64,000 bases of DNA from Steroidobacteraceae bacterium (GTDB lineage: Bacteria; Pseudomonadota; Gammaproteobacteria; Steroidobacterales; Steroidobacteraceae). Both the position numbers and the translations under genes were made by a program. Of this stretch, positions 1 through 64,000 are shown in pieces. The notes beneath the pieces are model-generated. The model did not search any database and was not told the DNA's origin. It worked only from the letters and a program-made list of their open reading frames with translations. The stretch lies in the NCBI GenBank assembly GCA_029266835.1, contig JAQSWD010000003.1, forward strand, positions 1 to 64,000, in the 5' to 3' direction. The stretch's first letter is position 1; every line of letters begins with the position of its first letter.

Positions 1-662
1 AGCACCATGTCGTTGGCTTCCAGCTGGCGCGACAGCATGTCCACTTCTTGCCGTGCCGGCATGGTGTCCTGGTACGCCTTGTACGCGTCGATCTTTCCCG
101 GGCCGATGAGGGCGGCGACCTCGCTCATGTTCTTGTCGTTCGCGAAATTTGCCCCCCGGTCCCCACGGCCACGGTTGGCCGAGTCCATCTGCTGGTCGAT
201 CATGAGGTCGATGAGCTTGTTGGTTTCTTCCCTGGTGAGCCCCAGCTTGTCACCGATGTCGGCGTTCATCCGTTTGAAGTTGGCGCGCAGCTGCGAGCGC
301 ATCATCTTCTGCATGGCTTCGGTTCGTACCGGCGGGCCGCCGGTGCGGGCACGCTCGGGCGATCCCTCGACGGCGGGACTTTCGGAAAGCTCGACCGAGG
401 CGGAAGTGGGCAAGGCCGCGGGTCTGCCGCCAACGGCAGGTGCGGCGGCACCGTCCGCGCCGGCCGCGCCAACCATCATCCGCATCGATTCCAATTCTGC
501 ACGGGCGGCCTCGAGCTCGGCGATGCGCGCGCTCAGCACGCGTGACTGCTCCAGGACCTCGTCAGCGTGGGCTCGCTCGTCGTTGAGCTGGGCGGCGAGG
601 TAGATAGTGCTGGCGCCGAAGGCGCCGGCCGCTATGAGCAGGCCCAGCATGGAAGGCTTCAT
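1..662 (-). CDS. membrane-anchored coiled-coil protein, 3' end cut by window edge
   Basis: This reading frame has no stop inside the window and is therefore missing from the ORF track; I translated it from the reverse complement. It starts at the ATG whose complement is at 660-662 and gives about 220 residues before running off the left edge. The N-terminus (MKPSMLGLLIAAGAFGAS) looks like a signal anchor. It is followed by a charged helical stretch (residues about 27-55), an Ala/Pro-rich linker, and a helical domain rich in Met, Gln and Asp. That fits a periplasmic protein held by one membrane segment. I do not recognise a family and no function is proposed. The long plus-strand ORFs at 7-603 and 48-545 are its shadows. 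Confidence 0.7.
   Translation of the reverse strand, partial: MKPSMLGLLIAAGAFGASTIYLAAQLNDERAHADEVLEQSRVLSARIAELEAARAELESMRMMVGAAGADGAAAPAVGGRPAALPTSASVELSESPAVEGSPERARTGGPPVRTEAMQKMMRSQLRANFKRMNADIGDKLGLTREETNKLIDLMIDQQMDSANRGRGDRGANFANDKNMSEVAALIGPGKIDAYKAYQDTMPARQEVDMLSRQLEANDMV
600..607 (-). repeat. CTATCTAC word family, first of 13 copies
   Basis: By eye the 8-mer CTATCTAC or its complement starts at 600, 1033, 10337, 12181, 13267, 18936, 21522, 28231, 45852, 48096, 50857, 53007 and 58591. Twelve copies are in genes, all on the coding strand; one (12181) is intergenic. Nine are read as TAT CTA C (Tyr-Leu) and three as ..T ATC TAC (Ile-Tyr). Confidence 0.7.
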
Positions 663-710
663 GAGTCACATCCCCCGGCCGTGTTCCGCGCCGGCCTTGC
701 GCCGGACAAG

Positions 711-752
711 TCTAACGCTTTTGGTCTAACCCTTTTGGTCTAGCCCTTTTGG
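711..752. repeat. three tandem 14-bp copies at the 3' end of the CYTH gene
   Basis: Three consecutive copies are seen: TCTAACGCTTTTGG, TCTAACCCTTTTGG and TCTAGCCCTTTTGG (711-724, 725-738, 739-752). The innermost copy contains the last codons and TAG stop of the minus-strand CYTH gene, so the outer two look like duplications of the gene terminus. Each copy has a TAG or TTAG on the minus strand. Confidence 0.8.
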
Positions 753-1258
753 GCCAGCATCAGGTCGAGGTAGGCGCCGTCGATCAGCTGTTCCGGCTGA
801 ATTCCGAGTCGATCCATGAGTTCACCCGCTTCGCTAACGCCCGCGTCCGCGGGTTCATCGTCCACCAGGACGACTTCGAGCTCGAGGAAATGGCCAAGGC
901 CTTCCACCCGGTCGAGATGGACGCGCGTTCGCCCAACCAGGAAGAGAGTGCGGTACTTGCGGATGCGACCGATTTGTCCGTAGGCCAGCGAAAGCGATTC
1001 ACGAAGAGTCTCGGGTGACGAAGTGGGGGACCGTAGATAGAACGACTCCTTCGGGCCCGCTTGGTTCACTCTTCGATAAAAAATCAGCTCGCCGAGATCG
1101 TTGGAAAAGGCGCGCAGCTTCAGGCGGCCCGTGACGCAGTGAAAGAACGTGTCGTCCTGGGCGATCTCGAGCGGACCTTCGCTGGCCAGCTCGGCCACCC
1201 GGGGCGTCAGCGTCGCGACGTTCTCGATACGCGCCTTGATTTCGATGTTGCGCGCCAT
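740..1258 (-). CDS. CYTH-domain protein (class IV adenylate cyclase / triphosphatase family)
   Basis: The 172-residue protein opens with MARNIEIKARIEN, the first strand of the CYTH tunnel fold. The second Glu and the Lys of the ExExK signature are present and the first Glu position is Asn, as I recall for the small class IV cyclase-like subgroup. Further strands (TFFHCVTGRLKLR, ELIFYRR, LDRVEGLGHFLELEV) carry the alternating charged residues that line the tunnel. CYTH enzymes act on triphosphate substrates such as ATP, thiamine triphosphate or polyphosphate; the substrate here cannot be told from sequence. The gene lies 3 nt after the DoxX stop, so the two are probably co-transcribed. The codons for FYLR contain one CTATCTAC word. 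Confidence 0.85.
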   Translation of the reverse strand: MARNIEIKARIENVATLTPRVAELASEGPLEIAQDDTFFHCVTGRLKLRAFSNDLGELIFYRRVNQAGPKESFYLRSPTSSPETLRESLSLAYGQIGRIRKYRTLFLVGRTRVHLDRVEGLGHFLELEVVLVDDEPADAGVSEAGELMDRLGIQPEQLIDGAYLDLMLAQKG

Positions 1259-1261
1259 CGC

Positions 1262-1720
1262 CTACTTCTTGAGGCGGACTCCGGTGTTGCCGCGCGGAGC
1301 GTCATTCGCCTTCATGGCCGCGTCCAGCGAAAGCCGGCCCGCGCCATGCGTCGCCAGGTACAGACCGATGAAGACCAGGCAGCCCGAGGGAAAAACGCCG
1401 CGCATGCCGCCGAAGCGGTCGACCATGGCGATGGCCACGGCGAAATTGACGACACAGAGGATGCCGGCCCAGCGCGTGAACAGCCCGAGCACGAAGGCGA
1501 TGCCGACGAGGAATTGAGCGTAAACCGAGAGAGGCGCGAGGACCCCGGGGCTGGCGAAGTGATGCTGGCGCAGGAACTCCACGAATTCGCGCATGCGGGC
1601 GGGGTCCGTGATGTTGTCCCAGACGCCCCAGATGAGGAACAGGCCGACGAACACACGCATCAGCAGCAGGGCGAAATCGCCGAAGCGTTGAGCGGCGCTC
1701 AGGTACAGGATCTTGCGCAT
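1262..1720 (-). CDS. DoxX family membrane protein
   Basis: The 152-residue protein has four predicted membrane helices: about 14-33 (FGDFALLLMRVFVGLFLIWG), 65-82, 85-102 and 110-126. The spacing and the RxFxG...G..F pattern are those of the DoxX/SURF4-like superfamily. Members are inner-membrane proteins linked to redox or thiol homeostasis, with no single defined reaction. It is the first gene of a two-gene unit with the CYTH protein. Upstream there is no ribosome-binding site, but a TAGTCT hexamer ends 6 nt before the ATG, suggesting a leaderless message. Confidence 0.85.
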   Translation of the reverse strand: MRKILYLSAAQRFGDFALLLMRVFVGLFLIWGVWDNITDPARMREFVEFLRQHHFASPGVLAPLSVYAQFLVGIAFVLGLFTRWAGILCVVNFAVAIAMVDRFGGMRGVFPSGCLVFIGLYLATHGAGRLSLDAAMKANDAPRGNTGVRLKK

Positions 1721-1726
1721 CCGCCA

Positions 1727-1732
1727 AGACTA
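1727..1732 (-). promoter_or_regulatory. candidate -10 element of a leaderless DoxX promoter
   Basis: On the minus strand TAGTCT is followed by 6 nt and the ATG of the DoxX gene. A TTGTCG hexamer lies 18 nt further upstream (complement at 1751-1756), giving a recognisable sigma-70 layout. Transcription would start at or next to the initiation codon. Confidence 0.45.
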
Positions 1733-1809
1733 GCCGCGGTCCGCGTTGCGCGACAACCCAATCGTCGTCGGCGAATGCCTTCGTCGCGATATGGCGACCC
1801 GAGGCGAAC

Positions 1810-2136
1810 TCAGCCGGGGCCGGAATAGGCGCGCTCGACCCGGGCGATCCGCGTCTCGAAGTGTTCGTACCACTTCTTGTGTCCACTGGCTTGTGCAACA
1901 CGGTGCTCGCCATGCGCCTTCCACGCCGCGATGGCTTCTAGCGAGGACCAGTACGACACGGTGATGCCAAGCCCGTCCGCGCCGCGTGTGCTCTCGACCC
2001 CGAGAAACCCCGGTTGCTGCGCGGCCAGCTCAACCATGCGTTCGGCCACCGCGTGATAGCCCTCGTCCACGGCCGTGCGCGTGGAGGTGAAGATGACGGC
2101 GTAATAGGGCGGATCGGGCGTTTTCGCGAAGCTCAT
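1810..2136 (-). CDS. antibiotic biosynthesis monooxygenase (ABM) domain protein
   Basis: A 108-residue single-domain protein of the dimeric alpha/beta-barrel (ferredoxin-like) ABM fold. Visible hallmarks are the first strand YYAVIFTSTRT, the helix VAERMVELAAQQPGFLGVES, and the SYWSSLEAIAAWKAHGEH block that is typical of the family. Such small proteins are putative quinol or heme-degrading monooxygenases, or merely share the fold. It lies 13 nt downstream of a glutathione S-transferase on the same strand, so the two may form an operon under the divergently placed LysR regulator. Confidence 0.85.
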   Translation of the reverse strand: MSFAKTPDPPYYAVIFTSTRTAVDEGYHAVAERMVELAAQQPGFLGVESTRGADGLGITVSYWSSLEAIAAWKAHGEHRVAQASGHKKWYEHFETRIARVERAYSGPG

Positions 2137-2149
2137 GGGGTGGCGACGC

Positions 2150-2770
2150 TCAAGCCGCCGCGGACACCGGCCGCGCCAGCAGGTCGATGTACCCGGGTTG
2201 CGCGGCGACGCGCTTCAACCATTCGCGCACGTTCGGGTACGGCGCAAGATCGAGCCCGCCGTCAGGCGCCACGTGCGTGTACGCGTACAGCGCGATGTCC
2301 GCGATGCTGTAGCGCTCGTTGACGAAGAACTGTCGCGTGGCCAGGTGACCCTCCATGACCTGGAGCGCGGCGTGGCCCTTCTCCAGCCGCGCCGGCAACT
2401 CCGCGCGACGCGGATGATCGGCCGGGAAGTGGCGGCAGATGTAGCGCGGTGTGGCGACATAGGGCTCGTGACTGTACTGCTCGAAGAACATCCACTGCAG
2501 CACCTGCGCGCGGCCCAGCTGCGTGGCGGGCACGAAGCGCGAACCTTCGGCCAGGTACCACATGATGGCGTTGGACTCGAAGAGGTTGGTGCCGTCATCG
2601 AGCTCCAGCGTGGGAATGCGCCCGTTCGGGTTGCGCTTCAGGAACTCGGGCGTGCGCGTGAGGCCCTGGTCGATGTCCACGTTGGTCCACTGGTACTTCA
2701 TGCCGAGTTGCGCCAGGAGCAGGCGGACCTTGAAGCCATTGCCGGAGTCGAGGTAGTCGAACAGGTGCAT
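2150..2770 (-). CDS. glutathione S-transferase
   Basis: The 206-residue protein has the usual two-domain GST layout. The thioredoxin-like N-terminal domain contains NPNGRIPTLELDDG with the cis-Pro and then LFESNAIMWYLAE, the ES-N-I motif that binds the gamma-glutamyl end of glutathione. The helical C-terminal domain contains FFVNERYSIADIALYAYTH, the conserved hydrophobic-staple region. The beginning (LFDYLDSGNGFKVRLLL) suggests a Ser-type catalytic site, as in bacterial beta/Nu-like GSTs. The start is supported by an AAAGGA Shine-Dalgarno sequence. It is divergent from a LysR-type regulator gene, the likely controller. Confidence 0.92.
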   Translation of the reverse strand: MHLFDYLDSGNGFKVRLLLAQLGMKYQWTNVDIDQGLTRTPEFLKRNPNGRIPTLELDDGTNLFESNAIMWYLAEGSRFVPATQLGRAQVLQWMFFEQYSHEPYVATPRYICRHFPADHPRRAELPARLEKGHAALQVMEGHLATRQFFVNERYSIADIALYAYTHVAPDGGLDLAPYPNVREWLKRVAAQPGYIDLLARPVSAAA

Positions 2771-2904
2771 TGCGAATTCCTTTGTTGGCTGGAAGGAGTA
2801 TCCGGTGCGCCGGAAATCTGCGCGAGCGGGAAGGCTTTTGGCTGAGGCTAAGTTATTCTTTGTCTTGAAGTGTGAGCCCGAAGCTCACGACTCAGCGAGA
2901 CCGA

Positions 2905-3813
2905 ATGAGACGCCTGCCACCACTCAATGCATTGCGCGCCTTCGAAGCATCCGCCCGGCTGGGCAGCTTCGTGTCGGCTGCCGCCGAACTGCGTGTATCC
3001 GCCGCCGCCGTGAGCCAGCAGGTCCGGCGGCTCGAGCAATATCTCGATACCACGCTGTTCCAGCGTCTGCCGCGAGGCCTGGTGCTCACCGACCAGGGAC
3101 GCGACTATCTTCCCGAACTCTCTGCGGGCTTCGATCTGCTGGGCGAGTCCACCGCGCGGTTGCGCGCCAAGCGCGCCGACGGCCTGCTCACCGTCACCAC
3201 GCTCGCGGCGTTCGCCAACGGCTGGTTGCTGCCGCGACTGCATCGCTTTCGCGAGCGTGCTCCACGCATCGACCTGGTGCTGAAGACCTCGCGCGCCGTC
3301 ATGGATTTCCGGCGCGACGCCATCGATCTCGCCATCCGCTTCGCGCCGACTCCGGGACGTGGCCTGCAGGGCGAACTGTTGTGCCGCGAAGAGCTGTTTC
3401 CGGTGGCCAGCCCGTCGTTGTTTCGCGGTGGCCGCATGCCCGACACGCTGGCGGCACTGGCGGACTATCCGCTGCTGCATGACATCGACGCGAACCCGGA
3501 GCAGCCCTGGCTGGGTTGGCGCGGCTGGTTCGAGCGCGCGGGTGTGCGCACCACCGCCGCGGGCAATGGGCCCCAGTTCAGCGATTCAGTGGTGTTGGTG
3601 GGAGCGGCGATCGCCGGTCTCGGCATCGCCATCGGGCGCGGTCCGCACGTGGCGCCGCTGCTGGCGCGCGGCCAGCTGGTGCGCGTGACGCAGGAGAGTT
3701 GGGTGGCGCCGTGGAGTTACTACCTCATGGCGCCGTCCGCGCATTTCCGGCGGCCGCTGGTGCGGACTTTCGTCGATTGGGCGCTGACCGAGGCGCGTGC
3801 GGACGCTCAGTAG
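2905..3813 (+). CDS. LysR-type regulator, GcvA-like
   Basis: The N-terminus MRRLPPLNALRAFEASARLGSF is the typical opening of the GcvA/AmpR branch of LysR regulators, so I prefer the ATG at 2905 to the upstream GTG at 2872. Helix-turn-helix residues about 17-55 (AELRVSAAAVSQQVRRLE) are followed by the linker helix and a periplasmic-binding-like effector domain (about 90-300). At about 300 residues the length is normal. The gene is transcribed away from the GST/ABM pair, the classical arrangement for a LysR regulator and its target. The effector is not predictable. The 3' end overlaps the convergent small membrane protein by 7 nt. Confidence 0.9.
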   Translation: MRRLPPLNALRAFEASARLGSFVSAAAELRVSAAAVSQQVRRLEQYLDTTLFQRLPRGLVLTDQGRDYLPELSAGFDLLGESTARLRAKRADGLLTVTTLAAFANGWLLPRLHRFRERAPRIDLVLKTSRAVMDFRRDAIDLAIRFAPTPGRGLQGELLCREELFPVASPSLFRGGRMPDTLAALADYPLLHDIDANPEQPWLGWRGWFERAGVRTTAAGNGPQFSDSVVLVGAAIAGLGIAIGRGPHVAPLLARGQLVRVTQESWVAPWSYYLMAPSAHFRRPLVRTFVDWALTEARADAQ

Positions 3814-4052
3814 CCGCGCAGATTGCGCAGGCTGAAGAACCCGAGCACCACGCCCACCAGCAGGTAGACCCAGATCGACATCCAGTAGAGGCCCGGGTCT
3901 TGCGCATGCGCCACGAGCCCCACGATGCGAGGTTCCTGTCCGGTAACCGAGGGCACTCGCTCGGTGATCAGTCCGTAGACGGCGGCGGCCAGCATGCCCA
4001 GCGCCAGCAGCAGCGGAATGAGTTCGGAAATGTAGAAACCGCGTCGGAACAT
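3807..4052 (-). CDS. small two-helix membrane protein, unknown function
   Basis: Starting at MFRRGFYISELIP (ATG complement at 4050-4052) this is about 81 residues with two hydrophobic helices (about 10-28 and 56-73) separated by a polar loop. The ORF track gives an earlier start at 4085 that adds 11 polar residues; I prefer the internal Met because the hydrophobic segment then begins at the usual distance. No family is recognised. It is convergent with and overlaps the LysR gene. Confidence 0.6.
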   Translation of the reverse strand: MFRRGFYISELIPLLLALGMLAAAVYGLITERVPSVTGQEPRIVGLVAHAQDPGLYWMSIWVYLLVGVVLGFFSLRNLRGY

Positions 4053-4124
4053 GTGGGCCTCGCGTGAGTGAGTCACATGATCCAAGGCTGCGGCTCTGGA
4101 CTCCAGCGGGGAATCGGAGGATTC

Positions 4125-4643
4125 CTACCTCACACTTAAGAGGGAGCGCCGACGGCGCAGTTTCGACCTCGCCGCCGCCAACAGGGCGCGCGAATAGAGC
4201 TTGTGGAAGCCGATCAGCAGCCGATAGCTGCGCGCCATCTCCAGCCTGCCCGTGCGATGGTCTCGCCGCGGAGTCACGACCGAACCGAAATACAGCCTCG
4301 TGCCGGAAGGGTGCGGCGACACCATGAGCCATGACCGCGTGTGACCCTGGAAGTCACACATGAGAAGCTGGTTTTCCGCGCGGGCTTCCTGCGTCCACGC
4401 GGCGAAGGCAGTGCGCTGCCCCTGCGCCAGCTCATTTGCCTGTGCATCGGTCGAGGGTTTGTTCACCGCCCACGCGAGGATCCATCGCTCGAGCTTGAAC
4501 AACCCGGTGGTGTAGAAGGCCGTGACGAATTCGGCCAATGTCGCGGGATATTCGATGTCGGTGACATAACAATCGAGATACGCGCCCTCGGCCACATAGC
4601 GTGCATGCAAGGCGTGTTCGGGGATGGACTCTCGGCGGATCAA
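4125..4643 (-). CDS. conserved-looking hypothetical protein coupled to a GST-like gene
   Basis: A 172-residue soluble protein with no signal peptide. It has an alternating charged/aromatic core (YLDCYVTDIEYPATLAEF, FKLERWILAW, TRLYFGSVV) and an Arg-rich C-terminus. I do not recognise a domain with confidence. The likely start is TTG, in a TTGA overlap with the stop of the upstream GST-like gene, which implies translational coupling and a shared role. There is no in-frame ATG near the start, supporting TTG. Confidence 0.65.
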   Translation of the reverse strand: MIRRESIPEHALHARYVAEGAYLDCYVTDIEYPATLAEFVTAFYTTGLFKLERWILAWAVNKPSTDAQANELAQGQRTAFAAWTQEARAENQLLMCDFQGHTRSWLMVSPHPSGTRLYFGSVVTPRRDHRTGRLEMARSYRLLIGFHKLYSRALLAAARSKLRRRRSLLSVR

Positions 4644-5407
4644 AGCGACAGCGGCAGCTCCAGGTGACGTGCGTACATCATGTCACGATGTTCCAGCATC
4701 AGCGGGTCGATGGCGGCCAGTGTTTCGTCGTCCAGCGATTCAAATGCGGCGCGGGAGACGGGATGCATGGCGCATTGGGATTCGGGCAGCGGCATGAACA
4801 TGGCCATGCAGGTCGCGCTGTAGATGTCGGTGGCCGAGAGCTTCGCGCCCAGGTAGTAAGGCCCCGCCCGGCGCTGTTCGCGAAGTGCGGCACCCAGTTC
4901 GCGCAGCAGCGAGCGTACACGTAACGCGTAGTTCTCCGACTGCGCGGCGTCATAGCCGTATTTGTTGCCCAGGTAGCTCGCGACGCGCTCGCCGAAGCCG
5001 CCCGTCTTCTGCAAACCCGCGTGCACCAGTTGCAGCCGCCGATTCCAGGCCAGCCCGCCATGCCCGCAGAACTTGTCGGCCAGCAGCAGCGCGCGGCCGC
5101 GCGCTTCAGGTTCCAGCGGCAACAGCGCGGGTTCGGGCGCCAACCGCTCGGCCAGCATGAGGATTTCGGCCCAGCCGGAGCGAGGCACCTCGTCGTCGTA
5201 GATGGCCACGGGCCCCGAAAGCTGGCCGGCCCATTGTTTGAGTGCTTCGTTGTCGTAGACCAGCCGCACGGCCGCGAAAGGAATGCCCTTGACGTGGCAT
5301 ATCCCCTTGGCGGCTTCGCCCCAGGGGCTCGGCACATTGCCCACCACCACCATCCGCAGGCCTCTGCGCCGGATTGCCGCATCGACGCTCAGGTATTCGA
5401 AGCTCAT
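4640..5407 (-). CDS. glutathione S-transferase-like protein
   Basis: 255 residues. The first 90 residues read as a thioredoxin-fold half (MVVVGNVPSPWGEAAKG, then IPFAAVRLVYDNEALKQW and PVAIYDDEVPRSGWAEILMLAE, where a GST would have its glutathione-site ES-x-I). The rest is helical and contains YYLGAKLSATDIYSATCMAMF, matching the N-capping box region of GST C-terminal domains. It is therefore a divergent GST-superfamily member; catalytic activity is uncertain. It is translationally coupled to the downstream hypothetical gene (4-nt TTGA overlap). Confidence 0.75.
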   Translation of the reverse strand: MSFEYLSVDAAIRRRGLRMVVVGNVPSPWGEAAKGICHVKGIPFAAVRLVYDNEALKQWAGQLSGPVAIYDDEVPRSGWAEILMLAERLAPEPALLPLEPEARGRALLLADKFCGHGGLAWNRRLQLVHAGLQKTGGFGERVASYLGNKYGYDAAQSENYALRVRSLLRELGAALREQRRAGPYYLGAKLSATDIYSATCMAMFMPLPESQCAMHPVSRAAFESLDDETLAAIDPLMLEHRDMMYARHLELPLSL

Positions 5408-5500
5408 CCGCTCAGGTTCGAGGGTTCAGCCGGCCGCGGGAAGATCGGCCGGCCGAATTCTGTGATCGTCATGGACGAACAATGTCATCCACTGCGTGGC

Positions 5501-5893
5501 TCAATCCCCGTGTACGTAGAAAACATTGCCATCGGGGTCTTCCAGGGTGAACTGGGTGATGCCCCAGGGCTTCTTCGCCAGCGGATCGGTGATACGTGCG
5601 CCGCGTGCCTTCATCTCTTCGTAGGTGTCCTGGACATTCTGCGCATACAGCCAGTGCACGGCCGGTTCGAACAGTTGTGACCGCCGGCGAAAGAAGATGA
5701 GAGCGTTGCCTCGCTTCACCGACGCGATTTCATTACCTGCTCTTCCCTCGGACGGGACGGCCCAGCCCAGTTCGAAGCCGAGGAAGTCGCGGTAATAGAC
5801 CCGTGCGCGCTCGACATCCTCGACGGGCAATTCCGGCACCGGCTGTCCGATATGGGTGTGAGGTATGGGCTTCAGGGATTCTTGTTCCTGCAT
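5501..5893 (-). CDS. VOC superfamily (glyoxalase/bleomycin-resistance type) protein
   Basis: 130 residues forming one vicinal-oxygen-chelate module pair. The N-terminal half has PVPELPVEDVERARVYYRDFLGFEL, the family hallmark. The C-terminal half ends with FTLEDPDGNVFYVHGD, where a Glu or His usually ligates metal. Members are glyoxalases, dioxygenases or antibiotic-binding proteins; the closest look is to bleomycin-resistance-type proteins, but no substrate can be assigned. A good Shine-Dalgarno (GAAAGGA) precedes the ATG. It is divergent from the EamA transporter. Confidence 0.9.
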   Translation of the reverse strand: MQEQESLKPIPHTHIGQPVPELPVEDVERARVYYRDFLGFELGWAVPSEGRAGNEIASVKRGNALIFFRRRSQLFEPAVHWLYAQNVQDTYEEMKARGARITDPLAKKPWGITQFTLEDPDGNVFYVHGD

Positions 5894-5930
5894 AAGCTTT
5901 CCTTTCTCACTGGTAATGCCGCGGCTTCTC

Positions 5931-5936
5931 TACAAT
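5931..5936 (+). promoter_or_regulatory. candidate -10 element of a leaderless EamA promoter
   Basis: TACAAT followed by 6 nt and the ATG at 5943; no Shine-Dalgarno is present. This is the same geometry as the trkA upstream region. A convincing -35 box is not seen. Confidence 0.4.
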
Positions 5937-5942
5937 CCATCG

Positions 5943-6824
5943 ATGTCGAAACGCGGCTGGATACTGTTTCTCTCGCTGGGCCTGCTCTGGGGCATGCCCT
6001 ATCTGCTGATCCGCATCGCCGTGGGGGAAATCGACCCGCTGGTGGTCGCGCTCGCACGCACGCTGCTGGGCTCGCTGCTGCTGCTTCCGCTGGCATTGCA
6101 TCGTAGCGCGCTCGCGCCGGCGTTTCGCAAGTGGAAGTGGCTGCTGGCATTTACGCTCATCGAGATCAGCTTGCCGTGGTGGTTGCTGGGGCATGCGGAG
6201 ACCCGGCTGAATAGTTCGACCGCCGGCCTGCTCATCGCCGTGGTGCCCCTGTTCGCCGCCGTCATCGTCAGCAGGCTCGGGCACGAGAAGCTCGAGCCGC
6301 GACGCATCTTCGGCCTGGCGCTGGGCTTTGCCGGCGTGGCGCTGCTCGTGGGCCTCGACATCCACTTCGACGATCTCGCCGCCGTGGCCGCCACTATTGT
6401 CGTGGCGCTGTGCTACGCCATCGGGCCCATCATCATCGATCGCAAACTCAAGGATGTACCCGCCATTGGCGTGATCACCGGTTCGCTGATCGTCGCGAGC
6501 GTCATCTATCTGCCCTTCGCGCCCTTCCTGCTGCCCGACAGCGTGAGCCTGGCGGCGGGATCCTCGGTGGTGGGGTTGGGCGTGCTGTGCACGGCCGCGG
6601 CGTTCATCGTGTTCTTCGCGCTGATCGCCGAGGTGGGCCCTGCGCGCGCCACCGTCATCACCTACGTGAACCCGGCGGTGGCCATCGTGCTGGGTGCGCT
6701 GGTGCTGGACGAGCCGCTGACGCGCGGCATGCTGATCGGCTTCCCGCTGGTGATACTGGGGTCGTTCCTGGGAACGATGCGCGCGAAGCCCGCGGCGGCG
6801 CGGACCGCCGAGGCCGCAACCTAA
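5943..6824 (+). CDS. EamA/DMT-family drug-metabolite exporter
   Basis: About 293 residues with ten predicted transmembrane helices arranged as two EamA repeats. The start MSKRGWILFLSLGLLWGMPYLLIR is the typical first helix of EamA proteins. I chose this ATG because the longer ORF from 5865 overlaps the divergent VOC gene and adds a non-hydrophobic leader. The second repeat contains ATVITYVNPAVAIVLGALVLDEPL, the conserved EamA signature. The family exports metabolites or drugs across the inner membrane; the substrate is unknown. The stop codon lies in one of the CTAACTAC words. Confidence 0.9.
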   Translation: MSKRGWILFLSLGLLWGMPYLLIRIAVGEIDPLVVALARTLLGSLLLLPLALHRSALAPAFRKWKWLLAFTLIEISLPWWLLGHAETRLNSSTAGLLIAVVPLFAAVIVSRLGHEKLEPRRIFGLALGFAGVALLVGLDIHFDDLAAVAATIVVALCYAIGPIIIDRKLKDVPAIGVITGSLIVASVIYLPFAPFLLPDSVSLAAGSSVVGLGVLCTAAAFIVFFALIAEVGPARATVITYVNPAVAIVLGALVLDEPLTRGMLIGFPLVILGSFLGTMRAKPAAARTAEAAT

Positions 6825-6828
6825 CTAC
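6821..6828 (+). repeat. CTAACTAC word family, first of 5 copies
   Basis: CTAACTAC is at 6821, 15562, 16021, 27956 and 56416. Four include a stop codon of a gene (EamA exporter, CBS protein, natB together with the HExxH gene, pirin); the fifth is between the CBS and NfeD genes. Confidence 0.7.
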
Positions 6829-6837
6829 AAGCGCGGT

Positions 6838-7299
6838 TCAGGGCACGGGCGGCCAGAGATTGAGCGCCGGCGGGGCCGGCGTCACGAAGGCTTCGCCGAA
6901 GAAATATTCGCCGGAATCGGCCTTGTGGAACGGCAGGAACAAGGCGACCGTCAGCCCACGCTCGTGTTCCAGCAGCACCTTGATGGCGTGCATGGGCATT
7001 TCGCCGCGAGTCAGGCTGACGTTTTCGGCGATGCCGATGGCCGTGAGCACCTTCTCGCGCGATACCTGGCGCACGCCGTTCAACAACATGGGAAGGATGT
7101 GCGCGGCATTGGCCTGCCCGTCGCGCGAGCCCGTCATCGCGCCCATCAGGACGACCTTGCCCTCGGCGCTGAGTACGGCCGCATGCGGCAGGAAATCGTC
7201 CTTGGCCTGCAGCCGCTTCTGAGAATGCTCGAACAAGGGGTCGGCGACGGCAACGACATCCGCCTTCAATTCGGCATAAAGGTCGGCGAGGCTGCTCAT
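6838..7299 (-). CDS. hypothetical cytosolic protein
   Basis: The real coding part starts at MSSLADLYAELKADVVAVAD (complement of 7297-7299). The longer ORF in the track reads an Arg/Pro-rich out-of-frame stretch that overlaps the macro-domain gene. The result is about 153 residues with a strand-rich centre (HAAVLSAEGKVVLMGAMTG) and no signal peptide. The pattern is reminiscent of small proteins that follow a self-contained alpha/beta fold, but I recognise no family. It is convergent with the EamA gene, with 13 nt between stops. Confidence 0.65.
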   Translation of the reverse strand: MSSLADLYAELKADVVAVADPLFEHSQKRLQAKDDFLPHAAVLSAEGKVVLMGAMTGSRDGQANAAHILPMLLNGVRQVSREKVLTAIGIAENVSLTRGEMPMHAIKVLLEHERGLTVALFLPFHKADSGEYFFGEAFVTPAPPALNLWPPVP

Positions 7300-7394
7300 C
7301 CCTGCTGCTCTGTTATATCCCGGGGCTTTCTGACGGCGCGGTGGACGCGAAGCATATTTCAGATTCGCGTGTTTGGGGCCGGAAAGAACCCGGG

Positions 7395-7922
7395 CTAAGC
7401 CCCGCGGGCGAGTTCGGCCTCGTAGACCGCGAGGTCCTGCTCCGAAAAGCAGCAGAAGGTCACCTCGTCGATGCCGGTCAGCCGCGCCAATTCGAGGCGG
7501 ACCGTGGTCACGGCGATGCGGGCGGCCTGCTGGATAGGGTAACCGTAGACGCCGGTGCTGATGCTGGGGAACGCGATTCGCTGCAGTCCCGTGGCTGACG
7601 CCAGCTCCAGGCTGCGCCGGTAGCAAGAGGCGAGAAGTCCGTGTTCACCATGGCGGCCGCCCGACCACACCGGGCCCACCGCGTGGATCACGTACCGGGC
7701 CTGCAATCGGTATCCGCGCGTCAGTCTGGCGTCGCCGGTCGGGCAGCCGCCGGCTTGCGCGCATTCCCGCAGCAGTTCGGGTCCGGCAGCGCGATGGATG
7801 GCGCCGTCCACACCCCCGCCGCCTAACAACGAGGGGTTGGCCGCGTTGACGATGGCATCCACGTCCAGCGTGGTGATGTCTGCTCGAATCGCGCGCAGTT
7901 CCGTCATGTCGGGCTCCGTCAT
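7395..7922 (-). CDS. macro-domain protein, O-acetyl-ADP-ribose deacetylase type
   Basis: About 175 residues comprising a single macro domain. The family signatures are all there: [22 protein letters not shown] (ADP-ribose-binding and catalytic loop), the [11 protein letters not shown] segment, [10 protein letters not shown], and the second loop [14 protein letters not shown]. These match MacroD/YmdB-type hydrolases that remove acetyl groups from O-acetyl-ADP-ribose or mono-ADP-ribose from proteins. The start is either the complement of 7920-7922 (MTEPDM) or five codons later; the longer track ORF would overlap the divergent permease. A TTGTTAGG word encodes SLLGG. Confidence 0.93.
7822..7829 (-). 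repeat. TTGTTAGG word family, first of 5 copies
   Basis: TTGTTAGG or its complement is at 7822, 9387, 26105, 28432 and 44440, always on the coding strand and always read as TTG TTA GG(A/C), Leu-Leu-Gly, in the macro-domain, uvrD, natA, mnmE and first MacB-like permease genes. Confidence 0.65.
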
Positions 7923-7966
7923 CGTCCGCTCCGCTGCTTTCCCGGCGGCGCACACGCATATATAAG

Positions 7967-9073
7967 GTGCAGGTGGAGTTCTATACAAAGGCATTCTTCG
8001 TCGCGCTCGCAGCATTGGTGCTTTACGGCCTGCTGCTGGTCCTGCAACCGTTTGCCGGGTCCATGGCCTGGGCGGCGTTCCTGGCGTTCATGCTCTATCC
8101 CACGCATCGCTGGCTGACGCGCAAGCTCAAGGGCCGCGCCGGGTGGTCGGCCGGCATCCTCACCGGGCTCACGCCCTTCGCGCTGCTGATTCCGCTGACG
8201 TTGCTGGGTATCGCCTTCGCCAACCAGGCGCGTGCGCTGGTGCTCTACATCCAGAACAGCAGTTTCCGCCTCGATGGCAGTACTTTTGCCAACCTCGAGC
8301 AGTACCCGATCATCGGTCCCGCGGCACGCGTGGCGCGCGAGCATTTGTCCGTATCGGGCGCCGACATCCAGGAATATCTGACCAACGCCGCGCAGACCCT
8401 GCTCAAGAACATCGCGACCGTCGGTGGCGGCGTGGTGTTGTCGGCGCTGGGCACGCTGGTCGGCTTCTTCTTCATGCTGTTCCTGCTGTTCTTCTTCCTG
8501 CGTGACGGCGCCAGCATGTTCAATCGCCTGCAGCGATTGATTCCGGTGCCCGAGGACCATCGCGAGCAGCTCTTCGATCATTTGGCCAGCGTCACCCGCG
8601 GGGTGTTCTATGGCATCGGGCTCACGGCCATCTGCCAGGGCGTGCTCGTGACCATCGGCTTCGCGATAGCGGGGCTGCCGTCGCCGGTGGTGTTCGGCGT
8701 GCTCGCCACCGTACTCGCGCTGCTGCCGGCCGGTGGCGCGGCCATCGTGTGGATACCGGGCACGGTGTATCTGGGCGCAACGGGCCACTGGGGCATGGCA
8801 GTGTTCATGCTGATCTGGGGCATGGTCGTGTCGACTTCCGACAACATCCTGCGGCCCATTCTCGTGTCGCGTTACGCGCCCGTGTCCGCGTTCACGGTGT
8901 TCGTCGGCGTGGTCGGCGGCATCGCCGCGTTCGGCACCATCGGCATCGTGGTCGGGCCGGTGTTCCTCGCGCTGGTGGCCGCCATCCTCGACTACTTCGA
9001 TGAGAAAGTGATCGCGCCGAACAAGCGGAAACTGGACGCGCAGGCGGAAGAACCACCACAGCCGGGCCTGTGA
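7967..9073 (+). CDS. AI-2E family (PerM/TqsA-like) permease
   Basis: 368 residues with the family's eight-helix plan: two N-terminal helices ([20 protein letters not shown]), a pair around 55-80, a long amphipathic loop, then four C-terminal helices. Characteristic elements are [19 protein letters not shown] and the ending [22 protein letters not shown]. Members transport autoinducer-2, other small molecules or Na+/H+; function here is open. The initiator is GTG at 7967 or, more likely, the second GTG at 7973: a TATATA hexamer ends 8 nt before the latter and no Shine-Dalgarno is visible. Confidence 0.9.
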
Positions 9074-9079
9074 TCCGAC

Positions 9080-9134
9080 GGTGCCGGGTGAGGAAAGTGG
9101 GGAAAGGATTTCCCCACTTTCCTCACCCGGCACC
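9080..9134. repeat. 26-bp perfect inverted repeat (REP-like palindrome or terminator)
   Basis: The left arm 9080-9105 and right arm 9109-9134 are exact reverse complements around a 3-nt GGA loop (core GAGGAAAGTGGGGA). The element starts 6 nt after the stop of the AI-2E permease gene. No T-tract follows, so it is not a textbook intrinsic terminator. Its length and perfection resemble mobile intergenic palindromes of the REP type. It lies just upstream of uvrD and could block readthrough. Confidence 0.85.
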
Positions 9135-9155
9135 AGCTGTATCATTCGCGCCCCG

Positions 9156-11330
9156 ATGAATGACACTTCCCCGATTCTTCAGGGCCTGAACGACGCTCAA
9201 CGCCAGGCCGTTTCCGCTCCCGTGGGTCCCGTGCTGGTTCTCGCTGGCGCCGGCTCGGGCAAGACGCGCGTGCTCACGCATCGCATCGCGTGGGTGATAC
9301 AAAATGAAGGCGCGTCGCCGTATTCCATCCTGGCGGTCACGTTCACCAACAAGGCCGCGGCCGAGATGCGCCAGCGCATCGAAAGGTTGTTAGGCGTGCC
9401 GGGCGGCGCCATGTGGGTGGGCACTTTCCACGGCATCGCGCACCGGCTGCTGCGCCTGCACTGGCGCGAGGCCAACCTGCCGCAAAGTTTCCAGATCCTC
9501 GACGGCGAGGACCAGCTGCGGCTGATCAAGAAGATCCTCAAGGCGATGGAGCTGGACGAGACGCGCTGGGTGCCGCGCGAAGTGCAGTGGTTCATCAACC
9601 ATAACAAGGACGAGGGCCACCGCCCGGGCACGCTCAAGGACGGCGGCGACCCGACGCGCGCCACCATGTTGCGCGTGTACAAGGAATACGAAGCCCAGTG
9701 CCAACGCACGGGCGTCGTCGATTTCGCCGAGCTGCTACTGCGCGCCTACGAGCTTTGCCGCGACAACGCCGCGCTGATCGGCCATTACCGCCGACGCTTC
9801 AAGCACGTGCTGATCGACGAGTTTCAGGACACCAATGCCATCCAGTACGCCTGGGCGCTGCTGATCGCGGGCGCGGATGGCGCGCCCTTCATCGTCGGCG
9901 ACGACGACCAGTCCATCTACCGCTGGCGCGGCGCCCGAGTGGAGAATCTCACGCGGTTCACTCGCGACTATCCCACCGCCAGGATGTACCGCCTGGAGCA
10001 GAACTACCGCTCCACCGGCAACATCCTCAAGGCCGCGAACGCGCTGATTTCGCACAACACCGGCCGCCTGGGCAAGAACCTGTGGACCGAGGGCAAGGAC
10101 GGCGAACGCATCAAGCTGTACGCCGCGTTCAATGAACGCGACGAGGCCGAGTTCGTCATGAACCGGATCCGCGAGTGGCACAACGCCGGCAATCCGCGCC
10201 GTGACGTGGCCATCCTCTACCGCAGCAACGCGCAATCGCGCGTGTTCGAAGAAATCTTCATGTCGGCGCGCATTCCGTACAAGGTGTACGGCGGCCTGCG
10301 GTTCTTCGAACGCGCGGAAATCAAGGATGCGCTGGCCTATCTACGCGTGATCACCAATCATGCCGACGACGCGTCGTTCGAGCGCGTCGTGAACCTGCCC
10401 ACGCGCGGCATCGGCGCCACCTCGCTGGACAAGGTCCGCGAGCAGGCCAAGGCCAGCAGCGTTTCGATGTGGGATGCGGCCGCGCATGCCGTTGCCCATG
10501 GCCTGCTCGGCCCCAAGGCCGAGGCCGCATTGAACGGCTTCCTCAAGCTCGTCGACCAGCTCGGCAACGACATCGCCGGCCTCGAACTGCACGAGCAGGT
10601 GGATCACGTGATCAACAACTCCGGTCTCGTGGAGCACCACAAGAAGGAAAAGGCTTCGGATCGCGGCGAAGCGCGCGTGGAGAACCTGAACGAACTCGTG
10701 TCCGCGGCGCGAGGATGGGCGCCCGACGTGGCGAGCACGGACGAAGAGCCCATGCCGCCGCTGCAGGCCTTCCTCGCGCATGCCGTGCTGGAATCCGGCG
10801 AAGGCCAGGCCGAGGCCTGGGAAGACTGCGTTCAGATGATGACGCTGCACACCGCCAAGGGACTGGAGTTTCCGCTGGTGTTCCTCGCCGGCATGGAAGA
10901 CGGCCTGTTCCCGCATCAGCGTTCGCTGAACGACGAGGAAGGTCTCGAGGAAGAGCGCCGCCTCGCGTACGTGGGCACCACGCGCGCGATGAAGCAGCTG
11001 TACGTCACCTACGCCGAGCAGCGTCGCCTGCACGGCATGGACAACTTCGGCACGCCGTCGCGATTCATCAACGAGATCCCCGAGGAACTGGTGGAAGAGG
11101 TGCGGCCGCGCATCCAGATCTCGCGTCCCGTGGCCGCGGGACGCTTCAAGGCGCCGATCGACGAGTTGGCCCCAGGCGTCAAGCTCGGCGCGCGCGTGCG
11201 CCACAAGAAGTTCGGCGAGGGCGTCATCCTCAAGGTGGAAGGCCAGGGCCCGCAGGCCAACATCCAGGTGAACTTCGCATCTTTGGGCGTGAAGATCATG
11301 ATGCTCGAATATCTCGAGGTGGTGCGATGA
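9156..11330 (+). CDS. uvrD: ATP-dependent DNA helicase UvrD
   Basis: Starting at MNDTSPILQGLNDAQRQAV (9156; the track start at 9081 reads into the palindrome) the protein is 724 residues, the normal size for UvrD/PcrA. Superfamily-1A motifs in order: LAGAGSGKTR (Walker A, about 33-42), VTFTNKAA (Ia), VLIDEFQDTN (II), VGDDDQSIYRWRGA (III), EQNYRST (IV), MMTLHTAKGLEFPLVF (V) and AYVGTTRAMKQLYV (VI). The C-terminal Tudor-like segment (GARVRHKKFGEGVILK) binds RNA polymerase in UvrD. It unwinds DNA in nucleotide-excision and mismatch repair. A TATCAT hexamer sits 10 nt upstream of the ATG. The stop overlaps pyrF. Confidence 0.97.
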   Translation: MNDTSPILQGLNDAQRQAVSAPVGPVLVLAGAGSGKTRVLTHRIAWVIQNEGASPYSILAVTFTNKAAAEMRQRIERLLGVPGGAMWVGTFHGIAHRLLRLHWREANLPQSFQILDGEDQLRLIKKILKAMELDETRWVPREVQWFINHNKDEGHRPGTLKDGGDPTRATMLRVYKEYEAQCQRTGVVDFAELLLRAYELCRDNAALIGHYRRRFKHVLIDEFQDTNAIQYAWALLIAGADGAPFIVGDDDQSIYRWRGARVENLTRFTRDYPTARMYRLEQNYRSTGNILKAANALISHNTGRLGKNLWTEGKDGERIKLYAAFNERDEAEFVMNRIREWHNAGNPRRDVAILYRSNAQSRVFEEIFMSARIPYKVYGGLRFFERAEIKDALAYLRVITNHADDASFERVVNLPTRGIGATSLDKVREQAKASSVSMWDAAAHAVAHGLLGPKAEAALNGFLKLVDQLGNDIAGLELHEQVDHVINNSGLVEHHKKEKASDRGEARVENLNELVSAARGWAPDVASTDEEPMPPLQAFLAHAVLESGEGQAEAWEDCVQMMTLHTAKGLEFPLVFLAGMEDGLFPHQRSLNDEEGLEEERRLAYVGTTRAMKQLYVTYAEQRRLHGMDNFGTPSRFINEIPEELVEEVRPRIQISRPVAAGRFKAPIDELAPGVKLGARVRHKKFGEGVILKVEGQGPQANIQVNFASLGVKIMMLEYLEVVR

Positions 11331-12166
11331 GTTTTTCCGACAAGCTGCAGGCAGCCTGGAAGGCCAGCAACTCGCTGGTCTGCGTGGGTCTCGACCCCGA
11401 GCCCAGGAAGTTTCCGAACGGCTTTCGGGATGCGCCCGGCGGCATCTTCGAATTCAACAAGGCGATTGTCGACGCCACCCGGGACCTGGTCTGCGCGTAC
11501 AAGCCGCAGTTCGCGCATTACGCCGCGCACGGCGCGGAGCAGCAGCTCGAGCACACCATCGACTACATCAAGGCCACGGCGCCGAATGCCATCGTCATTC
11601 TCGACTCCAAGCGCGGCGACGTCGGCAGCACAGCCGAGCAATACGCGCAGGAGGCGTTCGAGCGTTACGGTGCCGATGCCGTCACCGTGAACCCTTATCT
11701 CGGTCGCGATTCGGTAGAGCCCTTCCTGAAGCACACCGACAAAGGCGTCATCATCCTTTGCCGCACCTCGAATCCCGGTGCGCGCGACCTGCAGGACCTG
11801 CATGTCGGGCCGGGCAAGATGCTGTTCCAGCACGTGGCGGAAACCGTCGCCAGGGAATGGAACGCCGCTGGCAATTGCATGATCGTGGTGGGGGCTACCT
11901 ACCCCGACGAACTGGCGGACATCCGCAGGCGCGTCGGTGATCTGCCTTTCCTCGTGCCCGGCGTCGGCGCGCAGGGCGGCGATGTCGCCAAGGTGATGGC
12001 CGCGGGCAGGACCGCAGCGGGCACCGGGCTGGTGATCAGTTCATCGCGCGCCATTCTCTACGCCAGTGGCGGCGACGATTTCGCCGCGGCGGCGCGCAAG
12101 GCAGCGCAGGACTTGCGCGATTCGATCAATGCTCACCGGCAGGCTCCGGTAGTTTCATCACGCTGA
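11327..12166 (+). CDS. pyrF: orotidine 5'-phosphate decarboxylase (type 2)
   Basis: 279 residues beginning with MSFSDKLQAAWKASNSLVCVGLDPEPRK. The active-site block LDSKRGDVGSTAEQYAQ gives the catalytic Asp/Lys pair. The phosphate-binding end is VPGVGAQGGDV and LVISSSRAILYA. Length and SKRGD form correspond to the longer type 2 PyrF. It decarboxylates OMP to UMP, the last step of de novo pyrimidine synthesis. The ATG overlaps the uvrD stop (ATGA), so the two are translationally coupled. It is in frame with a much longer spurious upstream ORF starting at 10469. Confidence 0.97.
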   Translation: MSFSDKLQAAWKASNSLVCVGLDPEPRKFPNGFRDAPGGIFEFNKAIVDATRDLVCAYKPQFAHYAAHGAEQQLEHTIDYIKATAPNAIVILDSKRGDVGSTAEQYAQEAFERYGADAVTVNPYLGRDSVEPFLKHTDKGVIILCRTSNPGARDLQDLHVGPGKMLFQHVAETVAREWNAAGNCMIVVGATYPDELADIRRRVGDLPFLVPGVGAQGGDVAKVMAAGRTAAGTGLVISSSRAILYASGGDDFAAAARKAAQDLRDSINAHRQAPVVSSR

Positions 12167-12196
12167 CCACGCCTGCCTGGCTATCTACCTGGAGCG

Positions 12197-12628
12197 CTAT
12201 GGGCCCCAGCGGAAGATCGGCGGCGGCACCTTGTCAGGCGGGCCAGGGGGTGGCGCGTTGAGATCCGGCAACAGGATGCGCCAGGACTGAGTGGGGTTCG
12301 TCACCGCCCACCAGAGGGGCAGCAGGGGCATTCCCGACGGAATGGGTTGCTCCGACTTCACGGGAAGCAGCGGCACATTGGCCTGGACCAGGACGGTATT
12401 CCGCTCCTCCTCACGTCCGGCCAGCAGCGCGCGGAATTCCTCCGGAGTCATGTATTTGCGGACGTCGCCGACGCGCAGGTCCAGCTTCCTGGGCAGCGGT
12501 TCAGCATCGTTGCCGGCCGCCAGCCGGGCGGGAGCGGCGACGGCCGCAGCGGCAGGCCTGGTGGGCTCCGCGGCCTGGGTAGCCGTGCAAACCAGCAATG
12601 CTCCAGCGATCAGGATGCCGCGATTCAT
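12197..12628 (-). CDS. secreted hypothetical protein
   Basis: From MNRGILIAGALLVCTATQAAEP (ATG complement 12626-12628) this is about 143 residues with a clear signal peptide cleaved after TQA. The mature part is Ala/Pro-rich, then contains VGDVRKYMTPEEFRALLAGREEE and a Pro-rich C-terminus (PPPGPPDKVPPPIFRW). No family is recognised. The protein is probably periplasmic. The 30-nt gap to the convergent pyrF contains one intergenic CTATCTAC word. Confidence 0.65.
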   Translation of the reverse strand: MNRGILIAGALLVCTATQAAEPTRPAAAAVAAPARLAAGNDAEPLPRKLDLRVGDVRKYMTPEEFRALLAGREEERNTVLVQANVPLLPVKSEQPIPSGMPLLPLWWAVTNPTQSWRILLPDLNAPPPGPPDKVPPPIFRWGP

Positions 12629-12695
12629 GTGATCTCCCGAACAACCCCTGGCGACTGTATTCCATGCGACAGCCGCGGCCATCAGTGGGTTCCAC

Positions 12696-12701
12696 TACAA
12701 T
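12696..12701 (+). promoter_or_regulatory. candidate -10 element of a leaderless trkA promoter
   Basis: TACAAT, then 6 nt (AACCCC), then the trkA ATG. No ribosome-binding site precedes the start. The transcription start would coincide with the initiation codon. No good -35 match was seen. Confidence 0.4.
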
Positions 12702-12707
12702 AACCCC

Positions 12708-14081
12708 ATGAAGATCGTGATCCTCGGCGCCGGGCAGGTAGGGCGTACAGCGGCTTACCACCTGTCCCGGGAGGAAGCCAACGAGGTCACGGTGGTCGAC
12801 ACCAACGAAGAGGTGTTGCGCGACCTGCAGGACCGCCTCGACATCCGCACCGTGGCGGGCAATGCCGCCTATCCCTCGGTCCTGGAAGCGGCGGGTACGG
12901 CCTCGGCGGATATCATCGTTGCGCTCACCTCCAGCGACGAAGTGAACATGATGGCCTGCGAGGTGGCGTACACGCTGTACCGCACGCGCACGAAGATCGC
13001 GCGCATCCGTTCCTCGGAGTACACGCGACACCCCAAGCTGTTTGCCGACGAGGCGCTGTCCGTCGACGTGTGGATCAGCCCCGAGCAGCTGGTCACCGAA
13101 TACATCGCGCAGCTCATCAAGTTTCCGGGAGCGTTGCAGGTGCTGGACTTCGCCGATGGCCGCGTGCGCCTGGTGGGCATCCGCGCGCGCAAGGGCGGCC
13201 TGCTGGTGTCGCAGAAGCTCAAGGCGCTCAAGGAGCATCATCCGAATACCGATGCACGCGTGGTGGCTATCTACCGTGACGGCCGCAGCATCATTCCCGA
13301 TGGCGAGACGATCATCCACGAGAACGACGAGGTGTTCTTCCTGGCGGCGCGCGATGACATCCGCAAGTTCATGAGCGAAATCCGCAAGGAAGAAGCGCCG
13401 GCCAAACGCGTGGTGATCGCCGGCGGCGGCAACATCGGCCTGGCGCTGGCCCGCCGGCTCGAGGACGAGAACCAGGTGAAGCTGATAGAGCGTGATCCCC
13501 GGCGCGCGCGACGTATCTCGGAGGTGCTGCTCAACACCATCGTGCTCAATGGCGACGCGGCCGACGAGGAACTGCTCATCGAGGAGAACATCGACAGCTG
13601 CGACGTGTTCGCCGCGCTGACCAACTCCGAGGAAGCCAACATCCTCTCGGCCATGCTGGCGAAGCGGCTGGGCGCGCGCAAGGTGATGGCGCTGATCAAC
13701 AAGCCTTCGTACGCCGATCTCATGGAGAGCGGCAACATCGACATCGCCATCTCGCCGCAGACCATCACCATCGGCTCGCTGCTGGCGCACGTACGGCGCG
13801 GCGACGTGGTGCGCGTGCACTCGCTGCGCCGTGGCGCGGCGGAAGCCCTCGAGGCCGTGGTGCATGGCACCGACAAGACTTCGCGCGTGGTGGGCCGGAA
13901 GATCGGCGACATCCAGCTTCCCGAAGGCGCGATCATCGGCGCCGTGGTGCGCGGCGACCAGGTGACCATCGCCCACCACGACACGATGATCCACAACGAC
14001 GATCACGTGATCGTGTTCCTCTCCGATCGCCGCCACGTGGAGCAGGTGGAGCGCCTGTTCTCCGGGCCCGGCGGGCGTTAG
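12708..14081 (+). CDS. trkA: Trk system potassium uptake protein TrkA
   Basis: 457 residues with the duplicated RCK architecture of TrkA. The first Rossmann fold begins MKIVILGAGQVGRTAAYHL (GxGxxG); its TrkA_C domain follows at about 140-220. A second Rossmann fold starts at about 233 (RVVIAGGGNIGLALARRLE), with a second TrkA_C domain to the end. TrkA is the cytosolic NAD(H)/nucleotide-binding gating ring of the Trk K+ uptake channel. trkH lies 12 nt downstream, so both halves of the system are in one operon. A CTATCTAC word encodes AIYR with the uncommon GCT codon. Confidence 0.97.
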   Translation: MKIVILGAGQVGRTAAYHLSREEANEVTVVDTNEEVLRDLQDRLDIRTVAGNAAYPSVLEAAGTASADIIVALTSSDEVNMMACEVAYTLYRTRTKIARIRSSEYTRHPKLFADEALSVDVWISPEQLVTEYIAQLIKFPGALQVLDFADGRVRLVGIRARKGGLLVSQKLKALKEHHPNTDARVVAIYRDGRSIIPDGETIIHENDEVFFLAARDDIRKFMSEIRKEEAPAKRVVIAGGGNIGLALARRLEDENQVKLIERDPRRARRISEVLLNTIVLNGDAADEELLIEENIDSCDVFAALTNSEEANILSAMLAKRLGARKVMALINKPSYADLMESGNIDIAISPQTITIGSLLAHVRRGDVVRVHSLRRGAAEALEAVVHGTDKTSRVVGRKIGDIQLPEGAIIGAVVRGDQVTIAHHDTMIHNDDHVIVFLSDRRHVEQVERLFSGPGGR

Positions 14082-14093
14082 TCAGACCGGCAG

Positions 14094-15542
14094 ATGCTGG
14101 CAGTCGCACACCTTCTGGGCCTGATGATGGCCTTCTTCGGCCTCATCTACCTGCTGCCCATCGCCTGGTCATTGGCGGTGAGCGACGGCGCCGTCATGGA
14201 TTTCGTGATCGCCGGCGGCATCAACATCGTCGCCGGCCTCCTGATTGCGGGGCTCACGAAGCGCTTTCGCCGCGAACTCAAGCCCCGCGACGGATTTCTG
14301 CTGGTCACCTCGGCCTGGGTACTGATGTCCGCGTCCGCGGCCATTCCTCTCATGATCGCGTTGCCGGACCTGTCGTTCACCGACGCGTACTTCGAGGCCA
14401 TGTCGGGCCTGACCACCACCGGCTCGACGGTGCTCAGCCAGCTCGACGACCTGCCGCAGTCGATAAACATCTGGCGGCACACGCTTCATTGGCTGGGCGG
14501 TATCGGGATCATCGTCCTGGTGGTGGCCGTGCTGCCTTTGCTGGGTGTCGGCGGCATGCAGCTCTACAAGGCCGAGACGCCGGGCCCGGTCAAGGACGAA
14601 AAGCTCACGCCCCGCATCACGGAAACCGCGAAGGCATTGTGGTTCACGTATCTCGCCATCTCGGTGCTGGGAATCATGGGGCTGAGGATTGCGGGAATGA
14701 GCTGGTTCGACGCGGTATGCCATGGATTTTCCGCCATCGCGCTCGGAGGCTTCTCCAGCCATGACGTCAGCGTGGGGTACTTCGAATCGGTGGGCGTTGA
14801 GCTGGTGTTGATCGTCATCATGGTGGTGGCGACATTGAACTTCTCACGGCATTTCCTGGCGTTCAGGAACCTCTCTTTCAAGCCTTACAAGACGGACTCC
14901 GAGGCCAAGGCCGTACTGATCGTTCTCGGCGTGTCGGTGATGCTGGTGTCTTTCGTGCTGTGGGCCGACGGTACATACCCCACGTCACTGGAAGGATTCC
15001 GTCACTCGGTCTTCAACGTGATATCCATCGCTACCACCACGGGATTCGTGACCGAAGACTACGAGAAGTGGCCGGCCTTCCTGCCGATGTGGCTGATCTT
15101 CCTGAGCTGCATCACCTGCAGCACCGGCTCGACCGGCGGCGGCATCAAGATGTTCCGCACGCTGTTGCTGGTGCGGCAGGCGCGCCGCGAACTCAAGCAA
15201 TTGGTGCATCCCAACGCCGTCATCCCCATCCGCATCGGCGGCCAGGCTGTGCCGGAGCGGGTCGTTTACTCGGTGCTTGCTTTCATCTTCCTCTACTTCG
15301 GCACGATCCTCGTGCTGGCATTCGCACAGCTCGCCGCCGGACTGGATCTCGTCTCGGCCTTTTCTTCAGTGGTGAGTTCCATCAACAACATGGGCCCCGG
15401 ACTGGGTGCGGTGGGACCGTCCACCAACTTCCAGGCACTCACCGACGTGCAGACCTGGATCTGCACGGCGGCGATGCTGATCGGCCGACTGGAAGTGTTC
15501 ACGGTGCTGGTGCTGTTCACCGCGGGGTTCTGGCGCAAGTAA
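14094..15542 (+). CDS. trkH: Trk system potassium uptake protein TrkH
   Basis: 482 residues, close to the 483 of E. coli TrkH. Four membrane-pore-membrane repeats are seen, with selectivity-filter segments MSGLTTTGSTVLS, FSAIALGGFSSHD, ISIATTTGFVTEDY and SINNMGPGLG. It is the membrane-embedded K+ channel half of the Trk system and is gated by TrkA encoded immediately upstream. It ends convergently against a CBS-domain gene. The long ORFs on the other strand and frames are shadows. Confidence 0.97.
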   Translation: MLAVAHLLGLMMAFFGLIYLLPIAWSLAVSDGAVMDFVIAGGINIVAGLLIAGLTKRFRRELKPRDGFLLVTSAWVLMSASAAIPLMIALPDLSFTDAYFEAMSGLTTTGSTVLSQLDDLPQSINIWRHTLHWLGGIGIIVLVVAVLPLLGVGGMQLYKAETPGPVKDEKLTPRITETAKALWFTYLAISVLGIMGLRIAGMSWFDAVCHGFSAIALGGFSSHDVSVGYFESVGVELVLIVIMVVATLNFSRHFLAFRNLSFKPYKTDSEAKAVLIVLGVSVMLVSFVLWADGTYPTSLEGFRHSVFNVISIATTTGFVTEDYEKWPAFLPMWLIFLSCITCSTGSTGGGIKMFRTLLLVRQARRELKQLVHPNAVIPIRIGGQAVPERVVYSVLAFIFLYFGTILVLAFAQLAAGLDLVSAFSSVVSSINNMGPGLGAVGPSTNFQALTDVQTWICTAAMLIGRLEVFTVLVLFTAGFWRK

Positions 15543-15561
15543 CCGGCGGGTGCCGGCACCT

Positions 15562-15990
15562 CTAACTACGGATATAGCTCTCGAGGTCCGCGATCGTGCG
15601 TTCCTGCTCTTCGATCACCGCGCGCACCAGGTCGCCGATGCTGAGCACACCCACCACGCGTTCGCCGTTCACCACCGGCAGATGGCGGATGCGCCGGTCG
15701 GTCATGAGGCGCATGCAGTCGTGCGCATCTTCGCGCGGTGACACCGTGAAAACCTTGCCGGTCATGATGGCGTTGACCGGGGTTTCGGTGGAGGAGCGGC
15801 CCAGCAGCACTACCTTGCGTGCGTAGTCACGCTCGGAAACGATGCCGACGAGTTTGTCGCCCGACATCACCACCAATGCGCCGATGTGATGCTCGGCCAT
15901 CTTGCGGATGGCGGCCAGGACCGGTTCGTTCGGCCCGATCGAGTACACGCCCTTGGGCTTGTGATCCAGCAACTGTTGCACGGAAAGCAT
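15562..15990 (-). CDS. tandem CBS-domain protein
   Basis: 142 residues made of two CBS motifs: about 10-65 (GVYSIGPNEPVLAAIRKMAEHHIGALVVM) and 75-135 (VFTVSPREDAHDCMRLMTDRRIRHLPVVNG). Such stand-alone pairs bind adenine nucleotides and act as energy or ligand sensors for a partner protein. A ribosome-binding sequence (GGAGGT) precedes the ATG on the minus strand. The end of the gene contains GTAGTTAG, i.e. the stop lies within a CTAACTAC word. Its partner is not evident. Confidence 0.92.
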   Translation of the reverse strand: MLSVQQLLDHKPKGVYSIGPNEPVLAAIRKMAEHHIGALVVMSGDKLVGIVSERDYARKVVLLGRSSTETPVNAIMTGKVFTVSPREDAHDCMRLMTDRRIRHLPVVNGERVVGVLSIGDLVRAVIEEQERTIADLESYIRS

Positions 15991-16039
15991 GGTGACCTCC
16001 GGCGGCCCTTCCCTGGCCGTCTAACTACAGGTTACGACT

Positions 16040-16479
16040 TCAAACGGGCGCGACCGTCAGCACCGCGCCATTCACCCCGGTGACGCGCACCCGCGCGCCG
16101 GCCGGCAGCTCGGGCCCGGAAACCTTCCAGACGCTATCTCCGACCTTGGCCTTGCCCGAACCCTGCTCGATGGGTTCGATCAGCACGAACTCGCTGCCAA
16201 TGTACTGCACGCCGCGCTGGTTGAGCGTCGGCTGTTCTTCCTTCTCGGGGTTCTTTTTCCGGTAATTGAGGTAGGCCAGCATCAGCACCACCCCGAGAAC
16301 CGCGAAACCGATCCACTGCCACTGCCACGGAATGGGCAGGACGACGATCAGCAACCCGATGATGGCCGCGGATGCCGCGAACCAGATGGCGATGGCGCCG
16401 GGCATCACGGTCTCGAGCGCGGCGAGCACCACCGCGAACACGATCCACTGCCACCAGACCATGTTCGTGAGAAAGGTCC

Positions 16480-16483
<4 letters not shown>
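16040..16483 (-). CDS. NfeD family membrane protein
   Basis: 147 residues. Two or three N-terminal membrane helices ([34 protein letters not shown] and following) precede a soluble OB-fold NfeD domain from about residue 85 ([33 protein letters not shown]). NfeD proteins pair with SPFH proteins; the E. coli counterpart is YbbK beside QmcA. Here the start overlaps the stop of the SPFH gene by 4 nt (ATGA), so the pair is translationally coupled and probably forms one membrane complex. Confidence 0.93.
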
Positions 16484-17460
<977 letters not shown>

Positions 17461-17688
17461 GTTCTTCTTCCCCTCTGGCCCTTGAGCCGATCATACGCCG
17501 AGGGTCGCAGAAACCGCACGTAGCTGCCCTGCGACATGGCCAGTCCGGCGCCCAGTCTGCGATGATTGCCGTGCCAGGGAAGCCAGCGAGAGCCAGCCCA
17601 AATTGATGGACCCCGAGTTGAAGGACGATGGGTCGATGACAATCAGAGGAGGCGCGCTGGGCATGAACGCAATTAGTATCCAGCCACC

Positions 17689-18177
17689 GTGTCAGAAGCC
17701 CCCATTCCCGAAATTCAGGTCGATCCCGATCACTTCGATGTCGTCACCACCGATGTCGTGCTGGTCGCGCAGCTCGAATCGACGTTCGCGTTATGTCTGT
17801 ATGACGCGGTGCTCGAATCCGGGGCGCTGATCCACCTGCGCGTGGGGCCTCCGGGCCGCGTGCAGGACCCCGAGCTGACCGACACCACGCTATCCACTGA
17901 CCTCCTGCTGCTGGATCGCTGCTTCGCGGAACTGCGAAAAGTGGAGCCGCGCGCGCAGCATTGGCAGGCGAAAGTGGTGGGCCAGGTGCAGGATTCCCCG
18001 GGCGCGCGCGAACGCTTCGACGGTGTTCGAGGCTTCCTTTCCGCCTTTCTCGCCGACACCAACGTGAAACTGATTTCCTGCGATACACACGTGGACCACG
18101 TTCAGCTGCTGCGGTTCCGTCCCGCAATGGGACACGTGCGCAGCGAGCCTCTTGCCGCGTCGCGCGCGGGAGGCTAA
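17689..18177 (+). CDS. CheD-like protein lacking the catalytic cysteine
   Basis: 162 residues starting at GTG. The segment LESTFALCLYD, then ALIHLRVG, aligns with the CheD active-site region (family form G-S/T-C-V...LYD...H...LP). Later blocks WQAKVVGQV, RERFDGVRGFLSAFL, VKLISCD and LLRFRPAMGHV follow the order of CheD strands and of the R/S-F-x-P-x-T/M-G ending. CheD deamidates Gln residues of chemoreceptors with a Cys-His-Thr triad. Here the Cys position reads Thr while the His is retained, so deamidase activity is doubtful. No chemotaxis gene is nearby. A TAGTAT hexamer ends 9 nt before the GTG. Confidence 0.7.
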   Translation: MSEAPIPEIQVDPDHFDVVTTDVVLVAQLESTFALCLYDAVLESGALIHLRVGPPGRVQDPELTDTTLSTDLLLLDRCFAELRKVEPRAQHWQAKVVGQVQDSPGARERFDGVRGFLSAFLADTNVKLISCDTHVDHVQLLRFRPAMGHVRSEPLAASRAGG

Positions 18178-18189
18178 AAAGGGCGCGCT

Positions 18190-19962
18190 ATGCGCCGTAT
18201 AACCATTGCCCTGTTGGCCCCGCTCGCGGGTTTTCTCATTGCCGCTCCGGCCCTCGCCGCCAAGAAGCCCGCGAATGCTCCGCTGCTGAAGCTGTTCGAC
18301 CAGGTCTGGCAGGAGGACCTCGCGGACGATCCGATCATGGCCACGCAGCTTGGCGACAATCGCTACAACGACAAGCTGCCCGACATGTCGCAGGCGGCGG
18401 TCGATGCCCGCAACGCGCGCAATTTCACCCGCCTCGCCACACTGCGCAAGATCAAGAAGGACAAGCTCGAAAAGGCCGACCTGCTCAATTTCGACCTGTT
18501 CGAGCGCGAGATCAACGACAAGATCAACGAAGCCACCTTCAAGTCCTACCTCTATTCCATCCGCAGCAACGAAGGTCCGCAGCAGCTGGCGGAAGTCTCC
18601 GAGTTCGCGCCCTTCGCGACCGTCAAGGACTACGACAACTGGATCGCCCGCATCAACGCCTCGGGCGTGTACTTCGACCAGTGGATCGCCCTGCTGCAGG
18701 TGGCAGTGAACGAACGCCGCGTCCAGCCGCGCGTCGTCATCAACAAGGTCATCGAGCAGATCAAGCCGCAGCTCGTGACCAATCCCGAGGATTCGGGCTT
18801 CTACACGCCATTCAAGAAGATGCCGGCCAGCATTCCGCAGGCCGAGCAGGAACGCCTGCAGGCCGCCGCCAAGGCGGCCATCCAGGCCACCGGCGTGCCA
18901 GCCTATCAGCGCTTCGAGAAGTTCCTGCGCGAGGTCTATCTACCGGGCTCGCGTGATTCGGTGGGCATCAAGGACACGCCGGACGGCGAGCAGTACTACC
19001 GCAATCGCATCGCGCACTTCACCACCATCTACAATCAGCAGCCGACCAACATCCATAACATCGGCCAGGCCGAGGTGAAGCGCATCCGCGCGGAGATGGA
19101 GAAGACGCTGGAAGGCATCAACTTCCTGGGCAACCTGGACCAGTTCCTGGTCTTCCTGCGCACTGACGACCGCTTCTATTACAAGACGCCGGAAGAACTA
19201 TTCGCCGCGTACGAGAAGACCGCCCGTGCGATCGAGCCGCAGCTTCCGAAGCTGTTCGGCAAGCTGCCGAAGACCCCGTTCGGCATCCGGGCCATTCCGG
19301 CGGCCAGCGCGCCCACCACGACCACGGCCTACTACCAGCCGCCGTCACTGGATGGCTCGCGCCAGGGCTACTACTATGTGAATCTGTACAAGCCCGAGTC
19401 GCGTCCGATCTGGGAAATCGAAGCCCTGACGGCGCATGAGTCGGTGCCGGGCCACCACCTTCAGATCGCGCTGTCGTATGAACTCAAGGGGATCCCGGAG
19501 TTCCGCCGCAACGCCGGCTACACGGGCTTCATCGAAGGCTGGGCGCTTTACTCAGAGAGCCTGGGCTCGGAGTTGGGCCTGTACACCGACCCCTTCCAGA
19601 AGATCGGTCAGCTGAACTACGACATGTGGCGCGCGGTACGCCTCGTGGTCGACACGGGCATCCACCAGTTCGGCTGGACCCGTGAGCAGGCGATCTACTT
19701 CTTCAAACAGAACACTGGCAAGAGCGACCAGGACATCCAGAACGAGGTGGATCGCTACATCTCCTGGCCGGGCCAGGCGCTGGCGTACAAGTTAGGTCAG
19801 CTCAAGATCCAGGCGTTGCGCGCCGAAGCCGAGAAGGCCTTGGGCAGCCGCTTCGACGTGCGTGCGTTCCACGACCAGATCCTGGGCAGCGGAGCGTTGC
19901 CGTTGTCGGTGCTCGAGACCGAGACCCGGGCCTGGATCGCCGCGCAGAGCGCTCGGCGGTAA
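18190..19962 (+). CDS. DUF885 family secreted metallopeptidase-like protein
   Basis: 590 residues with a signal peptide (MRRITIALLAPLAGFLIAAPALAA). The catalytic-looking motif HESVPGHHLQIALS lies at about residue 417, followed by FIEGWALYSESLG, the second zinc-ligand region. This is the HExxxGHH/EGWA pattern of DUF885 proteins, which are related to gluzincin peptidases. The ending (AYKLGQLKIQALRAEAEKALG...LPLSVLE) is also typical of the family. It probably acts in the periplasm on peptides. The gene is 12 nt downstream of the CheD-like gene on the same strand and could be co-transcribed. Confidence 0.92.
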   Translation: MRRITIALLAPLAGFLIAAPALAAKKPANAPLLKLFDQVWQEDLADDPIMATQLGDNRYNDKLPDMSQAAVDARNARNFTRLATLRKIKKDKLEKADLLNFDLFEREINDKINEATFKSYLYSIRSNEGPQQLAEVSEFAPFATVKDYDNWIARINASGVYFDQWIALLQVAVNERRVQPRVVINKVIEQIKPQLVTNPEDSGFYTPFKKMPASIPQAEQERLQAAAKAAIQATGVPAYQRFEKFLREVYLPGSRDSVGIKDTPDGEQYYRNRIAHFTTIYNQQPTNIHNIGQAEVKRIRAEMEKTLEGINFLGNLDQFLVFLRTDDRFYYKTPEELFAAYEKTARAIEPQLPKLFGKLPKTPFGIRAIPAASAPTTTTAYYQPPSLDGSRQGYYYVNLYKPESRPIWEIEALTAHESVPGHHLQIALSYELKGIPEFRRNAGYTGFIEGWALYSESLGSELGLYTDPFQKIGQLNYDMWRAVRLVVDTGIHQFGWTREQAIYFFKQNTGKSDQDIQNEVDRYISWPGQALAYKLGQLKIQALRAEAEKALGSRFDVRAFHDQILGSGALPLSVLETETRAWIAAQSARR

Positions 19963-19978
19963 CCTTCAATAGAGCGCC

Positions 19979-20293
19979 TCATTCGCCGTCTCCGACGCGT
20001 TCGAGGCGCGCTTCCAGCGCATCGATCGCACTCATGAGCCGCGTGCAGCGGGTATCCGCCGCTGCACGCTGGCGCCTGGCCTGAGCCAGCACGTTCGCGT
20101 GAATGTCGTCACGCGCTTCCAGTAATTCGAGTTCGAACCGGGCCCGCGATGCCGCGCGGCTGGCGGCGGCGTACTGGCGATGCAGCTGCTCCAGTTGCTC
20201 GTCGAGCGCGCATTCGGCGACGTCGATGTCGTCTTGAAACCCGGCCGGGAAGTACGTGCCGCGCTGCTCAACCTGGGTGGAGATGTTGCTCAT
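19979..20293 (-). CDS. small coiled-coil hypothetical protein
   Basis: 104 residues, highly helical, rich in Ala, Arg and Glu with heptad-like spacing from about 25 to 100 (ALDEQLEQLHRQYAAASRAA, FELELLEARDDIHANVLAQA). No signal peptide or membrane segment. Not recognised; it may be a structural or DNA-associated small protein. It is convergent with the DUF885 gene at a distance of 16 nt. The 146-nt stretch between it and the next gene upstream holds nothing I can name. Confidence 0.6.
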   Translation of the reverse strand: MSNISTQVEQRGTYFPAGFQDDIDVAECALDEQLEQLHRQYAAASRAASRARFELELLEARDDIHANVLAQARRQRAAADTRCTRLMSAIDALEARLERVGDGE

Positions 20294-20439
20294 GATTCCT
20301 CGCCGGTTTGCCGTGGAGTCATGATTGCGTAACGGGATGTCTGCCAGATGTCGGCGCGATTACGGATCGCTGTCGGAGCGGGGAATGCTCGGGTTGTCAG
20401 ACGGCAACCGACGTCGCCGCGAGCATGCAGGGGAAGCGC

Positions 20440-22056
20440 TCAGGCGCGGTCGGCCAGCCACAGATCCTGCGAATACACGACGTTCATGACGTTGTCATAC
20501 CAGCCCTTGAGCTCGGGCTTCACCAGGTGCTTGTTCACGTAGAAATAAAGCGGGATCACGGGGTGATCGGCGAGCATCAGCCGCTCCGCCCGTTCGAGCA
20601 GTTCGCGACGTCTGGCGGCATCCGTCTGGCGGCCGGCTTCGACCAGCAGGGCATCGTAGGCGGCGCTGTTGTAATGCGGCAGGTTGATGCCGAAATCGGA
20701 CTTCAGGTACTGGAGGAAGTTGTACGGGTCGTTGTAGTCGCCCACCCATGAGAGGCGATACACGTCCACGTCGCGACGTTCGATGTCCGCGAACAGCGAT
20801 TTGAACTCCACGGCAGCGGGTTTGGCCTCGACGCCCAGCGCTTCCTTCCACATCGAGGCCACGGCCACTGCCACCTTGTTGTGGACCTCGCCGGTGTTGT
20901 AGCGCAATTCGAAGACCAGCGGCTTTTCCGCAGTGAAACCCTCTTCGGCCAGCAGTCGCCGCGCGGCGGCCACGCGATCTGGCTGCGGCAGCTCCGCGTA
21001 ATCGAAGGATTGAGCCGTGTAGTCGTGCACGCCCGGCGGCACCCAGCCCCAGGCCGGCAGCTCTCCCACGCGCAATACCAGGTTCGCCAGCCGCTCGCGG
21101 TCGATGGCCATGGACAGCGCCTGGCGGATCTTCGGCGTGAAACGCTTACGGTCGAGGTTGAAGCCGTAGTAGTAGATGCTGAGCTGCGGCGACACATGCA
21201 GTTCGGCGCCGAGGTTCTCCTTGATCCAGTCGAACTGGCCACGTGGAACCACGTACGTGCAATGCAACTCGCCGGCGCGGTAAGCACGCAGTTCGGCGTT
21301 CTCGTCGGCGATCTGCAGGTACTTCACCGCGTCGATCCTGTTCGCGGCGTCGTTCCAGTAATGCGGATTGCGCCCGGCGCGGATGTAGCTGCCCTGCAGC
21401 CACTCCTTGAGTACGAAGGCGCCGTTGGACACCTGTGTGCCGGCGCGCGCGAAACCCGGGCCGATCGCCGCGCCTTCATCCAGATGCAACGGCGCGCAGG
21501 GTGGATGCGCCAGCAACGCGGGTAGATAGGGTGCCGGCGCGCTGAGCGTGATGACCACGGTGTGGTCGTCCGGCGCCGCCACGCCCAGCGAGTCGACGGA
21601 CTTGCGGCCGGCGATGACCTCTGGCGCGTTGAGGATGACGTCGACCACCTGCGCGTACTGGGACGCGGTCTCCGGGTTCACCAGGCGCCGAAGGCCGGCG
21701 ACGAAGTGTCGCGCGAGCACTGGCTTGCCGTCGGACCAGCGCAAGTTCGGACGCAGCGTGAACGTGTAAACCAGGCCGTCCTCGCTCACAGCCCAGCTCC
21801 GGGCGGCACCGGGCGCGGGCGCCGCTTCCCTGTCGAGGCGGGTGAGACACTCGAACAGATCGCGCAAAACCATCATGGCTTCGGTTGAGCGCGCCTTGTG
21901 CGGGTCAAGCGAGTCCGGATCAGGGCCATTGCCGCGCAACAGCACCGCGCCCGCGCCCGGCTCCCTGCCGCCACAGGCGCTCAGCGCGAGAACCGCGAGC
22001 GGCGCGCCGGCCAGAAGCTCGCGCCGCGTAACGGCGAATTTCTTCGAGCTGGCCAT
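20440..22056 (-). CDS. family 5 extracellular solute-binding lipoprotein (oligopeptide type)
   Basis: 538 residues. The N-terminus has TRRELLAG, then a hydrophobic stretch ending in the lipobox LSAC, so it is exported, possibly through Tat, and lipid-anchored. The SBP_bac_5 pattern follows: DPDSLDPHKARSTEAMMVLRDLFECL, LVYTFTLRPNLRWSDGKPV, the FGFN-like YYYGFNLDRKRFTPKIRQALSMAIDR, and a C-terminal NAAYDALL-type segment. Members deliver oligopeptides to an ABC importer (OppA/MppA-like). No permease or ATPase genes are adjacent. The ATG shares its A with the mnmG TGA stop. Confidence 0.92.
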   Translation of the reverse strand: MASSKKFAVTRRELLAGAPLAVLALSACGGREPGAGAVLLRGNGPDPDSLDPHKARSTEAMMVLRDLFECLTRLDREAAPAPGAARSWAVSEDGLVYTFTLRPNLRWSDGKPVLARHFVAGLRRLVNPETASQYAQVVDVILNAPEVIAGRKSVDSLGVAAPDDHTVVITLSAPAPYLPALLAHPPCAPLHLDEGAAIGPGFARAGTQVSNGAFVLKEWLQGSYIRAGRNPHYWNDAANRIDAVKYLQIADENAELRAYRAGELHCTYVVPRGQFDWIKENLGAELHVSPQLSIYYYGFNLDRKRFTPKIRQALSMAIDRERLANLVLRVGELPAWGWVPPGVHDYTAQSFDYAELPQPDRVAAARRLLAEEGFTAEKPLVFELRYNTGEVHNKVAVAVASMWKEALGVEAKPAAVEFKSLFADIERRDVDVYRLSWVGDYNDPYNFLQYLKSDFGINLPHYNSAAYDALLVEAGRQTDAARRRELLERAERLMLADHPVIPLYFYVNKHLVKPELKGWYDNVMNVVYSQDLWLADRA

Positions 22057-23945
22057 CAGGCCGCGCGCGATTTCTTGAGATGCACCAGCAGTATCGACAC
22101 GGCGGCGGGCGTGACGCCGGGGACGCGCGCAGCCTGCCCCACCGTGGATGGCCGGATCTGCGCCAGCTTCTGCCGCACTTCGTTCGATAGCCCCGCGACG
22201 CGCGCGTAATCGAGATCCGCCGGCAGCCGGGTTTCTTCGTTGCGGCGGTGACGAGCGATCTCTTCTTCCTGGCGTTCGATGTAGCCCGAATACTTCGCGG
22301 CCACTTCCACCTGCGCGCGGACCTGCGCCGCGAGGCGGTCATCGGTCTCGCCGTTGGCGCCGATGAGTTCGATCACGTGACCGTAATCCACCTCGGGACG
22401 GCGCAACAGGTCGAAGGCGCTGAGCGCATCGCGGGCCGCGCTGTCACCCAGCACGCGCGCCTGCCATTCGGCCGGGATCTCGTGCGACTTGATGCGCGTG
22501 TTCCGGAATCTTTCGAGTTCGCGCGCCGAGCCTGCGCGCTTGGCTTCGAAGAACTCCCAGCGCTCGTCGTCCACCAGGCCGAGCTCGCGGCCCTTGGGAG
22601 TCAGGCGCAGATCCGCGTTGTCCTCGCGCAGCAGCAGCCGGTGTTCGGCGCGGCTGGTGAACATGCGATACGGCTCGCGCGTGCCGCGCGTCACCAGGTC
22701 GTCAATGAGCACGCCGACGTAACTCTCGTTGCGCTTCGGTACGAAAGGCTCGAGCGTGCGTGCCCTGCGCACGGCATTGACGCCGGCGACGAGGCCCTGC
22801 GCCGCGGCTTCTTCGTAGCCCGTGGTACCGTTGATCTGCCCGGCGAAGAACAGGCCACCCAGCGCCTTTGTTTCGAGCGAACTTGCGAGATCGCGCGGAT
22901 CGAAGAAATCGTACTCGATTGCGTAACCGGGCCGCGTGATGTGCGCGTTTTCGAACCCCTTGATGGTGCGCACGAACTCGAACTGCACGTCGTACGGCAG
23001 GCTGGTCGAGATGCCGTTGGGATAAACCTCGTGGGTGTTCAGGCCCTCGGGTTCGATGAAAATCTGGTGCGAGGCCTTGTCCGCGAATCTGACTACCTTG
23101 TCCTCGACGCTGGGACAGTAGCGAGGGCCCACGCCTTCGATCTTGCCGGTGAACATGGGCGAGCGATCGGTAGCCGCGCGGATGATCTCGTGCGTGTGTT
23201 CGGTGGTCGCGGTGATGTGACAGGGGAGCTGGCGCGGATGGTCACTCTCGCGGCCCAGGTAACTGAACACCGGGCGTGGTTCGTCCGAGTGCTGCGCGGC
23301 CAGCGCACGATAATCGATGCTGCGGCCGTCGATGCGCGGTGGCGTGCCCGTCTTGAGCCGCGCAGTGCGGAATGGCAGGGCGCGCAGTCGCTCCGCCAGC
23401 TTGATCGATGGCGGATCGCCCGCGCGTCCACCGGCATGGTTGTCGAGGCCCACATGGATGCGGCCGCCGAGAAAGGTGCCGACGGTGAGCACGACAGCCC
23501 GCGAACGGAACTCGATACCCGTGACCGTCACCACCCCGCGAACCTGCGCGCCTTCGACGATGAGATCGCCGCACTCTTGCTGGAACAGCGTGAGGTTGGG
23601 TTGGTTCTCGAGTACACGGCGCACGAAAGCCTTGTAGAGCTGGCGATCCGCCTGGACGCGTGTAGCGCGCACCGCGGGGCCCTTGCTCGCATTGAGCGTG
23701 CGCGACTGGATAGCCGCAGCGTCGGCCGCGCGTGCCATCACGCCGCCCAGCGCATCGATCTCCTTCACGAGGTGGCCCTTGCCGATGCCGCCAATGGCCG
23801 GGTTGCAGCTCATCTGGCCCAGGGTCTCGATGGACTGGGTGAGCAGCAGCGTGCGCGCGCCCATGCGGGCGGCCGCGAGTGCGGCCTCGGTGCCGGCATG
23901 TCCGCCACCTACGATGATTACGTCAAACAGTGCTGCAGAGCCCAT
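22056..23945 (-). CDS. mnmG: tRNA uridine-5-carboxymethylaminomethyl modification enzyme MnmG
   Basis: 629 residues, as in E. coli GidA/MnmG. The FAD-binding fold begins [23 protein letters not shown]. Signature 1 [15 protein letters not shown] and signature 2 [20 protein letters not shown] are both present, and the helical C-terminal domain ends in LKKSRAA. With MnmE it builds the cmnm5 modification on U34 of several tRNAs. In many gammaproteobacteria mnmG is followed by rsmG, parA and parB; here it is followed directly by a solute-binding lipoprotein gene with a 1-nt overlap. Confidence 0.97.
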
Positions 23946-24088
23946 AGGAAATTGCGCCAGATCAAGGAGTTAAGGCGATTCTCGAGGGGCGCATCGTAGC
24001 CCGCCCGGGCTGTCAACGCCACCACGCAACAGCCGTTGTATGGCCAGGACGCCGAATTTCCGGCGACACAGGCAGGCAGGAGAGAGAC

Positions 24089-24400
24089 ATGAAGAAGTCA
24101 GTGGTTTTCGCGGCGCTGGCCGTGCTGGTTTCGGGGTCGGTTCTCGCGGGAACGCCGCGCTACGACGCGCGCCAGCAGCATCAGCGGGAGCGCATCGTCA
24201 ACGGCGTGCAGAACGGTGAGCTGACGGCGCGCGAGACGCGTCGCCTTGCCGCGGGACAGGTCCACCTCAACCGGGTGGAACGTCGCGCCAAGGCCGACGG
24301 CGTGGTGACCGGCCGCGAACGCGCCCACATGCAGCACGAGGCCAACCAGCAGTCGCGCCGCATTCATCGCCAGAAGCACGACGCGCAGGACCGGAACTGA
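24089..24400 (+). CDS. small secreted basic protein
   Basis: 103 residues with a signal peptide (MKKSVVFAALAVLVSGSVLAG) and a good ribosome-binding site (AGGAGAGAG). The mature part is very rich in Arg, Gln, His and Glu and predicted helical (QRERIVNGVQNGELTARETR, AKADGVVTGRERAHMQHEANQ). The pattern resembles a widespread family of short periplasmic proteins that have an internally repeated GELT/DGxVTxxER motif, perhaps divalent-cation binding; I know no demonstrated function. A strong terminator follows it. Confidence 0.8.
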   Translation: MKKSVVFAALAVLVSGSVLAGTPRYDARQQHQRERIVNGVQNGELTARETRRLAAGQVHLNRVERRAKADGVVTGRERAHMQHEANQQSRRIHRQKHDAQDRN

Positions 24401-24428
24401 CAAGCGATCCATCGTCAGTCCGACGATG

Positions 24429-24466
24429 CAGGGGCACGCGACGCCAGTCCGTGCCCCTGTTTCACA
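24429..24466 (+). terminator. Rho-independent terminator after the small secreted protein
   Basis: A 9-bp stem CAGGGGCAC / GTGCCCCTG (24429-24437 and 24451-24459) with a 13-nt loop is followed by a T-rich tail (TTTCACATTT). Confidence 0.7.
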
Positions 24467-24532
24467 TTTATCTACCGCTGACAGCCGGGTTGGGTACCGG
24501 CCGGCGTCCGTCACTAGTATTCTGCCGCGCGC

Positions 24533-26005
24533 ATGAAGCGCTTCGTTGCCGTTGCAGGATTGATGAGTTTGGCGGCCATGGCCGCCGCGGCCGACTCGCC
24601 AACCCAGATCGAACTAAAGCCCTGCCGGCTCGAACATCCGTTCCGCATGCTCGCGCTGACCGCCGAGTGCGGCGTGTTCGTCACACCCGAGAATCCTGAC
24701 GACCCCAAGGGACGAAAAATCGAGTTGTTTGTCGCGCGCGTGCCAGCGATCAGCTTCAATAAAAAGCCGGATCCGCTGTTCCTGATCGCGGGTGGCCCGG
24801 GCACGTCGGCCGTGGATCTGTACACCTCGTCGTCGGGCCCCTTCGATCGCGTGCGTCGCGAGCGCGACATCGTCCTGTTGGACCAGCGCGGCACGGGCCG
24901 TTCCCACCGGCTGGACTGCGACTACGGCCACGAGAACCTGTTCGAGCGCGTGGAAGACATGCACGTGGCCGAGGAAAATCGCAAGTGCCGCGACGAGCTG
25001 TCCAGGAAAGCGGACTTGCGCCAATACACCACCAGCGTCGCCGTGCGTGATCTGGACGCCGTGCGTGCGGCATTGGGGTATGAGCGCATCAACCTGTTTG
25101 GGAATTCATATGGAACGCGCGTGGCGCAGCACTACGCGCGTCGCTATCCGAAGGCGACGCGGACGCTGATCCTGGACGGCGTGGTGAACCCCGAGGCGGT
25201 CCTGGGCCCGGCCATTGCCATCGACGCGGAACGTGCGCTGGAACGTATCCTCGCGCGCTGTATCGATGACCCGGCCTGCGCCAGGGCTTTCACAGATCCC
25301 GGCGCCGACTATCGCGCACTGCGGACGCGGCTCGCGGCCAAACCCGAGCCCACCATGGTGAGCGATGCCGCCACGGGGCGGCCTATCCACTTCAATTTCA
25401 CCTCGCGGCATTTGTCCGCCGTGCTCCGCTTCGCAAGCTACAACGACGACCAGGCCGCGCTGCTGCCGCTGTCGCTGCACATGGCGGCGCACGAAGGCAA
25501 CTTCACGCCCATGGCGAGCCAGTTCCGCGTGTTCGCGAATTCGCTGGAGGCGTCGTTCGCCTATGGCATGCACAACAGCGTGGCCTGCAGCGAGGACACG
25601 CCGATGATCGATGCGTCGAAGCTCGATCTGCCGGCGCTCACTGCGACACACATGGGCGCCGAACAGGTGCAGCAGCTCATCGAAGCCTGCGGCCAATGGC
25701 CGCGCGGCGTTGTGGATGCCGACCTGCATGCGCCGCTGAAGAGCGCCGCGGCCGCACTGCTCCTTTCCGGCGCGGACGACCCGGTGACACCGCCCGAGTA
25801 CGCCGCGCGCGCGCAAAGCGGCTTCGCGGACAGCAAACACGTGGTCATCGCCGGCCATGGGCATGGCCAGTTCGGAGTCCCCTGCGTCGACCGCATCATG
25901 TCCACGTTCATCGATGCGGGCTCCGCGAAGGATCTCGATACCTCCTGCACGGAGAAACTCAAGCCCATGCCATTCTTCATCACGCTCGCCGGCCCGAGTC
26001 CGTAG
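24533..26005 (+). CDS. secreted alpha/beta hydrolase (tripeptidyl aminopeptidase-like)
   Basis: 490 residues with a signal peptide (MKRFVAVAGLMSLAAMAAAADS). The hydrolase core shows the oxyanion segment FLIAGGPGTSA, the DIVLLDQRGTGRS strand-loop, and nucleophile elbow LFGNSYGTRVAQHYA (Ser in GNSYG). The acid/His end is LLLSGADDPVTPP and GHGHGQF, placed where TAP-like C-terminal domains have them. It probably cleaves small peptides or esters in the periplasm. natA starts 6 nt after its stop, so it heads an operon with the ABC transporter. Confidence 0.9.
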   Translation: MKRFVAVAGLMSLAAMAAAADSPTQIELKPCRLEHPFRMLALTAECGVFVTPENPDDPKGRKIELFVARVPAISFNKKPDPLFLIAGGPGTSAVDLYTSSSGPFDRVRRERDIVLLDQRGTGRSHRLDCDYGHENLFERVEDMHVAEENRKCRDELSRKADLRQYTTSVAVRDLDAVRAALGYERINLFGNSYGTRVAQHYARRYPKATRTLILDGVVNPEAVLGPAIAIDAERALERILARCIDDPACARAFTDPGADYRALRTRLAAKPEPTMVSDAATGRPIHFNFTSRHLSAVLRFASYNDDQAALLPLSLHMAAHEGNFTPMASQFRVFANSLEASFAYGMHNSVACSEDTPMIDASKLDLPALTATHMGAEQVQQLIEACGQWPRGVVDADLHAPLKSAAAALLLSGADDPVTPPEYAARAQSGFADSKHVVIAGHGHGQFGVPCVDRIMSTFIDAGSAKDLDTSCTEKLKPMPFFITLAGPSP

Positions 26006-26011
26006 GCCTTC

Positions 26012-26764
26012 ATGCTGGAAGCACGCGGACTGTTCAAATCTTTTGGCGCAGTCGCGGCCGTCCGCGGCGTGAGCTTCAGCGCGCGCAACGGCCAGATCAC
26101 CGGGTTGTTAGGACCCAACGGCGCGGGCAAGTCGACCACGCTGCGCATGTTGTACACCGTGCTCAAGCCGGATGCCGGCGATGCGCTGATCGACGGGTCC
26201 AGCGTCACGGCGGATCCGCTGGCGGCGCGCCGCGCCATCGGCGTGCTGTCGCATGGCGCCGGGGTCTACAACAACCTGACCGCGCGCGAGAACATCATGT
26301 ATTTCGGTGAGCTGCATGGGCTCGGCAAGTCCGACCGGGAAGCGCGCGCCGCCGAGCTCATCGAGCAGCTGGAGATGCAGGACTTCGCGGACCGGCTGGC
26401 AAAGGGGTTTTCGCAGGGGCAGAAGCTCAAGACTGCCCTGGCCCGCGCGCTCGTCCACCGTCCGCGCAATGTGCTGCTGGACGAGCCCACCAACGGGCTG
26501 GACGTCATGGCGGTGCGCAACTTGCGCAAGCTGCTGGGACAGCTGCGCGATGCCGGCCACTGCGTGCTGTTTTCCAGCCACGTGATGCAGGAGGTCGAGC
26601 AGCTTTGCGATGAGGTGGTGGTGATCGCAGGCGGCGAAGTGGTGGCCGCTGGAGGCCTGGCGGAGATCCGCGCGCGCGCCGGCAACGCGCAGCTCGAAGA
26701 CGCCTTCGTCCATCTCATGGGCGGGGAAGCCAGCCAGGGGAAGAACGGCGGAGGCGCCAGGTGA
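26012..26764 (+). CDS. natA: ABC transporter ATP-binding protein, NatA-like
   Basis: 250 residues with all ABC motifs: Walker A GPNGAGKST (about 33-41), signature FSQGQKLKTALARALVH (a divergent SQGQ form), Walker B RNVLLDEPTNGLDV, and H-loop SSHVMQEVE. The form with TGLLGPNGAGKSTTLRMLYT and the SQGQ signature is that of the NatA/DrrA branch of export ATPases. It pairs with the ABC-2 permease 10 nt downstream. NatAB was described as a Na+ extrusion pump in Bacillus; substrate is not proven here. A TTGTTAGG word encodes GLLGP. Confidence 0.88.
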   Translation: MLEARGLFKSFGAVAAVRGVSFSARNGQITGLLGPNGAGKSTTLRMLYTVLKPDAGDALIDGSSVTADPLAARRAIGVLSHGAGVYNNLTARENIMYFGELHGLGKSDREARAAELIEQLEMQDFADRLAKGFSQGQKLKTALARALVHRPRNVLLDEPTNGLDVMAVRNLRKLLGQLRDAGHCVLFSSHVMQEVEQLCDEVVVIAGGEVVAAGGLAEIRARAGNAQLEDAFVHLMGGEASQGKNGGGAR

Positions 26765-26774
26765 TGGTGGATCC

Positions 26775-27959
26775 ATGAGCCTGCGCGGCATCTGGGCGGT
26801 ATTCCGCAAGGAATTCCGCGAGAACCTGCGCGACCGCCGGACGTTGCTGTCTGCGCTGGTGTTCGGGCCCGTGATCAGCCCGGTCCTGGTGGCGGTACTG
26901 GTGCAGTTCCTCATCTCGCGCACCAATACCCAGATCGACCAGGACATTCCGCTGGCGGTGATCCATGCCGAGCACGCGCCCAATCTCGTGAACTACCTTG
27001 CCGCGCGCGGCATCAACATCGAGAAGGTGGATTACGACGAGGCCGCGGCGCGTCAGGCGGTGGCGCGTCAGACGCACAACATCGTGCTGGAGATTCCCGC
27101 CGATTTCGGCCAGCGCCTGCAGGCCGGTGAGCCCGCGCCCGTGGTGTTGTACTCGGACAGCTCGCGCGGCTTCGAGCGGCAGGGAGTGGCGCGCGTACGC
27201 GCGCTGATATCGAACTACGGCATCGAGATCGCGCAGCTGCGTTTCCTGGCGCGCGGCATAGACCCTATTTCAGTGCTGCCCATCTCCGTGCAGGAGATAG
27301 ACGTGTCGACACCCAGCGGCCGCTCGGTGCTGGTGCTCAACATGATGACCTACCTGGTGCTGCTGTCGATGCTGTTCGGTGGCCTGTACCTGGCCATCGA
27401 CGCCACCGCCGGCGAACGCGAGCGCGGCTCGCTCGAAGTGCTGCTCACCTCGCCCGTGCCGCGCGAACAGCTCATCTACGGCAAGATTGGCGCAGCGGCC
27501 TCGTACATGCTGGTGTCGCTGGTGCTCACGGTGACCATGTTCTCGTTCGCCATGAGTTTCGTGGGGCTTGAGCGACTTGGCGTCACCGCCAACCTCGGAC
27601 CCTCGCCGGCTGCACTGATCGTGGCCTGCTGCGCGCCGCTGATCCTGTTCGGCTCGGCCTACCTCACCATCATTTCGGCCTTTGCCAAGTCATATCGAGA
27701 GGCCCAGACCTACCTGCAGCTGGTGGTCACCATTCCCACCATGCCGCTGATCTTCGCGGGGTTGCTGGGGCTGCAGACCAAGACATCTCTGATGTTCGTC
27801 CCCTTCCTGAGCCAGCACCTGCTGATGACCACGGTGCTGCGCGCCGAACCCATCCTGCCCCTGCACTTGCTGGTGTCGGTGGGCAGCACACTGCTCTACG
27901 GTGTGATTCTCACGTACCTGGCGGGCCGCCTGTATCGCCGCGAAGCCTTGCTGGGCTAA
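26775..27959 (+). CDS. natB: ABC-2 type permease, NatB-like
   Basis: 394 residues. The N-terminal helix (RTLLSALVFGPVISPVLVAVLVQFLIS) is followed by a large extracytoplasmic domain (about 50-180) and a C-terminal block of five to six helices from about 190. The intracellular helix carries ATAGERERGSLEVLLTSPVPREQL, the GERERGTLE signature of NatB/ABC-2 permeases. It forms the membrane part of the exporter with NatA. The TAA stop is inside a CTAACTAC word; the same CTAA supplies the TAG stop of the convergent gene on the other strand. Confidence 0.9.
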   Translation: MSLRGIWAVFRKEFRENLRDRRTLLSALVFGPVISPVLVAVLVQFLISRTNTQIDQDIPLAVIHAEHAPNLVNYLAARGINIEKVDYDEAAARQAVARQTHNIVLEIPADFGQRLQAGEPAPVVLYSDSSRGFERQGVARVRALISNYGIEIAQLRFLARGIDPISVLPISVQEIDVSTPSGRSVLVLNMMTYLVLLSMLFGGLYLAIDATAGERERGSLEVLLTSPVPREQLIYGKIGAAASYMLVSLVLTVTMFSFAMSFVGLERLGVTANLGPSPAALIVACCAPLILFGSAYLTIISAFAKSYREAQTYLQLVVTIPTMPLIFAGLLGLQTKTSLMFVPFLSQHLLMTTVLRAEPILPLHLLVSVGSTLLYGVILTYLAGRLYRREALLG

Positions 27960-28393
27960 CTACCGACCGCGGTCTTTCGCCGTATCGGGTGCACGCCCGG
28001 CGGCAGGGCTTCATTGCGGTGCTGCGCCAGCAGCGAGCGGTATCGGTAGATTTCGCGCGAGGTGAAGTCCCTGGCCTCGATCTCATAACGATTGTCCCAG
28101 TAGCCGCGGCGAAAACATTCCGCCAGGTACTTCGGAATGGTCAGGTCGCCCGTGGCCCATTGCCGCAGCACGTGGAAATACTCGTGCAGCAAGAGCGGCG
28201 CGTCGGCGAAGAACTCCTTGCCGCTGCCGCGTAGATAGATGCGGCTGGGGCGCGTGGTGGCAATGGCACGCATGTGCCAGCGCACGTAAATGCTGTACTG
28301 AATGACCTGGACATGCCCCACGGGCTGGCCGAACAGCGCATCGAGGGCGCCTTCGACGTCCTTTGGCGGTTGGCAGCGATTACCTAACCACAT
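27956..28393 (-). CDS. HExxH-motif protein downstream of mnmE
   Basis: 145 residues with HEYFHVLRQW at about residue 69, a classical HExxH zinc site, and downstream Glu/Asp (YWDNRYEIEARDFTSREIYRYRS) that could supply a third ligand. The layout resembles small DUF4157-type peptidase-like proteins, though I am not sure of the family. There is no signal peptide. It starts 4 nt after the mnmE stop and so belongs to the mnmE transcript. Its stop shares four bases with the convergent natB stop. Confidence 0.75.
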   Translation of the reverse strand: MWLGNRCQPPKDVEGALDALFGQPVGHVQVIQYSIYVRWHMRAIATTRPSRIYLRGSGKEFFADAPLLLHEYFHVLRQWATGDLTIPKYLAECFRRGYWDNRYEIEARDFTSREIYRYRSLLAQHRNEALPPGVHPIRRKTAVGS

Positions 28394-28397
28394 GTCT

Positions 28398-29762
28398 TCA
28401 CTTCCCTATGCAGAACGAACCGAAGATGCGTCCTAACAAGTCGTCGGCGTGGAAGACGCCCGTGATCTCGTCCAGTGCCTGCTGCGCCAGCCGCAGTTCC
28501 TCGGCGATCAATTCACCGGCGCGGCGCTGGTCCAACTGCGCCGCGGCATTCTCGACGCACGCACGTGCACGCTCGAGGGCTTCCAGATGTCGACGCCGCG
28601 CCGAAATGCTTCCGTTACCGGTCGACAGGAAGCTGACGCTGTCCTTCAAATGTGCTCGCAGTTGATCGAGTCCCATGCCGGTGCGCGCCGACACATGCAG
28701 GCGCGGCGGCCCGGATATGGTGTCGGACATTGGAAGGCCGTCGCCCAGATCCATCTTGTTGAAGACCAGCGTCACCGGAACATCCGCTGGCAGGCGCGCC
28801 CGTTGTTCCTCGAAAGCGCGGCCCGCGGGGTCGTCCGAGCAGTCGATCACGAACAACACACGGTCGGCGCGTGACATTTCCGCCGTGGCGCGGCGCACAC
28901 CTTCGGCTTCCACGACGTCGGTCGAATCGCGCAGGCCGGCAGTATCGAGCACGTGCAGCGGTAGCCCGTCGATGTCGATGCGCTCGCGCAGCACATCGCG
29001 CGTGGTGCCCGGGATGGCCGTCACGATGGCGGCGTCGTAGCCCGCGAGCCGGTTGAGCAGGCTGGACTTACCGGAGTTGGGGCGGCCGGCGAGCACCACG
29101 GTAAGCCCGTCGCGCAGCAGCCGGCCCTGCCCGGCCGCGGCGGCGACGCCATCGAAGTGGCCGCGCACCGTAGCTAGCCGGGCGTGCACCTCCTGGTCGC
29201 CCAGGAAATCCACTTCTTCTTCGGGAAAGTCGATGGCGGCTTCCACGTAGGTGCGCAGATCGACCACCGCCTCGGTGAGGCCCTGCACCATGCTCGAGAA
29301 TTCGCCTTGCAATGAACGCATGGCGGCGCGCGCCGCTTCGCGCGAGCCGGCGTCGATGAGATCTGCGACGGCTTCGGCCTGCGCGAGATCCACCTTGTCA
29401 TTGTGGAAGGCGCGTTCGGTGAATTCACCGGGCTTGGCGCGCCGGGCGCCCAGTTCGATGCAGCGTTCGACCAGCCGTTCCACCACCACGGGGCCGCCGT
29501 GCCCCTGCAGCTCCACGACGTGTTCGCCGGTATAGGAATGCGGACCGGGGAAGAACAGCGCCAGGCCGATGTCGATGGGGTCGCCAGCCTTGTCTAGGAA
29601 GCGCACCAGCGTGGCATGACGTGGCGTGGGCAGATCGCCCACGAGTGCCGCGCCGATCTCTGGCGCCTTGGGCCCCGACACGCGCACCACGCCGACACCG
29701 CCGCGCCCGGGCGGCGTCGCCGATGCCACGATCGTGTCGGGATGGCTCATTGTTTCCGGCAT
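28398..29762 (-). CDS. mnmE: tRNA modification GTPase MnmE
   Basis: 454 residues. The N-terminal tetrahydrofolate-binding domain begins DTIVASATPPGRGGVGVVRVSG. The inserted G domain (about 218-375) has GRPNSGKSSLL (P-loop), the GTTRD G2 loop, DTAGLRDS (G3) and NKMD (G4). The protein ends with the conserved C-terminal FCIGK, whose Cys is needed for activity. With MnmG it modifies U34 of tRNAs. It is part of the conserved rpmH-rnpA-yidD-yidC-mnmE string. A TTGTTAGG word encodes DDLLGR near the C-terminus. Confidence 0.98.
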   Translation of the reverse strand: MPETMSHPDTIVASATPPGRGGVGVVRVSGPKAPEIGAALVGDLPTPRHATLVRFLDKAGDPIDIGLALFFPGPHSYTGEHVVELQGHGGPVVVERLVERCIELGARRAKPGEFTERAFHNDKVDLAQAEAVADLIDAGSREAARAAMRSLQGEFSSMVQGLTEAVVDLRTYVEAAIDFPEEEVDFLGDQEVHARLATVRGHFDGVAAAAGQGRLLRDGLTVVLAGRPNSGKSSLLNRLAGYDAAIVTAIPGTTRDVLRERIDIDGLPLHVLDTAGLRDSTDVVEAEGVRRATAEMSRADRVLFVIDCSDDPAGRAFEEQRARLPADVPVTLVFNKMDLGDGLPMSDTISGPPRLHVSARTGMGLDQLRAHLKDSVSFLSTGNGSISARRRHLEALERARACVENAAAQLDQRRAGELIAEELRLAQQALDEITGVFHADDLLGRIFGSFCIGK

Positions 29763-29852
29763 GCAGCCTCGCGGCCGAAGTCTAACTCCGGCCGCCCGGG
29801 CGCAAAGTACGGCTTTCGCTTACTAGCGGCCGGTTGCGAACCTTGCTCCCGA

Positions 29853-31589
29853 TCAGCGCTTGCGGGCCTTTTCTTCGCCCGCGAGCTTTCGGTTGATGTT
29901 CCACTGCTGAAGGATGGACAGACCCGTGTTCGTGACCCAGTACAGCACCAGGCCGGCGGGGAACAGCGCGAACATCACCGAGAAGATGACCGGCATGAAC
30001 TGGAAGATCTTCGCCTGCATCGGATCCGGCGGCGGCGGGTTCAGCTTCTGCTGGAACCACATCGCGAGACCGTTGAGCGCGGGCAGGATGAAGAATGGAT
30101 CGCGCGACGACAGGTCCGTGATCCACAGCATGAAAGGCGCCTGGCGCATCTCCACGCTCTCGAGCAGCACCCAGTAGAACGCCAGGAACACGGGCATCTG
30201 GATGAGCATGGGAAGGCAGCCCGCGAGCGGATTCACCTTTTCGGTTCGGTACAGATCCATGGTCGCCTGCCCGAGCTTGGACCGGTCGTCCTTGTACTGC
30301 TCCTGAAGCGCCTTCATGCGCGGCGCCAGCGCGCGCATCTTGGCCATGGAGCGGCCTGCCTTCTCCGACAGCGGATAGAACAGCAGCTTGAGCAGGAAGG
30401 TGACGAAGATGATGGCCACGCCCCAGTTGCCGACCACGGCATGAGCCTTGTCGAGCAACCAGAACAGCGGCTTCGCGATCAGCGTGAGCCAGTTGTAATC
30501 CGCCACGCGGTCGAGCTCGGGGTTCAGCGTCACCAGCTGCTTTTGCAGCTTGGGGCCGACGAAGAGACTTTGCTTTAGCACGGCGCGGGAGCCAGGCGCC
30601 ACGGTTTCCTTCGGGCCCGAGGCGGCGAGCGTGTATTCGCGGCCGTTTACGCTCATCGAGTAGGCGTAGGCCTTGGTCGGGTCCGGAACGATAGCGCTCA
30701 CGAAATGGTGCTGCATGCCGGCGAGCCAACCGTTGGGCACCGCGTCGAACTCCTGGATGAGCTGCGGCTTGTCGAGGTTCAGCTTGTGATACGTGAAGTC
30801 ACTGTCGTTCTTTTTCTTGAGCCAGACGGCCGGGCCGCGGAAGGCGAAGCTGTCCACTTTGAACATGGAACGCTCGACCGGCGGATCCGATCGCTTGATC
30901 TGTGCGTACGGATGAACCTGGTACGGCGCGCCGCTCTGGTTGTCGATGGCGTACTCGAGGCCGATGGCGAACATGCCGCGCTTGAAAACGAAGGTCTTGG
31001 TGACCGTGACGCCCTTGCCGTCGGTCCAGGTGAGCGGCACGCGCAGCTCCTGCTGCCCGGGCTCGAGGCTGTACTTGTTCGTGGGGCTGCTGAAGACGGC
31101 GAAGTGCGTCGGCGCGGCATCATTGGACGAACCGCCCAGGCCCGTGGCAAGCACATAGTTAGTTGAGGGCGATTTCTGGTTGAAGAGCACCACCGGCTCG
31201 GGCTGGCCCTTGGTGATCGGGTAACCAGGCAGCTCCGCATAGACCAGCGTTCCGCCCAGCAGATCGATGTCGAGAACCAGCACATCAGTGGTGACACGGA
31301 CCTTGCCGGTCGGCTGACTCGCCGGCTCGACGGTATTGGTCACCGGGTCGGTGGTCGCCGACTGGACGGGGGGCGGTACATCGGCGCCCGCGGGAGGAAC
31401 TTCGCTTCCAGTTTGACTCGCAGGCGGAACAGAAGCGGCTTCGGGAATCGACTCTGTGCCGCTGGCGCCACCGGACTCGGCTGTTTGAGCACCTGGCTTC
31501 GGGCCGTAGTCCAGCTGCCATTGCGAGTAGTTGAGCCACAAGGCTAGCGCGAGGCCCAGCCACAGAAAGACGCGAATGTTGTTAGTCAT
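29853..31589 (-). CDS. yidC: membrane protein insertase YidC
   Basis: 578 residues. One N-terminal helix ([19 protein letters not shown]) is followed by a Pro/Thr/Glu-rich linker, a large periplasmic P1 beta-sandwich (about 100-355), and the five-helix insertase core ([41 protein letters not shown], then the C-terminal pair). It inserts proteins into the inner membrane alone or with SecYEG. The basic C-terminus (AGEEKARKR) is typical. Its start overlaps the yidD stop by 8 nt. Confidence 0.98.
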
Positions 31590-31815
31590 GCGAATGCTTG
31601 GAACAGGCCGGAACCGGATCGAATCCGCCTTCGTGCCAGGGGTGACAACGGGAAATACGCTTGATCGTGAGCCAGGAGCCTCGTGCGGCGCCGTGCGTAT
31701 CTATGGCCTCGATGGCGTAATGCGAGCACGAAGGATAGAAACGGCAGCGTGGCCCGAGCAGGGGGCTCAGGCCCAGCTGGTATGCGCGTATGAATATTTT
31801 CAGGACGAAGCGCAT
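31582..31815 (-). CDS. yidD: membrane protein insertion efficiency factor YidD
   Basis: From [21 protein letters not shown] (ATG at complement 31815) this is 77 residues. The track start adds seven residues that read into rnpA. The family motif [15 protein letters not shown], with its paired Cys residues, and the ending [12 protein letters not shown] are both intact. YidD is a small amphipathic membrane-associated protein that assists YidC-dependent insertion. It overlaps rnpA by 16 nt and yidC by 8 nt, the usual tight packing. Confidence 0.95.
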
Positions 31816-32171
31816 GTGCTTGCGACACGTTTCCAAAGGGTCGCGAGGCTATCACGCAAGCTGGTTGCGGGCGCCCCGGCGGCGGCAAATTTTGCGGCCA
31901 CCACGATGTCCACGGCCGGCAGTTCCCCCTGCGCCAGGCGAAAGCTCTCGCGGACCAAGCGGCGCAAACGATTACGTTTGACGGCGTTGCCCGCAGTCTT
32001 CACGGCTACCGCCAGTCCTACGCGCGGATGCGCGAGACCGTTGGCCTTCACGCGCAGCGCGAAGAAGCGATCGTCGAGCCGGCGACCGCCGGCATAGACC
32101 GCGTCGAACTGCAGCTTGCTTCGCAGCCGCAGGTCCACGCCAAAGTTGAGCGGGCGTTGCGAGGGCTGCAT
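31800..32171 (-). CDS. rnpA: ribonuclease P protein component
   Basis: 123 residues. The conserved RNA-binding loop [19 protein letters not shown] (RNR motif) at about 62-80 identifies RnpA. The preceding strands (RLGLA-type VGLAVAVK) and the helix [11 protein letters not shown] complete the fold. It is the protein subunit that helps the RnpB ribozyme mature tRNA 5' ends. It follows rpmH by 33 nt and overlaps yidD. The ATG at complement 32169-32171 is the only suitable start before the core. Confidence 0.96.
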
Positions 32172-32204
32172 GTCGGCGCGTGCGAGCGACGCGCGCGGAG
32201 ATCT

Positions 32205-32339
32205 TTAGGGAACGATCTTCTTGCGGCCCTTCGAACGGCGGCGCGCAAGCACCTTCTGACCACCCTTGGTCTTCATGCGGGCGCGGAATCCGGTGGCGCG
32301 TTTGCGCTTGATCTTGCTCGGCTGATAAGTGCGTTTCAT
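32205..32339 (-). CDS. rpmH: 50S ribosomal protein L34
   Basis: This gene is too short for the ORF track. The reverse complement reads 44 codons from ATG to TAA, beginning [18 protein letters not shown] and ending SKGRKKIVP. That is the universal L34 sequence with its TYQPS, RK(R)xxGFR(A)RM and GR(A/K)xxxxRR blocks. L34 is a component of the large ribosomal subunit. It is first in the rpmH-rnpA-yidD-yidC-mnmE transcript. The length (44 versus 46 in E. coli) is normal. Confidence 0.98.
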
Positions 32340-32383
32340 GATGATCGGCCCTTCCGCCTGATCTCTCGCAAAAAAGGGCGGGA

Positions 32384-32413
32384 AGGGTACGCAGCGGGCC
32401 CCTCGGGTGTCAA
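32384..32413 (-). promoter_or_regulatory. sigma-70 promoter for rpmH
   Basis: On the minus strand a perfect -35 TTGACA (complement 32408-32413) and a TACCCT -10 (complement 32384-32389) are 18 nt apart, about 45 nt upstream of the rpmH ATG. This fits the strong promoter expected for the ribosomal-protein transcript. Confidence 0.55.
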
Positions 32414-32521
32414 CAATTCCCGCTACAAAGACGGTCTGAAAGGCCCTCCAGAAAGCGCAATGGAACGGCTAGACTTCCCGCCCCTTTTTCCCAGCCACCC
32501 ATCCGGAACACAGGCTCCATT

Positions 32522-33895
<1,374 letters not shown>

Positions 33896-34100
33896 CTGGG
33901 GAATTCTTGTGGATGGTTTTGTGGATAATTTCATCCACAGTTCGCGCACAGCGGATCAGCAGGGTGTGGGTAAAGTGGTTGATAGGGAGAAGCATAGGTA
34001 AGCGATTGTTGGGACACGTAATAAAAAGTAGTCCCCGTCTTTCACAGGCTCTATAGCTGCTACTACTGACTTTAAATCTTAAGAATAGAAGGCAATCGGC
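33896..34100. other. putative chromosomal replication origin (oriC)
   Basis: The 205-nt dnaA-dnaN gap holds four DnaA boxes: TGTGGATAA (33920-33928, perfect, reverse), TCATCCACA (33931-33939, one mismatch), TGTGGGTAA (33965-33973, one mismatch, reverse) and TGTGGATGG (33908-33916, two mismatches, reverse). They are followed by a stretch of low GC for this genome (about 34015-34090, including ATAAAAAGTAG and TTTAAATCTTAAGAATAG) that could be the unwinding element. The gap also contains the dnaN leader. oriC between dnaA and dnaN is known in Pseudomonas-type chromosomes. Confidence 0.75.
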
Positions 34101-35198
34101 ATGAAGCTCACCGCGACCCGCGAGCAGATCCTCGCTCCCTTGCAAAGTGTCATTGGCGTGGTCGAACGCCGCCAGACCATGCCGGTTCTCTCCAATGTCC
34201 TGGTTGCGGCGAGAAACAACCGCGTCAACATCACGGGTACGGATCTGGAGGTGGAGCTGGTGGCATCCAGCGAAGCCCAGGTGCAGCAGCCCGGGGATAT
34301 CACGGTACCGGGCCGTAAACTGTTGGATATCTTCCGTGCAATACCCGAGAAAACGTCGGTAACCGTGGCGACTGACGGGGAAAGGCTCTCGATCAAGGCG
34401 GGAAAATCACGGTTTACGCTTTCGACCTTGCCAGCCAGCGAGTTTCCGGTCGTCGAAGAGATCAATTCCCAGCAGACATTGACCCTGTCCCAGGGAGATT
34501 TTCGCCGTTTGATCGATAAGACGCACTTTTCGATGGCGCAGCAAGACGTTCGCTACTACTTGAACGGTCTGCTGCTGGAGACCGAGGGAAAAACGCTGCG
34601 CGCGGTGGCGACAGACGGGCATCGCCTAGCGCTGAGCGAGGCTGAGCTCGAATCAAAGGCCAAGAACAATCAGCAGGTCATCCTGCCGCGCAAGGGAGTC
34701 CTCGAACTTCAGCGCATTTTGGGCGGAGATGGCAACGTGGACTTGGCCATCGGAACCAGTCATGTTCGTGCCCAGATCGGCGATATTCGATTCACTTCGA
34801 AGCTGATTGATGGGCGTTTCCCGGAATATGGGCGAGTGATTCCGGCCAACCCGACCAAACAGGTCGAGGCTGATAGAGAGATCCTGCGTCAGGCCTTACA
34901 AAGAACCGCGATTCTCTCAAATGAGAAATATCGGGGAGTTCGCATCAATTTGAAGGCCGATCTTGTCACGATCCAAGCACATAACCCCGAGCAGGAAGAA
35001 GCCGAGGACCAAGTCGAAGTCGCTTATCAGGGCGATGAAGTCGAGATTGGCTTCAATGTGACCTACCTGCTCGATGCGTTAGCTGCGGTAGACACCGAGA
35101 AGGTTGTTCTGGGACTTACCGATGGCAACAGCAGTTGCCTGGTCCGTGCCCCTGGCGCAGCGTCTTCGAAGTACGTTGTGATGCCCATGCGCCTGTGA
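34101..35198 (+). CDS. dnaN: DNA polymerase III beta sliding clamp
   Basis: 365 residues, typical for DnaN. Three clamp domains follow each other (MKLTATREQILAPLQSVIGVVERR at the start; FSMAQQDVRYYLNGLLLE in domain II; GFNVTYLLDALAA in domain III). The C-terminus ends in the conserved YVVMPMRL, part of the hydrophobic pocket that binds polymerase and other clamp partners. An AGAAGG ribosome-binding site precedes the ATG. It is followed by recF after 21 nt. This gene and recF are less GC-rich than most of the window. Confidence 0.98.
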   Translation: MKLTATREQILAPLQSVIGVVERRQTMPVLSNVLVAARNNRVNITGTDLEVELVASSEAQVQQPGDITVPGRKLLDIFRAIPEKTSVTVATDGERLSIKAGKSRFTLSTLPASEFPVVEEINSQQTLTLSQGDFRRLIDKTHFSMAQQDVRYYLNGLLLETEGKTLRAVATDGHRLALSEAELESKAKNNQQVILPRKGVLELQRILGGDGNVDLAIGTSHVRAQIGDIRFTSKLIDGRFPEYGRVIPANPTKQVEADREILRQALQRTAILSNEKYRGVRINLKADLVTIQAHNPEQEEAEDQVEVAYQGDEVEIGFNVTYLLDALAAVDTEKVVLGLTDGNSSCLVRAPGAASSKYVVMPMRL

Positions 35199-35219
35199 GG
35201 GCGCTACGGCAGCTTTCGC

Positions 35220-38716
<3,497 letters not shown>

Positions 38717-38757
38717 TTTCTGCACATGGGCGCAGTGACGCCCGCCGATCCGACTCG

Positions 38758-40713
38758 CTAGATCATCTCGCAGAACGGCGGCGGTGATTCCTTGTCGCAC
38801 ACATCAGGCCTGGTGCGGGTCGTCGTCCAGTACTTCAACAGGCCGAGTTCTGTCGCCACCGACGGGAAGCCGGGATCCGCCAATGTTCCGTGCATGCGTT
38901 GATCCCAAAAGATCGTAGGCCCTGGATATTCCGTCGTCGTCGCAATCCGGGCCGCGATTTGAAACGCTTCGCGGTTTGCGCCGAGCTGCGCCAGCAATTT
39001 GGCGACGCCTTCGGTCTGCTGGGCGTCCGTGAGCGCCAGCAGAGCTTCGATTGCTTGCGCCCGGGTGCCGGAATCACGCGACGCGAGTGCGCGATGCCCA
39101 TTCACCAGTGCCGCGCGTACTTCGTCGGATATCGGCAATGTCGGGTCGCGCAGAAGATCTACGTCGCCAATCTGGACCGCCTTGAAGCTCGCCAGCGATT
39201 TCGCAAACGGAGCGTTCGGAGCGAGGTCGATCGCCGCATCGAAGTGGAGTTTCGCCTCGTCAGGCTTCCCCGCGATGACCAGTCCTTGGGCGAAATTCAA
39301 AGGCGTATAAACATAGAGGGCCAGCATGTCGTTGGCCTGACGCAGCTGCTCGAGCGACTCGTTGGTCCGCCCAACATTGAGCAGCATCCAGCCGTACTGG
39401 TGGTACTCGCACCCGCAATCCAGCCGCTGGGCGGCGATCGCGCGTTTCAACAGATCTTCCCTGCCTATCCAGTCGTGCCGATCCAGCACCATCGATTTGA
39501 TGTACAAGGCCTCGCTGTTCCTGGCGTCGATCGCGATCGCCCGGTCGGCCGCCTCGCGGCCACTCGCGCGCGCCTCCTCGAGCACGCGGCTGCTGTCCGC
39601 GCTCAGCGCAACTTTCCAGTACCCCCCGGCGACCGCTGCCCAGCCCCACGAAAAATCCGGGACGGCGGCGACGACCCGCTGGGCGGGGACCAGGGCCTTG
39701 CGTCCGTCCCGAAGATTGGGGTCCCAGTGTCCCTCACAAAACAGCATGTAATCCCGGAGAACGCTGTCAGGCAGAGGCTTGTGATAGGTGGACGCGCCGA
39801 ACAATCCGCAGCGGACCACGTTGCCGGCATCGACTGCGATGTGGCGCGGGACCCTGGAGACCTCGTTCCCGTCGTAGTTGGACGTGTTGGACCACAAGAT
39901 CTCGCCGGAGCGCTCGTTGATCATGCGAGTGATGACACGGATGGAAGCCCCGTCCCGCTGGATCGTCCCGCCCAGCGTATAGGCGTGCGTTGCGCCGGGT
40001 GCGGGCGCGGAAGCACTCGAAGCGCCCACTACACCATCGATGCTGAATGCCGCCGTGAGCTCCGCGTCCACGGTCTCGCGGATCGTTGCAGGCAAGTCTG
40101 GGGACAGAAGTTGAAACCCCGTCAGGCGGACGGTCATCCCATGGGCCGCGGTTTGATCTGGACGGCGTACCCACCAAGCCGCGACCGCCGCCGCCACCGT
40201 GACAAGGAAAGCGGCTGCGAACGTCACTCCGCGCCGTGACGACAAGACGCCCGGGCGGGCAGCTGACGTGGTCGTCGCCGGAGTCACCGCACGTCTGTCG
40301 ACGGCCCGTCTGTCGAACTCAGGTGGGGATTCCCTTTCAGCGGCTGGCACCGATGGCGTGACGACCTCCGCTGGCGGATCGATCGTTCCGAGGAATCGAT
40401 AGCCCTTTCGCGGAATGGTCTCGATGTAACGCGGCACCTCGCCGACGTCGCCCAGCGCGACACGAAGCTTGCGCACCGCCGTGTTGAGCCCCGTGTCGAA
40501 GTCAACCACGCCCTTCGGCCACAGCCGCGCAATCAGCTGCTCGCGCGTGACGAGCTCACCCGGGCGCGCGAGCAATTCATCCAGCGCGAGCAGCGGAAGC
40601 TGCTGAAGACGGGTCTTCCGGCCCTCCTTGGTGAGTTCGCCGGTCTCCGCGTGAAGCACCCAGCCATCGAATGAGATCACTCGGGAGGACTTCATCTTCG
40701 GGGCGCTTTCCAT
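38758..40713 (-). CDS. CadC/ToxR-like membrane regulator with TPR-type periplasmic part
   Basis: 651 residues. The N-terminal winged helix (about 10-105; LARPGELVTREQLIARLWPKG, TAVRKLRVALGD, IETIPRKGYRF) is an OmpR-type Trans_reg_C domain without a receiver. One membrane helix follows at about 165-186 (VTFAAAFLVTVAAAVAAWWV). The C-terminal half contains helical repeats like TPRs (AIDARNSEALYIKSMVLDRH). This is the one-component layout of CadC and ToxR: DNA-binding domain in the cytosol, sensor outside. Targets are unknown; the divergent UrcA gene is a candidate. The start may be the internal Met7. Confidence 0.88.
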   Translation of the reverse strand: MESAPKMKSSRVISFDGWVLHAETGELTKEGRKTRLQQLPLLALDELLARPGELVTREQLIARLWPKGVVDFDTGLNTAVRKLRVALGDVGEVPRYIETIPRKGYRFLGTIDPPAEVVTPSVPAAERESPPEFDRRAVDRRAVTPATTTSAARPGVLSSRRGVTFAAAFLVTVAAAVAAWWVRRPDQTAAHGMTVRLTGFQLLSPDLPATIRETVDAELTAAFSIDGVVGASSASAPAPGATHAYTLGGTIQRDGASIRVITRMINERSGEILWSNTSNYDGNEVSRVPRHIAVDAGNVVRCGLFGASTYHKPLPDSVLRDYMLFCEGHWDPNLRDGRKALVPAQRVVAAVPDFSWGWAAVAGGYWKVALSADSSRVLEEARASGREAADRAIAIDARNSEALYIKSMVLDRHDWIGREDLLKRAIAAQRLDCGCEYHQYGWMLLNVGRTNESLEQLRQANDMLALYVYTPLNFAQGLVIAGKPDEAKLHFDAAIDLAPNAPFAKSLASFKAVQIGDVDLLRDPTLPISDEVRAALVNGHRALASRDSGTRAQAIEALLALTDAQQTEGVAKLLAQLGANREAFQIAARIATTTEYPGPTIFWDQRMHGTLADPGFPSVATELGLLKYWTTTRTRPDVCDKESPPPFCEMI

Positions 40714-40887
40714 TTGTCCATGAAGGTCAATGACTTGGGCGGGTACAGATCGCGGTCAGAAACAATTTAGCGCACCTACAGCCCGGAAGCATGGTTCGGC
40801 GAGCTCGCCACGTGGAACTTCGTCACACGCCGAACGCGCCGCAGGCGCCAACGGTGACCGACACAAACCATGCTCCAGGAGACTGAA

Positions 40888-41238
40888 ATGAAATTCACTA
40901 CCGCCCTCGTCGCTTCGATCCTCTCGCTCACTACACTCGATGCGACCGCCGCCGCCCCGACTGACACCCACTCGATCACTGTGGAGTACGGGGACCTCAA
41001 CCTCGACCGCCCGGCTGGGGTCGCCAAGCTCTACTCGCGCATCAAGGGCGCCGCCCGGCAGGTCTGCGACGAGCAGTCCAACGAGCAGATGGTGTCGAAA
41101 CAGATTTATCGCGCTTGCGTAACGCAAGCCGTGTCGACCGCCGTCGCTCGCATCGGCCGTCCCATGCTTTCGGACTACGTCGCACAGCTCGGCGGCAAGC
41201 CGGCGAAGCCCGCGCCCGTGAGCGTCGCAGCCCGCTGA
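40888..41238 (+). CDS. UrcA family protein
   Basis: About 116 residues with a signal peptide (MKFTTALVASILSLTTLDATAAA). The UrcA core is clear: ITVEYGDLNLDRPAGVAKLYSRIKGAARQVC followed by a second Cys (IYRACVTQAVSTAVARIG). The start at 40888 has CCAGGAG as ribosome-binding site; the track start is two codons upstream of that. UrcA proteins are small, secreted, of unknown function, and common in Caulobacterales, sphingomonads and Steroidobacter-like bacteria. The gene is divergent from the CadC-like regulator. Confidence 0.92.
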   Translation: MKFTTALVASILSLTTLDATAAAPTDTHSITVEYGDLNLDRPAGVAKLYSRIKGAARQVCDEQSNEQMVSKQIYRACVTQAVSTAVARIGRPMLSDYVAQLGGKPAKPAPVSVAAR

Positions 41239-41345
41239 TGTCCCGCTTCCGTGATGAGGCCGGAGATCCGGCGCGTGTCTGTCTCGGCATCGCATCGGGT
41301 CTCCGCCTCTCCACCTGCTTCATTTCAACTATTCGGGGATTCCAA

Positions 41346-42305
41346 ATGAAAACTGCCTTGCACATCCCACACCATGCCCGCACCTTGATCGCCAGCGCAT
41401 TGCTCGCCGTTCTGACCACCTCGGCCAGCGCCGGTGGCCATGCGAAGCCCGTCAAGCCCGAGTTCAACACCGCCACGCTCGTGGCAGAGGTCAGCGTCCC
41501 GGGTTTTGGTGACGGCTGCCCCATCGAAAGTGCCGATGGCCTGAGCCTCTTCATTGCGTCGAACCGACCCGGCACTTTCGGTGGCAACGACATCTGGGCC
41601 GCAGACCGTTCGCGTATCGACGCGCCGTTTTCCGAGCCGCGCAATCTGGGCGCGCCCATCAACACTTCGTCCGCCGACTTTTGCCCCACGCCGGTGATGG
41701 GCCGGTCGCTGTTCTTCGTGTCCGAGCGTCCCGGCGATGGCACGGGGCACACGCCCTGTGGCGGAGGTGACATCTATCTATCGCGACAGAGCCCGGCGGG
41801 TGGATGGAGTGCGCCGGTGATGCTCGAGTGCGCTCCCAAAGGCCCCAACTTCCCGGGTGGTGAACGCAGCCCGTCACTGGTGGAGACCTGGTTCGGCACC
41901 TTCCTGTTCTACTCGAGCAATGGCGAGGGCGGTGACCAGGACATCTACATGAGCCGCATGGAGCGTGACGGCAGCTTCGGCCCCGGCCGCGTGGTGAAGG
42001 AACTGAGCACCGAGTTCGAAGACATCATGCCCAACGTGCGCGCGCGCGAGGATGGCAGCTTTGAAATCGTGTTCAGCTCGAACCGCCCGACGTGGGGACG
42101 GGGGCAGGCCGCGTTCGGCCTGCAGGACGTGTACATCTCGCAGTCGTGGTGGCTCACCGGGGCGTGGTCGGCGCCGAAGAACCTTGGCAATACGGTGAAC
42201 ACCTCGGGTGTGGAGCAGCGGTCGACGTTGTCGAAGGATGGCCAGCGGCTGTATTTCGGGCGCGACGGTGACATCTTCATGAGCACGAGGAGCGGCAAGC
42301 ACTGA
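41346..42305 (+). CDS. secreted PD40-type beta-propeller protein
   Basis: About 319 residues starting at MKTALHIPHHARTLIASALL with a signal peptide cut after SASA. The rest has repeated WD40-like (PD40/TolB-type) blades: SADGLSLFIASNRPGTFGGND, FFVSERPGDGTG, FLFYSSNGEGGDQDIYMSRM, FEIVFSSNRP and STLSKDGQRLYFGRDGDIFMS. Such propellers bind proteins or glycans in the periplasm. The track ORF starting at 41115 overlaps urcA out of frame and includes a non-coding leader. No partner is evident. Confidence 0.88.
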   Translation: MKTALHIPHHARTLIASALLAVLTTSASAGGHAKPVKPEFNTATLVAEVSVPGFGDGCPIESADGLSLFIASNRPGTFGGNDIWAADRSRIDAPFSEPRNLGAPINTSSADFCPTPVMGRSLFFVSERPGDGTGHTPCGGGDIYLSRQSPAGGWSAPVMLECAPKGPNFPGGERSPSLVETWFGTFLFYSSNGEGGDQDIYMSRMERDGSFGPGRVVKELSTEFEDIMPNVRAREDGSFEIVFSSNRPTWGRGQAAFGLQDVYISQSWWLTGAWSAPKNLGNTVNTSGVEQRSTLSKDGQRLYFGRDGDIFMSTRSGKH

Positions 42306-42315
42306 CAGGCGTTGC

Positions 42316-42627
42316 TTGGGTGGGCCGGCGTGGTGGAGCACCATCACGCCGATCTTCCAGGCGACCAGCCACACCTCCTTCCACCTGCAATCCGGGAAGC
42401 TGACCTCGCTGACATTTATCCAGTGTCCAAAGGGACTGCGACTCATCGAAGCGCGGGATCTCGTCCAGGGCCAGGGATGGCTGGTCAGTCGCGGGGCGTT
42501 CGAAGTAGGCTATGACAGCGTCTCGCGTTTCACGCGGGAGTCCGGAAGATTAGACGGCGCGCCGCTAGACAGGATGCGCTGCGGCGCACGCGGATTGCGG
42601 GTCACAAACAGGAATCGCGAGCACTGA
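42316..42627 (+). CDS. doubtful small ORF in the gap before the DUF1801 gene
   Basis: The 321-nt stretch between the PD40 protein and the DUF1801 protein contains a 103-residue ORF whose TGA shares its A with the next ATG (TGATG), the geometry of coupled genes. The translation has a middle part (FHLQSGKLTSLTFIQCPKGLR...) that looks protein-like and an Arg-rich end that does not. No family is recognised. It could be a real small gene, a remnant of one, or a chance ORF; I see no other feature in this gap. Confidence 0.3.
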   Translation: MGGPAWWSTITPIFQATSHTSFHLQSGKLTSLTFIQCPKGLRLIEARDLVQGQGWLVSRGAFEVGYDSVSRFTRESGRLDGAPLDRMRCGARGLRVTNRNREH

Positions 42628-43184
42628 TGGCGAAAGCGAAACCCCGAAAGAAATCCCCGGCGGCCAAGGCTGCCAAAGCTGCCACGCCGGCCAAGTCTGC
42701 AAGGCCGGCCAAACTACCAAAGCGCAAGGTCGCCCAGAAGGCAGCCGGCAAGGGTGGCCGGCCCAAGCTGCCGAAGAACGAGAATGGCGTGGTACTGCTC
42801 GCGGGCGGCAATCCGCAGGTCGCCAAGGCCGATGGCGACGCGCCCGTCCAGCACTACATCGCCAACATGCCGGGGTGGAAGAGCACGCAGGGCAGGAAAC
42901 TCGACGCACTCATCACGCGTACCGTCCCCGCGGTGCGCAAGGCAGTGAAGTGGAACTCGCCCTTCTATGGCATCGAAGGCCAAGGCTGGTTCCTGGCGTT
43001 CCACGTGTTCACGAAGTACATCAAGGTCCACTTTTTCAGAGGCCGGTCACTCGAGCCCCCGCCGCCCGTGCCCAGCTCGGAGCCCCGCGCCCGGTACGTC
43101 CACATCGATGAAGGGGGCTTCGATGACGCCCAGATGACGGAGTGGATCAAGCAGGCGGCCGCCATCCCGGGCTGGATGGCGTAA
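42627..43184 (+). CDS. DUF1801 (YdhG-like) protein with a histone H1-like N-terminal tail
   Basis: 185 residues. The first 45 are almost only Lys, Ala, Pro, Arg and Ser (AKAKPRKKSPAAKAAKAATP...), like bacterial H1-type tails. The rest is a DUF1801 domain: YIANMPGWKSTQGRKLDALITRTVPAVRKAVKWNSPFYGIEG...FLAFHVFTKYIKVHFFRG. DUF1801 proteins are small alpha/beta proteins, some linked to iron or stress, none with a firm activity. The tail suggests DNA or RNA binding. It may be translationally coupled to the doubtful ORF before it. Confidence 0.85.
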   Translation: MAKAKPRKKSPAAKAAKAATPAKSARPAKLPKRKVAQKAAGKGGRPKLPKNENGVVLLAGGNPQVAKADGDAPVQHYIANMPGWKSTQGRKLDALITRTVPAVRKAVKWNSPFYGIEGQGWFLAFHVFTKYIKVHFFRGRSLEPPPPVPSSEPRARYVHIDEGGFDDAQMTEWIKQAAAIPGWMA

Positions 43185-43284
43185 GGGCGGCCGGCCCGAC
43201 TATTTGTAGCTAGCCGCGCAACCAAAAGGGCGGGCAGGCCGTCTAGATCTGACAACCCCGGTCACCCATGCGAAAGTCGCGGCC

Positions 43285-43971
43285 ATGATCACGCTGCACG
43301 ATATCCACAAGTACTACCGGACCGGCGACCAACCGCTGCATGTGCTGAAGGGCGTCGACCTTCACATCAGGGAGGGCGAGCTCGTGGCCATCATGGGATC
43401 GTCCGGCTCGGGCAAGTCCACGTTGCTGAACATCCTGGGTGTACTCGATTCTTTCGACCGCGGCACCTACACACTGGCCGGACAGGCCATCGGCAATCTC
43501 AGCGAAACCGATTCGGCGCGCCTGCGCAACCGGCTGCTGGGCTTCGTGTTCCAGTCCTTCAACCTGCTGCCATTCAAGAACGCGGCCGAGAACGTGGCGC
43601 TGCCGCTGTACTACCAGGGCGTGGGCCGCAAGGAGCGCAACTACCGCGCCGAGAAATTCCTGGACATGGTGGGCCTGTCGGACCGCAAGACCTTCATGCC
43701 CAACCAGCTCTCGGGCGGACAGAAACAACGCGTGGCCATCGCGCGTGCGCTGGTCGCCGGCCCCAAGGTGATCCTGGCCGATGAACCCACAGGCGCGCTC
43801 GACAGCAAGACCACGCAGGAGATCATGGCGCTGCTCAAGGAGATCCACTCGCGCGGCAACACGCTCATCATCGTCACGCACGAGCAGGACGTCGCCAATC
43901 AGACCGAGCGGCAGATCATCCTCAAGGACGGCATGGTGGCCACCTCGCACACGCAACCCCAGGCGGCCTGA
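43285..43971 (+). CDS. MacB-like ABC transporter ATP-binding protein
   Basis: 228 residues with Walker [13 protein letters not shown], signature [15 protein letters not shown] and Walker [13 protein letters not shown], plus the H-loop IVTHEQDVA. The [25 protein letters not shown] opening and the [12 protein letters not shown] region are those of the LolD/MacB branch, which powers mechanotransmission exporters rather than classical pumps. It is the first gene of a four-gene operon; the first permease begins 3 nt after its stop. Confidence 0.93.
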
Positions 43972-43974
43972 CAG

Positions 43975-45213
43975 ATGCTCGACGGGCTGCAGGAAATCCT
44001 GTTCACGCTGCGGCAGAACAAGCTGCGCACGCTGCTCACGGCGTTCGGCGTGTTCTGGGGCATTTTCATGCTCATCCTGTTGTTGGGCGCTGGCCGTGGA
44101 ATGCAGAACGGCATCTGGCAGGACTTCGGTTCCGACGTGCTCGATTTCTTCATCGTCTGGACCGCCGAGACCAGCGTGCCCTACCGCGGCATGGCCTCGG
44201 GACGCCAGATCACGTTCACGCTGGCGGACATCGAAGCCGTCAAACAACAGGTGTCCGGCATCCGCCTGATCTCCGCTGAGCGATTTGCGCAGAACGGCAA
44301 CGTGAATTACGGCCGCAAGGCGAGCAACGGCCAGATCCTGGGCGTCCCCGACGAATACTTCCAGGTCAAAGACGACGTCCCGTTCAACTTCGGCCGCAAG
44401 GTCAACCCGCTCGACCAGGACGAGAGCCGCAAGGTGGTCTTGTTAGGCAAGGCCGTGGCGGACCGGCTGTTCGCCGCGAACGAAGACCCCGTCGGCAAGG
44501 AAGTGCGCGTCAAGGACGTGGTGATGAAAGTCGTGGGCGTCTTCTACGACAAGGGCGGCCGCGGCCAGAACTCCGAACGCGTGCTGATGCCCATCTCGAC
44601 CATGCAGAAGATGTATGGCGGCGGCGAGATCACCGACAACATCTGGGTGCGCCCGCTGCCGGGTGTCGACCCGTTCGAGCTCGAAAAGCAGGTGCTCGAG
44701 GTGCTCAAGCGCCGGCACGACGTGTCGCCGGACGATCGGCGCGGCATCAACTCCTTCAACATGGCCATGCCGGCGCAGAGCGTCAACAGCCTGTTCGTCG
44801 GCATCACCGTTTTCATCTGGTTCGTGGGCCTGGGCACGCTGATGGCAGGCATCGTCGGCATCAGCAACATCATGATCATCACGGTGAAGGAGCGCACCAA
44901 GGAGATAGGTGTCCGCAAGGCGCTGGGCGCCACACCGTTCTCGATCGTCAGCACGCTGCTGCTGGAGTCGACGCTGGTGACGGCGGTCGCGGGCTACATC
45001 GGCCTGGTCTGCGGTGTGGGCCTGCTCGAGCTGGTCTCGTTCACCTTGCGCAAGGCCGGCGTGGTGTTGCCGTACTTCCTCAACCCCGAGGTGGATTTCG
45101 GCGTCGCTATCACCGCCATCATGCTGCTGGTGGGCGTCGGCGTTCTCGCCGGGCTCGCACCGGCCGTGCGCGCCGCACGCATCACGCCCATCGAAGCCAT
45201 GCGGGCGGAATGA
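43975..45213 (+). CDS. MacB-like ABC permease, first of a tandem pair
   Basis: 412 residues with the MacB_PCD/FtsX layout: one N-terminal helix (TAFGVFWGIFMLILLLGAGRG), a periplasmic domain of about 240 residues, then three C-terminal helices starting near 275. The intracellular coupling segment is VKERTKEIGVRKALGATP. It shares this pattern with the next gene, with which it must form a heterodimer or alternative homodimer. The stop TGA at 45211-45213 is immediately followed by the ATG of the second permease. Confidence 0.93.
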   Translation: MLDGLQEILFTLRQNKLRTLLTAFGVFWGIFMLILLLGAGRGMQNGIWQDFGSDVLDFFIVWTAETSVPYRGMASGRQITFTLADIEAVKQQVSGIRLISAERFAQNGNVNYGRKASNGQILGVPDEYFQVKDDVPFNFGRKVNPLDQDESRKVVLLGKAVADRLFAANEDPVGKEVRVKDVVMKVVGVFYDKGGRGQNSERVLMPISTMQKMYGGGEITDNIWVRPLPGVDPFELEKQVLEVLKRRHDVSPDDRRGINSFNMAMPAQSVNSLFVGITVFIWFVGLGTLMAGIVGISNIMIITVKERTKEIGVRKALGATPFSIVSTLLLESTLVTAVAGYIGLVCGVGLLELVSFTLRKAGVVLPYFLNPEVDFGVAITAIMLLVGVGVLAGLAPAVRAARITPIEAMRAE

Positions 45214-46479
45214 ATGGCGCTCGTCGACGTCGACAAGTGGCGGGAGATCTTCAGCACGCTGGGCCGGCACAAGCTGCGCACGGGGCTCACCGCCTTCGGC
45301 GTGTTCTGGGGCATTTTCATGCTCACGGTGCTGCTGGGCGCGGGAAAGGGTTTCCAGAACGGCGTCATCGACGGCTTTCCGCGAGCGCGTAACACCATTT
45401 TCGTCTGGAGCCAGGGCGCCACGCAGATTCCCTACGAAGGGCTTCCCACCGGCCGCTTCATGCAGTTCACGCCGGAAGACGTCGAGGCCATACGCAAGGA
45501 AATCCCCACCGTGGCCTTCGTGCGCGGGCAGAACTCCGTGGGCGTCTGGGGCGGTAGCGGTTCTTACGTCGTCAGGAAATCGAAGAGCGGCACCTTTGGC
45601 GTGTCGGGCGGTTTCGCCGGTGTAGAGGACATCAACTCCATGCGCGTCATCGACGGGCGCTCGATCAACGCGCTCGACGAGCAGCAACGGCGCAAGGTGG
45701 CGTTGATCGGGCAGCGCGTCCGCGACCAGCTGTTCGCGCCCGGCGAAAACGTCATCGGCCAGGACATCACCATCAGCGGCATCGCCTTCACCGTGGTCGG
45801 CGTCTACCGGTCGACACAGGATGGCAACCAGCAACAGGAAGAAGAGCGGCTCTATCTACCCAACGACACGCTGCGCAAGACCTTCAACCAGCCGGGCATC
45901 GGCAGCTTCGTGATACTGCCCAAAGAGGGCGTGCAGGCGAAGGCGACCGAGGACGAGATCAAGGCGCTGCTCGCCCGTCGGAAGAAGGTGAGCCCGGATG
46001 ACAAGGGCGTGTTCGGCAGCTTCAACATGCAGGAGCAGTTCGAGAAGGTAGGCGGCCTGCTGACCGGCATCAACATCTTCAGCTGGGTGGTCGCCATTGG
46101 CACGATTTTCGCGGGCGCCGTGGGCGTCGGAAACATCATGCTCATCGTGGTCAAGGAGCGCACGCGCGAGATCGGGTTGCGCAAGGCGCTGGGCGCGACG
46201 CCGGGGTCGATCGTGTGGATGATCATGCAGGAGTCCGTGTTCATCACGGCCATGGCCGGGTACCTGGGACTGGCGCTCGGAACCTTCCTCATCGAGGGCA
46301 TCGCGAAGCTGCTCAACGCCAGCGGTGGCGGTGGGCGGTTCTTCACGAATCCCCAGGTGGATTTCTCGACGGCGCTGGTTGCGTTGGCCGTGCTCGTGGT
46401 GTCGGGCGTGCTGGCATCGCTGATGCCGGCGGCGAAGGCCGCGGCCGTGAATCCCATCGTGGCGCTGCAAGACGAGTAA
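45214..46479 (+). CDS. MacB-like ABC permease, second of a tandem pair
   Basis: 421 residues with the same architecture as its neighbour: TAFGVFWGIFMLTVLLGAGKG helix, large periplasmic domain, and a C-terminal FtsX block with VKERTREIGLRKALGATPGS. The two are clearly paralogues from a tandem duplication and have diverged in the periplasmic domain (this copy contains VSGGFAGVEDINSMRVIDGR). The gene starts directly at the preceding stop and is followed by the adaptor gene after 22 nt. A CTATCTAC word encodes LYLP. Confidence 0.93.
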   Translation: MALVDVDKWREIFSTLGRHKLRTGLTAFGVFWGIFMLTVLLGAGKGFQNGVIDGFPRARNTIFVWSQGATQIPYEGLPTGRFMQFTPEDVEAIRKEIPTVAFVRGQNSVGVWGGSGSYVVRKSKSGTFGVSGGFAGVEDINSMRVIDGRSINALDEQQRRKVALIGQRVRDQLFAPGENVIGQDITISGIAFTVVGVYRSTQDGNQQQEEERLYLPNDTLRKTFNQPGIGSFVILPKEGVQAKATEDEIKALLARRKKVSPDDKGVFGSFNMQEQFEKVGGLLTGINIFSWVVAIGTIFAGAVGVGNIMLIVVKERTREIGLRKALGATPGSIVWMIMQESVFITAMAGYLGLALGTFLIEGIAKLLNASGGGGRFFTNPQVDFSTALVALAVLVVSGVLASLMPAAKAAAVNPIVALQDE

Positions 46480-46501
46480 CCAACCAGAAGAAGCGGGTGA
46501 C

Positions 46502-47575
46502 ATGAAAAAGTTCTTCAAGTGGATTGTGCTGGCCCTCCTCGCGGTGCTGTTCGTGGGCACGCTGGTGTTCCTGTATCGCAAATCGCAGGCGGCGCCGGTG
46601 GTCTACCAGGTCGAAGCGCCGGCCAAGATGACCATCGTCAAGAAGACGGTGGCAACGGGCAAGGTGATCCCGCGGCGCGAGATCGAAGTGAAGTCGCAGG
46701 TGTCCGGCGTCGTGGACAAACTGTACGTCACCGCCGGCCAGACCGTGAAGAAGGGCGCCGTCATCGCCCGCATCTCGCTTCGGCCCAACATGCTGAACGT
46801 CAACCAGGCGCAGGCGCAGCTTCTGTCCGCGCGCACCAGCCTGCAGAAGCAGGCCGCCGATCTCGAGCGCTACAAGAAGCTGCGCGAGCAGCGGCTGATC
46901 TCGGATCTCGACTTCAATCAGCACGCCACCGATTACAAGCTTCAGCAGGAAGCCGTGCAGGCCGCGGAAGACACGCTGCTGTTGTTGCGCACCGGCCAGA
47001 CGCGCAATGCCAGCAACGTCTCCAACATGATCCCGGCCACGATCGACGGCACCGTGCTCGACGTTCCCTTCAAGGAAGGTTCGTTCATCCTCGAAACCAG
47101 CACCTTTCAGGCCGGCACCACCATCGCCACGCTGGCCGACATGAACGACATGATCTTCGAAGGCCTGGTCGACGAGTCCGAAGTGGGCAAGTTGCGCACC
47201 GGCATGGAACTGGTGCTCAACATCGGCGCGCTGGAAGGCAAGCCGTTCAAGGCCACGCTGGAGTACATCTCGCCCAAGGGCGTGACCGACCAGGGCGCCA
47301 TCAAGTTCACCATCCGCGCGGCCGTGACACTCGACCAAGAGCTGTTCCTGCGCTCCAACTACAGCGCCAACGCGGACATCGTGCTCGACAAGCGCGAGGA
47401 TGTGCTCGGCATCAACGAGAAGAACCTGATCATCGAGGACAAGAAGACCTTCGTCGAAGTCGAGACCGCGCCGCAGCGGTTCGAGAAGCGGGAGATCCAG
47501 ACCGGCCTTTCGGATGGCATCAACATCGAAGTGGTGTCGGGAATCGCGGCCGAAGACAAGATCAAGAAACGATAG
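46502..47575 (+). CDS. periplasmic adaptor (MacA/HlyD-like membrane fusion protein)
   Basis: 357 residues. One N-terminal helix (FKWIVLALLAVLFVGTLVFLYRK) anchors it. The lipoyl/barrel-sandwich half follows (GKVIPRREIEVKSQVSGVVDKLYVTAGQTVKKG), then a helical hairpin (about 105-165, QAQAQLLSARTSLQKQAADLERYKKLREQRL), the second lipoyl half (IDGTVLDVPFKEGSFI) and a beta barrel. It links the MacB-type permeases to an outer-membrane channel encoded elsewhere. The Shine-Dalgarno is weak (GAAG). Confidence 0.92.
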   Translation: MKKFFKWIVLALLAVLFVGTLVFLYRKSQAAPVVYQVEAPAKMTIVKKTVATGKVIPRREIEVKSQVSGVVDKLYVTAGQTVKKGAVIARISLRPNMLNVNQAQAQLLSARTSLQKQAADLERYKKLREQRLISDLDFNQHATDYKLQQEAVQAAEDTLLLLRTGQTRNASNVSNMIPATIDGTVLDVPFKEGSFILETSTFQAGTTIATLADMNDMIFEGLVDESEVGKLRTGMELVLNIGALEGKPFKATLEYISPKGVTDQGAIKFTIRAAVTLDQELFLRSNYSANADIVLDKREDVLGINEKNLIIEDKKTFVEVETAPQRFEKREIQTGLSDGINIEVVSGIAAEDKIKKR

Positions 47576-47775
47576 CCGGGGAACTCGCGCCGCTGGCTGA
47601 CAGACTGAACAGGTTGTCGCGCCGAAGCTGGCGCCAACCCACGGCCAACCCTCTGTGAAAGTCCATGGCCCACTCCAGTTCTCGTCGCAAAACGCTCCGG
47701 CATCTCGCGTGGGTTGCCGGTGCCCTGTCCGTGAATTCGGCTCTCTCGCGGCCGGCGGGAGCAAAGGTACGTTCA

Positions 47776-48540
47776 ATGCGGGTATTCATCACCGGTTCCA
47801 CCGATGGTCTCGGTCGCGGCGCCGCCGAAACGTTGATGAAGGATGGCCACCAGGTGGTGTTGCACGCGCGCTCGCAAGATCGCGCCGCAGCCCTCGCGGA
47901 GCTCGCGCCTCGGGCGGCCGGTGTCGCCATCGGCGATCTGGCGAGCGCCGAACAGACGCGCTCGCTCGCCGACCAGGTCAACAAGATCGGGCGGATGGAC
48001 GCGGTCATCCACAACGCCGGCATCTACCGCGAGCCCGGTCGTGGGGCGACGCCGGAGAAACATGCCAAGGTGCTGGCGGTGAACGTGCTCGCACCCTATC
48101 TACTCACCGGTCTCATCGAACGGCCCGCGCGGCTGGTGTACCTCAGCAGCAGCATGCACTTCGGTGGCGAGGGTTCATTGAGCGACATCGACTGGACCGA
48201 GCGCCGCTGGGACACGAACCGCGCCTACTCGGAGAGCAAGCTCCACGTCACCGCGCTTGCTTTCGCCGTGGCGCGTCACTGGCCGAACGTTTTGAGCAAC
48301 GCCGTGGACCCCGGCTGGGTACCGACGAAGATGGGCGGCCGCGGCGCGCCCGATGACCTCCAGCAAGGGCACCTGACCCAGACATGGCTGGCGGTCAGCG
48401 ATGACGCGAAAGCGAAAGTCAGCGGGAAATACTGGCATCACCGCGAACAGCGGCGGCCAGCCGCCCAGGCGCTGGACACGGGATTCCAGGATGAGCTGAT
48501 CGTGAAACTCGCCGAGCTCACGGGCTACAAACTCTTTTGA
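47776..48540 (+). CDS. SDR family NAD(P)-dependent oxidoreductase
   Basis: About 254 residues from MRVFITGSTDGLGRGAAETL. The cofactor motif TGSTDGLG, the VIHNAGIYR strand and the catalytic YSESK (Tyr and Lys) identify a classical short-chain dehydrogenase/reductase. The ORF track begins at 47665 and adds 37 residues that look like a Tat signal by chance (RRKTLRHLAWVAGAL); I prefer the internal ATG because the Rossmann fold starts there. It is coupled to the amine oxidase by a TTGA overlap. A CTATCTAC word encodes PYLL. Confidence 0.88.
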   Translation: MRVFITGSTDGLGRGAAETLMKDGHQVVLHARSQDRAAALAELAPRAAGVAIGDLASAEQTRSLADQVNKIGRMDAVIHNAGIYREPGRGATPEKHAKVLAVNVLAPYLLTGLIERPARLVYLSSSMHFGGEGSLSDIDWTERRWDTNRAYSESKLHVTALAFAVARHWPNVLSNAVDPGWVPTKMGGRGAPDDLQQGHLTQTWLAVSDDAKAKVSGKYWHHREQRRPAAQALDTGFQDELIVKLAELTGYKLF

Positions 48541-49769
48541 GCGTGGACGTCGACATCGTCATCGTCGGGGGCGGCGCCGCCGGCATCGGCGCCGCGCGGC
48601 GTCTGGCGCGAAGCGGCGCATCGGTGTTGTTGCTGGAGGCGGAGTCCCGCCTCGGTGGACGTGCGTGGACCCACGGCCTTCGCGGCCTGACTATCGATCT
48701 GGGCTGCGGCTGGCTGCATTCCGCCGAACAGAATTCGTGGGCCGCCCTCGCGCGTGATGCGGACATCCCGCTGGACCTGAGCTCGCCCGCCTGGGGCAAG
48801 CAGTTTCGCGACCTGGGCTTTCCGCCGGCCGAACAAGCCGAGGCACGCGAGGCCTTCACGCAATGGATGCGGCGCATGTCTGAAACCCCACCCGCCAGCG
48901 ATTGCGCGGCGGACGCTCTCGATGAGCGGAGCCCGTGGAATGCCTACATCCGCGCGATCGCGGGCTTCATCAGTGGCGCGCCGCTCGAGCGGCTCTCGGT
49001 GGCGGACTACGTGACCTACGATGAAACGTCCACGGACTTCAACTGGCGCGTGCGCAGCGGCCTTGGTGCGCTGGTCGCTGGCAGCCTGCCGCAAAACATT
49101 CGCGTCAGACTCGCCACGCCCGCGGATGCCATCGCGCTCAACGCCGAAGGCGTCACGGTGACGACCGCATCGGGCGCGTTGAAAGCGCGCGCCGCGCTGC
49201 TCAGCGTCTCCACGCATGTGCTGGCCGGTGACACGATCAAACTACCGCCCGGCCTGGATGCCTGGCGCGAAGCTGCCACGAAACTGCCGCTGGGCCGCAA
49301 CGAAAAACTCTTCCTCGAGATTCCGGCAGATAGCCCGTTCGAGCCGGAGACACAGGTTTATGGCGACCCGCGGAATTCGCGCACCGGCGCGTACTACCTC
49401 AGGCCCTTCGGCTGGCCGGTCGTCGAATGTTTTCTCGGCGGTGAAGGCGCCGGCGTCGTCGAAGACGAAGGCCCGGCCGCAGGGTTCGCGTTCGCGCTGG
49501 ATCAACTGGTCAATCTGTTCGGCGCGCAGGTGCGAGGGCAATTGAAGCCCTTGGTGGCCTCCAGCTGGGGCCGCATGCAACGCATCGGCGGCGCCTACAG
49601 CTACGCCTTGCCCACTCACGCGGCGGCGCGCGGAATTTTGGCGCGGCCCTTCGAGCAGTGCATCTTCTTCGCCGGCGAGGCCACGAGCGTAGGGGACTTT
49701 TCCACCGCTCATGGCGCGCATGATAGTGGCGTCCGAGCGGCCGAAGAGATTCTCGCCACGCTTCCGTGA
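48537..49769 (+). CDS. FAD-dependent amine oxidase family protein
   Basis: About 410 residues. The FAD Rossmann motif DIVIVGGGAAGIGAARRLA, then LLLEAESRLGGRAWT, is the flavin amine oxidase hallmark. The FAD-contacting end is CIFFAGEATSVGDFSTAHGAHDSGVRAAEEI. The middle is the variable substrate domain. Members oxidise amines or polyamines or desaturate carotenoid-like substrates. The start is TTG at 48537 (overlapping the SDR stop) or GTG at 48543. With the SDR it forms a coupled pair of redox genes; pathway unknown. Confidence 0.9.
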   Translation: MSVDVDIVIVGGGAAGIGAARRLARSGASVLLLEAESRLGGRAWTHGLRGLTIDLGCGWLHSAEQNSWAALARDADIPLDLSSPAWGKQFRDLGFPPAEQAEAREAFTQWMRRMSETPPASDCAADALDERSPWNAYIRAIAGFISGAPLERLSVADYVTYDETSTDFNWRVRSGLGALVAGSLPQNIRVRLATPADAIALNAEGVTVTTASGALKARAALLSVSTHVLAGDTIKLPPGLDAWREAATKLPLGRNEKLFLEIPADSPFEPETQVYGDPRNSRTGAYYLRPFGWPVVECFLGGEGAGVVEDEGPAAGFAFALDQLVNLFGAQVRGQLKPLVASSWGRMQRIGGAYSYALPTHAAARGILARPFEQCIFFAGEATSVGDFSTAHGAHDSGVRAAEEILATLP

Positions 49770-49910
49770 ACGCTGCGTTATATTGAGCGCGCGGAACAAG
49801 CCGCACCCGGGTCCGCGGGCAGGGTTGAACCCACTTGTGCTTCTGACAAACAGCAAACCTTTATGCAGCCGGCGCTGCGGACCATCCGGCGTCAATGCAT
49901 GGAGGTTTTC

Positions 49911-51539
49911 GTGAATACCCTGACCGACCGGTCGAATCTCGACCATCTGCGCAAGCAGGCCAAGGATCTGCTACGTCTCTATCGCGCTGGCGATCCGGCT
50001 GCGTTCGAGCGCCTTCGCCACTTTCTGCCCGCGGCGCACGGCCGGAGCAACGACGCGATGCGCGGCCTGCAACTGCGACTGCACGACATGCAGTCGTGCA
50101 TCGCGAGGGAATACGGCTTCGCCAGCTGGAACGAACTCAAGGACGCGGTCGAGTTGCGCCGCGCGCGTGCGCAAGATGCGCATGCGCTGCGCCTCTACTG
50201 GGCGGGCCTGGTCTTCGGTGGCGACCTCACCGGCGCCGCACTGCGACCACGGCCAGTAGTCGCCGCACGCCTGCTCGCGGAAACGCCGGACCTCGTCGGC
50301 AACGATCCATGGCTGGCCTGCGCGATTGGTGACCTGGACACTGTGCGGCGCGCGGCTGATGCAGACCCTGCGTGGGTCAACCAGGCGGGTGGTCTTCTGC
50401 GCGTCGCGCCGCTCGTCGCGGTGACGCACTCATCCCTGACAAAGCTACCGCGCTTCCACGCGGGTCTCGTGGGCTGCCTGCGCCTGCTGCTGGAACGTGG
50501 CGCTGATGCCAATGGGTTCTACCTCAATCGCTGGCCGCCACACTCGCTGGAAGAGCCGGGCGAAGAACGCCTCTCTGCCTTGTACGGCGCGGCCGGAAAA
50601 CACCACGACCTCGAGATGACCCGACTACTGCTCGCGGCGGGCGCCGATGGCAATGACAACGAGTCGTTGTATCACTCCATCGACGACCCCGACACGGCAC
50701 TGCCGTGCACGCGCGCGTTGCTCGAAGCCGGCACGCGCGTCACAGGCTCCAACGCGCTCGCCAAGGTGCTGGACATGGATAATCTCGAAGGCCTGAAGCT
50801 GTTGCTGCGGTACACGCCGCATGGCGACGCCGACCTGGGGCGCATTCTGCACTGGGCTATCTACCGCGGCAGGTCGGCGGCCCACGTGCGCGCGTTGCTG
50901 GACGCCGGCGCGGATCCAAAGTCGCTGAGCCCGCACCACCAGGATGCCTTCCACCATGCCGCGGACGCCGGCCTGCCGGAAGTGATGCGGATGCTGAAAG
51001 GTGGTGGTGACACTCTCACCGAAGAGGAACAATTCGTGTCGGCCTGCGCGCGCGCCGATGAGGCAGAAGCGCGACGGCTGTTCGAGCCCGGAGTGTTTGC
51101 TAGGCTATCACCCGCGCAACTCAAACAACTGCCCAACCTGGCCATGAGCGGCCGCGACGATGCGGTGCGCCTGATGGTGGAATTGGGCTGGCCCGTCGCC
51201 ACGCGCGGCGGTGATATCGACGGATCCGCTCTCAACTGGGCGGTGTTCCGCGGCCGCCCCGAGCTCGCGGAGTTCCTGCTGGAACGTGGCGCGAGTTTCC
51301 GCGAGCCTCACGGCTACAACAGCGACGTGCTGGGCACGCTGTCCTGGGCGTCGATCAACCAGCCCCGTCATGATGGTGACTGGCCCGGGTGCGCCGCCGC
51401 CCTGCTGCGACACGGCTTGCCACCAGCGACACCCTTGCCGGAATCGCGGCAGCCGAAGCCGCACCGCATGGTGCGCATCGACGGGCGGGACATGACCTGT
51501 TCGGAAGACGTCGCGGAGATCCTGCTGGGCGGCGAGTAG
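49911..51539 (+). CDS. ankyrin repeat protein
   Basis: About 542 residues from GTG at 49911, chosen because GGAGG lies 5 nt before it; the track start 49863 has none. The N-terminus (LDHLRKQAKDLLRLYRAGDPAAFERLRH ... SCIAREYGFASWNELK) is the helical module seen before ankyrin repeats in many soil bacteria. Repeats follow from about 190 (LLLERGADANG, TRLLLAAGADGND, VRALLDAGADPKSL, LAEFLLERGASFREP). Ankyrin arrays bind proteins; role unknown. There is no signal peptide. A CTATCTAC word encodes WAIYR. Confidence 0.9.
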   Translation: MNTLTDRSNLDHLRKQAKDLLRLYRAGDPAAFERLRHFLPAAHGRSNDAMRGLQLRLHDMQSCIAREYGFASWNELKDAVELRRARAQDAHALRLYWAGLVFGGDLTGAALRPRPVVAARLLAETPDLVGNDPWLACAIGDLDTVRRAADADPAWVNQAGGLLRVAPLVAVTHSSLTKLPRFHAGLVGCLRLLLERGADANGFYLNRWPPHSLEEPGEERLSALYGAAGKHHDLEMTRLLLAAGADGNDNESLYHSIDDPDTALPCTRALLEAGTRVTGSNALAKVLDMDNLEGLKLLLRYTPHGDADLGRILHWAIYRGRSAAHVRALLDAGADPKSLSPHHQDAFHHAADAGLPEVMRMLKGGGDTLTEEEQFVSACARADEAEARRLFEPGVFARLSPAQLKQLPNLAMSGRDDAVRLMVELGWPVATRGGDIDGSALNWAVFRGRPELAEFLLERGASFREPHGYNSDVLGTLSWASINQPRHDGDWPGCAAALLRHGLPPATPLPESRQPKPHRMVRIDGRDMTCSEDVAEILLGGE

Positions 51540-51546
51540 CGGTCGC

Positions 51547-51581
51547 GCGCGGTGGCGGGAGCACGTGCCCCGCCGCCGCGC
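51547..51581. terminator. GC-rich hairpin between convergent genes
   Basis: A 13-bp stem (GCGCGGTGGCGGG / CCCGCCGCCGCGC, one G-T pair) with a 9-nt loop sits just after the ankyrin stop and just before the end of the convergent diguanylate cyclase gene. It lacks a T-tract, so it may act as a barrier for both genes rather than as a strict intrinsic terminator. Confidence 0.45.
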
Positions 51582-51588
51582 AATCGAT

Positions 51589-53397
51589 TCAGGCAACCTG
51601 GTTCCGTCCCGCGCGTTTCGCCCGGTATAGCTGCGTGTCAGCCGAATGTAGCAGCTCCGCCAGTTCTGCCGTGCCATCCCACTGCGCGACTCCGATGCTG
51701 ATCGTGATGCCGAGCCCCGGATGAATGGTCCGCCAGTCATGCGCCGCGACTTCAGTCCGCACGGCCTCGCAGAAAGCCAGCGCATCGTCACGCGTCGTCG
51801 CTGGCATTATCAACGCGAATTCCTCGCCGCCGATACGCGCCACGAGGTCCGTATGTCGCGAAATGCGGCGCATGAGCGCGGCGCTCTGTTTCAACGCCTG
51901 GTCACCCACCGGGTGACCCAGTCCGTCATTGACCACCTTGAAATGATCGAGGTCGGCGATCGCGATGCTGAGCGGCCGCCCGACGGCCAGCGCCACGTCT
52001 ATCTCGGCGGCCAGGCGCTGCATGAAGCAGCGGCGATTCGCCACGCCAGTCAGCGCGTCCTCCTGGGTCTCGCGTTCCAGCACCAGGCTGCGTTCGCGCA
52101 GCATGGTGATCAATCGTTCCTTCTCGAGGTTCGCCTTCTCGAGCTCTTCCGTGCGTTCGGTGACTCGCTCCTCGAGGCTTAAACGATAATTCTCCAGGTC
52201 TTCAAAGGCGCGCGCGTCCGCCAGCGCCACCGCCACTTGCGCACCCAGCTGACGTAACAAGTGGAGGTCCGCGGGCGCGTACACGCCGGCCTGCTGGTGC
52301 TGCACGCTCAACAGTCCCAGCACGACGCCGTCATTGACCAGCGGCACGGCGATCAATGACCCCATCTGATCCTCGGAAGCCTCCGCGCGCAGTGGCAATT
52401 CCGCAGGCGCGCTCTGCCAGTCCTTGACAAGCAAGGGCTCGGCGCGCGCCACCAGCCATCCGAACAGCCCGGCATCGATGGGCTTCTGCCGCGCGGGTAA
52501 GCGCTTGCCCTGGCGCTCGTGGACGCGCACGTCCAGCAGGCGCCTCTCGCGATCCACCAGCAACAGGTGCAGTTCGTCGAAGCGGAACAGCGCGCGCATC
52601 TCGCCCAGGATGCGCTCCGCGAGGTCGTCCACGCGGCGCGCGCCCTGCAGCGCGCGTCCGGCTTCGAACAACCTCGTCAACGGACCTCTGTCCGCCCGTA
52701 CCGGGTCGCGCTGCGTGCCGATGCTGTTGAAGCTGAGAACGAACAGCAGCATCAGTCCCGTGAACAGCGTGAATACGGCGACATTGCCGGTGTTGTACAA
52801 CACCGCCGCGAGAATGCCCGCAGGCACGAAGATGAGATCCGACAGCGCGTAGCTGGGCGTGACGATGCTGCGCACGTCGCGGCCGTCGAAGCGGAAAAAC
52901 AGGATCATCAGCCCCACGTTGACGGCCTGCGCCGCCAGCGCCATGGCGGCCAGCGGCAGGATGTCGCCCACCAGCAAACCGTTGATCGGGTGGCGCCCGC
53001 CACAGAGTAGATAGATGTGTCCGGCGGCCAGCAACATCAGCGCTGTCATGGCGGCGTTGTGCAGCGCGCGCAGCGCCGCCACCTTGATCGAGCCCTGGCT
53101 GTAACGGCGGCTGACCAGCGGCCAGGTCAGCGAAGCCATGCCGCAGATCGACGCGGCGACCGCCGGCTCGAACACCAGCAACATGCCGACTTGCGGCAGC
53201 CGTTCCATGGAGATCAGGCCCAGGCGTGGCGCGCGCAGCCCGAATTGCCAGACGAACAGGCAGGCGCCGATGCCCATCAGCGTGACCCACCAGGGTGGGA
53301 ACGCGACTCCGCCGGGCAGCGACAGCACCAGGGCGCCCAGTGCCACACCAAAGAGCAGGATGGAGTAGGCCGCCAATGCTCCGTAACGCGAGCGCAT
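51589..53397 (-). CDS. membrane diguanylate cyclase with GAF domain
   Basis: About 602 residues from MRSRYGALAAYSILLFGVAL (the track start at 53496 reads through a terminator). Six to eight N-terminal membrane helices (about 5-240) form a sensor. A GAF domain follows (about 270-415, with MGSLIAVPLVNDGVVLGLLSVQHQ), then a coiled coil (RLSLEERVTERTEELEKANLEKE) and a GGDEF domain. The active site reads ARIGGEEFAL and an RHTD I-site lies five residues before it, so it should make c-di-GMP with product inhibition. The ligand of the sensor part is unknown. Confidence 0.93.
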   Translation of the reverse strand: MRSRYGALAAYSILLFGVALGALVLSLPGGVAFPPWWVTLMGIGACLFVWQFGLRAPRLGLISMERLPQVGMLLVFEPAVAASICGMASLTWPLVSRRYSQGSIKVAALRALHNAAMTALMLLAAGHIYLLCGGRHPINGLLVGDILPLAAMALAAQAVNVGLMILFFRFDGRDVRSIVTPSYALSDLIFVPAGILAAVLYNTGNVAVFTLFTGLMLLFVLSFNSIGTQRDPVRADRGPLTRLFEAGRALQGARRVDDLAERILGEMRALFRFDELHLLLVDRERRLLDVRVHERQGKRLPARQKPIDAGLFGWLVARAEPLLVKDWQSAPAELPLRAEASEDQMGSLIAVPLVNDGVVLGLLSVQHQQAGVYAPADLHLLRQLGAQVAVALADARAFEDLENYRLSLEERVTERTEELEKANLEKERLITMLRERSLVLERETQEDALTGVANRRCFMQRLAAEIDVALAVGRPLSIAIADLDHFKVVNDGLGHPVGDQALKQSAALMRRISRHTDLVARIGGEEFALIMPATTRDDALAFCEAVRTEVAAHDWRTIHPGLGITISIGVAQWDGTAELAELLHSADTQLYRAKRAGRNQVA

Positions 53398-53422
53398 GCC
53401 ATGACTCTGGCATGCCGCGGGC

Positions 53423-53455
53423 AAAAAGAAAGGGTGGACCGATGTCCACCCTTTC
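53423..53455 (-). terminator. Rho-independent terminator of the xylanase gene
   Basis: On the minus strand a 12-bp stem GAAAGGGTGGAC / GTCCACCCTTTC with a 4-nt loop is followed by TTTTT. It lies 18 nt after the xylanase stop and separates that gene from the diguanylate cyclase downstream. Confidence 0.85.
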
Positions 53456-53473
53456 CAAGTGTGAAGAAATTGA

Positions 53474-54577
<1,104 letters not shown>

Positions 54578-54723
54578 TTAGGCAAGGTATTTTGTTCGGG
54601 AGAGCGGATTTTCCGCGTCCGTCTCCGGGTGACCTCCTTGTGTGTGTAGCCGGCATCCTGCGGCCCCGCCCGTTATCCGCGCGGAGAATTGGGGTGTCAA
54701 GCTGCGGAAAGCCGCTGGCCGCG

Positions 54724-55626
54724 TCAGACGACGCCGGGCACGGCGGGAATGTGACGTTGGAAACTTTCCATCACCACCTGGGCCGCCGGCCCCGCCAGCG
54801 CCGGCTTCACCAGCACCAGGTACAGCGGCACTTTGCGCGTGGCGCCGGCGGTGAGCGGCAGCGCGCGTAACTCGCCCGCGTGCAGGGGCTCGGCGACCAG
54901 CTGTTCGGGTAACCACGCGAAGGCGAGCCCCGCGCGCACCAGCGCCAGCGAAGCTTCAACGCTGGTCACCGTGCAGCGTGACACGCTGCCCAGCCAGCCG
55001 GAGTCGCGTGGATGCAGTCGGCCAGAATCGCGCACCACCGCCTGCGTGTGACGCTCGAGATCCGCGGCGTCGAGATCGCGTGCGTCCTTGAACAAGGCAT
55101 GCGCCGGATTCGCCACCGCGATGAAGGTGACGTCCAGCAACCAGGTGCCGAGTACGCCGGGAGGCACCTGCGTGGTGATCACCACGTCCGCCGTGCCTTC
55201 GGTGATCGCTTCCTCCGCGCCGGACAACACCGCGTCTTCGAGTTGCAGCTGCGTGTCGGCGCAGCGCGCCTGCGCTTCCGCGACAATCTCCAGCAATCGC
55301 GAGCGCGGGAATGCGGCATCCACCACCAGCCGCAGACGTGGCTCCCAGCCACGCTTCAACACCTGCGCCAGGCGTTCGACGGTTTCGAGTTCGCGCAGCA
55401 CAGAGCGCGCGCGCTTCAACAGCGTGTCGCCGTGGGCCGTGAGCACGGCACGCCGACCCTGAATCTCCAGAAGCTTCACGCCCAGCGACTCCTGCAGATT
55501 GGCGATGGCGTAACTCACCGCAGGCTGGCTGCGATGCAGGGCCGCCGCCGCCTTCGCGTAACTGCCCAGTTCCACGACGGCCGATAACACAGCCCATTGA
55601 TCTGCCGACGTCTTTGGCACCGCCAT
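54724..55626 (-). CDS. LysR-type regulator divergent from pirin
   Basis: 300 residues. The N-terminal helix-turn-helix is clear (LSAVVELGSYAKAAAALHRSQPAVSYAIANLQESLGVKLLE). The effector domain follows from about 90 (LRLVVDAAFPRSRLLEIVAEA). Length is normal. The divergent position relative to the pirin gene with an 88-nt common upstream region suggests that it controls pirin and itself. The 212-nt region between it and the xylanase holds nothing else I can name besides the xylanase leader. Confidence 0.92.
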   Translation of the reverse strand: MAVPKTSADQWAVLSAVVELGSYAKAAAALHRSQPAVSYAIANLQESLGVKLLEIQGRRAVLTAHGDTLLKRARSVLRELETVERLAQVLKRGWEPRLRLVVDAAFPRSRLLEIVAEAQARCADTQLQLEDAVLSGAEEAITEGTADVVITTQVPPGVLGTWLLDVTFIAVANPAHALFKDARDLDAADLERHTQAVVRDSGRLHPRDSGWLGSVSRCTVTSVEASLALVRAGLAFAWLPEQLVAEPLHAGELRALPLTAGATRKVPLYLVLVKPALAGPAAQVVMESFQRHIPAVPGVV

Positions 55627-55714
55627 GAATCAGGTTTCCTGATTGTTGACATCCGAATATTGCGCTTTTTTATCCGATTTGTTGAGCGGAAGATCGCGGT
55701 CCAGGAGGTTCGCC

Positions 55715-56419
55715 ATGCAACAGATTCGACGCAGCAATGAACGCGGATACGCCGACCACGGATGGCTGAAGTCATTCCACACGTTTTCGTTCGCGAATTA
55801 CTTCGACCCGGAACACGTGGAATTCGGCGCCCTGCGCGTGATCAACGAGGATCGCGTGTCTCCCGGGCAGGGTTTCGGCGCACACGGCCATCGCGACATG
55901 GAGATCATCAGCTACGTTCTCGAGGGCGCGCTGGCGCACAAGGACTCCACGGGTAGCGAGTCGACGATCCGGCCGGGCGACGTGCAGCGCATGAGCGCAG
56001 GACGTGGCGTGGTCCACAGCGAGTACAACCCTTCTACAACCTCCGGCGTGCATTTCCTGCAGATCTGGATCCAGCCGGACCAGCGCGGTATCGAGCCCAG
56101 CTACGAAGAGAAGCGCTTCGCGCCCGAGGACAAGCGCGGCAAGTTGCGCCTGATCGCCTCGCCGGATCGCGCGGAAGGATCGGTGCTCATCCACCAGGAT
56201 GCGCGCATCTACGCGGGCCTGTTCGATGGCGCGGAGACGGCGGCGTTCACCGTTCAGCCCGGCCGGCGCGTGTACCTGCACGTGGCGCGCGGCACCGTGT
56301 CCGCCAACGGCTCGGTGCTGAATGCCGGTGATGCGTTGAAATTGACGGCGGCCGGCGAGCTCAGGATCGAGCGGGGTGCGGGCGCCGAGGTGATCGTGTT
56401 CGACCTGCCGGGCGGCTAA
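55715..56419 (+). CDS. pirin family protein (YhhW-like)
   Basis: About 234 residues from the ATG at 55715, which has an excellent AGGAGG site; the track start at 55643 lies in the promoter region. The N-terminal cupin has HGWLKSFHTFSFANYFDPEHV and the metal-binding GFGAHGHRDMEIISYVLEG, with the His-x-His and Glu typical of pirins. The C-terminal cupin is shorter and lacks a clear metal site. Bacterial pirins act as quercetinases or redox-linked regulators; the activity here is not known. Its stop lies in a CTAACTAC word. Confidence 0.92.
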   Translation: MQQIRRSNERGYADHGWLKSFHTFSFANYFDPEHVEFGALRVINEDRVSPGQGFGAHGHRDMEIISYVLEGALAHKDSTGSESTIRPGDVQRMSAGRGVVHSEYNPSTTSGVHFLQIWIQPDQRGIEPSYEEKRFAPEDKRGKLRLIASPDRAEGSVLIHQDARIYAGLFDGAETAAFTVQPGRRVYLHVARGTVSANGSVLNAGDALKLTAAGELRIERGAGAEVIVFDLPGG

Positions 56420-56433
56420 CTACCCCCAGAAAG

Positions 56434-56467
56434 GAGCGCCGCCAGCCCATGACGGCTGGCGGCGCTC
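56434..56467. terminator. bidirectional terminator between pirin and the TonB receptor
   Basis: A perfect 14-bp stem GAGCGCCGCCAGCC / GGCTGGCGGCGCTC with a 6-nt loop lies between the stops of the two convergent genes. On the minus strand it is followed by CTTTCT. No long T-run on the plus strand. Confidence 0.65.
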
Positions 56468-56533
56468 GGTGATCGACAAGCGCCCGAATGCGAAAAAGTG
56501 GCGCCTCCCGAATCCATCATCGGGTCACGATCT

Positions 56534-59512
56534 TCAGAACGTGCCGCGGATACCCAGCAGCACCGCGTATCCCGGGTCGTAGAAGGCGCGGGCCGCGTTG
56601 CTGAAGGCTCCGCTGTCATTACCCCAGGTCTGGCGAATGGTTTCGCCGGTGATGTTGATCACGTTGAGCGTGATCTGGGGCGACGACGGCAGGCTTTCGA
56701 ACTTGTAGCTCGCCGACAGGTCCAGCTGGTTGGTCGCGTCCGTCCAGAAGCGGGCACCAGTGATGCCTTCCTGGTTGGTTCCGGACGAGATCTGCTCGTC
56801 GTTGTGCACGAATGACAGCCGGACGGAGGCGGGTCCATTGTCGTAATACAGCGTGGCGTTGTATGTGACCGGCGCGATACCCACCGCGACGGCCGGCTGG
56901 CCCGTCCCACCCTCGGTGCTCTGCTTCACGTTGGTGTAGTTCGCCTGAAAGCCGAATCCTTCCGTGATGAAGTTGAGAGGCTGCACCCAGGTGAGTTCGT
57001 AGCCGCGGATGTTGAGCTGGCCAGGCGCATTGATCTGACGCGTCTGGTTGACCGTTGCCAGGCCGGGTCCACCACGGGAAGTGATGGCCGTCTGCTGCGT
57101 CGGGCTCAACGTGTCGAAGGTGATGCCCAGCGGCGCGAGGCTGCTGAAGGGCACCACGGTCAGCTCACCCACCGTGAAGCCGGTGATTTGCTTCTGGAAC
57201 AGCGTGAGGCCCACGTAGCCTTCGTCGCCCGTGTACCACTCGCCGCCCAGGTCGATGTTGGTGGACAGGTAAGGAGCCAGTGTCGGGTTGCCCACGGTCA
57301 GCGCCTGCGCGGACGGATCGCTGAACTGCGCGTTCGGCAGCATGTCGCGCGGGCTGGCGCGCGTAATGGTGCGCGAGCTCGCGAAACGCAGCACGACATC
57401 GTCTCTCACCGTCAGTGCCGCGCTCATCGACGGCAGGAACTGCGAGTAGGTAGTGTCGTTGCTCGCCTGCACGATGGTGATGGTGGTGCCGTTGTTGAGC
57501 GTCACCGGGCCCGCCACGAACTGGTCGGTCTCGACGAAGCGGCCACCGAGGTTGTAGCGCAGCTCCTTGCCCAGGATTTCGCTCCTGGCATTGAACTCCA
57601 CGTAATAACCCATGGTGTCTTCTTCGATGATGCCGTTGGCGGCGCCAGTGGCCGCGCCGGTTCCTACCGGGGCATTGCGCGAATACTCGTGATAGTTGGT
57701 CGCGTCGAAGAAGGCGTCGTAGTCGACCGTGATGAACCCGGCCGGACCCGCCGTGAGGAACTGCGAAAGGTCGGCTTGCGTGACCGCCGAGCCCGCCTGG
57801 CCATTGCAGCCGGGGGCCGTACCAGGGGCGGGAATGAACGCACCGCCGCCACCGCAAACATGCTGCTGCCATTCACGGCTGTTGTCACGGCCCGAAATGC
57901 CGCGATGCATGGAGTCATAGGCCAGGCCCACCTTGATGTTCTGATCGTCGTCACCGAACGTGAAATCGAGATGCGCGCCCTCGTTGGTGACCAGCCTCTT
58001 CTCGTTCTGGATGTTCACGCGGCCGCCGCCGGCCCAGGTCCATCCCAGGTTCGGATCGTTGACGTCGGCACTCGGGGTGATGGTGACGAAATCGCCGCTG
58101 GTGTTGTCGAAGTCGGCCGTGATGCCCTGGTTCAGCGGAGTGTTGACCAGGATCGTCGGTGCTTCGCGGAAGAACCAGCTGCGGCTCTTGTTCACCGCGA
58201 GGTCCATGCGCACCGAATCATTGATCTGCCAGCGCGCGCCGGGGTTGAACCCCCAGAAATCCACCTGTTCGTCGTAGGGACGGGCCTCGAGGAACCACTG
58301 GGCATTGGCAATTGTGGCGCTGGTGACCACGTTGTTGTCGTCGACCTGCATCGCCGTCGGAATCATCGCGCCATTGCGGCCGACGAGATTGAGATCCAGG
58401 CGATTGAAGGCGCGGTGTGCCTTGGAATACAGCGTGTCGAAATACAGGTGCAGATCGTCGGTGGGGCGGTACTCGAGAGAGACCAGGCCCGAATAACGAT
58501 CGCGGTTTCCGTCGATGAAAGCCGGCCGGCCGAGGCGCGGGAACAGCGCCTGGTCGATCTGCCGCAGCGACAGGCCAGGGTTGATCTGCTGTAGATAGGC
58601 ACCGTCGATCGGCGTGCCGGCGACGAGGCCCGCACCGGCATTGACGGGCACCGCGCCCGGGATCACCCAGCCATTGCCGCCACCCACGTTGCAACCGCTG
58701 TTGGCGCCGGCTCCGGCATTCGGGCTGGTCGCGGGCGTCGTGACGGGCGGCGCGACGCCGCACTGGAAGTAGCTGAGGTTCGGATTCGTGTAACCGATGG
58801 TTTCGAAGCCGGTCGTCGTGGAGTCGGAGTCGACTCCCGCGAAACCGACCAGCACGCCGAACTTCTCTCCCGTCCAGCTTCCCATGAGCGAACCGCGCGG
58901 GCTCGTGGCCTCGCTGGCATCGCTGTAGCCGGCCTGAAGCTGGTAATTGAAATGCGTGCCCGGGTTGTCGAACGGCCGCGCGGTGCGCATGTTGACGGTA
59001 CCCGCCGCGCCGCCTTCGAGCTGGCTGGCCACCGGCGACTTGCTGACGTCGAGCCGGGTGAACAGTTCCGTCGGGAACAGATCGAGGTCGAGCTCGCGGT
59101 TCTGGCCCTGGCTGTCGACGCGGCCCGTGGAGGCCACGCCCACGGCGGCGCCGTTGATGGTGGTCTTCGTGAAATTGGTGTTCAGGCCGCGAATCGCGAT
59201 ATTGAGACCTTCACCGGTCACTTCGCGCGTCAGCTGGACGCCCGGGATGCGGTTGAGCGATTCGGCGATGTTCAGATCCGGGAACTTGCCGATGTCTTCG
59301 GCGAACACCGAATCGGAGAATCCCACGGACTCGCGCTTCGCATTCGTGGCGCTCTGCAGCGAGGCGCGATAGCCGGTCACGGTGACCTCTTCGACTTCCT
59401 CCTGGGAGCGCTCAGGTTCTTGCGCTTGCGCGGACGCGGTGGCGGTCGCCAACGCGGCGCATACCCCGGCAGCCACGAGCGAAAGCTGGAAATTCTTTGG
59501 ATGGTCAATCAT
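56534..59512 (-). CDS. TonB-dependent outer-membrane receptor
   Basis: About 992 residues from MIDHPKNFQLSLVAAGVCAALATATASAQ, which has a signal peptide and a GGGGG ribosome-binding site; the track start 92 codons earlier is spurious. The TonB box region is EEVEEVTVTGYR. The plug domain contains DIGKFPDLNIAESLNRIPGVQLTRE, GEGLNIAIRGLNTNFTKTTINGA and the LEGGAAGTVNMRTARPFD end. A 22-strand barrel follows and ends in Phe (GIRGTF). The form matches the carbohydrate/xenobiotic-type receptors abundant in Xanthomonadales-like bacteria. A GntR regulator is divergent. Confidence 0.95.
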   Translation of the reverse strand: MIDHPKNFQLSLVAAGVCAALATATASAQAQEPERSQEEVEEVTVTGYRASLQSATNAKRESVGFSDSVFAEDIGKFPDLNIAESLNRIPGVQLTREVTGEGLNIAIRGLNTNFTKTTINGAAVGVASTGRVDSQGQNRELDLDLFPTELFTRLDVSKSPVASQLEGGAAGTVNMRTARPFDNPGTHFNYQLQAGYSDASEATSPRGSLMGSWTGEKFGVLVGFAGVDSDSTTTGFETIGYTNPNLSYFQCGVAPPVTTPATSPNAGAGANSGCNVGGGNGWVIPGAVPVNAGAGLVAGTPIDGAYLQQINPGLSLRQIDQALFPRLGRPAFIDGNRDRYSGLVSLEYRPTDDLHLYFDTLYSKAHRAFNRLDLNLVGRNGAMIPTAMQVDDNNVVTSATIANAQWFLEARPYDEQVDFWGFNPGARWQINDSVRMDLAVNKSRSWFFREAPTILVNTPLNQGITADFDNTSGDFVTITPSADVNDPNLGWTWAGGGRVNIQNEKRLVTNEGAHLDFTFGDDDQNIKVGLAYDSMHRGISGRDNSREWQQHVCGGGGAFIPAPGTAPGCNGQAGSAVTQADLSQFLTAGPAGFITVDYDAFFDATNYHEYSRNAPVGTGAATGAANGIIEEDTMGYYVEFNARSEILGKELRYNLGGRFVETDQFVAGPVTLNNGTTITIVQASNDTTYSQFLPSMSAALTVRDDVVLRFASSRTITRASPRDMLPNAQFSDPSAQALTVGNPTLAPYLSTNIDLGGEWYTGDEGYVGLTLFQKQITGFTVGELTVVPFSSLAPLGITFDTLSPTQQTAITSRGGPGLATVNQTRQINAPGQLNIRGYELTWVQPLNFITEGFGFQANYTNVKQSTEGGTGQPAVAVGIAPVTYNATLYYDNGPASVRLSFVHNDEQISSGTNQEGITGARFWTDATNQLDLSASYKFESLPSSPQITLNVINITGETIRQTWGNDSGAFSNAARAFYDPGYAVLLGIRGTF

Positions 59513-59723
59513 CGGTTTGCCCCCTACGGCTGTTGAACTGAATGGGTGGCCGGTGTCCTCGAACGGACACCCGCTCTCGCAAAATTCAAAGGGGGTGGAA
59601 TCTCCGGTGCGAAATGCAGTAGCCGCGGTAAACCGCCGCCACCTCGCCGACCGGATCGATGCCCCCCACTTGGACAGCCCCAGGTCCGCAGACCCGGAGC
59701 AGTCCCGGCGAGGACCGTAACAA

Positions 59724-59758
59724 CTGGTCAGGCCAAATACAAGAATCCGCCTGACCAG
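59724..59758. promoter_or_regulatory. inverted-repeat operator candidate for the GntR regulator
   Basis: Perfect 10-bp arms CTGGTCAGGC (59724-59733) and GCCTGACCAG (59749-59758) are 15 nt apart. Each arm includes TGGTC/GACCA, the half-site of FadR-subfamily operators. The site lies in the 341-nt gap between the TonB receptor and the GntR gene, where it could control both. The rest of that gap shows only the candidate GntR promoter. Confidence 0.6.
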
Positions 59759-59840
59759 CTGGCTTGACCTGTTCAGATGGGTAGTCACCGATACCCGAAC
59801 CGTGATGCTGCGAGTGCTTGTTGCGGGCCGCCGGCCAACC

Positions 59841-59846
59841 GATACT
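59841..59846 (+). promoter_or_regulatory. candidate -10 of a leaderless GntR promoter
   Basis: GATACT, with TTGTTG 17 nt upstream (59818-59823), ends 7 nt before the ATG at 59854. No Shine-Dalgarno is present. Confidence 0.45.
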
Positions 59847-59853
59847 CCGCGCC

Positions 59854-60603
59854 ATGTCCGAACCGCGCCGCCTGTACGAGCAGATTGCCCAGAAAGTCGC
59901 CTCGGACATCGCCTCGGGGAAGTACGGGCTCGGGCAGCGGCTCCCGTCGGAACGGGAGCTGGCCCAGGTATTCAGCGTGTCGCGGCCCACGGTCCGCGAA
60001 GCCATCATCGCGCTCGAACTCGACGGGCTGGTGGAAGTACGAGTGGGCTCAGGCGTTTACGTCACGCATGAGCGGCCACCCACGGGCAAGGTGGGCGCCA
60101 AGGACATCGGGCCCTTCGAACTACTGGAGGCCCGGCGGGTGATCGAAGGCGAGGCCTGCGCCATGGCCGCGCTGCGCATCACCGATGACGAACTCCAGAA
60201 GCTGAACGATCTGCTGGCGGTGATGCGCACCGACAATCAGCACAACGAAATCCTCATGAGCGAGGAAGCCGATCGCCAGTTTCACGAGATCATCGCACTG
60301 GCTACCCAGAACACCGCCATCTACGCCTCGGTCCAGATGCTCTGGGATTCGCGCACCAGGTCCCCGCAGACCCACATGGTGGACGATCTCGTGCGCGCGC
60401 ATGGCGTGAAGCCGCCGATCGCCGAGCACGCCGCCATCGTGCGCGCACTCAAGCGGCGCGATCCGGACGCCGCCAGGTCGGCGATGCACAAGCACATCAC
60501 CCGCGTGATCGAGCGCCTGCTGGAACACACCGAGGTCAAGGAAATGCAACGCGTCCGCGAGACCGCGGCTGAAAAGCGCCGCTGGTACAGCTCGGTACGC
60601 TGA
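59854..60603 (+). CDS. FadR/GntR family transcriptional regulator
   Basis: About 249 residues from MSEPRRLYEQIAQKVASDIA. The winged helix-turn-helix (about 8-75) includes GQRLPSERELAQVFSVSRPTVREAIIALELDGLVEVR, the GntR signature. The helical FCD effector domain (about 90-225) has the metal-binding residues in EADRQFHEIIALATQN and EHAAIVRAL...MHKHI. FCD regulators respond to organic or sugar acids. It is divergent from the TonB receptor, and the inverted repeat between them is the likely operator. The nucleoside hydrolase ends 14 nt from it on the other strand. Confidence 0.93.
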   Translation: MSEPRRLYEQIAQKVASDIASGKYGLGQRLPSERELAQVFSVSRPTVREAIIALELDGLVEVRVGSGVYVTHERPPTGKVGAKDIGPFELLEARRVIEGEACAMAALRITDDELQKLNDLLAVMRTDNQHNEILMSEEADRQFHEIIALATQNTAIYASVQMLWDSRTRSPQTHMVDDLVRAHGVKPPIAEHAAIVRALKRRDPDAARSAMHKHITRVIERLLEHTEVKEMQRVRETAAEKRRWYSSVR

Positions 60604-60617
60604 GCCGCACTCCGCGG

Positions 60618-61574
60618 TCAGCGGGTGAGCCGCGCGACGAAGTCTTCCATGAACTGCGGAATGTCGACCGTCAACGCCACCTGGGCGTTCGGATCGCCCT
60701 CAGCGGCGGTGGTCAGCCCGGCATCGCTGACCACGATGCGCAACGCACGCAGCTCGTAGTGCCGGCGTGGATGCACCAGCTCCAGGGCGAGCACGTCAAA
60801 CAAGGTAGGCAGGTCGCCCTTCCAGTGGTTGGTGTGGCGCCAGATCTGATCCAGTGAGGCCAGCGCATCGTTGAGCGGTGTGCCATGCGTGAATATCCGC
60901 ACGCGCATGTCCGGCGTGAGCTTGAGGTCGGCGGTCGAATCCAGCGGCGCCACCAGCAGCGGCACACCCGAGGTGAAAACCACCTGCGCGGCGCGCGCAT
61001 TCGATTTGATGTTCCATTCGGGTTCGGGCTTCGAGTCCGGCGCATGGCCGCGATACACGGCCCCACCCATGAGCGCGATGGCGCGAATCTTCGCGCCGAC
61101 GCCAGGCTCCGATTGCAGCAACGCGGCGATGTTGGTGAGTTCGCCCACCGCGATGATCGTCACCTGACGTGGCCGCCGGTTGATCTCGCGGCGCATGAAA
61201 TCCACGGCACCGCTGGTGTGCAGGCTGGGAGAATTGAAATCCGCCGCCCACTCCACCTGCTTCATGTACTGCGTCGGTGTCGAGATGCCGGCGTACACGG
61301 GTGTCTTTGCCCACTTCCCACCCGCTACGCTCAGTAGTTTGGCGGCCAGCCGCGCGCGCGCATCGGCGTCACTCGAAACCGTGGTCACGCCCAGTACTTG
61401 CAGCTCGGGACGTTGCATCAACGCGGCCAGCGCGTAGGCGTCGTCGATGTCCGTTCCGATGTCGGTGTCGAAAATCACCGGAGAAACGGCCACCGGCGGC
61501 GGGCCGTCGGCGCGCGACGTGTCGTGCGCGGTGCACAGACCCGCACACAACAAGGCTGAGAGAAGGACTCGCAT
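60618..61574 (-). CDS. secreted nucleoside hydrolase
   Basis: About 318 residues from MRVLLSALLCAGLCTAHD with a signal peptide (the ATG one codon upstream is equally possible; the track start is not). The calcium-binding cluster DTDIGTDIDDAYAL is the inosine-uridine nucleoside hydrolase hallmark. Further active-site residues are in PRQVTIIAVGELTNIAALL, ALMGGAVYRGH and WNIKSNARAA. It releases bases from nucleosides, here in the periplasm. It lies next to a TonB receptor/GntR pair, which may take up nucleosides or other products. Confidence 0.9.
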   Translation of the reverse strand: MRVLLSALLCAGLCTAHDTSRADGPPPVAVSPVIFDTDIGTDIDDAYALAALMQRPELQVLGVTTVSSDADARARLAAKLLSVAGGKWAKTPVYAGISTPTQYMKQVEWAADFNSPSLHTSGAVDFMRREINRRPRQVTIIAVGELTNIAALLQSEPGVGAKIRAIALMGGAVYRGHAPDSKPEPEWNIKSNARAAQVVFTSGVPLLVAPLDSTADLKLTPDMRVRIFTHGTPLNDALASLDQIWRHTNHWKGDLPTLFDVLALELVHPRRHYELRALRIVVSDAGLTTAAEGDPNAQVALTVDIPQFMEDFVARLTR

Positions 61575-61728
61575 CATGTTTCTCCTTGCCGCGAGTATAG
61601 GACCAGTTGTTTCGGCGGCGGCCGCGTACCGGCCGGCGAAATACTTGAACAAGGGGACCTGCCTGCGCCCGCCATCGAGCTTCGAACGAGTAGAGCAAGC
61701 GCCGGGTCGAACCAGCCGGCGGCGCTGC

Positions 61729-61734
61729 TAATCT
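61729..61734 (+). promoter_or_regulatory. candidate -10 of a leaderless ogt promoter
   Basis: TAATCT ends 7 nt before the ogt ATG at 61742; no ribosome-binding site is seen and the -35 is not evident. Confidence 0.35.
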
Positions 61735-61741
61735 AGGCGCC

Positions 61742-62248
61742 ATGAATCCCTCGCGTCCGAACTACCAGGACATGCCTTCGCCCATCGGCAGGCTGCGCCT
61801 GATTGCCGACGGTGACGCCCTGATGGGCATCTGGTTCGAACAGGGCCGCGATGCGCGCAAGGGCGACGCCACCCTGGTCGAGCGCAACTCCCCCGTGCTC
61901 GATCGAACGCGAGCGCAGCTCGAGGAATATTTCCGCGGCGAGCGGCGCGAGTTCGACCTGCCACTGGCGCCGCGCGGTACGGAATTTCAGCGTCGCGTGT
62001 GGCAGCAGTTGCGCGACATCGAATATGGCACCACCACCACCTATGGCGCGCTGGCGCAGGAGCTGGGTAATCCCGGCGCCTCGCGCGCCGTCGGGCTCGC
62101 GAATGGCTGCAACCCGATTCCCATCGTCATCCCCTGCCATCGCGTGATCGGCGCCAATGGCGCGCTCACCGGCTTCGGCGGCGGTCTGCCGATCAAGAGC
62201 GCACTGCTCGAACTCGAGCGTGCCGACCGGCAACCTCGGCTGTTATGA
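61742..62248 (+). CDS. ogt: methylated-DNA--protein-cysteine methyltransferase
   Basis: 168 residues, near the 171 of E. coli Ogt. The N-terminal RNase-H-like half is followed by the DNA-binding domain with FQRRVWQQLRDIEYGTTTTYGALAQELGNPGASRAVGLANG and the active site IPIVIPCHRVIG, where the Cys accepts the alkyl group from O6-alkylguanine or O4-alkylthymine. The enzyme is used once per repair event. It ends convergently and overlaps the PEP-CTERM gene by 6 nt. Confidence 0.97.
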   Translation: MNPSRPNYQDMPSPIGRLRLIADGDALMGIWFEQGRDARKGDATLVERNSPVLDRTRAQLEEYFRGERREFDLPLAPRGTEFQRRVWQQLRDIEYGTTTTYGALAQELGNPGASRAVGLANGCNPIPIVIPCHRVIGANGALTGFGGGLPIKSALLELERADRQPRLL

Positions 62249-62989
62249 AGCCCGCGACGCCGCCGTCGAGCGGCGCCGCACGAGAATCAGGCCTCCCAGG
62301 CCGATGGCCACCAGCACCCACGTGTCGGGTTCCGGCACCGCGGTTGCAACCCGGTTCAGTTCGGTCACATGGCTCGAGAGCCGCGTCTCGCCTATCCACC
62401 CACCGTTATCGTCATACAGCGTGGCCCAGAGGTTGAAGCCCATGGTGCCGAACACATCGGTGCCCGGCAGCGCGTCGAGTTCGGGCATGACATCCCACAG
62501 CGGAGCCGAGGAAGTTCCCCAGAGTTCGAAACGGTAGTACACGTTAGCCGGCGTGCCCGCGGGTTCGGCCAGCGAGCCGTACAACGACCACTGGTCGAAC
62601 AGCGCACCACCGCCGCCCGGAACATCGTTGCCTATTCCCAGGCTCGAGGAATTCCAGCCCCAGGGCGGCGGAACCTGCAGGCCCTGCGGACCGGAAAAGC
62701 TGGCGTTTCCGCCGGTAGCCCCGAAGGCCACGGTGAATGAAAGCATCTGGTCGAAGAAGTTTTTCTGCGTGCTGTCCTGGTAGTAAGGCGCGGTGTCGCT
62801 TTCGAGAACGAACTGGCCCGAGAACGGCGTCAGGTGATCGATTCCCATGTCGACATAGAAGTCGCCGGCCCACGGCACGCTGGTGCCGTTGGTGGTGCCG
62901 GAAAATTCGTAGGTGATGGGCACTGCGCGCGCGGGCGCCGATGACAACACCGCGAACGACAACGCCGCGGCGACTAGTTTGAGACGCAT
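62243..62989 (-). CDS. PEP-CTERM sorting domain protein
   Basis: 248 residues. Signal peptide MRLKLVAAALSFAVLSSAPARA. The mature part has an all-beta look (PITYEFSGTTNGTSVPWAGDFYVDMG). The C-terminus VPEPDTWVLVAIGLGGLILV followed by RRR is a complete PEP-CTERM signal: motif, membrane helix, basic tail. Such proteins are processed by exosortase and linked to extracellular polysaccharide. No exosortase gene is in the window, so it must be elsewhere. Confidence 0.92.
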   Translation of the reverse strand: MRLKLVAAALSFAVLSSAPARAVPITYEFSGTTNGTSVPWAGDFYVDMGIDHLTPFSGQFVLESDTAPYYQDSTQKNFFDQMLSFTVAFGATGGNASFSGPQGLQVPPPWGWNSSSLGIGNDVPGGGGALFDQWSLYGSLAEPAGTPANVYYRFELWGTSSAPLWDVMPELDALPGTDVFGTMGFNLWATLYDDNGGWIGETRLSSHVTELNRVATAVPEPDTWVLVAIGLGGLILVRRRSTAASRAS

Positions 62990-63083
62990 GCGATCCCCGT
63001 CCGTTCTTCTTGTTCTGCTGCGGGGTCGACTTTACGCCCCCGCGCCGTTTGCGCAGGCGTCAGTTGACATATGCAGGTGCGAC

Positions 63084-64000
63084 TCAGGCGTAGAAGAATC
63101 GCACGATGTGGAAGAACACCGGCGCGGCGAAGCAGATCGAATCGGTGCGATCGAGCATGCCGCCATGGCCCTCGATCATCACACCCCAGTCCTTGGCGCC
63201 CAGGCTGCGTTTGACCGCCGACAGCGTGAGCCCGCCGAGGAAGCCCATGATGACGATGGCAGCCGAGATCGCCGCTGACTGCAGCGGAGTGAATGGCGTG
63301 ATCCACCACATGGCGCCGCCGATGGCCGTGGCGGCAAGTCCGCCCCCGACGAGTCCTTCGACCGTTTTCGACGGGCTCACCACCGGTGCAACCTTCGTCT
63401 TGCCGAACAACTTGCCGAACACGTACTGCATGACATCGCTCATCTGCACGACCAGCAGCAGATAGAACAGCAGCAGAGCGCCACGTCCCGCCTGCCCGGG
63501 AATTTCCAGCATCAGGAGGGCCGGCGCATGGCTCAGGCAGTAGACGGTGACCATGAGTCCCCACTGCTGCTTGGCGCTGCGCGACAGGAAGTCGTCGATG
63601 TCCGAACGCAGTGCCGCGATGGACGGCAGCAGCAGGAATGCCCACACCGGGATGAACACGACGAACACGCCGTAACGCTCGATGCCGATGAGCACGTACT
63701 GCAGCGGCAGCACCATGAAGAATGACAGCGACAAGGGAAGGTGATCGCCGGGCCGGCTGGGCGTCAGCGTGATGAATTCACGCAGTGCGAAGAACGAGGC
63801 CAGCGCGAACAACACGATGGTGACGGTCGGGCCGGTGAGAAAGGCCACCGCGAGGATGCCCACCATCACCCACCAGGCATTGATGCGCTCCACCAGGTTC
63901 CGGCGGCTGGCGGCCTTCTTCTCGTCGCCCGGCCGGCGGGTCAGCACCGCGCCGGTCAACGAAGCCAGGCTCAACAACCCGACCAGTCCGCCGAACAGCC
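63084..64000 (-). CDS. phosphatidate cytidylyltransferase (CdsA-like), 5' end beyond window
   Basis: About 305 residues are visible. The reading frame stays open to the right edge (LFGGLVGLLSLASLTGAVLTRR before the first TTG), so the start lies outside. The many membrane helices and the C-terminal SLGAKDWGVMIEGHGGMLDRTDS, the CDP-diglyceride synthetase signature with its conserved Asp, identify the family. The SPSKTVEGLVGG block is also typical. It converts phosphatidic acid and CTP to CDP-diacylglycerol. The form resembles YnbB-type CdsA paralogues. Confidence 0.92.
   Translation of the reverse strand, partial: LFGGLVGLLSLASLTGAVLTRRPGDEKKAASRRNLVERINAWWVMVGILAVAFLTGPTVTIVLFALASFFALREFITLTPSRPGDHLPLSLSFFMVLPLQYVLIGIERYGVFVVFIPVWAFLLLPSIAALRSDIDDFLSRSAKQQWGLMVTVYCLSHAPALLMLEIPGQAGRGALLLFYLLLVVQMSDVMQYVFGKLFGKTKVAPVVSPSKTVEGLVGGGLAATAIGGAMWWITPFTPLQSAAISAAIVIMGFLGGLTLSAVKRSLGAKDWGVMIEGHGGMLDRTDSICFAAPVFFHIVRFFYA

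Follow-up and report, generated by a model that had tools for sequence, protein, structure and literature searches.

A degenerate DNA word with interchangeable, mutually exclusive spellings in one gammaproteobacterial genus: a possible uptake-sequence-like signal

Here we describe a degenerate, non-palindromic DNA motif that, with all its spellings taken together, occurs in roughly 1,000-2,500 copies per genome (about one per 2-3 kb) and that is confined, among about 600 relatives, to one gammaproteobacterial genus. Its commonest spelling is CTATCTAC, and its core reads TAG[A/T]TAG, TTGTTAG or TAGTTTG, usually with a G directly before it. Copies of the motif are maintained against substitution and are scarce in low-GC and island DNA. 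Judged from the sequences, there is about an even chance that the motif represents a new self-recognition system resembling uptake sequences of the USS and DUS type, which would have spread via biased uptake and recombination. To our knowledge, Neisseriaceae and Pasteurellaceae are the only groups in which uptake sequences are established, and we know of no self-DNA recognition signal previously identified in this lineage; a literature search found no paper on the word.

The window analysed is a stretch of 64,000 nucleotides from a Steroidobacteraceae bacterium (contig JAQSWD010000003.1), of which CTATCTAC is, by z score, the top over-represented 8-mer. All thirteen copies counted by eye in a first-pass annotation are present, against 0.17 expected from dinucleotide shuffles (maximum 2 in 100 shuffles) and 0.59 from a third-order Markov model. 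A genome-wide count, the check which that annotation had proposed, lies far above codon- and Markov-based expectation, with 441 copies (213+228) in the 4.1 Mb genome and 94 (47+47) of the reversed-word control. The excess is real, but it is not that of one 8-mer as had been supposed: CTAACTAC and CCTAACAA, each with five copies in the window (expected 0.16 and 0.18), belong to the same word system, as do CAAACTAC and others. A search for an extended flanking consensus around the word returned only a codon-periodic signal, leaving a compact 8-mer. Against a low-order Markov model, other TA-rich words show a mild excess. Some enriched-looking words, among them GTTGTTCG, GTTGCTGG, GTTGTTGG and GTGGATAG, were dropped from the set because they are not excluded near core sites.

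Called genes hold eleven of the thirteen CTATCTAC copies in the window, all on the coding strand, nine of them in the frame C.TAT.CTA.C (Tyr-Leu, the number first annotated) and two as CT.ATC.TAC (Ile-Tyr). With strand given hereafter as that of the GTWGWTWG reading, in which CTATCTAC becomes GTAGATAG and CTAACTAC becomes GTAGTTAG, the sense codons TAT CTA are seen at 1033..1040 (+), 45852..45859 (-), 48096..48103 (-), 53007..53014 (+, GGDEF/GAF gene) and 58591..58598 (+, TonB-dependent receptor plug gene), and ATC TAC at 13267..13274 (-, TrkA-domain gene) and 50857..50864 (-). Further GTAGATAG copies are located at 10337..10344 (-, uvrD-like helicase gene), 18936..18943 (-, DUF885 gene), 21522..21529 (+, SBP_bac_5 gene) and 28231..28238 (+), while that at 600..607 (+) is outside called ORFs and that at 12181..12188 (-) lies between called genes, as annotated. 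Words are also found at stop codons and between genes. For example, GTAGTTAG gives a TAA stop to the + genes ending at 6824 (6821..6828, -) and 56419 (56416..56423, -), forms the TAG stop of the - gene 15562-15990 (15562..15569, -), at 27956..27963 (-) takes in the stop of each of two convergent genes, 26775-27959 (+) and 27956-28393 (-), and is intergenic at 16021..16028 (-), downstream of the - gene 16040-16483. Other spellings in the window are GTTGTTAG at 7823..7830 (-), 9386..9393 (+, TTG TTA in the uvrD-like helicase gene), 26104..26111 (+, TTG TTA) and 31578..31585 (+), CTTGTTAG at 28433..28440 (-) and 44439..44446 (+), and GTAGTTTG at 42710..42717 (-), 49238..49245 (-) and 61334..61341 (+).

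Using a codon-level null that keeps proteins and codon usage, we found the words to be 10-25x over-represented in the complete genome of a congener (G002), in every stop-free frame and in both orientations: CTATCTAC occurs 97 times against 3.4, CTAACTAC 56 against 2.1, CTAACAAC 83 against 3.4 and CAAACTAC 64 against 3.4, compared with 18 against 10.4 for the reversed-word control. The 7-mers show the same enrichment, independent of frame and strand, with proteins fixed. Enrichment across all stop-free frames and both orientations marks a DNA-level word, which bears out the earlier proposal that the DNA word itself is maintained. Two further points of that annotation also hold, namely that the rare CTA codon is used because of the word, and that the sense-strand bias arises because stop codons are avoided (the complement contains TAG).

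Different spellings rarely occur close together. Below 100 bp, pairs occur at 0.15 times the random density, a ratio that recovers to 1 by about 800 bp (g(r) of 0.15, 0.30, 0.60, 0.63, 0.82, 0.86 and 0.91, rising to 1), and non-members one mismatch away show no exclusion, with g(r) of 0.94-1.03 below 600 bp. Gaps shorter than 200 bp number 12, whereas 20,000 random placements gave 52.7 ± 6.6 and never fewer than 29, and in the exclusion test random word sets score 1.10 ± 0.21 versus 0.24 for the real set. The exclusion is seen again in congeners G000 and G003 together (3 pairs under 200 bp versus 12.8), and the words are more evenly spaced than random. Since they are mutually exclusive within about 600 bp, the spellings can be regarded as interchangeable.

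Between G000 and G002, 12 of 16 and 12 of 18 GTAGATAG copies are conserved (0.67-0.75), whereas control words reach 0.15-0.23 in this comparison. Site by site against G002, the window copies of GTAGATAG at 1033, 10337 and 13267 are identical, as are those at 18936 and 21522 despite diverged flanks, together with GTTGTTAG at 26104 and CTTGTTAG at 28433; the GTAGTTAG site at 16021 is replaced by the family variant CTAGTTAG, the GTAGATAG site at 28231 differs by two substitutions, and GTTGTTAG at 9386 and 31578 and GTAGTTTG at 61334 are not kept. TTGTTAG turns over faster than GTAGATAG, with 5 of 24 copies conserved from G002 to G000. In a comparison with acquired DNA that rests on GC bins and one integrase-bearing island, words become denser as GC increases (Spearman +0.27, p 3e-5), with low values in bins below 60% GC, and the island, which encodes an integrase together with a HEPN protein, forms the longest word-free gap. 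Two of three congeners retain the excess, which answers the call for a sister-genome check, and the third changes dialect: G001, a more distant congener, uses TCGTTAG and TTGTTAG, with 552 copies of TCGTTAG compared with 34, 61 and 30 in G000, G002 and G003, respectively.

Among the roles suggested by the first-pass annotation, an uptake word fits best. USS and DUS are reported to be evenly spaced and conserved, to favour neither orientation and to be missing from acquired DNA (PMC1939737, PMC2397512), and DUS dialects have been reported among related species (PMC3630211). The genus word shows the copy number, lack of strand polarity, even spacing, conservation and dialects of an uptake sequence, in genomes with competence machinery: ComEC, DprA and N_methyl pilin-like genes are present in 4 of 4 congeners, and the complete genome also encodes PilN and a PilQ-type secretin. 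In the proposed mechanism, a DNA-binding part of the competence apparatus, possibly a minor type IV pilin, would prefer word-bearing DNA; fragments taken up would recombine into the chromosome, and this uptake bias would make copies build up by molecular drive, in much the way that USS and DUS accumulate. One word per fragment would then suffice, which would account for the exclusion zone. Counting against uptake are the absence of close inverted pairs, which USS forms in a Pasteurellaceae genome, the weaker exclusion shown by USS in the control, the fast turnover of TTGTTAG, and the finding that tested relatives without the word equally carry ComEC and DprA, so that competence genes are only permissive for this reading.

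The USS of Pasteurellaceae (AAGTGCGGT and its Apl dialect) likewise has hundreds of copies per Mb, both genic and intergenic, a balanced orientation and, terminator-like pairs aside, few sites close to each other. However, the genus word, known here from genome sequence alone, is unrelated to it in sequence and lineage, has several interchangeable spellings, lacks extended flanks and close inverted pairs, and shows stronger exclusion (a Pasteurellaceae control genome, with 874 USS copies in 2.2 Mb, has 4 gaps under 200 bp versus 6.4). Similarly, the DUS of Neisseriaceae is genome-wide, more conserved than its surroundings, absent from recently acquired DNA and divided into dialects (PMC2397512, PMC3630211), but differs in sequence; moreover, the genus word is mostly inside genes, and, where DUS has ComP, its receptor may lie among several candidate pilins. 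If the uptake reading is true, the word would have originated independently within one genus and be missing from its sister genera. With two or more dialects and an exclusion kernel that can be measured, it would then offer a direct test of molecular drive versus selection as the cause of word spread, and of how receptor and word change together.

It is possible, though we lean against it, that the motif is a genome-wide, dialect-forming self-mark serving something other than DNA uptake and read by some other factor. Such a mark, whose several spellings can stand in for one another and keep a few hundred bases apart, would have arisen in one genus and rewritten roughly two thousand sites, mostly in genes; a self-word with another use would be at least as interesting. 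We consider it rather unlikely that the words are sites of an intracellular DNA-binding protein (a nucleoid organiser, condensin loader or self-marking factor), with selection keeping about one per 1-3 kb and nearby extras useless. Redundancy over a few hundred bases would also predict exclusion between equivalent spellings, and in G002 the word reaches a density of 0.605 per kb near the origin, compared with 0.37-0.43 per kb in the three remaining samples. However, scarcity in islands and low-GC DNA and the fast turnover of some spellings better fit accumulation in shared core DNA, a dialect change would need about two thousand sites to change together with no obvious driver, and we know of no intracellular factor with thousands of evenly spaced sites.

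Biased repair or modification that makes or protects the word, with no signalling role, seems improbable. The cyanobacterial HIP1 (GCGATCGC) is likewise a lineage-specific 8-mer hugely over-represented in coding sequence, but HIP1 is palindromic and the genus word is not, and independent mutation gives no cause for its variants to exclude each other over hundreds of bases. In addition, no single one-step precursor was found at orthologous sites, where most non-identical copies carry at least two differences, which also speaks against the mutational origin suggested earlier, read here as deamination of GCAG or GTAG.

A polar recombination word, or the segregation word of the first-pass annotation, is very improbable. 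Chi (GCTGGTGG) and KOPS are also short, non-palindromic and present in many copies, and the genus word is comparable to Chi in length and copies per genome, but those words are polar relative to replication, whereas its orientation is balanced across 1.2 Mb of G002 (283:285) and in every region sampled (83:84, 120:122, 37:36 and 43:43); applied to E. coli Chi, this test returned 29:3 and 6:23 for two regions out of three. Alternating orientation, an idea raised by this balance, was not seen. An effect of rare CTA or TTA codons, or the translation or mRNA-level signal once proposed, would explain why every called genic CTATCTAC in the window is sense-oriented, but is hardly credible given that the enrichment extends to every stop-free frame and to either orientation, with words also at stops and between genes, and given that TTGTTAG lies mostly opposite to coding. 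Finally, an artefact of counting or of heterogeneous composition (AT-rich islands) finds some support in the mild enrichment of TA-rich words but is close to negligible, as the words increase with GC and are scarce in AT-rich bins and the codon-level null holds both proteins and codon usage.

The 13 copies of CTATCTAC counted in the first-pass annotation are real and far above chance, with 0.17 expected in the window from dinucleotide shuffles and 0.59 from a third-order Markov model, and the excess extends genome-wide (441 copies vs 94 of the reversed control, the same letters read backwards). At 203 per Mb, the window carries about twice the genome mean density of 107 per Mb; it probably lies near the origin, because both gyrB and gidA/mnmG are encoded in it (gene calls were ORF-based). 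In many family members GyrB is split after about residue 500, with both parts in one open frame of 1,250-1,500 aa (G001:C321, G276:C12, G294:C31, G137:C24, G290:C35 and others), an interruption resembling an intein, which the gyrB of the window lacks.

When checked in sister genomes, as had been proposed, the excess recurs in two congeners (642 and 296 copies genome-wide), and a more distant third has 38 copies; MnmG identities are 89, 84 and 70% in that order, the latter two from partial matches. Across 244 further genomes of the order, CTATCTAC and TTGTTAGG are usually rarer than their reversed controls, and a class-wide scan of 369 genomes found GTAGWTAG clearly above control only in this genus, with one other genome of 0.4 Mb showing 37 copies vs 20 for the control. 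Three sister genera (GyrB 81-82%), sampled over 392 kb, have no copy of any of the five core words and show no word family of this kind. From this distribution we conclude that the word system arose within this genus. In a different genus of the same order, an 8-kb stretch carries seven copies of TTGTTAGG, all on one strand (G165:C123:16607-24552), probably a chromosomal integron attC array.

An unbiased survey of 8-mers in the complete chromosome of the congener G002 (4.65 Mb) placed TTGTTAGG, GTAGATAG, GTAGTTAG, GTTGTTAG, CTTGTTAG and GTAGTTTG at the top, each about 8-31 times Markov expectation and conforming to the core TAG[A/T]TAG, TTGTTAG, TAGTTTG, with no flanking consensus past codon periodicity. 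GTTGATAG and GTAGATTG were excluded as members. G002 has long repeats with AAAAGGGGACATGC and G003 has CCCCTTTT-type words; these may be REP-like elements and are distinct from the studied word.

The 568 core sites in a 1.2 Mb sample of G002 are balanced in orientation (283:285) and rarely adjacent, with 12 gaps below 200 bp vs 52.7±6.6 under random placement (fewest in 20,000 trials, 29). In a comparison with random word sets of similar composition, the ratio is 0.24 vs 1.10±0.21 for those sets. Their pair correlation is 0.15 below 100 bp, climbing through 0.30, 0.60, 0.63, 0.82, 0.86 and 0.91 to reach 1 at about 800 bp; for one-mismatch non-member words (1,204 sites) it is 0.94-1.03 below 600 bp. 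Pairs of different spellings at most 300 bp apart number 20 vs about 64 expected, which, together with the spacing, argues that the spellings are functionally equivalent and that one site would be useful over a few hundred bases. Exclusion is also seen in G000 and G003 (3 pairs below 200 bp vs 12.8 expected) and, more weakly, in the more distant G001 with its own words (10 vs 20.9). The G000 and G001 contigs were chosen from hit lists, which biases CTATCTAC counts in those samples upward; this bias does not touch the genome-wide counts, G002 or nearly the whole G003 sample.

With proteins and codon usage held fixed in G002, CTATCTAC occurs 6, 32 and 54 times in sense frames 0, 1 and 2 vs 0.03, 2.6 and 0.40 expected, and 5 times vs 0.39 in the sole stop-free antisense frame; the other spellings, 7-mers included, show the same frame-wise enrichment, and the reversed control gives 18 vs 10.4. 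The word is thus one at the level of DNA. CTAACTAC, which has stops in both orientations, is often located at gene ends, and at 27956-27963 in the window it holds the stop codons of a convergent gene pair, TAA for one strand and TAG for the other. The sense-strand bias noted initially is therefore stop avoidance, as had been proposed in part.

In the alignment of G000 with G002 (about 109 kb, 78% identity), GTAGATAG is exactly kept in 12/16 and 12/18 cases vs a fraction of 0.15-0.23 for control words. Turnover is faster for TTGTTAG spellings. Partners that are not identical in this alignment mostly have at least two differences and share no single precursor, which rules out a mutational origin in one step. 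G001 has a dialect of its own, with 552 copies of TCGTTAG vs 34, 61 and 30 in G000, G002 and G003, where it reaches 0.1-0.3 of the codon-based expectation, a strong depletion.

Uptake sequences are evenly spaced, unbiased in orientation, conserved and missing from acquired DNA (PMC1939737, PMC2397512), and dialects of the Neisseriaceae DUS have been described (PMC3630211). The genus motif resembles them in behaviour, making it a putative uptake sequence by analogy; the main rival is a structural or self-marking word. All four congeners encode comEC, dprA and pilin-like genes, and G002 pilN/pilQ; comEC and dprA also occur in relatives without the word. A Pasteurellaceae control genome has 397 USS per Mb in balanced orientation, with close gaps mildly scarce after merging inverted pairs (spacing based on 98 gaps); its terminator-like inverted pairs are lacking in the genus motif. 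Unlike the motif in G002, E. coli Chi was strongly polar in 2/3 regions under the same orientation test.

Words become denser as GC rises and are sparse in bins below 60% GC. The longest word-free gap in G002, a 17-kb low-GC island (C1 ~1,103,400-1,120,400; L200:3416-20000), encodes a phage-type integrase, an LA2681-like HEPN protein and an AAA/PHP protein, and may be a defence island. Another long word-free gap, of 11 kb and low GC (C1 ~2,444,500-2,455,700, pieces L129/L130; GC 0.594), overlaps pil genes encoding PilN and a PilQ-type secretin.

What the first reader, a model, noticed from the sequence alone, without database searches (positions are those of the whole stretch)
17689..18177. 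Orphan CheD-like protein that has lost the catalytic Cys
The fold-specific order of motifs is retained but the active-site Cys is replaced by Thr, and no chemoreceptor, cheA or cheY is nearby. It may have become a binding protein, or it may pair with the DUF885 peptidase gene 12 nt downstream.
Basis: partly seen in the sequence, partly recalled or inferred. Interest (0 to 1): 0.5.

Follow-up and report, generated by a model that had tools for sequence, protein, structure and literature searches.

The report
Conserved CheD relative without its nucleophile
This small gene encodes a relative of the bacterial chemotaxis enzyme CheD that lost its catalytic cysteine before one bacterial family diversified and has been kept under selection since, away from chemotaxis genes, so it most likely works by binding a partner rather than as an enzyme.

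Summary
The ORF at 17689-18177 (+) is a full-length CheD homologue: the family profile hits T. maritima CheD 2f9z_C at E 1.6e-8, and the AlphaFold2 model (pLDDT 87) has 2f9z_C as its best PDB match. The catalytic Cys27 position is Thr32 and the Thr21 position is Ala27; only the catalytic His is kept (His49). This is not a one-off. 84 of 217 genomes of the window's family carry an orthologue; all 60 sequences aligned lack the Cys (Ala 38, Ser 12, Thr 9, Gly 1), the 31 put on a tree form one clade (100/100) apart from canonical CheDs, dN/dS is 0.07-0.38, and new residues are invariant (T64, D65, L68). Hits elsewhere in class and phylum keep LGSC...NHF wherever read. The gene is independent of canonical CheD (Fisher P 0.39) and of CheC (0 of 32 genomes); its neighbours differ between genera. 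The DUF885 pairing is confined to two genera. Best reading: a fixed pseudo-deamidase that acts by binding. The likeliest partner, by inference only, is the Pil-Chp chemoreceptor PilJ, apparently the only chemoreceptor in most carriers lacking canonical CheD; a test of that link was inconclusive after phylogenetic correction. New variant of a known kind.

The parts
17689..18177 (+). CheD-like protein without the catalytic Cys, 162 aa, GTG start
17767..17769 (+). codon 27 (Ala), equivalent of catalytic Thr21 of T. maritima CheD
   Evidence: alignment; Thr in 55/55 canonical CheDs, Ala 38/Thr 14/Cys 6/Ser 2 in 60 Cys-less members
17782..17784 (+). codon 32 (Thr, acg), equivalent of the nucleophile Cys27
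   Evidence: sequence; Ala 38, Ser 12, Thr 9, Gly 1 of 60; Cys 55/55 in canonical CheDs
17794..17796 (+). codon 36 (Cys), conserved in both the Cys-less and the canonical clades, so not a replacement nucleophile
   Evidence: 59/60 and 55/55
17833..17835 (+). codon 49 (His, cac), equivalent of catalytic His44, retained
   Evidence: His 59/60
17878..17892 (+). codons 64-68 (T-D-T-T-L), motif specific to the Cys-less clade: T64, D65 and L68 invariant in 60/60, T67 in 59/60
18190..19962 (+). DUF885 (PF05960) protein, 590 aa, 12 nt downstream; adjacent in two genera only, not a fixed partner
   Evidence: E 8e-181
16480..17460 (-). SPFH/Band 7 protein, divergent neighbour (with NfeD 16040-16483); neighbour in g1 and g9 only
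15562..15990 (-). CBS-domain protein; stays near the CheD-like gene in several genera

Best explanation
It is a lineage-specific relative of CheD turned into a pseudo-deamidase. It keeps the CheD fold and the pocket His but lost the Cys nucleophile and, in the window protein, the Thr of the triad, so it should be unable to deamidate glutamine. A new set of conserved residues in and after the old active-site strand (R51, T64, D65, T67, L68, close in sequence to H49) suggests that the pocket was rebuilt for a new ligand. Most likely it works by binding. CheD binds the helical cytoplasmic part of chemoreceptors, and B. subtilis CheD is reported to regulate its receptor array mainly by binding rather than by deamidation. 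The likeliest partner is therefore a chemoreceptor, and the best candidate is PilJ of the type IV pilus Pil-Chp array. Shown: homology, loss of Cys, one origin of the lineage, purifying selection, independence from canonical CheD and from CheC, genomic orphan. Inferred: no deamidase activity, action by binding. Conjectured (about 0.3): PilJ as the partner. The confidence given is for the pseudo-deamidase that acts by binding, not for PilJ.
For: Fold and homology. Cys absent in 60/60, catalytic His kept in 59/60, new invariants. One clade, 100/100, separated by a long stem. dN/dS 0.07-0.38. Presence in 84 of 217 family genomes, unrelated to canonical CheD (36 both, 48 only this, 49 only canonical, 84 neither; P 0.39). 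CheC, the other known CheD partner, absent in 32/32 carriers. All 52 carriers tested for MCPs have one, and most carriers without canonical CheD have exactly one. In G182 that MCP is PilJ inside a pilG-pilH-pilI-pilJ-chpA cluster. Ten of the 52 have no flagellin match. Thirteen of 25 carriers without canonical CheD have no CheR match. Precedent for CheD acting by binding: PMC3513319.
Against: PilJ is also present in 40 of 46 genomes without the gene, and some genomes without the gene also have PilJ but no CheR, so neither the presence of PilJ nor the lack of CheR predicts it. The raw association with the long form of PilJ (31/42 against 5/38, P 3e-8) falls to about 2:0 independent pairs on the tree, not significant, and the window's own genus has the short form. 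The gene is not next to pil-chp genes in the neighbourhoods read. No binding or activity data exist, and a new catalytic use of His49 is not excluded.
Confidence: 0.65

Rival explanations
1. It is still an enzyme: the pocket was rebuilt with His49, Thr64, Asp65 and Thr67 to catalyse a different reaction that does not use a Cys nucleophile.
For: His49 kept in 59/60 and T64, D65, L68 invariant in 60/60; strong purifying selection. Fold neighbours NTAN1 and YfiH show that this fold serves several chemistries.
Against: Those fold neighbours use a Cys. The residue at the nucleophile position is free to be Ala, Ser, Thr or Gly, as for a lost role. One member (L024) has Asn for His49.
Confidence: 0.15
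2. It is a dedicated partner or regulator of the DUF885 protein encoded 12 nt downstream.
For: Same strand, 12 nt gap; the pair also occurs in other genomes of g1 and in g9.
Against: The pair was not found in the other genera looked at, where the CheD-like gene has unrelated neighbours.
Confidence: 0.05
3. It is still a receptor deamidase that uses another Cys, for example Cys36.
For: Cys36 is conserved in 59/60.
Against: Cys36 is equally conserved in canonical CheDs next to their true nucleophile (55/55), the Thr of the triad is gone in most members, and one member (L027) has Asn at 36.
Confidence: 0.05
4. It is a decaying pseudogene of CheD.
For: Catalytic residues are lost.
Against: Open frame in every orthologue read, dN/dS 0.07-0.38, retained across more than a dozen genera with specific new invariants.
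Confidence: 0.01

Closest known systems
Thermotoga maritima CheD (PDB 2F9Z chain C), receptor glutamine deamidase
   Same: Fold over the full length, order of motifs, His44 equivalent
   Different: No Cys27; Thr21 position is Ala; Gly-Gly motif before the second helix lost; no CheC found in carriers
Canonical gammaproteobacterial CheD (PF03975; here G000 contig 28, encoded beside MCP, CheW and CheR genes)
   Same: Same family of origin; the window's genome has both
   Different: Canonical proteins carry TVLGSC...GGMNHF (Cys and Thr 55/55); the window protein belongs to a separate clade and is not encoded with chemotaxis genes
Bacillus subtilis CheD acting as receptor-binding regulator (PMC3513319)
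   Same: Function through binding proposed to outweigh deamidation
   Different: B. subtilis CheD is catalytically competent and is controlled by CheC and CheY-P; no CheC was found in carriers here
NTAN1 and YfiH (CNF1/YfiH-like Cys hydrolase superfamily)
   Same: Core fold (Foldseek E 1.4e-5 for NTAN1; YfiH/DUF152 weaker, from 2e-2)
   Different: Cys enzymes acting on other substrates

Membership tests
CheD receptor glutamine deamidase | CheD fold | tested here: met
   best PDB match 2f9z_C, E 1.8e-8
CheD receptor glutamine deamidase | Sequence homology over the full domain | tested here: met
   profile against 2f9z_C, E 1.6e-8
CheD receptor glutamine deamidase | Score above the curated cut-off of PF03975 or an NCBIfam CheD model | tested here: not met
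CheD receptor glutamine deamidase | Catalytic Cys (Cys27) | tested here: not met
   Thr32 in the window; Cys in 0/60 members
CheD receptor glutamine deamidase | Catalytic His (His44) | tested here: met
   His49, 59/60
CheD receptor glutamine deamidase | Catalytic Thr (Thr21) | tested here: not met
   Ala27 in the window; Thr in 14/60 members
CheD receptor glutamine deamidase | Encoded with chemotaxis genes | tested here: not met
CheD receptor glutamine deamidase | Deamidates receptor glutamines | not testable with these tools
   needs biochemistry
CheC/CheD adaptation module | CheC in the same genome | tested here: not met
   0 of 32 carriers; control genomes B. subtilis and T. maritima ring
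Pil-Chp accessory protein (proposed) | Co-occurs with PilJ beyond shared ancestry | tested here: inconclusive

The most novel reading that the evidence does not exclude
A nucleophile-free CheD serves as the methylation-independent adaptation or activation subunit of a type IV pilus chemosensory array (PilJ-ChpA) that has no CheR, no CheC and no canonical CheD, so that CheD's binding function has been fully separated from its enzyme function by evolution.
Probability: 0.2. Interest if true: 0.7.

Novelty: new variant of a known kind. Interest (0 to 1): 0.42.

Why it matters
In B. subtilis it was argued that CheD matters as a binding protein and that its deamidase activity is minor. A natural, ancient, selected CheD lineage without the nucleophile, present in genomes that have only one detected chemoreceptor and no flagellin or CheR match, is a clean setting in which to test that idea. 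It may also point to a missing component of pilus chemosensing.

Tried and rejected
Pfam and NCBIfam scans alone were too weak to settle homology, so a family profile and a fold search were used. Cys36 as a displaced nucleophile: rejected, since it is conserved equally in canonical CheDs. Obligate DUF885 pairing: rejected on neighbourhoods. Link to the flagellar chemotaxis system: not supported (no co-occurrence with canonical CheD; 10 of 52 carriers without a flagellin match). Link to CheC: rejected. Link to long PilJ: raw association strong, but not significant after phylogenetic pairing, left open. PilI-like match at 57.8 kb in the window: spurious. Literature searches for a described Cys-less CheD found none in the held open-access library, which is not exhaustive. 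A first translation of minus-strand loci read the wrong strand and was redone.

Full report
What is there. The ORF at 17689-18177 (+) encodes 162 aa. NCBIfam CheD models match at E 9.9e-8, 2.2e-6 and 4.3e-4, all below their cut-offs; Pfam CheD does not reach the window protein and reaches 6 of 31 family members only weakly. A profile of 31 orthologues (A1) hits Thermotoga maritima CheD (2f9z_C) at E 1.6e-8 over positions 13-153. The AlphaFold2 model has mean pLDDT 87.4 and pTM 0.85. Its best PDB match is 2f9z_C (E 1.8e-8), followed by NTAN1 (1.4e-5) and, weakly, YfiH/DUF152 proteins, all of the CNF1/YfiH-like fold named in PMC7022378.

The active site. PMC7022378 gives the CheD triad as Cys27/His44/Thr21. 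In an alignment of 60 sequences of the window protein's lineage with 55 canonical CheDs and T. maritima CheD (the T. maritima row there is numbered two higher), the Cys column is Ala 38, Ser 12, Thr 9, Gly 1 in the lineage and Cys 55/55 in canonical CheDs. The Thr21 column is Ala 38, Thr 14, Cys 6, Ser 2 against Thr 55/55. The His column is His 59/60 against 55/55. The 60 rows include some genomes twice, because two searches brought in the same loci. The canonical Gly-Gly pair (window 98-99) is lost, as are canonical LGSC, NHF and R-Y-G. New residues are fixed: T64, D65 and L68 in 60/60, T67 and D123 in 59/60, R51 and R77 in 58/60. Cys36 is shared by both clades. So the old active site was dismantled at the nucleophile and new positions were fixed near the retained His. 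That looks like a change of role rather than decay.

Distribution and origin. In the window's own family (217 genomes) 84 carry this form, over more than a dozen genera. In a sample of 296 genomes of the order it was found only in that family. In samples of the class (369 genomes) and phylum (399 genomes) the matches outside the family that I read are canonical (lower-scoring hits were not read one by one). A maximum-likelihood tree puts all 31 rows of the Cys-less form in one clade, 100/100, with a long stem; canonical CheDs of the same family group with canonical CheDs of the class (the midpoint root is for drawing only, and branching inside is partly unsure). dN/dS between close pairs is 0.07-0.38. 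The host family is probably Steroidobacteraceae: genome G048 is one contig of 3,467,246 bases, which matches my memory of Steroidobacter denitrificans; this was not verified.

Context. Neighbourhoods of about 30 loci show no chemotaxis genes next to the gene by tblastn; response-regulator-like matches in L060 are the only exception seen. In g1 (the window's genus) and g9 the order is CBS, NfeD, SPFH (minus strand), CheD-like, DUF885 (plus strand). In g6 and relatives the gene stays near TrkA/TrkH/CBS/MnmG without DUF885. In g3 it lies near a DctA-like transporter and purD/purH. In g13 and g5/g10 it lies in other housekeeping surroundings. Those gene names come from reading translations, not from family scans. 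DUF885 is thus a local neighbour, not a fixed partner.

What it might bind. Canonical CheD and this form are distributed independently (36 both, 48 only this, 49 only canonical, 84 neither; Fisher P 0.39). CheC is absent from 32/32 carriers. All 52 carriers tested have at least one MCP and 10 have no flagellin match. In most carriers without canonical CheD there is a single MCP. In G182 it is PilJ in a pilG-pilH-pilI-pilJ-chpA cluster in which I saw no pilK or chpB; the others were identified only by similar scores or by PilJ searches. Thirteen of 25 such genomes have no CheR match. This leaves Pil-Chp as the only chemosensory array detected that a CheD-derived receptor binder could serve there. 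B. subtilis CheD binds receptors and activates CheA; a mutant with normal deamidase activity but poor binding behaves like a null (PMC3513319).

Limits of that inference. PilJ is present in 40 of 46 genomes that lack the gene; the six without PilJ all lack the gene, three of them in g7, whose one known carrier, G780, does have PilJ. Carriers tend to have a long PilJ (31/42 against 5/38 non-carriers, P 3e-8), but on a PilJ tree only about two independent pairs go the same way and almost none the other, which cannot reach significance, and the window's own genus has the short form. The long/short calls rest partly on stop-to-stop frames, and five were set by alignment coverage. Several non-carriers also have PilJ without CheR. 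Many of the genomes are incomplete, so single absences are weak. The PilJ link is therefore a testable guess at about 0.3.

Verdict. Its most likely mode of action is binding. It would work like the non-catalytic half of CheD's job; it is not filed as a member of the deamidase family in the functional sense, because two triad residues were tested and are missing.

Noticed in passing
L153:6189-15335 (G182): A Pil-Chp cluster (pilG, pilH, pilI, pilJ, chpA, chpC-like) in which no pilK (CheR) or chpB (CheB) gene was seen; 13 of 25 carriers without canonical CheD have no CheR match anywhere.
   Followed up: partly
L157-L236: PilJ comes in a long form (about 700 aa) and a short form (about 450-520 aa open frame) with signalling domains mostly 70-85% identical within one bacterial family; the N-terminal sensor part seems to have been lost or replaced several times.
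   Followed up: partly
L061:12322-19048 (G000 contig 28): The window's genome has an ordinary CheD in a cluster with MCP, CheW and CheR genes and two HDOD-like genes (named from the translations).
   Followed up: no
window 16040-17460: SPFH/NfeD pair (minus strand) divergent from the CheD-like gene, conserved in g1 and g9 together with DUF885.
   Followed up: partly
window 56534-59788: Large TonB-dependent-receptor-like ORF on the minus strand (1084 aa; named from the translation).
   Followed up: no
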